From the NCBI GenBank assembly GCA_012517155.1, contig JAAYVN010000062.1:1-33172 (forward strand): a stretch of 33,172 nucleotides of DNA, written 5' to 3'. A program made the translations under genes and the position numbers. The stretch is from Ignavibacteriales bacterium. Its GTDB lineage: Bacteria > Bacteroidota > Ignavibacteria > Ignavibacteriales > Ignavibacteriaceae. How positions within the stretch are numbered: the stretch's first letter is position 1; each line of letters starts with the position of its first letter. The notes below the pieces were generated by a model that saw only the letters and a program-made list of their open reading frames with translations, had not been told where the DNA came from and ran no database searches. Below are positions 1 through 33,172 of this stretch, piece by piece.

Positions 1-593
1 AAGCCGTCGAAAACTCCTTCAGCTGTGTAGCAGAAATCGATAGCTGCGGAACCGAGACGTCTAATTGCTCGAGTTTTCTTAAGCATTGTAGTGAAGATTT
101 CTATGGCATTGTAGGGATTATCATTAATATCATAAGGAAATCCCGTAACGAGTACGGACCTTCGGAGGTTATCGTTTTCGTTAACTGATAGTTTCCGATC
201 GTTTGCATAGGCACCCGAGCCAGCTTCTGCGGAATAAATAATCTCTCTCATCACATCAAGAACTACTCCGGCTATTGTTTCTTTTCGTTTGAGGAGTCCG
301 ATTGAAACAGCGAAGATCGGCAGTTTGTGGGCAAAATTTGTGGTACCGTCCAAGGGGTCAATTACCCACGTATACTCGGATGAGGAAAGGTGTTCGCCAC
401 TTTCTTCCGTAATAATGTTGTGTGTTGGGAAGTTTTTACGGATATAATTAATTATCTCTGCTTCCGATTTTTTATCTGTTTCAGTAACAATGTTTGACTC
501 ATTTGTTTTAAATTCGATATTGACGTTTTTCTTAAAACCATTTCTTATGATATCGGCGGCTATCTCCGCTGCTTCGGTAAGTTTGTGAATCAT
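1..593 (-). CDS. suhB: Inositol monophosphatase family protein (5' part, runs off left edge)
   Basis: Translated by reading the minus strand from the ATG at 593-591; the 3' end lies outside the window, so about 197 residues are visible. The family hydrolyses inositol phosphates and related sugar or nucleotide phosphates with Mg2+ in the cytoplasm. Seen: the metal-binding ITEESGE stretch at residues 61-67 and the signature WVIDPLDGTTNF at about 76-87, which holds the two metal-binding aspartates (D79, D82), followed by the usual FAVSIGLL strand. The start is supported by AAGG (plus-strand cctt at 599-602) five bases upstream. The reading frame is intact as far as it can be followed. SuhB-like enzymes can also dephosphorylate other substrates, so the family is sure and the exact substrate is not. 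The gene is divergent from groES, separated by about 760 bases. Confidence 0.93.
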   Translation of the reverse strand, partial: MIHKLTEAAEIAADIIRNGFKKNVNIEFKTNESNIVTETDKKSEAEIINYIRKNFPTHNIITEESGEHLSSSEYTWVIDPLDGTTNFAHKLPIFAVSIGLLKRKETIAGVVLDVMREIIYSAEAGSGAYANDRKLSVNENDNLRRSVLVTGFPYDINDNPYNAIEIFTTMLKKTRAIRRLGSAAIDFCYTAEGVFDG

Positions 594-1009
594 TTCAACC
601 TTAGTTTTGAAAAAAATAATTGTAAATATATGGAAAAAATCTGTGAAAATAATTCTTAGGTGGTGAAGTTGCAGAGTTTATAGAAAATCACGCCATAGTA
701 TGGAGAGAATCAGAGATATTGGGAAAGAAGGACCAGATTTTTTTTCGATCTGAACTCGTTCTGAACAGTATTTGCTCTCGTTTGGGTTGATTCTAATGAA
801 AAAGTAGTAATATTTAGTTGTTTTCAGGGTGTTTGATGGGCAAAGAATGCCATTTATTAGCATTTAAGGGGGGATTTTTCCCCATTTTGATGTGATTTTG
901 GTGAGTTTGTATTCAGGCAGGCGTTATGGTTTGATCGAGGGAGGATCGAAGGAGGAGTGAGGGGGGAGTTTTTTAATTCTGGCTGTTTAGGATGTGAATA
1001 GTGCTGAGG

Positions 1010-1156
1010 TTACTACAATTTCCATTTATTTTTGCATAAAATCAACACTTTTAGCAAGGTAGTCATTGTAGTAAACATTTTTTAAACATTTTTGATAAAT
1101 TTATTTAGGGAAAAATGTTTCTGTATCCAGTGACTACACTTACTACACAACTACAG
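1010..1156. repeat. Cluster of TACTACA-type boxes, including a 10-bp inverted repeat
   Basis: TTACTACAAT at 1010-1019 and its exact reverse complement ATTGTAGTAA at 1065-1074 form a perfect inverted repeat with 45 bases between the arms. Further copies of the core follow: GACTACAC at 1132-1139, TTACTACA at 1140-1147 and AACTACAG at 1149-1156. The pattern is seen directly. It may be a binding-site cluster or the remnant of a mobile or plasmid-like region; nothing in the sequence decides between these. Confidence 0.5.
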
Positions 1157-1241
1157 AAACAAAATGAGATGTTGGAAATGGTTGAAACTGGGATTTAGTC
1201 TGATCAACGTTAAAAAAGTAAAAAATTCCATGATTTTGCTC

Positions 1242-1270
1242 TTGACTTGAAATAGTAAAAGGTGTATTTT
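1242..1270 (+). promoter_or_regulatory. groES promoter, sigma70 type
   Basis: TTGACT at 1242-1247, a 17-base spacer and TATTTT at 1265-1270. Transcription would start near 1277, giving a leader of about 75 bases. The -10 element touches the CIRCE operator, so repressor binding would block RNA polymerase. Confidence 0.75.
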
Positions 1271-1295
1271 AGCACTCACGAATTTAGACTGCTAA
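1269..1295. promoter_or_regulatory. CIRCE operator (HrcA binding site) of groESL
   Basis: Left arm TTAGCACTC at 1269-1277, nine-base spacer, right arm GACTGCTAA at 1287-1295. The CIRCE consensus is TTAGCACTC-N9-GAGTGCTAA, so the left arm is perfect and the right arm has one mismatch (GAC for GAG). Its place over the promoter start region is the normal one for HrcA repression of chaperonin operons. hrcA itself is not in the window. Confidence 0.93.
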
Positions 1296-1352
1296 TAATA
1301 ATTGTAGTTTTAATTAACAATAAATAGTATAAAATATATTGGAGGTAAAAAA

Positions 1353-3301
<1,949 letters not shown>

Positions 3302-3323
3302 AATCTTTTTGATTCTTTGTATT

Positions 3324-3354
3324 AAAGCGGAGTTAAGCACTCCGCTTTTTTTTT
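3324..3354 (+). terminator. Rho-independent terminator of groESL
   Basis: Nine-base-pair stem AAAGCGGAG (3324-3332) with CTCCGCTTT (3340-3348), a seven-base loop, then a T run that reaches 3354. Confidence 0.93.
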
Positions 3355-3459
3355 GCCAAGATTTAGAGTTTTTCTAATCAAATCGAAGAAATTTTGGTAC
3401 TGTTTACATCTTACGAAAGAATTTTTCTAAAAAAACCTTTAAATATTTTCTAAAACCTC

Positions 3460-3489
3460 TTGACAACTATTTTTTTTTAGTTATATTTG
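3460..3489 (+). promoter_or_regulatory. Promoter of the receptor-to-glpT operon
   Basis: TTGACA at 3460-3465, a 16-base spacer and TATATT at 3482-3487, continuing to the TAnnTTTG form (TATATTTG, 3482-3489). Transcription should start near 3496, about 55 bases ahead of the receptor gene. This is the best promoter match in the window and the only clear one found before the long gene run 3552-22262. Confidence 0.8.
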
Positions 3490-3503
3490 CACTGTGGATT
3501 AAC

Positions 3504-3515
3504 TTGTATAGACAA
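3504..3515. promoter_or_regulatory. Candidate operator for a HutC-type GntR regulator
   Basis: TTGTATAGACAA is a palindrome apart from one base pair and contains GT-N-TA-N-AC, the operator consensus of the HutC subfamily of GntR regulators. It lies at about +8 to +20 from the expected start of transcription, a normal place for a repressor. A regulator with a GntR helix-turn-helix and UTRA domain is encoded at 12236-13030 in the same gene run. Binding is an inference. Confidence 0.6.
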
Positions 3516-3551
3516 CTAAACAATTAAAATAGTAATTTAACCAGGTCCGAT

Positions 3552-6263
3552 ATGAGAATACGAACAATTTTTCTTCTGATGTTGATGATATTTGCACAAA
3601 CAACGATTCTAAACGGTGGAACTACCGGAAAGATAAAAGGGAAAGTCATTGACAGAGATACAAAAGAACCCTTAATTGGTGCAAATGTTCTATTGGAAGG
3701 AACGACATTAGGAGCGGCAACTGATCTAAACGGAGACTATTTCATAATAAATATTCCTCCGGGTAAATATACATTAAAAGCCTCATATATTGGATATCAG
3801 CCGACCCGTGTTGTTGATATTGAAGTTTTTGTAGACCGGACAACAACCAGAGATGTTGAGCTTGTTTCAACATCTTTTCAGACCGGGGAAGTAGTGATAG
3901 TTGCTCAAAGAGAAAAGATTGAGATGGACAGAACAAATACAGCGAGCTATATTTCATCCAATCAAATAGAAGCATTACCGGCGCTTGAGATTGGTGACTT
4001 GCTTCAACTCCAGGCTGGTATTGTGAAAGGTGCTTCAGGATCTCTTCATATGCGTGGCGGCAGAGGGGGAGAAATTGCATACTTAATAGATGGTGTTCCA
4101 GTGACAGATCAATACAGAGGTGGAAGTGCCGTTGGTTTAGAGAACAATTGGGTAAAAGAGCTTCAGGTAATAAGCGGTACATTCAATGCGGAATATGGAC
4201 AAGCACAGTCAGGAGTGGTAAATATTGTTTCGAAAGAGGGGAGCTCGAAATTTGGAGGAAAGTTGCAGGTAGCCGGGGGGGATTATCTTTCGTCCAGGAG
4301 TAATATTTTTATGAACATAGATAAATATGATCTGGGTGAGAAGGATGCTACATTAACGCTGTTTGGACCCATGGGACTTCCGGATCTCTCGTTTTATACT
4401 TCTATCAGATATAGTGCATCAGATGGTTGGTTGTACGGGCAGAGACGAACGAAGACAGATGATACAGTTCCTATTCAGGCATTTATTCAGCAAAAACAAC
4501 TTGCTATAAGTGACGATGAGAGAATATACGGAATAAGAGTTCCTGATTCACTTATGACGGGAGACAAGACATTTGTTGCAATGAATCCAAGTGATAAGAT
4601 TGCGTTCTATGGAAAGATCTCAGCAAAATTAATGGGAAATCTGAAACTAAACTTCTCATCTTTTTACAATACAAATGAGTACAAAAGTTACACAAATTCA
4701 AGAAGGTACGCGCCGGATGGCTCGAGGACATATTATGGTATTAATCATAATCAGATACTCAACTTAAACCATGTGCTTTCCAACAGAACTTTTTATACAT
4801 TAAGTTTTTCTTACTATAACAATAATACTAAAAGCTATCTTTATGATGACCCGATGGATCCGAGATACAGAGGGACTGCCCATTCATTTGAGGGTTACTA
4901 TTATGGAGGAACTGACAACTATCGTTCGGATATCACTAACAGCGCGCTTGGAATAAAGGGAGATTTCAACAGTCAATTTGATAATTATAATCAATTAAAA
5001 ACCGGTTTTGAGATTAAATTACATAAAGTGGATTATAAAAGTTCAAACACAGTTTCAAACGGTCCAGTCTATAAAGAACCAAATCTTCAAGTACCTGCAC
5101 AAAACACATCAAATAATAACTTATATCTTGTAGAACCACTTGAAGCAGCGTTTTATATTCAGGATAAACTGGAACTAAAGTCAATTATTATTAATGCGGG
5201 TTTGAGAGTTGATTACTGGAATCCCAATGCCAAAGTACCTGAGAATTTAAGAGCATCAACAAATCCTAATGACGGAATAAGGCTTAATACAGGACTTTTA
5301 AATGCAGAGAAGAGGATTCAGGTGAGTCCGCGTTTCGGTTTGGCTTATCCGATTTCTGCCGATGGAGTTGTACATGTTTCCTATGGACACTTTTTTCAAT
5401 TACCAAGATTCAATGCAATATTCAATAATTATGAATTTGAAGTGGAGCTTGGCGGGCTGGAAACAACAATGGGTAATGCTAATCTGAAACCTGAAAGGAC
5501 AATTGCTTATGAATTGGGTTTGCAACAGAATATTATGGATCTGTTCAGCGTTGAAATAACAGCATACTACAAAGACATTAACAATCTGCTTGCACAAGAG
5601 ATTATTAACACAACAGATAAAAAAGTATATGCCAGATATACAAACAGGGACTATGGAAACGTAAAAGGAATAACGGTTTTATTAAGGAATAATTTTTCAG
5701 CAAACGTTTCCGGTTCCCTGGATTATACTTATCAGGTGGCTAAAGGCAATGCCTCAGATCCGAATGCTGTATTTACGAATTTTCAGACAAGTCCTCCCAA
5801 AGAAAGTGAGAAACAAGTACTGCCACTTGATTGGGATCAGAGACACACTTTAAATGCATCAATAATGTTGGGAGATATGACAAGTTGGGGGATGTCAATT
5901 ACAGGAAGATTCAGCACAGGACAACCATACACACCTTCAAATCCATCAAGTTCAATAACGACACAATTTGAGAATTCCGACAGAAAGCCAAGTTTTTATA
6001 ATATTGATATGAATATTTACAAATTTTTTGAAGTATTCGGGACAAGAATAAAGCTATATTGTCAAATTTATAACCTGACGGACCAACTGAATGAGAGATA
6101 TGTATATGCCAGCAGTGGCAGAGCTGACTATCCATTCAGAAATGCAACTGAACTGCAATTGCTGAAACAGAATCCCAACTTTACAGTTGAAGAAATAGAC
6201 TTAAGGCCGAATTATTACTCGGAACCGAGAAAAGTATTAATCGGTTTCAGTCTTGATTTTTAA
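3552..6263 (+). CDS. TonB-dependent outer-membrane receptor with carboxypeptidase-regulatory-like domain
   Basis: A 903-residue protein with a signal peptide (residues about 1-23). Residues about 26-108 form a CarboxypepD_reg-like beta domain (GKVIDRDTKEPLIGANVLLEG, DYFIINIPPGKYTLKASYIGY). The plug follows at about 120-230, with LPALEIGDLLQLQAGI, LHMRGGRGGEIAYLIDGVPV and FNAEYGQAQSGVVNIV. The rest is a beta-barrel rich in aromatic residues, ending in FSLDF with the terminal phenylalanine typical of outer-membrane barrels. Such receptors import large or scarce ligands with TonB energy. No SusD-like partner is encoded next to it; instead a T9SS cargo protein and a PorV-like protein follow. The Shine-Dalgarno is weak (AGG at 3543-3545). 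The ligand cannot be read from the sequence; the downstream glp genes suggest a glycerol-phosphate compound. Confidence 0.9.
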   Translation: MRIRTIFLLMLMIFAQTTILNGGTTGKIKGKVIDRDTKEPLIGANVLLEGTTLGAATDLNGDYFIINIPPGKYTLKASYIGYQPTRVVDIEVFVDRTTTRDVELVSTSFQTGEVVIVAQREKIEMDRTNTASYISSNQIEALPALEIGDLLQLQAGIVKGASGSLHMRGGRGGEIAYLIDGVPVTDQYRGGSAVGLENNWVKELQVISGTFNAEYGQAQSGVVNIVSKEGSSKFGGKLQVAGGDYLSSRSNIFMNIDKYDLGEKDATLTLFGPMGLPDLSFYTSIRYSASDGWLYGQRRTKTDDTVPIQAFIQQKQLAISDDERIYGIRVPDSLMTGDKTFVAMNPSDKIAFYGKISAKLMGNLKLNFSSFYNTNEYKSYTNSRRYAPDGSRTYYGINHNQILNLNHVLSNRTFYTLSFSYYNNNTKSYLYDDPMDPRYRGTAHSFEGYYYGGTDNYRSDITNSALGIKGDFNSQFDNYNQLKTGFEIKLHKVDYKSSNTVSNGPVYKEPNLQVPAQNTSNNNLYLVEPLEAAFYIQDKLELKSIIINAGLRVDYWNPNAKVPENLRASTNPNDGIRLNTGLLNAEKRIQVSPRFGLAYPISADGVVHVSYGHFFQLPRFNAIFNNYEFEVELGGLETTMGNANLKPERTIAYELGLQQNIMDLFSVEITAYYKDINNLLAQEIINTTDKKVYARYTNRDYGNVKGITVLLRNNFSANVSGSLDYTYQVAKGNASDPNAVFTNFQTSPPKESEKQVLPLDWDQRHTLNASIMLGDMTSWGMSITGRFSTGQPYTPSNPSSSITTQFENSDRKPSFYNIDMNIYKFFEVFGTRIKLYCQIYNLTDQLNERYVYASSGRADYPFRNATELQLLKQNPNFTVEEIDLRPNYYSEPRKVLIGFSLDF

Positions 6264-6267
6264 GGAG
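6262..6267 (+). promoter_or_regulatory. Ribosome binding site deciding the start of the 1060-residue protein
   Basis: AAGGAG overlaps the stop codon of the receptor gene. It is three bases from the ATG at 6271 and nine bases from the ATG at 6277, so the second ATG is favoured. Confidence 0.6.
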
Positions 6268-6276
6268 TTAATGAAT

Positions 6277-9200
6277 ATGATAAAATCAATAAACACTCAG
6301 AGTAGAATATTCAATATGAGATTGATAATTTTAATGTTTTCTGTTCTATGTATAACTTCACTTTCTTTTGCTCAGAACGAAGAAGGGGAAAAGCAGACAG
6401 CTCCAAAACCGAATTTTAGAAAAGTAAGCGGAATCCAGGAAAGAAGGACGGGAATTCATGATGGGAATCTTGTATATACAAGGTTTTCAAACTTCGGAAA
6501 TCTTGGCAGCAGATATGAACCGCCAAAAATGGAATGGCCGAAAGGGTCGGGACAATGGTACGGATATGAGTTTATCATGATTGCCGGAGCAGAAGTAGTT
6601 GACAAGCAAGGAAATACAATTCATATAATATCCGAGAATTACACGAATCCGGGTTCATTTGATATAAGTCCTGATGGGACACACACATATGGCTGGGAAC
6701 CCTTACCGGGGTATTTTAATTCCGGAGCAGAAAATAAATACAACTATCCGGCAATGAGTCATATGAAGGAAACCTGGCCACAAAACTGGCAATACGATTA
6801 TCCAGGAACACCGGGTAGCAGGGACGGATACTGGAATGGAGAGTTTGGCGCTTATGTAAGGGCAGATCAAGAAAGTTATTATGTAATGGATGACAGAAAC
6901 AATGATGAGTTTGCTTATTATCCATTTATCAGCAATACACAAGACACAATGTCTTTTCCAACAGGAAGAAGGGGATTAGGTCTTGAGGTAAAAGTTCGAG
7001 GGTACCAATGGTCTCAGGTTGAAGCTGAGGATATATTAATAGTCAGGTTCGATATTCAAAACGTAAGTGAGAAGGATCTTTCGAAAGCTATTTTCGGTAT
7101 GTATGTTGATCCGGCTATCGGAGGTGAAGGAGACTCACAGGATGATAATGCATTTTTTGATACGGAAGAAGATATTACATATTGCTGGGACCTAGATGGT
7201 CTAGATAATAAAGGAAGACCCGGAGTAGGATATTTCGGGTATGCATTTCTTGAGAGTCCAGGAGATCCTCTGAACGGATCAGATGATGATGAAGATGGTT
7301 TAATTGATGAGAGACAAGATAACGGTGCAGGAAGTATAGTTTTTGGGCCAATCGGGAATTATGGAGAACCGAAATCACACTGGTCCGGAGATGAAGATGG
7401 TGACTGGAGAACATTCACAGATGATAATGGTGATAATAAATGGAGCAATGGTGAGGATATTGGGGATGATCTGGGATCAGACGGAATAGGTCCTTATGAT
7501 ATGGATTATCCCGGGCCAGACTCTGATGGTACTGAGGCAAACGGAAAACCGGATCATGGGGAACCAAATTTTGGAAAAACTGATAATGATGAATCTGATC
7601 AAATCGGATTAACAAGTTTTCTTTTAAGACCAGCAGGCAACATAAGTGATGACGAATCTACATGGAATGAAATGACGCCGGGAATGTTTAGCGGATTATT
7701 ACCAACGAATTTAGCGTTTATATATGGATCGGGTTACTTTACTCTTCCAAGGACTGAAACGCGAAAATTTGCAATTGCAAATCTTTTTGGAAATGATTTT
7801 GATGATATTCTACGAAATAAAAGAACAATGCAAAGGATTTACAATGCTGATTATAATTTCACAAAGCCCCCCCTACTTCCAAAAGTAACTGCTGTGGCAA
7901 GTGATAAGAAAGTGATTCTAACCTGGGATGACAGAGCAGAAAGTTCAAGAGATCCTATATACGGAGAAGATTTTGAAGGATATCTCATTTACCGCTCAAC
8001 TGATCCATCATTCAATCAAATAAAAACTATAACAGATTCATATGGTAATCCGATTTTCTGGCAGCCCATAGCGCAGTATGATGTTAAGAACGGACTGACA
8101 GGGCCACATCCAATAGCAATCGGGGAAACGGGAGCCCGATTTAATATGGGTAAAGATACGGGATTGAAGTATTATTTTGTTGACGAAAACGTAGAAAACG
8201 GAAGAACTTATTATTATGCAGTGTGCTCTTATGACAAGGGATATGCAGAGGATTTCTATTCAAGAGGAATTGTAAAGCAACCAAATCTAGCTAACGCTCC
8301 CCCAAGTGAGTGTACCAAGATAATTCAAACTGATCTTTTAGGTAACGTAATTTTTGTTGACAGAAACTGTGCAGTTGTTGTACCGAATGCACCAAGCGCA
8401 GGCTATATAAAAGGAAGTATTATTGACGGGGTTACGCATACAGGAGTAGCAACCGGAAGAATAATTGTGGAACCGGTACTTTCCGATACGATTAAGAATG
8501 GAAATGTATATGAAATAACATTTTTGGATACATCAAAAGCAAGAATAACAAGCGGAGTGAGAATTAAAAACATTACTACCGGAGATACGGTTTACTCAGC
8601 GAATTATTTTGATGCAGATGAAATAAAGAGTCAGATTATTGATGGAATGACAATGGTATTCCAGAATGACACAGTTGGAGTAAAGACCAAAGAGTGGATA
8701 CCCGGACCGGCGAATTTAGATGTAAATATTGCATTACTTGAATCTCCTAAGACAATTCCGATTCCGGAGGATTTTGAAATCAGGATAGGTTCGCCGAAAT
8801 CGGATACTTCGCATAATCCGCTTGCATTTTTAAGGCAACCCGTTAACTTTTCTGTATGGAGCACATCAAAGAATCTTAAATACAAAGCTTTGTTCAATGA
8901 AAGGATCTTTAAGGACAGTTTATTAAATTCAGGCGATGAAGTTGTAGTAGTATTCGATATAAAGGGATTCGACTACAAGACTGTATGGAGGTTAAATTTC
9001 GGTGATACTCTTGCTACAACGAAAATAACCCCTCAAGCGGGAGATATTCTTAAATTTACAGTAACAAAGCCCTTTAATATTGAGGATAATTATACATTCA
9101 CAACTAAAGCAGCAACTGTTGATTTAAGCAGGGCAAAAGAGCAAATGGAGAACATTTATGTTGTTCCCGATCCTTATGTAGTATCGGCATCATGGGAAAA

Positions 9201-9459
9201 ACCCTTGTTCTATTCTTCCGGAAGAGGAGAAAGACGAGTTGATTTTGTGAATTTGCCACAGGAGTGTACAATAAGAATATACTCAGCAAGCGGAAAACTA
9301 GTAAAAACATTGGAGCACAGCGGAACCGGAAGCAACGGTTCTCATCAGTGGGATCTTACAACCGATGATGGCTTAACAGTCTCATTTGGAATATACATTT
9401 TCCACGTTGACGCTCCGGGAATCGGGTCAAAAATTGGTAAATTCGCTATCATTAAATAG
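6277..9459 (+). CDS. Large secreted protein with C-terminal T9SS/FlgD-like domain
   Basis: About 1060 residues from the ATG at 6277; an ATG at 6271 and a TTG at 6253 are alternatives. A signal peptide ends near SLSFAQ. Residues about 328-443 are very rich in Asp and Gly, with repeated calcium-loop-like runs such as SDDDEDGLIDE and DSDGTEANGKPDHGEP. Residues about 531-680 resemble a fibronectin type III domain (PKVTAVASDKKVILTWDD). The C-terminal part begins with VVPDPYVVSASW near 960 and continues into FVNLPQECTIRIYSASGKLVKTLEH, the form common in FCB-group secreted proteins that carry a type IX or FlgD-like terminal domain. It follows the receptor by 13 bases and precedes a PorV-like gene by 21. 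It is probably a surface or outer-membrane-associated partner of the receptor. No enzyme motif was recognised. Confidence 0.78.
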   Translation: MIKSINTQSRIFNMRLIILMFSVLCITSLSFAQNEEGEKQTAPKPNFRKVSGIQERRTGIHDGNLVYTRFSNFGNLGSRYEPPKMEWPKGSGQWYGYEFIMIAGAEVVDKQGNTIHIISENYTNPGSFDISPDGTHTYGWEPLPGYFNSGAENKYNYPAMSHMKETWPQNWQYDYPGTPGSRDGYWNGEFGAYVRADQESYYVMDDRNNDEFAYYPFISNTQDTMSFPTGRRGLGLEVKVRGYQWSQVEAEDILIVRFDIQNVSEKDLSKAIFGMYVDPAIGGEGDSQDDNAFFDTEEDITYCWDLDGLDNKGRPGVGYFGYAFLESPGDPLNGSDDDEDGLIDERQDNGAGSIVFGPIGNYGEPKSHWSGDEDGDWRTFTDDNGDNKWSNGEDIGDDLGSDGIGPYDMDYPGPDSDGTEANGKPDHGEPNFGKTDNDESDQIGLTSFLLRPAGNISDDESTWNEMTPGMFSGLLPTNLAFIYGSGYFTLPRTETRKFAIANLFGNDFDDILRNKRTMQRIYNADYNFTKPPLLPKVTAVASDKKVILTWDDRAESSRDPIYGEDFEGYLIYRSTDPSFNQIKTITDSYGNPIFWQPIAQYDVKNGLTGPHPIAIGETGARFNMGKDTGLKYYFVDENVENGRTYYYAVCSYDKGYAEDFYSRGIVKQPNLANAPPSECTKIIQTDLLGNVIFVDRNCAVVVPNAPSAGYIKGSIIDGVTHTGVATGRIIVEPVLSDTIKNGNVYEITFLDTSKARITSGVRIKNITTGDTVYSANYFDADEIKSQIIDGMTMVFQNDTVGVKTKEWIPGPANLDVNIALLESPKTIPIPEDFEIRIGSPKSDTSHNPLAFLRQPVNFSVWSTSKNLKYKALFNERIFKDSLLNSGDEVVVVFDIKGFDYKTVWRLNFGDTLATTKITPQAGDILKFTVTKPFNIEDNYTFTTKAATVDLSRAKEQMENIYVVPDPYVVSASWEKPLFYSSGRGERRVDFVNLPQECTIRIYSASGKLVKTLEHSGTGSNGSHQWDLTTDDGLTVSFGIYIFHVDAPGIGSKIGKFAIIK
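6470..6483. promoter_or_regulatory. Second perfect GT-N-TA-N-AC palindrome, inside a gene
   Basis: CTTGTATATACAAG is a perfect 14-base palindrome and holds the same TTGT-N-TA-N-ACAA pattern as the candidate operator at 3504-3515. It lies about 190 bases inside the second gene of the operon. It may be a secondary operator or a coincidence of coding for LVYTR. Confidence 0.3.
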
Positions 9460-9470
9460 TCGCAAAGTAT

Positions 9471-9474
9471 GGAG
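9471..9474 (+). promoter_or_regulatory. Ribosome binding site deciding the start of the PorV-like gene
   Basis: GGAG lies six bases before the ATG at 9481. The ATG at 9469 has no such site and would add four residues in front of the signal peptide. Confidence 0.65.
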
Positions 9475-9480
9475 CTAAAA

Positions 9481-10545
9481 ATGAAATCGAAAAAATATAT
9501 TTATGGAATTTTATTCATAATAACATTAATTGTTCCAAACATGTATGCGCAGTCTGGTGAGGATGAATTTTCTAAGATGAACTTTGCTGAGTCAGTAACA
9601 AACAGGGGAACTTCAGCGGCAGCTTTTTTGGAAATAGGCGTTGGGGCGAGAGCGGAAGCTATGGGGAGTGCATTTACAGCTATCTCAAATGATGCGTCTG
9701 CGCTTTACTGGAATGCAGCAGGGATCTCCGGATTAACTGACGTAAGTATAACCGCGAGTCACACAGAATGGCTGGCGGAAACAAAATTCCAAAACCTGGG
9801 TTTAGTGATACCAATTGGCGATTCAAAAGCATTTGGTTTTTCGCTTACTATGCTAGATTATATGGATAAGCAACCTGTAAGAACTATAAGGTATCCGGAA
9901 GGGACCGGAGAATATTACGATGCCTCTGATCTGGCGATTGCAGTAAGCTATGCAATGAATATTACTGAGGGTTTTTCGTTTGGTATTACAGGAAAGTATA
10001 TCTATCAAACAATATGGCATGAATCCGCAGCAGCTTTTGCGGCTGATCTGGGAATACTTTACAAAACGGATTTGAAGGGATTAACATTAGGTGCAAGTAT
10101 CTCGAATTTTGGAAGTGATATGCGACTGGACGGAAGAGACTTAATAAGACCATATGATGAGGATCAGCAGAATTATTCTAACGACAAATTAAATGTCCTG
10201 TTAAAAACAGATGAGTTCTCTCTTCCGCTTCTATTCAGATTTGGTATTGCATATAATCTGGCGGTTCATTCGGATCACGATTTTAACCTTGCCGCAGATT
10301 TACTGCATCCAAGCAATAATGTTGAGTCTATGAATGTGGGCTTAGAATATGGGTTTAAGAATGTACTCTTTTTAAGAGGGGGTTATCAGTCATTATTTGA
10401 TAACAGAAGTGAGACAGGATTAACGCTTGGAATTGGTGTAAGAAATCCGCTTTCAGATTTTCTTGATATTGAATTCAATTATGCTTATTCAGATTGGGGA
10501 AAACTAAAAAGCGTTCAAAGATTTTCAATTGACTTACGCTTTTAA
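9481..10545 (+). CDS. PorV/PorQ-family outer-membrane protein
   Basis: A 354-residue protein with a signal peptide (MKSKKYIYGILFIITLI to MYAQ). The mature N-terminal part holds the family hallmark, GARAEAMGSAFTAISNDASALYWNAAG, a FadL-like start that opens a 14-strand barrel; amphipathic strands continue to the terminal FSIDLRF. PorV (LptO) of the type IX secretion system binds the C-terminal sorting domains of cargo and shuttles them to the surface attachment machinery; PorQ-type members have related roles. It is encoded directly behind a large T9SS-type cargo protein and in one run with three or four other cargo proteins, which suggests a shuttle dedicated to this locus. That role is inferred. 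Family assignment is strong; orthology to PorV itself is not shown. Confidence 0.85.
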   Translation: MKSKKYIYGILFIITLIVPNMYAQSGEDEFSKMNFAESVTNRGTSAAAFLEIGVGARAEAMGSAFTAISNDASALYWNAAGISGLTDVSITASHTEWLAETKFQNLGLVIPIGDSKAFGFSLTMLDYMDKQPVRTIRYPEGTGEYYDASDLAIAVSYAMNITEGFSFGITGKYIYQTIWHESAAAFAADLGILYKTDLKGLTLGASISNFGSDMRLDGRDLIRPYDEDQQNYSNDKLNVLLKTDEFSLPLLFRFGIAYNLAVHSDHDFNLAADLLHPSNNVESMNVGLEYGFKNVLFLRGGYQSLFDNRSETGLTLGIGVRNPLSDFLDIEFNYAYSDWGKLKSVQRFSIDLRF

Positions 10546-10571
10546 TGAATTGATGAAAAAGGTTTCTAGTG

Positions 10572-12239
10572 ATGGAAAAAAATAATAATATCGAATATTT
10601 TGATTTAATAATAATAGGTGCCGGAATAAATGGTGCGGGTATTGCTCTCGACGCAGCATTGAGAGGAATTAAAGTACTTTTACTAGATAAACGAGATTTC
10701 GGAGGATACACAACAAGTGCTTCAACAAAGTTAATACATGGAGGACTCCGGTATTTGGAATATATGGAATTTCCGCTTGTAAGGGAATCCTTGAGAGAAA
10801 GGGAAAGGCTACTTCACAATGCACCCCACCTAATTAAACCTTTACAGCTAAACGTTCCTTTGTATAAAACTAATAAAAGGGGACCACTAGTTATAAAGCT
10901 TGGTATGATACTTTACGATCTTCTTTCTTATGATAAGAGTTTACCTAACCATAATTTCCACTTCCTTCAAAAAGGGGGTAACGGATTCGAGAAAGGTTCT
11001 ATCCTGAGGAAAGATGATCTTAAGGCAGTTGCAAGTTATTATGACTGTATTGCACAGTTCCCGGAAAGGCTTTGTCTGGAGATTGTTCTGAGTGCAAAAC
11101 AGAATGGGGCAGTTGTAAAAAACTACTGTGAGTTTTTATCGATGACGAAAAGTTCCGACGATTATAACCGAGTAACGTACAAGGATTTAATGTCCGATTT
11201 GTCGATATCAGTGTACGGGAGAGTAGTAGTTAATGCAACCGGACCATATGTGGATAATGTAAATGCTCTTATAAATAAGGAAATAAAAAGGAGAATGGGT
11301 GGAACTAAGGGAAGTCATATAATAATTGAAAAATTTGCAAATGGTCCTAAAGAAGCACTATACATTGAATCACATCAGGATGGACGACCTTTCTTTATTA
11401 TACCCTGGAGAGATTATTACCTTGTGGGGACAACAGATATTTATTTTGAAGATGATTTTGACAGAGTAACCGCATCAGAAGATGAGGTAAAATATCTTTT
11501 AAGAGAGTTGAATTATTATTTTCCCAAACGTGAGTTTGTCCATAATGATATTTTCTACTCATATTCCGGGGTAAGACCCCTCCCTTATGAACCGGGGAAA
11601 AAAGAGCGACAGATAACAAGAAAGCATATTATTGTTGATCACTCTAAAGAAAAAGAAAAAATAGATAATTATATATCCATAGTAGGTGGGAAGCTAACAA
11701 CATACAGGAGTCTTTCAGAAGAAGCCGTTAACCTAATATGTACAAAACTTAAAAAAGACATAAATTGCAGAACAAGAAATTACAAATTAATCGGAGCAGC
11801 AGGTATTCAAAGTATAGAAGAATATAAAAAGGAATACACGGCGAAGAGTGCCAAGAATTACGAGGTTCCGTTGGAAACTGCAGATTATTTAATTGATTTT
11901 TACGGCAGCAATTTTAGAGATGTACTTAACTTAACAATAAGCAGATCAGATCTTAAAGATCCGATATCGTCAGAAAACAAGGATATAAAAGCTCAAATAA
12001 TTTATGCTATAGAAAAGGAAGAGGCTAAAACACTTGAGGATATTCTGATCAGAAGAACCGGTATTGGTACAAATAAAACATTAGGGCTGGATTGTGTTGA
12101 TGATGTGAGTAAAATTGCAGCAGCCAAACTTGGATGGAATGAAACAATAAGAAAACAGAATCTGGAGAAATATATTGAAAATGTACATTTTTTCTATGAA
12201 ATAAAAGGAAGCGAAAAAAAAATGGAAACAGTTAAATGA
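10572..12239 (+). CDS. glpD: FAD-dependent glycerol-3-phosphate dehydrogenase
   Basis: About 555 residues from the ATG at 10572 (a GTG lies directly before it at 10569); AAAGG about nine bases upstream supports it. The enzyme oxidises sn-glycerol 3-phosphate to dihydroxyacetone phosphate and passes electrons to quinones at the inner membrane. Seen: the N-terminal dinucleotide-binding motif IIIGAGINGAGIALDAALRG (residues about 13-32), the family motif STKLIHGGLRYLEY, the FIIPWRDYYLVGTTD strand, YSGVRPL, and GGKLTTYRSLSEEA at the end of the FAD domain, then the alpha-helical GlpD C-terminal domain. The length is normal (500-570). It overlaps the regulator gene by 4 bases (ATGA). The same locus holds glpT and a phosphodiesterase, so its substrate is probably supplied by uptake; no glycerol kinase is present here. 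Confidence 0.96.
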   Translation: MEKNNNIEYFDLIIIGAGINGAGIALDAALRGIKVLLLDKRDFGGYTTSASTKLIHGGLRYLEYMEFPLVRESLRERERLLHNAPHLIKPLQLNVPLYKTNKRGPLVIKLGMILYDLLSYDKSLPNHNFHFLQKGGNGFEKGSILRKDDLKAVASYYDCIAQFPERLCLEIVLSAKQNGAVVKNYCEFLSMTKSSDDYNRVTYKDLMSDLSISVYGRVVVNATGPYVDNVNALINKEIKRRMGGTKGSHIIIEKFANGPKEALYIESHQDGRPFFIIPWRDYYLVGTTDIYFEDDFDRVTASEDEVKYLLRELNYYFPKREFVHNDIFYSYSGVRPLPYEPGKKERQITRKHIIVDHSKEKEKIDNYISIVGGKLTTYRSLSEEAVNLICTKLKKDINCRTRNYKLIGAAGIQSIEEYKKEYTAKSAKNYEVPLETADYLIDFYGSNFRDVLNLTISRSDLKDPISSENKDIKAQIIYAIEKEEAKTLEDILIRRTGIGTNKTLGLDCVDDVSKIAAAKLGWNETIRKQNLEKYIENVHFFYEIKGSEKKMETVK

Positions 12240-13030
12240 GTATATCCAAGCTAAAATTAGCCCCAATATACTACAATATTTTCGAAGAACTATTAGGAGA
12301 AGTAGAATCGGGTAAATTGGGACCAAATGAAAAGTTTCCAAGTGAGAATGATCTTTGCCAAAGATTTAACGTAAGCCGCGGGACAATAAGAGAAGCACTG
12401 AAACTTTTGGAACAGCATGGTGTAATTACTCGTACGCAAGGAAAAGGAACTTTTATTACAGAAAAGAAATTTGAACAGGAAGTTACAAGATTAATGGGAT
12501 TTTCTGAAGTAATGAAAAGATACGGGATTGAAGCAACAGCTAAATTATTATCACTTGAAGTAATTCCGGCTAATGACAGAATAAGAGATAGACTTAATTT
12601 ATTGCAGGGAGAAAATGTAGTTGCGATCAAGAGATTGAGATTAGGAGACGGCATACCACTAATTATTGAAAGATCATACTTTGTTTATTCGATATTCAAA
12701 CCTATTTTAGCTTATGATCTTGAAAGTTCATCTATCTTTGAACTTTTGTATCAGCATACCCCTTATAGATTGGGTTACGCAACGCAATTTATTGAAGCTG
12801 TTATTTCAAGGGACGATGAAAGTGAGCTATTTGAAATATCAACGGGATCACCACTATTGTTGATAAAACGTTTAGTTCACCTAATAGATGGAAGGGCTTT
12901 TGAATTTTCTGAAGATTTGTACCGGAGTGACAAACTGAAATTCACAATCAAAACAGCACCTTATGAAAAAAATGACATGGAAATGGATATAATAAAAAAT
13001 AAAAAACAAACTTTAAACTCAAAGGATTAG
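12236..13030 (+). CDS. GntR-family transcriptional regulator, HutC subfamily (UTRA domain)
   Basis: A 264-residue protein. Residues about 10-75 form the GntR winged helix-turn-helix: FPSENDLCQRFNVSRGTIREALKLLEQHGVITRTQGKGTFI. Residues about 95-245 match a UTRA effector domain, with VIPANDRIRDRLNL, VVAIKRLRLGDGIPLIIERSYF and FEISTGSPLLLIKRLVHLIDGRAFEFSEDLYRSD. UTRA regulators of the HutC subfamily bind small ligands, often sugar phosphates, and repress nearby catabolic genes. It is translationally coupled to glpD (4-base overlap) and is two bases from the next gene. A site with the HutC operator pattern lies just downstream of the operon promoter (3504-3515), so autoregulation of the whole run is likely. 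The effector could be glycerol 3-phosphate or a related compound; this is inference. Confidence 0.92.
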   Translation: MSISKLKLAPIYYNIFEELLGEVESGKLGPNEKFPSENDLCQRFNVSRGTIREALKLLEQHGVITRTQGKGTFITEKKFEQEVTRLMGFSEVMKRYGIEATAKLLSLEVIPANDRIRDRLNLLQGENVVAIKRLRLGDGIPLIIERSYFVYSIFKPILAYDLESSSIFELLYQHTPYRLGYATQFIEAVISRDDESELFEISTGSPLLLIKRLVHLIDGRAFEFSEDLYRSDKLKFTIKTAPYEKNDMEMDIIKNKKQTLNSKD

Positions 13031-13032
13031 TC

Positions 13033-15597
13033 ATGGATAAATCAATCAAAAAAATCTGGTTAATAGTGACCATTATACTGGTATTAACCTCAGCAAACAG
13101 CATAATGGCTCAATGGAATAAAGCACTTCACTTTTCATGGTGGCAACATGACAGGGTATTAATTCCCGATGCGCCGAGTCTTTTTCCATTTGTGCTAAAC
13201 GCAGGAACGGTGGAAATGTGGTTTAAACCTGATTCATTGTTTACCGCAACCAGTCACCCACCTGATTATACATACTTGTTCAGCAAGAACCTTTCCGGCA
13301 ATGTACAGGGAGACCTTGGAATTGGGTGGAAAAGAAATGATGGTGATATACAGTGTTTTATACAAGACGGTTCAGTTACACAAGATGTATATCCACTAAT
13401 TACGGCATGGGAACCGCGATGGTATCACATAGCCTATGTATGGGATACAGCCGACTCTATGAGAGTATTTATTGATGGTGTGCAAAGTGCAGATATAGAG
13501 CCGAACCAAGCAGGTGAAGTCTGTTTGCCTGTTTACGGCGGAACTCAGACTATCGTGCTAGGTTCCGGAGCAGTGGATTTGCTTGATTTAAGATATGAAA
13601 CCTTCAGAGGATCAATAGATGAGGTGAGAATATCAGCAGTTGCCCGATATACAAATAACTTCACAGTGCCAACTACTGCATTTGAAGTGGATCCATACAC
13701 TATTGCCCTGTGGCATTTTGATGAAGGAAACGGTAATACTGTAAGTGACGCAACCGGTAATGGATTCAATGGAATACTTGGTCATCCTGATTCAGTAAAT
13801 TATGCTCATCCTGAGTGGATCAATGTTATAAGGGATCCTAAAATAATAATTAATGAAATGAATGTTGATGTAGCAGAAGGAAATGCAGGAGATGCAAACG
13901 GAGATGGTACTAGGGATGCTAATCAAGATCAATTTATAGAAATTGTAAACATTACGAATACAGTGCAAGATCTTTCAGGTTATCAAGTCGGGGATAATTC
14001 AGGCCTAAACTTTACGTTTCCGCAGGGATATACAATTGCACCGAGTAGTTTTGTAACTATATTTGGAGGGGGAAATGTCTCCAATGTAACCGGATATAAT
14101 CCAGATCAACTGCTTACTAGAGTTTTCACAGCAGGGGGTTCAATTGGAGACGGATTGCTTACTGCCGGTGATTATGTGATTATAAAATCTGCAGACGGAA
14201 GTCATGACGTATATTTTGCGTATGGCGATAAATATGGAGCGGGTGCACCCTCGGGAAACGGAGCATCCGGAATATCATGGGAATTTATGGAAAGGACTCA
14301 AGCGAATACAGGGAATGATAACTCCATAACACGTAATCCTGATGGGAATTATACAACTGGCGGTGATATCTTTGTTGAACATAATACAGTAAGTTCACAA
14401 GCTTTTTCTCCAAATAAAACGGCTGCAGGTTATAGCATACTAGTATTCCCATTGACAGTAACAGTGAACCCGACCGGTACAGGAAATGTTACAATAGATC
14501 CTCAGTTGGAAGTATATCCGGTAGGTACAGCTGTAACAATTACGGCTCAACCGAATGATAAGTATGTATTTACAAGCTGGACCGGAAGCGTTGATGAGCT
14601 ATTTAATCCGCTTGGAATCACGATGAATTCTCCAAAAAATATAACGGTGAATTTTGCACCACAATTCAGAGTAACACCAAAGTTGATTGTTAATGAAGTG
14701 CTTGCAGATCCTAAGAACGATCCAATACTTGGTGATGCTAACGGTGACGGAGTAGTAAGTTCACTGCAAGATGAGTTTGTGGAACTGGTGAACATTAGTG
14801 ATCAACCCTTTGATTTATCGGGCTTTAGAATAGGTGATGATGAGATGATAACTTACACATTTCCGAACGGATACATTCTGCAGCCGAAACAATTCTTAGT
14901 ATTTTTTGGTGGTGGCGATCTTACGAACGTCCCCGGATATAATCCTGATATAATGCAAACCAGAGTATTTAAGGCGGATAGTCAAGGTGTTGGAAACGGA
15001 TTGGCTAATGGAGGGGACTTCTTTTTACTCCTTTCTCCAGATGGTTCGTACGATATGTATTTTGGATATAATTCAAAATTCAATTCAGGACCTCCGGTAA
15101 CAGATGTTGTTGCAGGAGTGGAATTCGAAATAATGCAAGAAACAGCAACTAACGGACAGAATGATAATTCCATGACACGTAATCCCGACGGAAATATCAG
15201 TATCGGAGATCCATTTGTAGAACATAAAAATGTTTCACAGGCATTATTTTCACCGGGTAAGATGTTAGACGGAAGCACATTTCTTTCTGCTGAGGATAAG
15301 AATTTAACAGGAGTTCCAACAGAATATAAGATGTATACAAATTATCCAAATCCTTTTAATCCAAGTACAACAATCAGATTTGATATACCTAATCGATCAA
15401 AAGTTGTGCTAAAGATATTTAATATTCATGGCGAAGAAATTATAACACTTGCTAATGAGGAATTTAATCCAGGAGAGTATGGAATAACATGGAACGGTAA
15501 AAACTCCAGAGGGGAATCAATGCCGAGTGGTATGTATATATACAGAATAGTTTCGGATAACTTTACGCAATCAAGCAAGATGATCTTATTAAAGTAA
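13033..15597 (+). CDS. LamG and double lamin-tail-domain T9SS surface protein
   Basis: An 854-residue secreted protein. Signal peptide 1-27 (ends SIMAQ). Residues about 28-245 form a LamG/concanavalin-like jelly roll (GTVEMWFKPD, WYHIAYVWD, RVFIDGV, FRGSIDEVRI, IALWHFDEG). Residues about 270-462 and 550-745 are two copies of a lamin-tail domain, each with an INEM/VNEV start, a DANGDG calcium-like loop, FIEIVNI/FVELVNI, and a RNPDGN end. Between them, about 473-543, lies an InlB B-repeat-like module (VTVNPTGTGNVTIDP, FTSWTG). Residues about 768-854 are a type A T9SS sorting domain (NYPNPFNPSTTI ... KMILLK). LamG and lamin-tail domains usually bind polysaccharides, DNA or other surface polymers. 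AAGGA seven bases before the ATG sets the start. It is two bases from the regulator gene, which is unusual company for a surface protein and puts it under the same control as glpD. Confidence 0.9.
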   Translation: MDKSIKKIWLIVTIILVLTSANSIMAQWNKALHFSWWQHDRVLIPDAPSLFPFVLNAGTVEMWFKPDSLFTATSHPPDYTYLFSKNLSGNVQGDLGIGWKRNDGDIQCFIQDGSVTQDVYPLITAWEPRWYHIAYVWDTADSMRVFIDGVQSADIEPNQAGEVCLPVYGGTQTIVLGSGAVDLLDLRYETFRGSIDEVRISAVARYTNNFTVPTTAFEVDPYTIALWHFDEGNGNTVSDATGNGFNGILGHPDSVNYAHPEWINVIRDPKIIINEMNVDVAEGNAGDANGDGTRDANQDQFIEIVNITNTVQDLSGYQVGDNSGLNFTFPQGYTIAPSSFVTIFGGGNVSNVTGYNPDQLLTRVFTAGGSIGDGLLTAGDYVIIKSADGSHDVYFAYGDKYGAGAPSGNGASGISWEFMERTQANTGNDNSITRNPDGNYTTGGDIFVEHNTVSSQAFSPNKTAAGYSILVFPLTVTVNPTGTGNVTIDPQLEVYPVGTAVTITAQPNDKYVFTSWTGSVDELFNPLGITMNSPKNITVNFAPQFRVTPKLIVNEVLADPKNDPILGDANGDGVVSSLQDEFVELVNISDQPFDLSGFRIGDDEMITYTFPNGYILQPKQFLVFFGGGDLTNVPGYNPDIMQTRVFKADSQGVGNGLANGGDFFLLLSPDGSYDMYFGYNSKFNSGPPVTDVVAGVEFEIMQETATNGQNDNSMTRNPDGNISIGDPFVEHKNVSQALFSPGKMLDGSTFLSAEDKNLTGVPTEYKMYTNYPNPFNPSTTIRFDIPNRSKVVLKIFNIHGEEIITLANEEFNPGEYGITWNGKNSRGESMPSGMYIYRIVSDNFTQSSKMILLK
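13840..14418 (+). repeat. Lamin-tail domain copy 1
   Basis: Encodes residues about 270-462 of the 854-residue protein. It aligns along its length with copy 2: the INEM start, GDANGDG, QDQFIEIVNI, DLSGYQVGD, VTIFGGGNVSNVTGYNPD, TRVFTA and SITRNPDGN. Confidence 0.8.
14680..15267 (+). repeat. Lamin-tail domain copy 2
   Basis: Encodes residues about 550-745. Matching blocks are VNEV, GDANGDG, QDEFVELVNI, DLSGFRIGD, LVFFGGGDLTNVPGYNPD, TRVFKA and SMTRNPDGN, clearly an internal duplication with copy 1. Confidence 0.8.
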
Positions 15598-15606
15598 GGA
15601 GTTATA

Positions 15607-15642
15607 AAAGCCTCTTCCCTCAAAGGGGAGAGGCTCTTTTAT
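15607..15642 (+). terminator. Strong hairpin terminator inside the operon
   Basis: Ten-base-pair stem GCCTCTTCCC (15610-15619) with GGGGAGAGGC (15625-15634), five-base loop, then TCTTTTATT. It follows the LamG/lamin-tail gene, and no convincing promoter is seen between it and the next gene at 15667. It may lower expression of the downstream genes rather than stop it. Confidence 0.85.
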
Positions 15643-15656
15643 TAATTAATAGTATT

Positions 15657-15662
15657 GAGGAG
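15657..15662 (+). promoter_or_regulatory. Ribosome binding site deciding a TTG start
   Basis: GAGGAG lies four bases before the TTG at 15667. The TTG at 15655 overlaps this site and so is less likely to be the start. Confidence 0.55.
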
Positions 15663-15666
15663 TTTA

Positions 15667-17493
15667 TTGAAGTTTGTATTTATTACTCTAATTATTTCCG
15701 CAAGTATACTTGCTCAGAATCGAATTCTATTCAGATACAATGCGGATTTTCCTGCGGGATCTGATCTGCAAAATGCTGTAACTCTGAATTCAGTTTCTGT
15801 ACAAAACAACATTGAAGATGAAGAGGAAACAGCAAGAGGCATTGGTGGTTGGGGTTTGCTTCCAAGAAAAAGCGCATCTTTCTCTGGGGGAGAAAGTTAT
15901 ATTGTAACGACAGGAAATGTTCAAACATCTTACTTTGGGACTATTCAGATTTCTGGGGACTTATGGATCAAACCAGAAACCCCAAATGCAGCGATCATAT
16001 CCTGGGATGATACAAGCAAGCTAACGGGTTTGAATGTTTATTTAGAGCAAGGGAAAGTCAATCTTCATTTCAGATTTCTGGGAAACAACTATATAACTAA
16101 GGCACCGGCTACCTTGGTTTTATCCGAATGGCAATTTGTAAGCTGGGGTGTAAAACTTGAGAATGGAATTCTTGAGTTAACAATTTATGTCAATCACAAA
16201 CAAATAAAGAAAGAGAATTATTCGCCTGGAACAAGTGGCGGGTTAATAGCATTGAACACAATAGTTTATTTAGGAAAGTGTATAAACAGCAGCATAAACT
16301 CACCCAATTTTCAAGGAATGATTCATGCAGCACAAATTAGAAATTATATACCAGATGATACTTATTTGCTTTCATTTCTTCCATTCGATGGAGGGAGTTA
16401 TTTTGGATTTCCCAATTTCCATGATTATCCAATATCCTTGAATTCCACACCTGTTGATAAGCGAATTAGCTCAAGTCCTACTCAAATAATGCAGAAATCA
16501 ATAGTTCCATATCAGAATGAAGGATTTATTCCACAAGGAATTACTAATACACATGAAGATGAGGACTATACAGGACCCGAGTTTATTTATATCTCAATGT
16601 ATCACAAGACTCAAACCGGAAGCACCGGAGGTAAGAGGAGCATAATAGTTGAGATTGATCCGAACAATGATTACAGAGTAAGAAGATGTTTCAGGATAAT
16701 GGGGAGTTTCGCATTTTCACATGTGGGGGGGATAGCATATAAAAACAAATCTATATATATATCCACTTCATCCAAAATTGAAGTTTACACGCTTCCGGAT
16801 TTTGTAACACCATATAACAAAAAGTATATAGACCTTACAACATCTCCTAATAATCTATATAATGTTGGGAGTAAAGCATCCTTTTGTACATATTTTATGG
16901 ATACACTGTGGGTCGGAGATTACAGGTTAAGCGGAGAGCCGACTCCATATCTTTATGGTTATCGTATTGATAACATCGGAAGGGTTGTAAACTATGAAGC
17001 ACCAACAATTTACAGGCTTCCAACAAATACACAAGGTGTTGCATGGAAAATGGTAAATAACCAGTCATACTTGTTAATTAGTCAAAGTGGTGGTGATGCC
17101 GGGAGTAAAATCCACAGAGTAAAACGCAGCGCATTAAATACGTCATCAGTACCTATTATAGACACAACATTTAAGATTCCGGCAGGGGGCGAGGACTTAA
17201 GCATTGATAAAAATGGAGATTTATTGAATGTATCTGAGTCGGGAGCGTTATATATACAAAAAGGTCCAAGTCCATTAACATCATTTTTCCCATTTATTTT
17301 TACTATTGATGATTCGATTTTATTCAACGGAATATTAACTTCAATAAATGAAATAAAGAGCGATGAATCCTCCTTGCTTCCGAATGAATATAAAATATCA
17401 TCATTCCCCAATCCTTTTAATGGAAATACCGATGTAGTAGTTTATTTACCTAATTCAGGTCTTGTTACCTTAAAGATATATAATTTAAATTGA
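15667..17493 (+). CDS. LamG/propeller-like T9SS surface protein with sorting signal cut by an in-frame TGA
   Basis: From the TTG at 15667 (GAGGAG at 15657-15662) the frame gives 608 residues, starting with signal peptide MKFVFITLIISASILAQ. Residues about 60-235 resemble a LamG-type jelly roll (GTIQISGDLWIKPE, GGLIALNTIVYLGK, FQGMIHAAQIRNY). Residues about 280-560 look like a repeated-blade fold (IPQGITNTHEDEDY, HVGGIAYKNKSIYISTSSK, GEDLSIDKNGDLLNVSESGALYI). The C-terminal sorting domain begins with FPNPFNGNT and VTLKIYNLN, then meets TGA at 17491-17493. The same frame continues for 50 more codons to a TAA at 17644-17646 and completes the domain (EEISVLQNG ... KMVYLK). In the sister proteins the stop position is a glycine, and GGA to TGA is one base change. 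As written, the product should lack a working T9SS signal. Confidence 0.85.
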   Translation: MKFVFITLIISASILAQNRILFRYNADFPAGSDLQNAVTLNSVSVQNNIEDEEETARGIGGWGLLPRKSASFSGGESYIVTTGNVQTSYFGTIQISGDLWIKPETPNAAIISWDDTSKLTGLNVYLEQGKVNLHFRFLGNNYITKAPATLVLSEWQFVSWGVKLENGILELTIYVNHKQIKKENYSPGTSGGLIALNTIVYLGKCINSSINSPNFQGMIHAAQIRNYIPDDTYLLSFLPFDGGSYFGFPNFHDYPISLNSTPVDKRISSSPTQIMQKSIVPYQNEGFIPQGITNTHEDEDYTGPEFIYISMYHKTQTGSTGGKRSIIVEIDPNNDYRVRRCFRIMGSFAFSHVGGIAYKNKSIYISTSSKIEVYTLPDFVTPYNKKYIDLTTSPNNLYNVGSKASFCTYFMDTLWVGDYRLSGEPTPYLYGYRIDNIGRVVNYEAPTIYRLPTNTQGVAWKMVNNQSYLLISQSGGDAGSKIHRVKRSALNTSSVPIIDTTFKIPAGGEDLSIDKNGDLLNVSESGALYIQKGPSPLTSFFPFIFTIDDSILFNGILTSINEIKSDESSLLPNEYKISSFPNPFNGNTDVVVYLPNSGLVTLKIYNLN

Positions 17494-17646
17494 GAAGAGA
17501 TAAGTGTTTTACAGAATGGCACTATGAGTTCCGGAAAACACGTATTTAGCTGGAATGCCTGTGGAAATAACTCGGGAGTATATATCATGACAATGTATGT
17601 AAACAGTCAACCGGTATCATCTCATAAAATGGTTTATTTAAAATAA
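17494..17646 (+). pseudogene. Detached second half of the T9SS sorting domain (after in-frame TGA)
   Basis: Fifty codons in the same frame as the 608-residue protein, from GAA after the TGA to a TAA. The reading EEISVLQNG, HVFSWNACGNNSGVYIMT and SSHKMVYLK matches the end of type A sorting domains seen at 15597, 23640 and 32829. It has no start site of its own. Full-length product, if TGA were read through, would be about 659 residues. Confidence 0.8.
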
Positions 17647-17660
17647 AGGCAATAATTGAA

Positions 17661-18446
17661 ATGAAAAAATTTATCTGTTTAGTGTTAATTCTAACGGGAG
17701 TTATAATAATGGATACAGTTACTAAAGCCCAGGTAATCATAACTGCACACAGAGGTGCGAGTGGACACGCACCGGAAAACACAATGAGCTCCTTGAAAAA
17801 AGCGATTGAAATGGGGGCTGAGTTTTGCGAAATAGATGTGCAAGAAACAAGTGACGGTGTGATCATTCTTGTTCACGATAAAAATTATAAGCGAACCTGT
17901 GGTGTTGATAAGAATGTTTGGGAGACTACATACAACGAAACCAGAGAACTTGACTGTGGCAGATGGTTCGGAGATACTTTTATAGATGAACCCGTTCCCA
18001 GACTGGATGAGATAATTGATGCAGCCAGAGGGAGAATAAAACTGAATATTGAATTAAAGACAAACGGTCATGAAAAATTGCTAGCGGAAAAAGTTGTTGA
18101 ATTGCTGCTTCAAAAGAATTTTCTTACTGAAGTGATAATAACATCATTTGATTTTACGCTAATTGACAAAGTAAAATCACTTAATCCCTATATTAAATCA
18201 GGTTATATTTTCTCTAAAGTTGGAGAAAGAGATGTTTTCGCTGCTGATATCGATCTTTTAAGTGTAAACAAGAGTTTAATCAATAAGGAATTTGTGGATA
18301 AAGCTTTTGCCTCAGGGAAAGAAGTGCATGTATGGACAGTTAATGAAATCAGTGAAATGGAAAAACTGGTTGAGTTAGGTGTTACAAGTATTATAACAAA
18401 CTATCCTGACAGATTAAAGAGCGTTTTGGAGAAAAATAAGAAATGA
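17661..18446 (+). CDS. Secreted glycerophosphodiester phosphodiesterase
   Basis: A 261-residue protein with a signal peptide or N-terminal anchor (residues about 1-23, ends TKAQ). The GDPD family hydrolyses glycerophosphodiesters to glycerol 3-phosphate and an alcohol, here in the periplasm. Seen: TAHRGASGHAPENT (H30, R31, E39, N40), FCEIDVQ (E57, D59), ILVHD (H72) and KLNIELKT, which together form the TIM-barrel active site with Ca/Mg ligands, and the C-terminal VHVWTVN motif. All key residues are present. The size is close to UgpQ rather than the longer GlpQ, but export argues for a GlpQ-type role. It overlaps the next gene by 4 bases (ATGA). With glpT and glpD in the same run, its product glycerol 3-phosphate can be taken up and oxidised directly. 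Confidence 0.94.
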   Translation: MKKFICLVLILTGVIIMDTVTKAQVIITAHRGASGHAPENTMSSLKKAIEMGAEFCEIDVQETSDGVIILVHDKNYKRTCGVDKNVWETTYNETRELDCGRWFGDTFIDEPVPRLDEIIDAARGRIKLNIELKTNGHEKLLAEKVVELLLQKNFLTEVIITSFDFTLIDKVKSLNPYIKSGYIFSKVGERDVFAADIDLLSVNKSLINKEFVDKAFASGKEVHVWTVNEISEMEKLVELGVTSIITNYPDRLKSVLEKNKK

Positions 18447-19120
18447 CCACTATGCATGGGAAAATGTTCCTTTTAATTGTTTTAATAGGTTTATTTACTA
18501 ATTATAGTGAAATATATTCTCAAGAAGAACAGAAGTTCAGTACATATTTCTATGATAAATGTTCAGCGTTTGATATATTACAAGTGAAAGAGGGAAGGAT
18601 CATTTTCATCGGAGATAGCATAACCGACAGATGTGAATGGAGCGAGTTATTTCAAAGGACAGATATTATTCGGAGGGGAATAAGCGGGGATATATCAGAA
18701 GGAGTTTTAAAGCGTTTGCCGGAAATTATCAGAAGAAAACCGTCAAAAATATTTTTAATGATCGGCGTTAACGACCTGCGACGGAATTTAGATATTGATC
18801 ATGAAGTAGTAATAAACTATGCTGAAATAATTCAACAAATTAAAAAAGAATTGCCAAAGACAAAGATTTATGTTCAATCCGTATTACCTGTGAATAACAT
18901 TGTTAAAGATACAAAAACCACTAATTTAAAAGTTAAGGAATTAAACTTTAAACTTAAAAACCTTTCATTAAAAGAAGGAGTTGAGTTTATAGATCTTTTC
19001 AGTCAATTTATTGATGAGAATGGTAATCTGAAAAATGAATTGACCTCTGACGGATTACATATTAATGGTACGGGCTATGAGATATGGAGTAATTTAATTG
19101 CAGAGGACATTAAGGAATGA
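18443..19120 (+). CDS. Secreted SGNH/GDSL hydrolase
   Basis: A 225-residue protein with a signal peptide (residues about 1-27, ends IYSQ). SGNH hydrolases are esterases or lipases. Seen: block I IFIGDSITD with nucleophile S59, block II GISGD (G82), block III IGVND (N110) and block V DGLHINGTGY with D203 and H206, so the catalytic set is complete. The motif context (WSELF, RLPEII, IGVNDLRR) resembles platelet-activating-factor acetylhydrolase-like and lysophospholipase-like members. It is coupled to the phosphodiesterase gene and to the lipoprotein gene by 4-base overlaps. In this setting it may remove acyl chains from phospholipids or acyl groups from a glycerol-phosphate polymer before the phosphodiesterase acts. 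The substrate is inferred only from context. The first ATG is used because of the ATGA overlap; ATGs at 18452 and 18464 are alternatives. Confidence 0.9.
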   Translation: MTTMHGKMFLLIVLIGLFTNYSEIYSQEEQKFSTYFYDKCSAFDILQVKEGRIIFIGDSITDRCEWSELFQRTDIIRRGISGDISEGVLKRLPEIIRRKPSKIFLMIGVNDLRRNLDIDHEVVINYAEIIQQIKKELPKTKIYVQSVLPVNNIVKDTKTTNLKVKELNFKLKNLSLKEGVEFIDLFSQFIDENGNLKNELTSDGLHINGTGYEIWSNLIAEDIKE

Positions 19121-20004
19121 TGAAGGTATTACTTTTTATTTCTTTGATCTTTTTTTTAATTGGATGTTCGAGTGCACCAGAGAAAGAACTTCAATACAAA
19201 GAAAACGATTATTTTCTTAGAATTTGTGAAGTGAAGGGGAGACAAGGGGTATCTACCGATGGTGATAATATTTATATAAGCGGGACGAAAGAGTTGTATA
19301 AATATGATATGAAGGGTAAACTCCTAGTTGAGAACTTGTCTCCCTTTAAGAACATTAACTTAGAAGTAAATCATCTTGGGGATATTGATTTGCATAAAGA
19401 AGAGATATACACATGTATAGAAAAATTTACTGAAGGGCGAGGGGATAATTTTGTAATCGGTATTTACAACAAAAATGATCTGAGTCTAGTGAGAACTATT
19501 ATACCCGGGAAAAACAGCCCACAAAAAGAAATAAGTGGGATAGCTGTTGATCCGGAGAGAAAATTGATCTGGATGACAGATTGGACAGATGGTAAAAGTA
19601 TTTATTATTATGATCTTGCAACAGGAGATTACATAGGAAGGATTATATTAAAAAAAGAACTGTTTTATTTGCAAGGTATTGTAGTTCACAAAAACTATCT
19701 CCTTCTAACTGCTGATGATGGTGATGCAGAAAATGAAGTAAGTGATAATCTTTATGCAATTAAAATTAATATGTTTGCTGATGTTATTTCAACACCCATT
19801 CATTTAAAAGAATTTGAAGATGTAAAAAGGGAAGGGGAGATCGAAGGAATAACGATTAATCGAAAGAACGGTGAACTCATCGTACTTTTTAACCGGGGTG
19901 CAAAAATCATTAAAGGAATTCCGAAAGGATTCTATCCCGGTTACGATAAAGAAATTCACGAAATTTATTTTTATAAAAATATAGGACAACTACCAGAGGA
20001 TTAA
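19117..20004 (+). CDS. Lipoprotein with propeller-like repeats, function unknown
   Basis: A 295-residue protein with a lipoprotein signal: hydrophobic segment, then LIGC with the lipidated cysteine at C17. The mature part has repeated strand patterns (GVSTDGDNIYISGTKELYKYDMKGK, GIAVDPERKLIWMTDWTDGKSIYYYDL, LQGIVVHKNYLLLTADD, EGITINRKNGELIVLFNRG) typical of a beta-propeller such as NHL or SMP-30-like folds. No catalytic motif was recognised. It is coupled by ATGA to the SGNH gene and lies three bases before the HAD gene. The blade pattern is also seen in the 608-residue T9SS protein earlier in the operon. It could be an outer-membrane-attached binding protein or an esterase of the propeller type. 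The function is unknown. Confidence 0.75.
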   Translation: MMKVLLFISLIFFLIGCSSAPEKELQYKENDYFLRICEVKGRQGVSTDGDNIYISGTKELYKYDMKGKLLVENLSPFKNINLEVNHLGDIDLHKEEIYTCIEKFTEGRGDNFVIGIYNKNDLSLVRTIIPGKNSPQKEISGIAVDPERKLIWMTDWTDGKSIYYYDLATGDYIGRIILKKELFYLQGIVVHKNYLLLTADDGDAENEVSDNLYAIKINMFADVISTPIHLKEFEDVKREGEIEGITINRKNGELIVLFNRGAKIIKGIPKGFYPGYDKEIHEIYFYKNIGQLPED

Positions 20005-20006
20005 GA

Positions 20007-20903
20007 ATGAACCAAATTATGAAAATCATTTTCTATGTAATTGTATTTGTTTCGATTTCTTTCGCGCAAAATAAAACAATATTTAAACCAATATCCGGTT
20101 TTCACGAAGATGCAAACAAATTGATAGAAGAGTTCTTGATATCCACAGAAAACGAAACGGGACGAAAAATTGCAGTATTTGACGGAGACGGTACTGTGCT
20201 AGGACAAACTCCTCATTATCTTGCTGATGAGTGCATGTATGCATATATAAAGAGTAAACCGGGACACAGGACTGGACTGTTAAATGAAATGATAAATCAA
20301 TCTAATGTATCCATTCCATACGTACAAAATCGTATTCGTTTACTGGCCGGACTATCTCTAAACGAAATGCGAGAAATGGGAAAACAATGCTTTAAGGAGA
20401 GATATTCCGATAAGATATTTGAACCTATGAGGCAATTAATTAATGTTTTGAAGCAAAATGGATTTGAGGTATGGATCGTAACCGGTTCTCCGGAGGCTAT
20501 GTATCAAGGATTTCTTTCCGAAGAACTTGAGATTCCAGTAACCAATATAATCGGTGTAAAATCCGTAATCAGACATGGAATCATCACTGAAGAAATTGTA
20601 CATCCAGTACCACAGGACAGAGGTAAAATGGAAGCGATAGAGACATTCATTCAAGACAAACCATTGATAGTTGGCGGAAACAGCCGGGGTGATAAAGAAA
20701 TGATAGAGTTTAGTAAGGGATTGCGGATAATAGTGAATCCGGATACATTTGTTGCCCCAGATCAAACTGAAAGTATTTCTGATTATGCAAAAAAGGAAGG
20801 GTGGATTATTCTAAGAATTAACGATACTCCGGACGATTCTATACCATGGATTTCTACGGAAGATTATAAAATAAAAAGAAACAAAACAAATATTGTGAAG
20901 TAG
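20007..20903 (+). CDS. Secreted HAD-superfamily phosphatase
   Basis: A 298-residue protein with a signal peptide (residues about 1-21, ends SFAQ). HAD motif I is VFDGDGT with nucleophile D59 and general acid D61; motif II is VWIVTGSPEA; a lysine for motif III lies in DRGKMEAIE; motif IV is GGNSRGDKEM with the Mg-binding aspartate. The cap insertion between motifs I and II is helical (residues about 70-140). The arrangement is like phosphoserine-phosphatase-type and phosphorylcholine-phosphatase-type HAD enzymes. Being exported and encoded beside a glycerophosphodiesterase, it may remove phosphate from a head group such as phosphocholine or phosphoethanolamine, or from glycerol 3-phosphate. 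The choice among these is open. It is two bases from the lipoprotein gene and six from glpT. Confidence 0.86.
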   Translation: MNQIMKIIFYVIVFVSISFAQNKTIFKPISGFHEDANKLIEEFLISTENETGRKIAVFDGDGTVLGQTPHYLADECMYAYIKSKPGHRTGLLNEMINQSNVSIPYVQNRIRLLAGLSLNEMREMGKQCFKERYSDKIFEPMRQLINVLKQNGFEVWIVTGSPEAMYQGFLSEELEIPVTNIIGVKSVIRHGIITEEIVHPVPQDRGKMEAIETFIQDKPLIVGGNSRGDKEMIEFSKGLRIIVNPDTFVAPDQTESISDYAKKEGWIILRINDTPDDSIPWISTEDYKIKRNKTNIVK

Positions 20904-20909
20904 GTAATT

Positions 20910-22262
20910 ATGCTGAAAAAAGGATTTCAAATATTTTCTCCCGATCCGATAAAAACAAAACTGCCGGATGATAAGATAGAGAAAAATTACAAATTATTAA
21001 GGTGGAGAGTTCTGGAATCCACTTTCTTAGGATATGCCATTTTCTATCTTGTTAGAAATAATCTTTCTACAGTTGCCAAGGATATGCAAAATGCCCTCTA
21101 TTATGATAAGGACATGATAGGCAATATCCTTGCAATAACTGCTATTTCGTATGGACTAGGAAAATTTGTATTAGGTGCATGGTCAGACAGAAGCAATCCA
21201 CGTAAATTTATGGCAGCAGGATTGTTTTTTTCTGCAATCCTGAATTTTATATTTGGAGGAGTTGCCAGTTATGGTGTACATCTTTTCCTTTGGGGTTTAA
21301 ATGGATTTATTCAGGGAATGGGGTGGCCTCCATGCGGAAGGACAATGGGACATTGGTACAGTATCCGAGAGAGGGGATCAGTATTTGCAGTTTGGAACAT
21401 TGCACATAACATTGGAGGAGGAATAGCGGGAATGCTTGCCGCCTATGCGGCCATGCATTTCGGAGGGTGGCAGGCAGCATTTTATTTTCCGGGGGCAATT
21501 GCTTTAATAGGATCAGTCTATATTTGGTTCCGTTTAAAAGATACTCCACAATCATGCGGTTTGCCTCCGATTGAAGAATATAAAAAGGAAGATTATATTG
21601 ATGTAGAGATTCATGCTGAACCGGAGAGGGAACTCACATACAGGGAATTGTTTATTGACAACATACTAAGGAATAAATATTTGTGGGTTTTTGCTCTGGC
21701 TAATTTTTTTGTGTATATTGTAAGATATAGTATGCTGGACTGGGGACCGATGTACCTTAGAGAGATAAAGGACGCAACATTGGTTGGCGGTGGAATGTCC
21801 ATTCTGATAATTGAATTTGCCGGAATTCCTTCAACTCTTCTGATGGGATGGTTATCCGATAAAGCGGGAGGGAGAAGAGGAATGGTAAGTCTTCTTTGCA
21901 TGATCCCAATCCTTTTTGCATTTTTCGGGATATATATTACTCCCGCAGGTTATCTTTGGGTAGATATGGTTTTACTTGGAATTGTCGGATTTTTTGTTTA
22001 TCCACCTGTAATGCTGTTAGGAGTTTCGGGTTTAGATCTTACAAGCAAAAAAGCGGTTGGAACCGCAGCCGGCTTTATAGGGTTATTTGGTTATCTGGGG
22101 AGGACAGTTCAAGCAAAAGGATTTGGTTGGATGGCAGAGCATTTTGGGAAATTATATGATAAAAATTTCGCTTGGGAGATGATAATATTGTGTATTTTAG
22201 CTTGTACTGTTTTATCAATAATTATACTGGCTTTTACTTGGAAAATAAAACCAAAAGCATAA
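20910..22262 (+). CDS. glpT: Glycerol-3-phosphate/phosphate antiporter, OPA family (MFS)
   Basis: A 450-residue inner-membrane transporter with 12 predicted helices. Strong similarity to E. coli GlpT can be read by eye: FYLVRNNL, LGAWSDRSNPRKF, NGFIQGMGWPPCGRTMGHW, WNIAHNIGGG, the central loop DTPQSCGLPPIEEYK, and VRYSMLDWGP. The substrate-binding arginines (R49 and R272, matching GlpT R45 and R269) and the histidine H166 (GlpT H165) are present, as is K85 (GlpT K80). The family exchanges external glycerol 3-phosphate for internal phosphate. It directly follows the periplasmic enzymes that can release glycerol 3-phosphate and shares the operon with glpD. UhpT-like sugar-phosphate specificity is the main alternative, but the central loop is GlpT-like. 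Confidence 0.95.
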   Translation: MLKKGFQIFSPDPIKTKLPDDKIEKNYKLLRWRVLESTFLGYAIFYLVRNNLSTVAKDMQNALYYDKDMIGNILAITAISYGLGKFVLGAWSDRSNPRKFMAAGLFFSAILNFIFGGVASYGVHLFLWGLNGFIQGMGWPPCGRTMGHWYSIRERGSVFAVWNIAHNIGGGIAGMLAAYAAMHFGGWQAAFYFPGAIALIGSVYIWFRLKDTPQSCGLPPIEEYKKEDYIDVEIHAEPERELTYRELFIDNILRNKYLWVFALANFFVYIVRYSMLDWGPMYLREIKDATLVGGGMSILIIEFAGIPSTLLMGWLSDKAGGRRGMVSLLCMIPILFAFFGIYITPAGYLWVDMVLLGIVGFFVYPPVMLLGVSGLDLTSKKAVGTAAGFIGLFGYLGRTVQAKGFGWMAEHFGKLYDKNFAWEMIILCILACTVLSIIILAFTWKIKPKA

Positions 22263-22356
22263 AAAGTATTTAACCGGATGATAGTAAGATTAATGATAGA
22301 ATTTTGCCATTATCCAAAATAGTAAACTAAATCAATAATAAATACCAGGAGGTATC

Positions 22357-23640
22357 GTGAAAAAAATCTTCTTTTTTGCAGCTCTTCTTTTGGCTGTGAA
22401 CTTTACAAGTGCACAACTATTGGTCGAGAACTTTGACTATCCCGTGGGAAGTCTCTTAACAGCTAACGGCTGGACAAACCATAGCGGAACGGGTACTTTT
22501 TTTACTACTATACAAGGGAATTTAGCATATACGGGTTATCCTTTGAGCAATATTGGTAACATGATATATGTTACAGGAGGCAGCGGATCAAGAGAGGATG
22601 TTAACAGAGCATTCATGCCGGGAATTGTCCAAGGAAATGCATATTTAACATTCCTTATCAATGTTGATTCTGCAAACACAACAGGAGACTACTTCTTACA
22701 TACAGCGCCAGTTCCGATGGGATCAGCATACAGATGCAGAGTATTCGTAAAGGGTGATGGAGCAACAGGATTCCAGATCGGGATTGCAAAATCCGGCGGC
22801 ACAGGAGCTGTTCCACCAGTTTACTCCACTTCATTAAATTTCAATACTACTTATTTAGTTGTTGCTAAGTATGAAATTATTGGTGACACAACAGGTTATG
22901 ATGATGTAGTGAAATTATATCTTAATCCGAATTTATCGCAACCTGAACCTGTAACACCTACTTTGTTCCACGAAGATACAACGTCAGGTGCAAAAGACAG
23001 ACCTGTTCAAACAGTAGCAATAAGGCAGGGTGCAAATAACCTAGGGTTGAGATTGGATGGACTTATGGTCACGGATAACTGGCCATTGGTGGTTCCTGTT
23101 GAACTCGCAAGTTTTACAACAAATACTACGAACAACAACACAGAATTACACTGGGCAACTGCAACAGAAACTAATAATAGCGGTTTTGAAGTTTTGAGAA
23201 ACGGGACGGTGATTGCATTTATAAAAGGTAACGGAACATCGGCCTCAGTTAATAGCTATTCATATACTGATAATAATCTGGCTAACGGGAAATATACTTA
23301 TGAACTGAAACAGATTGATTTTGATGGCACAGCAGTAATAGTTGCTAAAGCTGAGGTTGAAGTAAATTACTCACCTTCAAATTTTGAGCTTCTAAACAAC
23401 TATCCTAATCCATTTAACCCATCTACAGTGATTAGTTATAATCTACCTGTAGAAAGCAAAGTTACTCTGAAAATCTATGATGTATTAGGTAATGAAGTAG
23501 CTACTTTGGTTAATGGTCAAATGTTGGCAGGAACGCATTCCGTAACATTCAATGCAAGCGGACTACCAAGCGGAATTTACCTTTATTCAATTCAGGCAGG
23601 AAATTTCACTAGCACTAAAAAATTGATGCTTACGAAATAA
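22357..23640 (+). CDS. Secreted T9SS cargo protein, function unknown
   Basis: A 427-residue protein with a GTG start at 22357, supported by AGGAGG at 22347-22352. Signal peptide 1-20 (ends FTSAQ). Residues about 22-235 are beta-rich with a jelly-roll look (LLVENFDYPVGSLL, YLTFLINVDSAN, YRCRVFVKGDG, GLRLDGLMV) and resemble N-terminal domains of FCB-group secreted proteins. Residues about 248-340 are a short fibronectin-like linker (PVELASFTTNT, LHWATATETNNSGFEV). Residues about 345-427 are a type A T9SS sorting domain (NYPNPFNPSTVI, VTLKIYDVLGNEVATLVNG, KLMLTK). The 94-base gap to glpT holds no clear promoter, so it may end the operon; a separate weak promoter cannot be excluded. No catalytic motif was recognised. 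Confidence 0.85.
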   Translation: MKKIFFFAALLLAVNFTSAQLLVENFDYPVGSLLTANGWTNHSGTGTFFTTIQGNLAYTGYPLSNIGNMIYVTGGSGSREDVNRAFMPGIVQGNAYLTFLINVDSANTTGDYFLHTAPVPMGSAYRCRVFVKGDGATGFQIGIAKSGGTGAVPPVYSTSLNFNTTYLVVAKYEIIGDTTGYDDVVKLYLNPNLSQPEPVTPTLFHEDTTSGAKDRPVQTVAIRQGANNLGLRLDGLMVTDNWPLVVPVELASFTTNTTNNNTELHWATATETNNSGFEVLRNGTVIAFIKGNGTSASVNSYSYTDNNLANGKYTYELKQIDFDGTAVIVAKAEVEVNYSPSNFELLNNYPNPFNPSTVISYNLPVESKVTLKIYDVLGNEVATLVNGQMLAGTHSVTFNASGLPSGIYLYSIQAGNFTSTKKLMLTK

Positions 23641-23655
23641 TCTGGTTTCAAAAAA

Positions 23656-23690
23656 AAAGCCGGGATATAAGTTCCGGCTTTAATTTTTTA
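23656..23690 (+). terminator. Rho-independent terminator ending the operon
   Basis: Stem AAAGCCGGGA (23656-23665) with TTCCGGCTTT (23672-23681), six-base loop, followed by AATTTTTTA. Confidence 0.92.
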
Positions 23691-23727
23691 AACAAAAAAA
23701 TAGGTTCTGTTGACTGAACAGAACCTA
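23691..23727 (-). terminator. Terminator of the minus-strand tRNA-Ser
   Basis: Perfect 11-base-pair stem (23701-23711 with 23717-23727) and five-base loop. On the minus strand it is followed by a run of seven T (plus-strand A run 23694-23700). It starts six bases beyond the tRNA 3' end. Confidence 0.9.
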
Positions 23728-23732
23728 TAAAG

Positions 23733-23821
23733 CGGAGAGGGCGAGATTCGAACTCGCGGTACAGTTTAACCCGTACGACGGTTTAGCAAACCGTTGGTTT
23801 CAGCCACTCACCCACCTCTCC
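23733..23821 (-). tRNA. tRNA-Ser (anticodon GCT)
   Basis: On the minus strand the acceptor stem GGAGAGG pairs with CCTCTCC; the discriminator base is G, as expected for serine. The anticodon loop is TTGCTAA between ACGGT and ACCGT, giving GCT, which reads AGC and AGT. A long variable arm (GTACGGGTTAAACTGTAC region) marks a class II tRNA, and GGTTCGAA-type T-loop (GAGTTCGAATCTC) is present. Length is 89 bases. The 3' CCA is not encoded. Confidence 0.97.
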
Positions 23822-23851
23822 GAAAACGCTGAAATTATCAAATTTAATTGT

Positions 23852-23881
23852 CAAATATAACTATTTTTATTGAATTGTAAA
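23852..23881 (-). promoter_or_regulatory. Promoter of tRNA-Ser
   Basis: On the minus strand TTTACA (plus 23876-23881), a 16-base spacer, then TATATTTG (plus 23852-23859). This gives a leader of roughly 24 bases before the tRNA. Confidence 0.65.
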
Positions 23882-23969
23882 ATTATTTTTGCAGTAAGAC
23901 TCCTATTATTTTTGAACTAACAAATGAAAATAGCAGTTACGATTTAATCAGTAAAGAAAGGAAGGAATC

Positions 23970-24230
23970 ATGAATTGTCCTGTATGCAAAACAACAAAAT
24001 TAGTAATTTCAGACCGTCAGGGGATTGAGATAGATTATTGTCCAGACTGCAGAGGTGTTTGGCTTGACAGAGGTGAACTGGATAAGATAATTGAAAAATC
24101 GATCGGTCAATTACAAAGCTCATTTTCTAAGGAAGCAGACAGAAATTATGATCGAAAAGATGATTATTTCAAATATGATTATAAAAAGCGAAAAAAGGGA
24201 AGTTTTTTAGGGGAATTATTTGATTTTTAG
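23970..24230 (+). CDS. Small zinc-ribbon protein (zf-TFIIB type)
   Basis: An 86-residue protein. The N-terminal 40 residues form a zf-TFIIB-type zinc ribbon with CPVC (C3, C6) and CPDC (C24, C27), followed by the family ending RGVWLDRGELDKII. The rest is charged, lysine- and aspartate-rich, and ends in a short conserved-looking FLGELFDF. Proteins of this type are common and uncharacterised; a nucleic-acid or protein-binding role is assumed for the ribbon. AAAGGAAGG upstream is a good ribosome binding site. It stands alone between the divergent tRNA-Ser and the M23 peptidase gene. Confidence 0.88.
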   Translation: MNCPVCKTTKLVISDRQGIEIDYCPDCRGVWLDRGELDKIIEKSIGQLQSSFSKEADRNYDRKDDYFKYDYKKRKKGSFLGELFDF

Positions 24231-24319
24231 ATAAAAAGAGTAAAGTAATATAGTTTTGAGAACAAATCGCAAGTATTAATCGGTGATTTTTTTTGACTCA
24301 AAAATTATTCACCCATAAT

Positions 24320-24350
24320 TTGATTTATATCACAAATTTTATTAAATTTG
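24320..24350 (+). promoter_or_regulatory. Promoter of the M23 peptidase-holB gene set
   Basis: TTGATT at 24320-24325, 17-base spacer, TAAATTTG at 24343-24350. Expected start of transcription is about 24355-24358, only a few bases before the ATG at 24361. Confidence 0.7.
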
Positions 24351-24360
24351 CGACTTAATT

Positions 24361-25284
24361 ATGAAAAATTTATTTTATTTCTCGCACAAGCATTTAAAAT
24401 TCGTTGAAATAAAAAACATTAAGTTGAAATTTATTTCAATGTTTGTGTTTTTTACGGTAGTTTCCTTCATTCTTCTTACGGGAGCTCTTTATATTTATTC
24501 AGTGGCATTTAATCCAACATTCAACATGCCATTTGTCAAGAATGAAAAAGAGATGCTTAAAAGAAAACTGAAGGAAGTTACTGTTAAATATCACAACCTT
24601 GGCGTCAAGCTAGACAGTATTGTATCAATGAACCAGACGCTCCGAGCTGCGGTCAATCTTCCTCCGATATCTGAAGAGGAGAGGAAACTCGGAACCGGAG
24701 GTAGTTCAAAGAACAATTTTTTTGATATTATTAAGTACAAAAATAATAATGACTTGATAAAGACTCTTGAAATAGTAGACGACATCGAACGCAAGGTCAA
24801 TTTTGAATTATCGAATTACAAAACCATAAAAGGTAAATACGAAAACAACAAAACGCTTTTTGCTTGTATACCGGCAATAAAGCCATGCAGCGGAGAGTTG
24901 ACAATGAGTGGTTTTGGGATGCGTTTTCATCCTATACTCAGGCAGGTAAGAATGCATAATGGTATTGACATAGTTACCGATATCGGCACACCTGTTCACT
25001 CTACAGGTGACGGGACAGTAGAGTTCGTGGGAACCAGAGGAGGATATGGTTTGGCGGTTGAAATCGATCATGGATTTGGGTATAAAACGCTATATGCCCA
25101 TCTTTCCGCTGTCAAGGTTCAAGTCGGCGATAAAGTTAAACGAAGTACGCTAATTGCCATGACTGGGAATTCCGGGCTCTCCTCAGGACCTCACTTGCAT
25201 TATGAAGTTGTTTATAACGGTGAGTTTCAGGATCCTGAGCAGTTTTTCTTTTCTGATCTTGACATATTGAAACCAAAAAACTAA
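24361..25284 (+). CDS. M23/LytM-family membrane-anchored peptidase
   Basis: A 307-residue protein. A membrane segment lies at about 25-47 (FISMFVFFTVVSFILLTGALYIY), preceded by a charged cytoplasmic tail. Residues about 60-95 and 130-165 are coiled-coil-like. The LytM domain covers about 178-295, with zinc ligands H199 and D203 (MHNGIDI) and H280 in GPHLHYEV, plus H278 and H247 (YAHLS), so it should be an active zinc endopeptidase of cell-wall peptides in the periplasm. FGMRFHPIL is also typical. There is no Shine-Dalgarno sequence and the promoter lies so close that the mRNA may be leaderless. It is the first of four genes with gaps of 8-18 bases ending in the dehydrogenase at 27497. Confidence 0.93.
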   Translation: MKNLFYFSHKHLKFVEIKNIKLKFISMFVFFTVVSFILLTGALYIYSVAFNPTFNMPFVKNEKEMLKRKLKEVTVKYHNLGVKLDSIVSMNQTLRAAVNLPPISEEERKLGTGGSSKNNFFDIIKYKNNNDLIKTLEIVDDIERKVNFELSNYKTIKGKYENNKTLFACIPAIKPCSGELTMSGFGMRFHPILRQVRMHNGIDIVTDIGTPVHSTGDGTVEFVGTRGGYGLAVEIDHGFGYKTLYAHLSAVKVQVGDKVKRSTLIAMTGNSGLSSGPHLHYEVVYNGEFQDPEQFFFSDLDILKPKN

Positions 25285-25299
25285 ATTTGGAGAAAATTA

Positions 25300-25521
25300 A
25301 TGATTTGGACTCTCGAGCTTGCAGCATTCCTAGATGATGCACCATGGCCTGCAACAAAAGATGAATTAATAGAATATGCTGAAAGAATCGGCGCTCCATT
25401 TGAGGTTATTGAAAACCTCAAAGAAATTGAAGATGCCGAGGAGATATACGAGGATATTACAGAAATCTGGCCGGACTACCCGACAGATGAAGACTATTTT
25501 TTCAATGAGGATGAAATATAG
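25300..25521 (+). CDS. DUF2795 family protein
   Basis: A 73-residue acidic protein. The pattern WPATKDELIEYAERIGAP followed by a short helix and a tryptophan-containing end (ITEIWPDYPTDEDYFFNEDE) matches the DUF2795 family, whose function is unknown. TTGGAG about ten bases upstream serves as ribosome binding site. It is 15 bases behind the M23 gene and 8 bases before holB. Confidence 0.85.
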   Translation: MIWTLELAAFLDDAPWPATKDELIEYAERIGAPFEVIENLKEIEDAEEIYEDITEIWPDYPTDEDYFFNEDEI

Positions 25522-25529
25522 GTCCTCGT

Positions 25530-26627
25530 ATGCAGGACAATAAGTGGGATGATGTATTTGGGCTTAATCCTGTTAAGCTGACATTTGACACTTTTATAAA
25601 GAATAATCGAATCCCACAAGCTGTTATATTGCTTGGGAAAAAGGGGATAGGTAAAGACCTTATTGCTGCAAAATTCATTCAAAAGCTTAATAAAGTATCG
25701 TTACCCGAAGATCAACTCTTCGGGTCTGCTTTTTTAAAGTACATCTATGCTCTTCCCAGAGGACAGAATGAAAACTCGGATGATGATCCTTTTGAGAAAT
25801 TAAAGAATACGGAATTAGAAACTATAAAAGGGGAGATAAAAAAGAAATGCGACAATCCTTATTATCAATTGAACATTCCCCGTGCAAATGATATCAAAAT
25901 AAATTCAATTAGGGATATATCATCATATCTGTCGTATAGTTTCACAGAGTACAAATACCGTATGATATTGATATCAGACGCAGAAAAGATGAACGATTCC
26001 GCACAGAATGCTTTACTAAAAAGTTTAGAGGAACCTCCACCCGGAGTAATCTTTATGCTTACAACCCATGATTTATCGGGATTGTTTCCTACAATAGTAT
26101 CCAGATGTTGGTTAATTAAATGTCCGCCGTTGCAAAAAGAAGAAATACAAAATGCACTAGTAAGCTATTATGAACATGATAGTACTCAGGCGGAATTAAC
26201 AGCAGAATTTGGAGATGGTTCAGTATCCACTGCAGCTGAATTTGTTATGCTAAATATACCGGAACTTAAAGGTCAGGTGGTTGATTTTTTGAAATACATT
26301 TTAGGGAATAAAATTCACAGCGCATTCAAGATGATCAGCAGCTATACAAAAGAACAGGATTCATCAGGTGTCCTCCTAATATTAAATTTAATCAAAATCT
26401 GGTTTCTCGATATTTTAAGATATAAAGGAGGAGAGACTGATAGACTCTTTTTCAATGAATTCATAGAGAATATACATAATTTCAATCTTAAATTTTATGA
26501 TGAAGAAAAACTTACCGGAATAATTGGCCAGATTGATAAAAATGCGTACCTATACAGGGAGAGAAATGTAAATATTAATATTATCTGGTTCAATATAATA
26601 ACAGAAATAAATTCTTTCAGAAAATAA
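25530..26627 (+). CDS. holB: DNA polymerase III subunit delta'
   Basis: A 365-residue member of the clamp-loader AAA+ family. Seen: a P-loop-like GKKGIGKD (residues 36-43), ILISDAEKMNDSAQNALLKSLEEPPPGVIFMLTT (Walker B region and sensor I) and the SRC motif TIVSRCW. Delta' is part of the clamp loader that places the sliding clamp on DNA. Between the P-loop and the Walker B region the protein has a lysine- and aspartate-rich insertion with only one cysteine (C in IKKKCDNPYY), so the zinc-binding module of E. coli delta' is missing. The length is normal. It lies between the DUF2795 gene and the dehydrogenase. Confidence 0.92.
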   Translation: MQDNKWDDVFGLNPVKLTFDTFIKNNRIPQAVILLGKKGIGKDLIAAKFIQKLNKVSLPEDQLFGSAFLKYIYALPRGQNENSDDDPFEKLKNTELETIKGEIKKKCDNPYYQLNIPRANDIKINSIRDISSYLSYSFTEYKYRMILISDAEKMNDSAQNALLKSLEEPPPGVIFMLTTHDLSGLFPTIVSRCWLIKCPPLQKEEIQNALVSYYEHDSTQAELTAEFGDGSVSTAAEFVMLNIPELKGQVVDFLKYILGNKIHSAFKMISSYTKEQDSSGVLLILNLIKIWFLDILRYKGGETDRLFFNEFIENIHNFNLKFYDEEKLTGIIGQIDKNAYLYRERNVNINIIWFNIITEINSFRK

Positions 26628-26645
26628 AACATAAGGAGTAAAAAG

Positions 26646-27497
26646 ATGGCCATAAAAAACATTGCTGTGATAGGTGGTGGCACAATGGGGAGTGGTATAG
26701 TGACTGTTTTTGCAATGTATGGGTTTCAGGTAACCTTAGCAGAGATGAAAACAGAGTTTGTACAGAGGGCTCTCTTCGGTATAGAAAAAAGTCTGGATAA
26801 ACTTATTCAGAAAGAAAAAATTACTCCATTACGTAAAGAAGAGACGCTTAATAATATAGTCCCGGTGATAGGTTTAACTAGTATTCCAGTAGAAACGGAA
26901 TTAATAGTTGAGGCAGTAAATGAAAACAGGGAATTAAAGCTTTCAATTTTTAAAGAATTAAATGGAAGAATTAACCCTAAGGCAATATTTGCCTCAAACA
27001 CAAGCAGTATATCGATTACAGAACTAGCTCAATCGGGAAGACCGGATAAATTTATCGGAATGCATTTCATGAATCCTGTACCAGTTATGCAGTTAGTTGA
27101 GATAATCAAAGGATATCAGACATCACAGGAGACTTATAATACCATTAAAGAAATGACTATAAAAATAGAAAAAACACCAATAGAAGTAAATGATTATCCA
27201 GGATTCATATCTAACCGGGTTTTAATGCCATTTATTAATGAAGCGGTTTTTGCTTTAATGGAGGGTGTGAGTACGGTTGAGGATATTGACAATGTTGTAA
27301 AACTGGGATTAAATCATCCTATGGGACCTCTCACACTTGCAGATTTCATAGGGCTCGATGTTTGTCTGAATATCATGGAAGTTCTTTACAATGGTTTTCA
27401 GGATTCGAAATACCGCCCTAGTCCATTACTTAAGAAGATGGTTGCAGCGGGCAAGCTGGGAAAAAAGAGTGGCGAAGGATTTTACAAATACAATTAA
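26646..27497 (+). CDS. hbd: 3-hydroxybutyryl-CoA dehydrogenase
   Basis: A 283-residue protein, normal length. It reduces acetoacetyl-CoA to 3-hydroxybutyryl-CoA or the reverse, using NAD(H) or NADP(H), in the cytoplasm. Seen: NAD-binding IAVIGGGTMGSGI (G10, G12, G15), ANTSSISITEL-type segment FASNTSSISITEL, the family motif HFMNPVPVMQLVEIIKG with the catalytic histidine, then the C-terminal helical domain with GFISNRVLMPFINEA, LGLNHPMGPLTLADFIGLD and GKKSGEGFYKY. TAAGGAG about nine bases upstream is the ribosome binding site. It is the last gene of the M23-holB set; the link is of position only. Confidence 0.95.
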   Translation: MAIKNIAVIGGGTMGSGIVTVFAMYGFQVTLAEMKTEFVQRALFGIEKSLDKLIQKEKITPLRKEETLNNIVPVIGLTSIPVETELIVEAVNENRELKLSIFKELNGRINPKAIFASNTSSISITELAQSGRPDKFIGMHFMNPVPVMQLVEIIKGYQTSQETYNTIKEMTIKIEKTPIEVNDYPGFISNRVLMPFINEAVFALMEGVSTVEDIDNVVKLGLNHPMGPLTLADFIGLDVCLNIMEVLYNGFQDSKYRPSPLLKKMVAAGKLGKKSGEGFYKYN

Positions 27498-27518
27498 GGT
27501 TTTGATAATTCCTTAATT
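27492..27518. other. Hairpin over the hbd stop codon and tRNA-Gly promoter
   Basis: AATTAAGG (27492-27499) pairs perfectly with CCTTAATT (27511-27518). The stem includes the TAA stop of the dehydrogenase gene and the loop holds the -35 element of the tRNA promoter. No T run follows, so it is not a standard terminator. Confidence 0.45.
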
Positions 27519-27531
27519 AAGTATAAATTTG
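27502..27531 (+). promoter_or_regulatory. Promoter of the tRNA-Gly/tRNA-Val cluster
   Basis: TTGATA at 27502-27507, 16-base spacer, TAAATTTG at 27524-27531; start of transcription expected about 27538, shortly before tRNA-Gly. Confidence 0.75.
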
Positions 27532-27550
27532 CATTGTTGATTTTTTTTAT

Positions 27551-27622
27551 GCGGGTGTAACTCAGTGGTAGAGTAATAGCTTCCCAAGCTATGGGTCGCG
27601 GGTTCAAGTCCCGTCACCCGCT
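27551..27622 (+). tRNA. tRNA-Gly (anticodon CCC)
   Basis: Acceptor GCGGGTG pairs with CACCCGC (27615-27621), discriminator T. The anticodon arm ATAGC-TTCCCAA-GCTAT gives CCC. T-arm CGGGTTCAAGTCCCG is standard. CCA is not encoded. Confidence 0.97.
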
Positions 27623-27686
27623 CAAAATTTTATTTGCATAGTATAGATATTTTTCGGATATTTAAATTCTTGATTTTATTTTATTT

Positions 27687-27741
27687 GGGGTCTTAGTTCA
27701 GTTGGTTTAGAGCACTCCGATGCAATCGGAGGGGTCAGAGG
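27687..27741 (+). pseudogene. Truncated tRNA: 5' part only, anticodon position reads GCA
   Basis: Acceptor 5' strand GGGGTCT (27687-27693), D-arm GTTC/GAGC, anticodon arm CTCCG-ATGCAAT-CGGAG (27715-27731), variable loop GGGTC and the 5' strand of the T-stem AGAGG (27737-27741). The sequence then turns into AAAGAAAAG: T-loop, T-stem 3' strand and acceptor 3' strand (an AGACCCC would be needed) are absent. The first 28 bases differ from the neighbouring tRNA-Val at two positions only. In a seven-base loop the anticodon is GCA (Cys), yet the body is Val/Ala-like, so the original identity is uncertain. It should not be a functional tRNA. Confidence 0.8.
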
Positions 27742-27760
27742 AAAGAAAAGTTTGTTAAAG

Positions 27761-27835
27761 GGGGGCTTAGCTCAGTTGGTTTAGAGCATCTGCCTTACAA
27801 GCAGAGGGTCGGAGGTTCGACTCCTTCAGCCCCCA
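27761..27835 (+). tRNA. tRNA-Val (anticodon TAC)
   Basis: Acceptor GGGGGCT pairs with AGCCCCC (27828-27834), discriminator A. Anticodon arm TCTGC-CTTACAA-GCAGA gives TAC. T-arm GGAGGTTCGACTCCTTC is standard with one G-U pair. CCA is not encoded. Confidence 0.97.
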
Positions 27836-27836
27836 C

Positions 27837-27867
27837 AAAAGCCACTATAAAAATAGTGGCTTTTTTA
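27837..27867 (+). terminator. Terminator of the tRNA cluster
   Basis: Stem GCCACTAT (27841-27848) with ATAGTGGC (27853-27860), four-base loop, flanked by AAAA and a T run; begins two bases after tRNA-Val. Confidence 0.93.
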
Positions 27868-28206
27868 TTTTATATTTAGAAAAAATCACTTGCATAATTC
27901 TTCTTTTCTCAAAAGAACAATACTTGATCCTTTATTTCTCCTTCAGATTTTAAAACAGATTAATATTCATAGCAAAATCGCAATTGACTTTAAGCGAAAA
28001 AGATCTTTGATTATAACTGTAAAAACAATCTCTTAAATATGTCAAATATTTCTTGCAAATGGCTTTCTCTTTTATTAAATTTCGTTCAGTTACCTGCCGA
28101 CTTATTGTAAGTCCATTATTCCTAAACCGGGGTATCGAGAATATTTCTGATAAATTATTGACTCTAATGCTTATTTCAATTTAGAAATTTATTTTAGGAG
28201 TCTGTC
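27868..28206 (+). other. Non-coding leader region before the beta-helix protein
   Basis: No open frame or RNA gene was recognised in these 339 A/T-rich bases. A small inverted repeat TTCTTTT-ctc-AAAAGAA lies at 27901-27917. The promoter entry at 28053-28083 and an AGGAG ribosome binding site at 28196-28200 belong to the next gene, leaving an untranslated leader of about 115 bases. Confidence 0.6.
28053..28083 (+). promoter_or_regulatory. Candidate promoter of the beta-helix surface protein
   Basis: TTGCAA at 28053-28058, 17-base spacer, TAAATTTC at 28076-28083, one base off the TAnnTTTG form seen at the other promoters in the window. Confidence 0.55.
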
Positions 28207-31200
28207 ATGAAAAAAGAATTATACTCTCCCTGCCTTATACTTTTCTTCTTCTTGAATGCAACCTGCATTCTTAATGCTTATATTACTCACAACGGCGGAA
28301 ACGTCAGCGGTACCTGGTTAACGGGTGAAACTCATTATATCCAAAATAAAGTTACAATTAATGATAATACAACTTTGACAATTCAGGAAGGTTGTTTTAT
28401 TAAGTTTGCTTCGCTGGCTGAACTTTATATTCTGGGTACTTTAGATTGCAACGGGACTGAGATGAATCCAATCATTTTTACATCATTTAATGATAATTCT
28501 TATGGTGAAACAATTGCCTCTTCCAGTGGATCACCTTCAGCAGGAGATTGGAAAGGAATCAGTTTTTATGGTTCGGGTGATTTTGAAGGGACCGGTTATT
28601 TTGACTATTGCAGAGTTCGTTACGGAGGTGAAACATCAACGAATTATGATGCTAACATAAATTTTGACAAGTGCAAAGCAGCCACATTTATTAACAGTAT
28701 AAGTGAGTATAGCGCATATGACGGAATAAGAATCTGGGTAGCATATCCTACAATCACATCTTCGACTTTTTCAAGCAATGTGCGGCATGGTGTTTATTGT
28801 TCGGGAGATTATGTGGATGCAACAGCTCCAAGTATCACGAATAATACTTTTACTCAAAACGGAGGATATGGTGCATTTATTATAAATGCATATATTAATT
28901 CGTATTCTGGAAATACAGGTACAGGAAACGGTACAAACGGTATTGGCTTGCAGGGATATGTTAAAGCTAATGTAGCATTATCATGTTCAACTTCAGCCTT
29001 TCCATTTATTCTTCTTGGGAAAATAACCATAAATGATAATTTTACACTTACGTTAAATGCCGGCACAATAATAAAAGCGGGCTTTCTAAACGGTGCTTAT
29101 GGAGAAATATATGTTTTAGGTACACTGGACGTAAACGGAACATCCGGATCAAATGTTGTAATTACATCAATAAAGGATGATTCCTTTGGGGGTGATACAA
29201 ACGGTGACGGTACTGACACTTCACCGGCCCCGGGTGACTGGTACGGAATTGATTTCTATGGACATAATGACGACGACGGTTGGGGATATTTTGATTATTG
29301 CAGGATAAGGTATGGAGGAAATACATCAACAAATTATGACGCAAATCTGAGCTTTAATAGGTGTGACGGGCTTTCCTATTTTACTAATTCTACTTCTGAA
29401 TACAGCGGTCAGGATGGATTAAAAATATTTGTCTCTTCTCCTTTAATATCATCATCAAATTTCAAAAATAACAACAGGCACGGTTTATACTGCACGGGCG
29501 ATTATCCGGCAGGTACTAGTCCGGATATTATTAACAACACATTTAGTGATAATGTAAGTTATGGAGCCTATATTTCTGATGCATACTTTAGGAGCTATTC
29601 AGGGAATACTGGAAGCGGTAACGGGATAAATGGGTTTGGCGTTCAGGGAAGTGTAAACGCTAATCATGAATGGACTTGCGGTTCAACATCTTTTCCTTTT
29701 ATTTTAACGGGTGTAGTTACTGTTCAGAATAATTATATTTTGACTATTAACTCACCTGCGGTTATAAAAGCAACCTCATCAGGAGAATTGTTCGTTAAAG
29801 GGACGGTCAATGCAGTAGGTTCGGGTAAAGGAGAAATTGTATTTACTTCCTTAAAAGATGATTCTTACGGTGGGAACACCGACGGAGATCAGGGAAGTCC
29901 GGCTCCCGGGGATTGGCTTGGAATATATCTTTTAGGAAGTTATTCATCGAATTTTGATGGAACAGGGAATTTTGACTATTGCGTTGTGAGGTACGGAGGA
30001 AATCTTTCAACAAGTTATGATGCAAATATTTATTTTACTTCAGCTAAGCTAGGATATTTTAATCATAGTACTTCAGAATACAGTGCCGGATATGGAGTCA
30101 GAATAACAGTTTCCTATCCAACAGTTAATTACTCATTGATCAGAAACAATAACAATCACGGTCTGTATGCTCATGATCAGTTCACCGAACCTACTATTAC
30201 AAATAATACATTTAATAATAATGCGGGATATGCTGCTTATGTCACAAGTACTACTCTTCAGTCTTATAGCGGTAATACCGGTTCCAACAATTCAACAAAT
30301 GGCATCGGGTTAGACGGCACAGTCAATGCAGATGTCACATGGACAAGTTCAGCTTCTCTGCCTTTTGTGATCACAGGAACAATAACGGTAAATGATAATA
30401 AAATATTAGCGATTTCGGGAGGAACAGTGATCAAAGCACTGAACAATACGGAGTTGATAGTATATGGAACTCTGGATGTGAACGGGACTGAGGGGAACAA
30501 TGTTATTTTTACCTCTATTAAAGATGATTCATACTATGGAGACAGTAATGGAGAAGGAACTTCCAGTCTTCCAAGTAATGGTGACTGGAAAGGAATACAG
30601 ATACTTGGAAGCAGTAATCCGGCTACAGGTAGTGACGGATACGGTTTTTTTGATTACTCCAGGATCAGATACGGAGGGAATACATCAACATATTATAAAG
30701 CAAATATCTATTTTTATTACGGAGGCTGGAATGGTTGTTATTTCAGCAATGGGGTTTGTGAATATAGTCAGGGATACGGGATTATAATTTCGGATGTGAC
30801 CCCCGTAATTTCAGAGAGTAATATTTCTCACAATACAATAGATGGAATTTATGCCACTACAGGATACAGACCCTCAACAGCTCCATATTTGACAAATAAT
30901 GAGTTTAATAACAACGGTGGATTTGGGGCAAATCTTGTCGATATTCGTCCTACATCCTATTCTGGGAATTCGGGGTCCGGTAATGGTAATAATGCTATAG
31001 GAGTCTATGGTGTAATAGAAGATACCCCAATTAATTGGAACAGCGGATCAAATGATTTTCCTGTATCTCTTACCGGAAATCTCACTATTAATAGCGGAAA
31101 AACCTTGAATATTACCGGTGGGACACTGCGATGCAATAACTATAATATAATTAGCTCCGGTAACTTTGCCTTAAATAGTGGTGCCACAATAGAAATCGGT

Positions 31201-32829
31201 TCTGCAAATGGAATTACATCTTCCGGTTCTTCCGGCAATATTCAGAATGGCGGTTCAAGAACCTTCTCGACAGGTGCAAATTATATTTATAACGGTTTAA
31301 CTGGTCAGGTTACCGGTAACGGTCTCCCTTCGGAAGTAAATAAACTAACGTGCTCAAATGCCTCCGGACTTTCTCTTACTGCTAATAATGTAGTGAACTC
31401 TGAATTGAGCATCAGACAAGGATTACTGAATAATTCATCTAAGACTATTTCTGTTGCAAATGGCGCAACTGTAATAGTGGATCAGGGGACACTCTCATCA
31501 GCACCTGTATTCCTTGGGAATGTGAACATGGAGTACACAGGAACTAACTCAAGAACTACGGGTGTTGAACTGCCGGCAACAAATATTATTTCGGATTTTA
31601 CTCTGGACAATGTTGGCGGTGTGACACTTAATGGTGACATTCGCGTAAATGGGAACTTGGTTCTTTATTCAGGGTGTCTATACACAGGTTCTTATAACGT
31701 TATACTTGGCAGTTCCGTTGATAATCTTGGGAATCTGGTGATGGGGACAGGGAAAGTCGTTGGTAAATTCAAGAGATGGTTCGCCGCTTCGACTGTAAAC
31801 AATGTGCTTTTACCAATTGGAACAGCAGACAATCTGAGATACGCTTTTATTTCCTACTCATCACCCCCTTCTACCGGTGGTACTCTAACAGCCTCATTCA
31901 TTGAAAGCAATCCGGGTGAAAATGGCCTGCCCCTTAATAATGACGGTGGTGAAGACATCCTTAAAATTGCACCGGATGGATATTGGATAATTACGTCTGG
32001 AGACGGTCTTTCGGGTGGGACTTATAACGTTGATCTGTGGGGGGATGGTTTTAATGGAATTAGTGATTACACAAAACTTCATCTCGTTAAACGAACGAAC
32101 GGAAGTAGTCCTTGGGTTTTGGATGGGACACATGCAGTATGTACAGGTACAAACGATGCTCCGGAAGTACACAGAACCGGATTAACAGGTTTCTCGGAAT
32201 TCGCGATAGGCTCAACCTTAAATAATCCTCTTCCCGTAGAGCTTTCATCATTTTCTGCAAATATTAAAGGAAATATAGTTAATTTGAATTGGGAAACGAC
32301 CTCTGAGATCAGCAATTATGGATTCGAAATTGAAAGAAGACAAAAAGTAAATTCTAAACCGGGTGTTTGCAATGCAGAATGGACTAAAATCGGATTTGTT
32401 GAAGGGAGGGGGAATTGCAACTCACCAAATGAATATAGATATTCAGTGTTCCTTACGCAGCCGGGAAGATATTCATTCAGATTAAAACAAATCGAAAATG
32501 ATGGAGATCATTCATATAGCAGTGAGGTTGAAATTGATTATATCCCTGAAGATTTTCTTCTGCATCAGAACTTTCCTAATCCCTTTAACCCAGAGACGAT
32601 GATTAGTTATCAGCTTAAGGAGACTGCGTTGGTAAGGATGATTGTATATGATGTAAAGGGGGAGATTGTTGAGGAAGTCGAAAATTGTGTGAAGGAGGCA
32701 GGTTATCACCGGACTATTTTGATTGGTGACCGCTTGGCCAGTGGAATTTACTTTTGCAGGTTGGAAGTAGTGAACCAAAGTGGAAACATTGTGTTCAGAA
32801 AGATCATAAAGATGACTTTATTAAAGTAA
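28207..32829 (+). CDS. Giant T9SS surface protein with four tandem beta-helix modules
   Basis: A 1540-residue protein with a signal peptide (residues about 1-24, ends ILNA). Residues 41-950 consist of four modules of 222-233 residues. Each begins with a strand such as GKITINDNFTLTLNAGTIIKA, then VLGTLDVNGT, VVITSIKDDSFGG, PAPGDWYGI, GYFDYCRIRYGGNTSTNYDAN, NSTSEYS, a run of N-rich turns (NNTFSDN) and SYSGNTGSGN. These patterns are those of right-handed parallel beta-helix proteins. A shorter fifth start follows at about 951, then a region of beta-rich repeats to 1330, a fibronectin-like linker (PVELSSFSANIKGN, near 1341) and a type A T9SS sorting domain from about 1456 (NFPNPFNPETMI ... KMTLLK). 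It is probably a cell-surface adhesin or polysaccharide-binding protein; no catalytic residues can be named. AGGAG six bases upstream fixes the ATG. Confidence 0.88.
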   Translation: MKKELYSPCLILFFFLNATCILNAYITHNGGNVSGTWLTGETHYIQNKVTINDNTTLTIQEGCFIKFASLAELYILGTLDCNGTEMNPIIFTSFNDNSYGETIASSSGSPSAGDWKGISFYGSGDFEGTGYFDYCRVRYGGETSTNYDANINFDKCKAATFINSISEYSAYDGIRIWVAYPTITSSTFSSNVRHGVYCSGDYVDATAPSITNNTFTQNGGYGAFIINAYINSYSGNTGTGNGTNGIGLQGYVKANVALSCSTSAFPFILLGKITINDNFTLTLNAGTIIKAGFLNGAYGEIYVLGTLDVNGTSGSNVVITSIKDDSFGGDTNGDGTDTSPAPGDWYGIDFYGHNDDDGWGYFDYCRIRYGGNTSTNYDANLSFNRCDGLSYFTNSTSEYSGQDGLKIFVSSPLISSSNFKNNNRHGLYCTGDYPAGTSPDIINNTFSDNVSYGAYISDAYFRSYSGNTGSGNGINGFGVQGSVNANHEWTCGSTSFPFILTGVVTVQNNYILTINSPAVIKATSSGELFVKGTVNAVGSGKGEIVFTSLKDDSYGGNTDGDQGSPAPGDWLGIYLLGSYSSNFDGTGNFDYCVVRYGGNLSTSYDANIYFTSAKLGYFNHSTSEYSAGYGVRITVSYPTVNYSLIRNNNNHGLYAHDQFTEPTITNNTFNNNAGYAAYVTSTTLQSYSGNTGSNNSTNGIGLDGTVNADVTWTSSASLPFVITGTITVNDNKILAISGGTVIKALNNTELIVYGTLDVNGTEGNNVIFTSIKDDSYYGDSNGEGTSSLPSNGDWKGIQILGSSNPATGSDGYGFFDYSRIRYGGNTSTYYKANIYFYYGGWNGCYFSNGVCEYSQGYGIIISDVTPVISESNISHNTIDGIYATTGYRPSTAPYLTNNEFNNNGGFGANLVDIRPTSYSGNSGSGNGNNAIGVYGVIEDTPINWNSGSNDFPVSLTGNLTINSGKTLNITGGTLRCNNYNIISSGNFALNSGATIEIGSANGITSSGSSGNIQNGGSRTFSTGANYIYNGLTGQVTGNGLPSEVNKLTCSNASGLSLTANNVVNSELSIRQGLLNNSSKTISVANGATVIVDQGTLSSAPVFLGNVNMEYTGTNSRTTGVELPATNIISDFTLDNVGGVTLNGDIRVNGNLVLYSGCLYTGSYNVILGSSVDNLGNLVMGTGKVVGKFKRWFAASTVNNVLLPIGTADNLRYAFISYSSPPSTGGTLTASFIESNPGENGLPLNNDGGEDILKIAPDGYWIITSGDGLSGGTYNVDLWGDGFNGISDYTKLHLVKRTNGSSPWVLDGTHAVCTGTNDAPEVHRTGLTGFSEFAIGSTLNNPLPVELSSFSANIKGNIVNLNWETTSEISNYGFEIERRQKVNSKPGVCNAEWTKIGFVEGRGNCNSPNEYRYSVFLTQPGRYSFRLKQIENDGDHSYSSEVEIDYIPEDFLLHQNFPNPFNPETMISYQLKETALVRMIVYDVKGEIVEEVENCVKEAGYHRTILIGDRLASGIYFCRLEVVNQSGNIVFRKIIKMTLLK
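28327..28998 (+). repeat. Beta-helix module 1 (224 residues)
   Basis: Encodes residues 41-264. Matching landmarks with modules 2-4: KVTINDNTTLTI, YILGTLDCNGT, DWKGISFYG, YFDYCRVRYGGETSTNYDAN and SYSGNTGTGNGTNGIG. Confidence 0.75.
28999..29691 (+). repeat. Beta-helix module 2 (231 residues)
   Basis: Encodes residues 265-495, starting FPFILLGKITIND; carries YFDYCRIRYGGNTSTNYDAN and SYSGNTGSGNGINGFG. Confidence 0.75.
29692..30357 (+). repeat. Beta-helix module 3 (222 residues)
   Basis: Encodes residues 496-717, starting FPFILTGVVTVQN; carries NFDYCVVRYGGNLSTSYDAN and SYSGNTGSNNSTNGIG. Confidence 0.75.
30358..31056 (+). repeat. Beta-helix module 4 (233 residues)
   Basis: Encodes residues 718-950, starting LPFVITGTITVND; carries FFDYSRIRYGGNTSTYYKAN and SYSGNSGSGNGNNAIG. 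The DYC cysteine of modules 1-3 is replaced by serine. Confidence 0.75.
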
Positions 32830-33006
32830 TGCATGTTAAGAAAAAATGTGTTTGATCAAAGTAAGAGTAAGAAGGAATTGCATACTTTTAGATAAATATT
32901 TTTTTCTTTAGTGAGGGTTGTGGAATTAAAATATAAAAATTTTGTTATGGATTGTATAAATTAATGTAATTTTAATACTGTAATATTTTAGTAATTTGGA
33001 GATAAA

Positions 33007-33172
33007 TTGAATTTCACAATATTAGGCGGCGGTGGTGCAGTAGGTACAGAACTAGCTCGGGAACTTGGAAGAGAATCTCATCATCTGACAATTGTAAGCC
33101 GAAATCCAAAAAAGGTTAATAAATCTGATGAAATTATCTCAGCGGATATCCTTGATTCGGTTAAGCTTGATG
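33007..33172 (+). CDS. NAD(P)-binding oxidoreductase or epimerase (5' part, runs off right edge)
   Basis: A frame opens with TTG at 33007, with GGAG at 32998-33001 five bases ahead and no ATG nearby. The 55 visible residues begin MNFTILGGGGAVGTELARELG and continue with HHLTIVSRNPKKV and ISADILDS. This is a Rossmann-fold nucleotide-binding start: glycine-rich GGGGAVG turn, a second strand ending before R, and the D-x-L segment of NAD-dependent epimerase/dehydratase or NmrA-like proteins. The substrate cannot be named from this part. About 177 bases separate it from the beta-helix gene, and I see no clear terminator or promoter between them. Confidence 0.75.
   Translation, partial: MNFTILGGGGAVGTELARELGRESHHLTIVSRNPKKVNKSDEIISADILDSVKLD

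Follow-up and report, generated by a model that had tools for sequence, protein, structure and literature searches.

The glp regulon of Escherichia coli comprises UgpQ/GlpQ, GlpT and GlpD. A glycerophosphodiester phosphodiesterase (GDPD) splits a glycerophosphodiester into glycerol 3-phosphate (G3P) and an alcohol, GlpT exchanges G3P for phosphate, and GlpD yields dihydroxyacetone phosphate (DHAP). In the phosphate utilisation system (PUS) clusters of Flavobacterium, phosphodiesterases go together with a TonB-dependent transporter (TBDT) or SusCD, and expression is switched on when phosphate is depleted, according to the passages describing them (PMC8115612). The window analysed in the present study, a stretch of 33,172 nucleotides, is contig C134 of the 3.29-Mb genome (160 contigs; 99.65% complete) of an Ignavibacteriales bacterium, labelled G000. 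At positions 3552-23640 it carries 13 plus-strand open reading frames in one array, the number and strand given by the original prediction. Like the PUS clusters, this array has an outer-membrane TonB-type transporter beside phosphodiesterases or phosphomonoesterases and surface lipoproteins, and it shares proteins with T9SS domains with PUSIII; it is unlike them in that PusCD uses SusD-like proteins and other clusters use TBDTs, as far as the PUS passages go (PMC8115612). The co-location of a TonB-type transporter and a phosphodiesterase, by which a PUS is recognised, is found in the window. Those passages name no SurfA-PorV triad, GntR regulator or GlpT-GlpD set (PMC8115612). With SusCD-type polysaccharide utilisation loci (PULs), the array has in common a receptor, surface binders, periplasmic enzymes, an inner-membrane importer and a local regulator in one operon. 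Unlike them, it concerns a glycerol-phosphate path instead of a glycan, and its TBDT scores far below the SusC/RagA cut-off (TIGR04056, 79.8 bits against 368.25). The PUL-like layout without SusD that had been predicted was borne out, as SusD (PF07980) was matched in none of five genomes, the window genome included, and among 14 control genomes in Bacteroides ihuae alone. Like the E. coli glp regulon, the array holds a diesterase, a G3P importer and a respiratory dehydrogenase; in contrast to that regulon, it is one operon with an outer-membrane triad, lies in a genome with no GlpK match, and has a GntR/UTRA protein instead of a DeoR-type GlpR. Against the earlier remark that a described locus with this make-up is not known, the PUS clusters are a described parallel, with SusCD or a TBDT in place of the triad (passages of PMC8115612). 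Literature searches in open-licence PMC papers showed neither this gene make-up nor the triad. The nearest described idea is that of the Flavobacterium PUS clusters, and the triad is the bolder claim.

Within the array (Table 1), intergenic gaps range from -11 to +23 nt, apart from those after genes 6, 7 and 12. The gap after gene 6 is 57 nt (start TTG at 15655), or 69 nt with the start TTG at 15667; that after gene 7 is 167 nt, and that before gene 13 is 94 nt. The tight spacing described earlier stands for most gaps and for the 94 nt, but the 167 nt had been missed, because the earlier reader must have read through the in-frame TGA of gene 7 at 17491-17493. Beyond this TGA a homologous sorting tail runs on in frame to 17646, and this region is intact in three orthologues; the TGA may reflect either a real mutation or an error of assembly. 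The front promoter, the end terminator and the internal terminator of the original prediction were all recovered at the positions in Table 1. The promoter was the best site in 3201-23200, and its region also reads TATATTTG, which we take to fit the Bacteroidetes-type -7 element TAnnTTTG. In all four clusters described below, a strong internal hairpin of differing sequence separates LTD from LamGprop (z -4.34, -5.25, -5.75 and -8.45); its T-rich tail is distinct in the window and in genome G050 and weaker in the other two. It is probably an attenuator, a partial terminator or a processing site. Folding better than that of shuffled sequences was also seen for the gap before gene 13 (z -3.41), and hairpins are therefore not limited to the LTD/LamGprop junction; with the internal hairpin and the 94-nt gap, the operon may give rise to several transcripts. 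A division into two independent units at the internal hairpin was considered and set aside, since both halves stay together in 4/4 clusters. An Rfam scan returned tRNAs only. Judged by sequence, a 13-gene unit joining surface genes to glycerol-phosphate genes is real, and both the domain calls and the collinear relatives agree with the single unit of surface genes and GDPD-GlpT-GlpD path proposed originally.

Table 1. Coordinates of the genes and predicted signals of the operon, in window positions
Feature	Position	Strand	Basis
Operon promoter TTGACA-16-TATATT	3460..3487	+	11/12 consensus bases
Predicted GntR operator TTGTATAGACAA	3504..3515	.	directly behind promoter
Gene 1, TonB-dependent receptor (TBDT; triad gene 1)	3552..6263	+	TonB barrel 2.2e-27, plug, CarbopepD_reg_2
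Gene 2, SurfA, 1068-aa surface protein (triad gene 2)	6253..9459	+	widespread paralogous family
Gene 3, PorV/PorQ-family outer-membrane protein (triad gene 3)	9469..10545	+	NF033709 217.6 bits, cut-off 90
Gene 4, GlpD, glycerol-3-phosphate dehydrogenase	10569..12239	+	NF008899 368 bits, cut-off 360
Gene 5, GntR/HutC (UTRA) repressor, NagR/DasR-like	12236..13030	+	GntR and UTRA domains both found
Gene 6, LTD surface protein: LamG, two lamin-tail domains, T9SS sorting tail	13033..15597	+	LTD 9.1e-29; TIGR04183 37.3 bits, cut-off 23
Internal hairpin with T-rich tail	15609..15635	+	z -4.34; same place in 4/4 clusters
Gene 7, LamGprop: weak LamG match, conserved C-terminal part, tail cut	15655..17493	+	LamG under cut-off
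Gene 8, GDPD, glycerophosphodiester phosphodiesterase, predicted exported	17661..18446	+	PF03009 8.2e-42, 144.4 bits, gathering 23.6
Gene 9, SGNH/GDSL esterase, predicted exported	18443..19120	+	nearest solved relatives 7pzg, 6njc
Gene 10, lipoprotein, predicted beta-propeller	19117..20004	+	model pLDDT 80; propeller matches
Gene 11, HAD-IB phosphatase, predicted exported	20007..20903	+	domain search
Gene 12, GlpT-like glycerol-3-phosphate transporter	20910..22262	+	2.1e-110 to E. coli GlpT 1pw4
Gene 13, small surface protein with T9SS sorting tail	22357..23640	+	TIGR04183 47.8 bits, cut-off 23
Operon terminator hairpin	23656..23681	+	z -5.13

The unit is rare. With the lipoprotein as the cluster marker (E <= 1e-10), matches were found in 2 of 395 genomes sampled from the phylum, namely its own and G050, and, among 245 Neomarinimicrobiota genomes, in two, G501 and G743; the two phyla are taken to differ because G000 and G050 were absent from the matches of the latter search. 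The cluster was present in all four marker-bearing genomes, and the gene-order comparison named at the outset as a refuting test, now run, found its order kept in G050, G501 and G743. In G050, of another family in the same order, the first 12 genes are collinear with the window (TBDT-SurfA-PorV-GlpD-GntR-LTD-LamG-[PPIase]-GDPD-SGNH-lipoprotein-HAD-GlpT), except that a PpiC-type PPIase interrupts the series; the cluster is followed by a surface metallophosphoesterase and by an LTD protein. G501 and G743 keep eight window genes in the same order (TBDT-SurfA-PorV-LTD-LamG-[2 metallophosphoesterases, PPIase-like]-GDPD-lipoprotein-GlpT), without GntR, HAD, SGNH and GlpD inside; the PPIase-like protein falls short of the Pfam cut-off in G501 and has no match in G743. 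In these two genomes, the contig that bears the cluster also carries GlpD and an SGNH gene upstream of it, beyond a second glycerol-phosphate gene set, and one glycerol kinase each lies elsewhere in the genome. Metallophosphoesterases thus accompany three of the four clusters, and the arrangement is not due to chance, because at least eight genes keep their order across four genomes from two phyla. The GlpT query matched 15 of 146 genomes of the order (E <= 1e-60), and only its own and that of G050 (72%) exceeded 50% identity, the other matches in the order being 31-46% identical. Among the matches listed from a scan of named genomes, at least 16 loci have a GlpT 44-69% identical, one of them (L002) being the G501 cluster, and HAD stands directly before GlpT with the rest absent in 4 of 16.

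In this genome, the only GDPD (sole PF03009 match), the only GlpD (sole match at E <= 1e-15) and the only GlpT (E <= 1e-60) all lie inside the operon. No glycerol kinase was matched in G000 or G050, and GlpD therefore needs G3P from diesters or synthesis. The GlpT-like protein scores 439.7 bits against TIGR00712, under the cut-off of 632.55, and this is nonetheless its best family by score; the residues aligned with Arg45, Arg269 and His165 of 1pw4, in what we take to be the GlpT numbering, are identical. The SGNH protein is about equally close to a sialate O-acetylesterase and to lysophospholipase L1. The HAD protein was considered as a PchP-type phosphocholine phosphatase and this was unsupported, as the solved-structure profile search (E <= 0.1) returned 4ovy, 4gxt and 3kd3 only. 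Signal sequences of GDPD, SGNH and HAD and the lipobox of the lipoprotein were judged by eye. The lipoprotein had no Pfam match at E <= 0.001 and no NCBIfam match at E <= 0.01; its model matches many propellers, none of which points to a function. A shared origin with the C-terminal part of gene 7 was considered, and the alignment of the two gave an hhalign probability of 5% and an E-value of 0.0079 with four sequences a side.

At the surface, the C-terminal sorting domain is above cut-off in genes 6 and 13, and the gene 7 tail is lost at the TGA. All sorting-domain matches of SurfA, the first surface protein, in the domain models were below cut-off, and the T9SS assignment made originally is partly supported. 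A PorU sortase model, PorU being the T9SS component searched, was over cut-off in 5/5 genomes. Gene 3, predicted earlier to be a PorV-like shuttle, belongs to the PorV/PorQ family (Table 1) but fails the PorV equivalog (80 bits, cut-off 250). The receptor and SurfA are 55-61% and 61-68% identical, respectively, in the three other clusters. The folds matched by SurfA were fibronectin-III and other beta-sandwiches, at query TM-scores <=0.17; parts of glycoside-phosphorylase-type enzymes are included at probability 1.00, a weak lead to which no function is assigned.

Considering these results, we propose the following scenario for a SusD-less, PUL-like locus leading from the outer membrane to the cytoplasm. 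Surface proteins, some of them sorted by the T9SS, may capture or expose the substrate, and the TonB receptor, SurfA and the PorV-family protein would together carry it through the outer membrane. In the periplasm, the exported GDPD would convert the diester to G3P and an alcohol, and the SGNH esterase may take off acyl groups. GlpT would move G3P across the inner membrane, and GlpD would oxidise it to DHAP. The GntR/UTRA protein may repress the whole unit at the operator behind the promoter until a phosphorylated metabolite releases it, and the hairpin after gene 6 probably lowers the enzyme transcripts relative to those of the surface genes. The unit, its order and conservation, the gene families, the coincidence of the operator and the lack of SusD and glycerol kinase matches are read at the sequence level; from them we infer the substrate, the secretion route, the division of labour in the triad, the effector, repression and attenuation. 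The roles of the SGNH esterase, the HAD phosphatase and the propeller lipoprotein, capture by the surface proteins and entry by the triad are likewise put forward as putative. We consider it probable, by roughly two chances to one in words of our own judgement, that the operon serves the use of glycerophosphodiesters or phospholipid remains. The diesters would probably be phospholipid-derived headgroup diesters; phospholipid remains are favoured by GDPD, by EutH in one sister locus and by the lysophospholipase-like side of SGNH. The locus would carry the PUL principle over to organic phosphorus and lipid remains.

The sister loci, which hold the next-nearest SurfA proteins in the order by score (G012, G006, G096 and G117), bear on the substrate. 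Their triads are followed by a PPIase-like protein and an organophosphate-antiporter-type MFS transporter, which in G006 best matches PgtP-type TIGR00881 (238 of 408 bits) ahead of GlpT (197 of 633), both under cut-off. The loci of G012, G006 and G117 continue with a DAO protein, a pyridine-nucleotide oxidoreductase, a permease, a glycerol kinase over cut-off and PhoD-type phosphatases; the contig of G096 ends after the MFS gene, and its glycerol kinase is on another contig. The best NCBIfam match of the G006 DAO protein is a type 2 G3P oxidase (251.5 of 460 bits), and the permease belongs to the amino-acid-permease family in G006 and is EutH in G117. EutH leans towards headgroup lipids, and the PhoD-type phosphatases are compatible with teichoic acids. 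EutB was matched in 0/8 genomes; ethanolamine use by EutBC is therefore unsupported, which takes weight from ethanolamine as the substrate.

PhoD of Bacillus subtilis acts on teichoic acid, and the target might instead be the glycerol-phosphate polymer of other bacteria, either wall teichoic or lipoteichoic acid and perhaps bearing glycosyl or acyl groups, which surface phosphoesterases would depolymerise and SGNH deacylate while GntR senses a sugar phosphate. The PhoD-type surface phosphatases of the sister loci, the metallophosphoesterases of three of the four clusters, the proximity of SGNH to sialate O-acetylesterase and the kept sugar contacts of UTRA all suit such a target. The window operon itself, however, has neither PhoD nor a recognised polymer endo-enzyme, no glycosidase was recognised in the part of the proteins scanned in the four clusters, and EutH in a sister locus suits ethanolamine headgroups better; we regard a polymer target as unlikely. 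Hardly more probable, in our estimate, is a locus mainly for phosphorus scavenging, a counterpart of the Flavobacterium PUS in which G3P is the phosphate source and carbon use is secondary. The exported HAD phosphatase here and the metallophosphoesterases in sister clusters would fit this, as would the PUS precedent of TBDT or SusCD joined with phosphodiesterases under phosphate-depletion induction (passages of PMC8115612), but GlpD in the operon and GlpK with a G3P-oxidase-like gene in sister loci indicate carbon catabolism, and the operon encodes a ligand-type GntR regulator instead of PhoB or an ECF factor. A chance neighbourhood, in which a generic surface triad was placed ahead of a glycerol-phosphate operon and co-transcribed with it without joint function, could draw on the commonness of SurfA relatives, the hairpin inside the unit and a G502b triad with no recognised glycerol gene. 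The same order in two phyla, three glp triad genes that group apart from paralogues of the same genome, and sister triads that likewise adjoin glycerol genes make it very improbable. Use of glycerophosphodiesters or phospholipid remains is the reading that we prefer; the GlpT score under its cut-off, the kept sugar contacts of the regulator, the sialate O-acetylesterase side of SGNH, the scope for several transcripts, the rarity of the unit, the G502b triad and the lack of EutB matches weigh against it.

The triad reaches well beyond this operon. SurfA relatives were found in 132 of 146 genomes of the order (E <= 1e-40). At 23 of the 26 SurfA loci compared, which were picked by score and include the window, a TBDT stands directly before SurfA and a PorV-family gene directly after it; the stretch end cuts the TBDT in L045 and L046 and the PorV gene in L052. 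The remaining loci are G502b (L041; Calditrichota), with the order TBDT-PorV-SurfA, and L028 and L029, of which one is a contig end and the other has a fragmentary SurfA match. Alpha-amylases occur within about 6 kb of triads in G050, G501 and G502 (L037, with the amylase on the other strand, L040 and L043), and in G501, G502 and G005 triads have a GH16 or GH5 glucanase nearby (L039, L042 and L049). In first trees of 18 rows, from which L028 and L029 were left out as cut or broken triads, the four glp triads formed one group for TBDT (100/100), SurfA (100/99) and PorV (99/98), separate from the paralogues that those genomes also carry. The glucan-side triads of G501 and G502 paired in all three trees, and the amylase-side triads of G050 and G501 grouped in all three, joined by that of G502 in the TBDT tree only (88/87). 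These groupings make the triad look like a unit of inheritance that follows substrate type for the most part.

Extended trees were also computed in one set without L027, a long branch, and in another without L027 and, for TBDT, L046. There, the GDPD-type and GlpK-type triads fell into one supported group (100/99, 99/97 and 100/99) with G502b inside, so that 'GDPD type plus GlpK type' needs two changes in the SurfA and TBDT trees; in the PorV tree it is one group with support 48/5. The G502b triad, which adjoins the glp group in the three first trees and lies within the larger glycerol group in the extended ones, stands beside a LacI regulator and a protein with a 3-keto-disaccharide-hydrolase domain, with no recognised glycerol gene. 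G502b is an exception to the glycerol-type pattern and counts against the main reading. We propose, at somewhat less than an even chance, that the triad is a distinct outer-membrane nutrient uptake machine replacing SusCD in FCB phyla lacking SusD, with SurfA as the surface capture part devoted to its receptor and the PorV-family protein as its dedicated outer-membrane partner. Triads would evolve as units, each tied to one type of substrate (starch, beta-glucan or glycerol phosphate), and the window would be the glycerol-phosphate type. Such a machine is a specific candidate for the import of large or scarce nutrients across the outer membrane in relatives of Bacteroidota that lack SusD, and its substrate assignments are open to testing.

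The original assignment of gene roles omitted gene 5, the domains of which are those of a GntR/UTRA regulator with NagR (YvoA) and DasR as nearest solved relatives. The predicted operator TTGTATAGACAA has a single exact copy in the 3.29-Mb genome and a single copy in that of G050, where the same 12-mer lies on the other strand behind the promoter-like TTGACA-15-GATACT of the operon. The control pattern, the 12-mer read backwards, has 1 and 2 copies in the two genomes. Uniqueness alone is unremarkable, since base composition gives 1.5 expected copies in 3.29 Mb; the chance of a copy within 300 bases upstream is about 1.4e-4 per operon. Among 22 TBDT upstream regions (<=300 bases), the exact 12-mer occurs in two, both of GntR-bearing operons. 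The best sites in the remaining 20 differ from it at 2 or more positions, and at 4 in the two Neomarinimicrobiota clusters, which lack GntR. In passages on NagR, Arg38 and Arg48 read the neighbouring operator guanines G-5 and G-4, the pairing being left unspecified there (PMC4333415). The window regulator has Asn at residue 38 (Ala in G050) and Arg at residue 48, and the predicted operator, in our own numbering, lacks G-5 and has G-4 in both halves. Compared with NagR/DasR and their dre operators as those passages describe them (PMC4333415), domain make-up, phosphate-binding arginines, G-4 in both halves and an operator at the promoter of the regulator's own operon are alike, and the joint absence of Arg38 and operator G-5 and the glycerol-phosphate setting are unlike. 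A unique predicted operator with matching changes in the repressor offers a DNA-binding test for this NagR-like branch. The phosphate-binding Arg133 and Arg135 are kept, with Ser90 in place of Thr90 and Ser166-Ile167-Phe168 in place of Ser165-Ile166-Tyr167, and the effector is therefore probably a phosphorylated metabolite. The residues by which UTRA contacts the sugar (Phe89, Glu145 and Tyr228, the last aligned to Tyr229 of the window protein) are retained too, and the effector may be an amino-sugar phosphate.

Among the matches listed, the HAD phosphatase gene lies immediately 5′ of the GlpT-like gene in records from Leptospiraceae, Deltaproteobacteria and Myxococcota too and, because the two are also adjacent there, the phosphatase and the GlpT-like protein may act as a pair. 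In two Neomarinimicrobiota genomes, the window-type cluster is adjoined by a second glycerol-phosphate gene set, comprising genes for GDPD, a glycerol-1-phosphate dehydrogenase-like protein, a NagD-like HAD protein, a GlpT-like protein, RpiB, a sugar-binding regulator and GlpD. The top NCBIfam match of the dehydrogenase-like protein was glycerol-1-phosphate dehydrogenase (170 of 413 bits), and archaeal-type glycerol 1-phosphate might be a substrate of the set. The triad-glycerol locus L047 contains the ethanolamine permease EutH; despite this, EutB had no match in any of the eight genomes searched.

Coordinates of features in the window and in loci (L numbers) of other genomes
Feature	Location	Remark
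HAD phosphatase directly before GlpT-like gene	L003:9169-11347, L004:433-2585, L005:9183-11323, L007:9055-11329	among matches listed
Second glycerol-phosphate set, Neomarinimicrobiota	L022:11191-17255, L050:365-7236, L051:1-8211, L034:12191-15938	
EutH	L047:15202-16326	
PPIase/SurA-like	L018:14481-16031, L046:12271-13824, L041:901-2346	above a Pfam cut-off
PPIase/SurA-like	L021:11452-13131, L041:6408-8126	below Pfam cut-off
PPIase/SurA-like	L032:6434-7975	no Pfam match
In-frame TGA, LamG gene	window 17491-17493	
tRNA-Ser (GCT)	window 23732-23821	minus strand; directly after operon terminator
Exported 1540-aa protein	window 28207-32829	outside operon

Triads of TonB receptor, SurfA and PorV/PorQ-family genes were repeatedly adjoined by PPIase/SurA-like proteins, further ones being recognised by eye in L039, L042 and L043; these proteins are perhaps dedicated folding helpers. 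The window operon has no such gene. Its LamG protein lacks a sorting tail in this genome owing to an in-frame TGA, a position at which three orthologues are intact. The exported protein encoded downstream showed a weak T9SS-type C-terminal match and nothing more, and a terminator-like hairpin belonging to the tRNA gene points towards the operon.

What the first reader, a model, noticed from the sequence alone, without database searches (positions are those of the whole stretch)
17488..17646. In-frame TGA cuts the T9SS sorting signal of a surface protein at a conserved glycine
The protein ends at LKIYNLN, then TGA, and the same frame continues for exactly 50 codons that complete the sorting domain (EEISVLQNG ... 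MVYLK). The sister domain at 15597 reads IFNIHG-EEIITL, so the stop stands where glycine is expected, and GGA to TGA is one change. The rest of the gene is undamaged. Either a recent nonsense mutation turns a surface protein into a periplasm-trapped one, the genome has a sequence error, or the stop is read through to make two forms.
Basis: seen in the sequence. Interest (0 to 1): 0.65.

Follow-up and report, generated by a model that had tools for sequence, protein, structure and literature searches.

The report
Nonsense-interrupted T9SS surface-protein gene
One of at least 150 genes for exported surface proteins in this Ignavibacteria-type bacterium carries a single stop codon in the middle of its export tag, most likely a recent ordinary nonsense mutation (or a sequence error) and not a special decoding trick.

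Summary
The ORF from TTG 15655 (or 15670) stops at TGA 17491-17493, and the same frame stays open for exactly 50 codons to TAA 17644, completing a type A T9SS sorting domain. The stop sits on the conserved glycine of the domain's beta3-beta4 loop: 62 of 63 other sorting domains sampled from this genome, and both full-length orthologs found, have glycine there. Both orthologs (about 40% identity, same neighbouring genes) are uninterrupted. The 50-codon tail fits the sorting-domain profile as well as the part before the stop, so it has not decayed. TGA is an ordinary stop here: RF2 is present, about a fifth of sampled genes end in TGA, no tRNA-Sec or UCA-anticodon tRNA was found, and this is the only interrupted domain among 150 listed. 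A single-contig relative likewise has one broken domain among 150. Best reading: a recent one-base nonsense mutation removing beta4-beta7 of the export signal, so the product should not reach the surface. A consensus error or strain variant in the draft assembly cannot be excluded without reads. Programmed readthrough or recoding has no support. Ordinary finding, low interest.

The parts
15655..17493 (+). ORF of a secreted LamG-like protein with an N-terminal hydrophobic signal, ending inside the sorting domain; likely start TTG 15670 (GAGGAG upstream)
   Evidence: Laminin_G_3 at 5.8e-5, below its cut-off; full-length alignment with two orthologs
17404..17634 (+). Type A T9SS sorting domain (TIGR04183) spanning the stop
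   Evidence: 35.9 bits over a cut-off of 23, one TGA inside; 39.4 bits with the stop read as a residue
17491..17493 (+). In-frame TGA at the conserved glycine of the beta3-beta4 loop
   Evidence: Gly in 62 of 63 other sampled domains of this genome and in both orthologs; loop position in the model
17494..17646 (+). 50-codon tail encoding beta4-beta7 of the sorting domain, then TAA

Best explanation
A single-base nonsense mutation, recent on an evolutionary scale, has changed the conserved glycine codon of the type A T9SS sorting domain to TGA, in a gene of a conserved glycerophosphodiester / glycerol-3-phosphate locus. Translation ends at TGA and the protein loses strands beta4-beta7, including the C-terminal lysine motif. 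It would still be exported by Sec but not be recognised by the T9SS, so the cell lacks this protein on its surface (retained in the periplasm or degraded). Shown: position of the stop, glycine conservation, intact orthologs, undecayed tail, standard use of TGA. Inferred: that the base is real and fixed in the strain, that secretion is lost, and the fate of the product.
For: Both orthologs found are uninterrupted with glycine at the site and L064 lies in the same gene order. Glycine in 62 of 63 other sampled domains, 27 of them GGA, one change from TGA. Only interrupted domain among 150; a relative also has one broken domain among 150. The tail scores as well as the pre-stop half, 27.2 vs 27.3 bits. 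RF2 present; no Sec or UCA tRNA; TGA ends 67 of 351 sampled ORFs. SprA translocon present, so the T9SS is expected to work. Published: removing two C-terminal residues of RgpB traps it in the periplasm (PMC11285876).
Against: No reads or close strains, so the base itself is unverified. The body is intact and the tail undecayed, which a sequence error would explain equally well.
Confidence: 0.7

Rival explanations
1. The TGA is an error in the consensus, or a minority-strain variant picked up by the draft metagenome-type assembly; the real gene is intact.
For: Draft assembly of 160 contigs; every other part of the gene, including the tail, is intact; one substitution is enough.
Against: Substitution errors are uncommon in a consensus; the site is mid-contig and not in a homopolymer. 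No other interrupted domain among 150, so the assembly is not generally error-rich.
Confidence: 0.22
2. The stop is maintained and read through at low frequency, making a periplasmic short form and a rare surface form.
For: TGA is the leakiest stop in E. coli, and a following G lowers termination efficiency (PMC11126739); here TGA is followed by G. A 60-nt stretch from the stop folds somewhat better than shuffles (z -1.9).
Against: Neither ortholog has the stop; longer stretches fold no better than shuffles (z -0.5 and 0.25). Readthrough inserts mostly Trp, at a glycine where Arg blocks RgpB secretion although Pro was tolerated.
Confidence: 0.05
3. The organism recodes TGA (as Gly, Trp or Sec) genome-wide or at special sites.
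For: TGA stands where glycine is expected, as in the SR1/Gracilibacteria code (own knowledge).
Against: TGA terminates 67 of 351 sampled long ORFs and 4 of 61 sorting-domain genes; prfB present; no UCA-anticodon tRNA; one in-frame TGA among 150 domains.
Confidence: 0.01

Closest known systems
[quoted passage not shown] 2021, PMC7918605)
   Same: An otherwise intact, recently interrupted gene with one in-frame stop.
   Different: Here the stop hits a secretion signal near the C terminus, so the folded body may still be made; no selection test was possible with orthologs at about 40% identity.
RgpB CTD truncation and G699 mutants of P. gingivalis (PMC11285876)
   Same: Same glycine (IFDMNGRRV in RgpB, IYNLN-stop-EEI here) and loss of the C-terminal motif.
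   Different: Laboratory mutants in another organism; the effect was not measured here.

Membership tests
T9SS type A sorting domain (TIGR04183 / PF18962) | Profile match over the curated cut-off, read across the stop | tested here: met
   TIGR04183 39.4 bits vs 23; PF18962 26.8 vs 27, just under
T9SS type A sorting domain (TIGR04183 / PF18962) | Complete domain in the protein as terminated at TGA | tested here: not met
   No NCBIfam hit for the 612-aa ORF
T9SS type A sorting domain (TIGR04183 / PF18962) | Directs secretion through the T9SS | not testable with these tools
   Only the SprA translocon gene was checked
Recent nonsense pseudogene | Orthologs lack the stop | tested here: met
   Two full-length orthologs, Gly at the site
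Recent nonsense pseudogene | Stop present in the reads | not testable with these tools
   No reads available
Programmed readthrough | Stop conserved among relatives with a conserved tail | tested here: not met
   Stop absent from both orthologs
Selenoprotein / TGA recoding | tRNA-Sec or UCA-anticodon tRNA | tested here: not met
   No tRNA-Sec over cut-off; all 39 tRNA matches typed, none UCA

The most novel reading that the evidence does not exclude
The TGA is a maintained leaky switch that splits one surface protein into a periplasmic form and a rare surface-exported form.
Probability: 0.03. Interest if true: 0.65.

Novelty: new member of a known kind. Interest (0 to 1): 0.1.

Why it matters
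It matters little beyond annotation: gene callers will end this protein 51 residues early and miss that it belongs to the T9SS cargo set. It is a natural counterpart of laboratory CTD truncations, and would become interesting only if the stop proved to be real, maintained and read through.

Tried and rejected
Close strains: the genus holds only this genome, and the family (80 genomes) has no ortholog of the body. Scans of genome contigs and viral contigs with the body alone found nothing; a profile scan recovered two loci, which appear to be the same two orthologs. De novo scan of 710 kb for other in-frame stops followed by coding-like frames: the high-scoring hits were adjacent genes with their own start, apart from one in C126, which I read as the shadow of a gene on the other strand, and a short TAG case in C38 that I did not pursue. 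The first sorting-domain profile had some badly oriented seeds and was rebuilt clean. Recoding and selenocysteine rejected. The structure model outside the sorting domain is too poor to name the fold of the body. dN/dS was not attempted: orthologs at about 40% identity are too distant.

Full report
OBSERVATION. The ORF beginning at TTG 15655 (or TTG 15670, which has GAGGAG just upstream) ends LKIYNLN then TGA at 17491-17493. The same frame runs on for exactly 50 codons, EEISVLQNGTMSSGKHVFSWNACGNNSGVYIMTMYVNSQPVSSHKMVYLK, to TAA 17644-17646. With the stop read as a residue the protein is a TIGR04183 hit at 39.4 bits (cut-off 23), and without the tail it has no NCBIfam hit. The continuation is therefore not chance.

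GENOME CENSUS. The window is contig 134 of a 3.29 Mb, 160-contig genome, 99.65% complete. A TIGR04183 search listed 150 sorting domains in the genome; this is the only one with a stop inside (150 of 190 candidates were scored). In 64 distinct domains gathered from about 710 kb plus the window and fetched loci, the column holding the stop is glycine in 62 (27 GGA, 14 GGT, 11 GGG, 10 GGC). The other exception is a Met in a divergent, partial match. A single-contig relative of the same family also has one damaged domain among 150 listed; reading it shows a frame-shifted body and a corrupted end. One broken sorting-domain gene per genome is thus unremarkable.

ORTHOLOGS. No other genome in the family carries the body of this protein (80 genomes searched), and the genus has no other genome. 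In the order, two genomes carry full-length orthologs at about 40% identity: 662 aa (L063) and 665 aa (L064). They appear to be the MAGs titled Melioribacteraceae bacterium PL25a_bin.33 and Ignavibacteriae bacterium IGN16, judging by matching contig lengths. Both are uninterrupted and have glycine at the site (codons GGT and GGA), and conservation runs the whole length. L064 lies in the same gene order: PorV-like protein, glycerol-3-phosphate dehydrogenase, GntR/UTRA regulator, LamG/LTD/CTD protein, this gene, then GDPD and further genes of matching size. This is strong evidence of orthology and suggests that the ancestral state was a sense glycine codon.

THE TAIL. Scored against a profile of the genome's own sorting domains, the part before the stop and the part after it score 27.3 and 27.2 bits, ranks 8 of 79 and 10 of 78 from the bottom. 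The domain is divergent, but equally so on both sides, so the tail shows no extra decay. Its codon usage leans towards coding: it beats 94% of short open stretches and lies above 15% of true coding windows; the other five frames of the stretch hold 3-5 stops each.

DECODING MACHINERY. A prfB (RF2) gene is present. No tRNA-Sec reaches the cut-off, and the listed loci typed as ordinary tRNAs. All 39 tRNA matches in the genome were typed, and none has a UCA anticodon. tRNA-Trp has an ordinary 5-bp anticodon stem. TGA ends 67 of 351 sampled long ORFs. RNA folding after the stop is unremarkable at 100 nt and marginal at 60 nt (z -1.9). Genome-wide recoding is excluded and programmed readthrough has no support.

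MECHANISM. In the model of the read-through form the sorting domain shows seven strands, with the site in the beta3-beta4 loop (only this domain is modelled with fair confidence). The glycine corresponds to RgpB G699 in motif L-beta3-beta4: IFDMNGRRV in RgpB, IYNLN-stop-EEI here. Published work reports that G699R, or replacing the loop, blocks RgpB secretion; that G699P had little effect; and that removing the last two residues of RgpB leaves it in the periplasm (PMC11285876). A review places the essential signal in motifs D and E at the very C terminus (PMC10202324). The truncated protein lacks beta4-beta7 and so should not be exported across the outer membrane. In E. coli, readthrough of TGA inserts mainly tryptophan (PMC11126739), which would put a bulky residue at this glycine, so even basal readthrough might not restore export. 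The truncation also leaves 167 untranslated bases before the next gene, which could weaken expression of the downstream GDPD gene; that is inference and untested.

VERDICT. The best explanation is a recent single-base nonsense mutation (0.7), with sequence error or strain variant second (0.22). The evidence here separates these two poorly, because reads and close strains were not available. In-frame stops in otherwise intact bacterial genes are a described phenomenon (PMC7918605). Interest is low.

Noticed in passing
window 9469-22262; L108 1286-15646: Conserved locus across the order: PorV-like protein, glycerol-3-phosphate dehydrogenase, GntR/UTRA regulator, two T9SS surface proteins, GDPD, GDSL lipase, a propeller-like protein, HAD and MFS transporter. 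It looks like a glycerophosphodiester / glycerol-3-phosphate utilisation operon with its own surface proteins.
   Followed up: partly
between window 17646 and 17661; L108 9482-11032: The orthologous loci carry an extra 516-aa gene (PPIC-type rotamase in L108) between this gene and GDPD; it is absent from the window.
   Followed up: partly
G018:C1:3360722-3360940 (L113): A sorting-domain gene in a single-contig relative with a frame-shifted body and corrupted end: a background case of a broken T9SS cargo gene.
   Followed up: yes
G139:C20:101290-101454 (L065): Weak 57-residue match to the LamG region with three in-frame TGAs, possibly a decayed remnant or chance.
   Followed up: no
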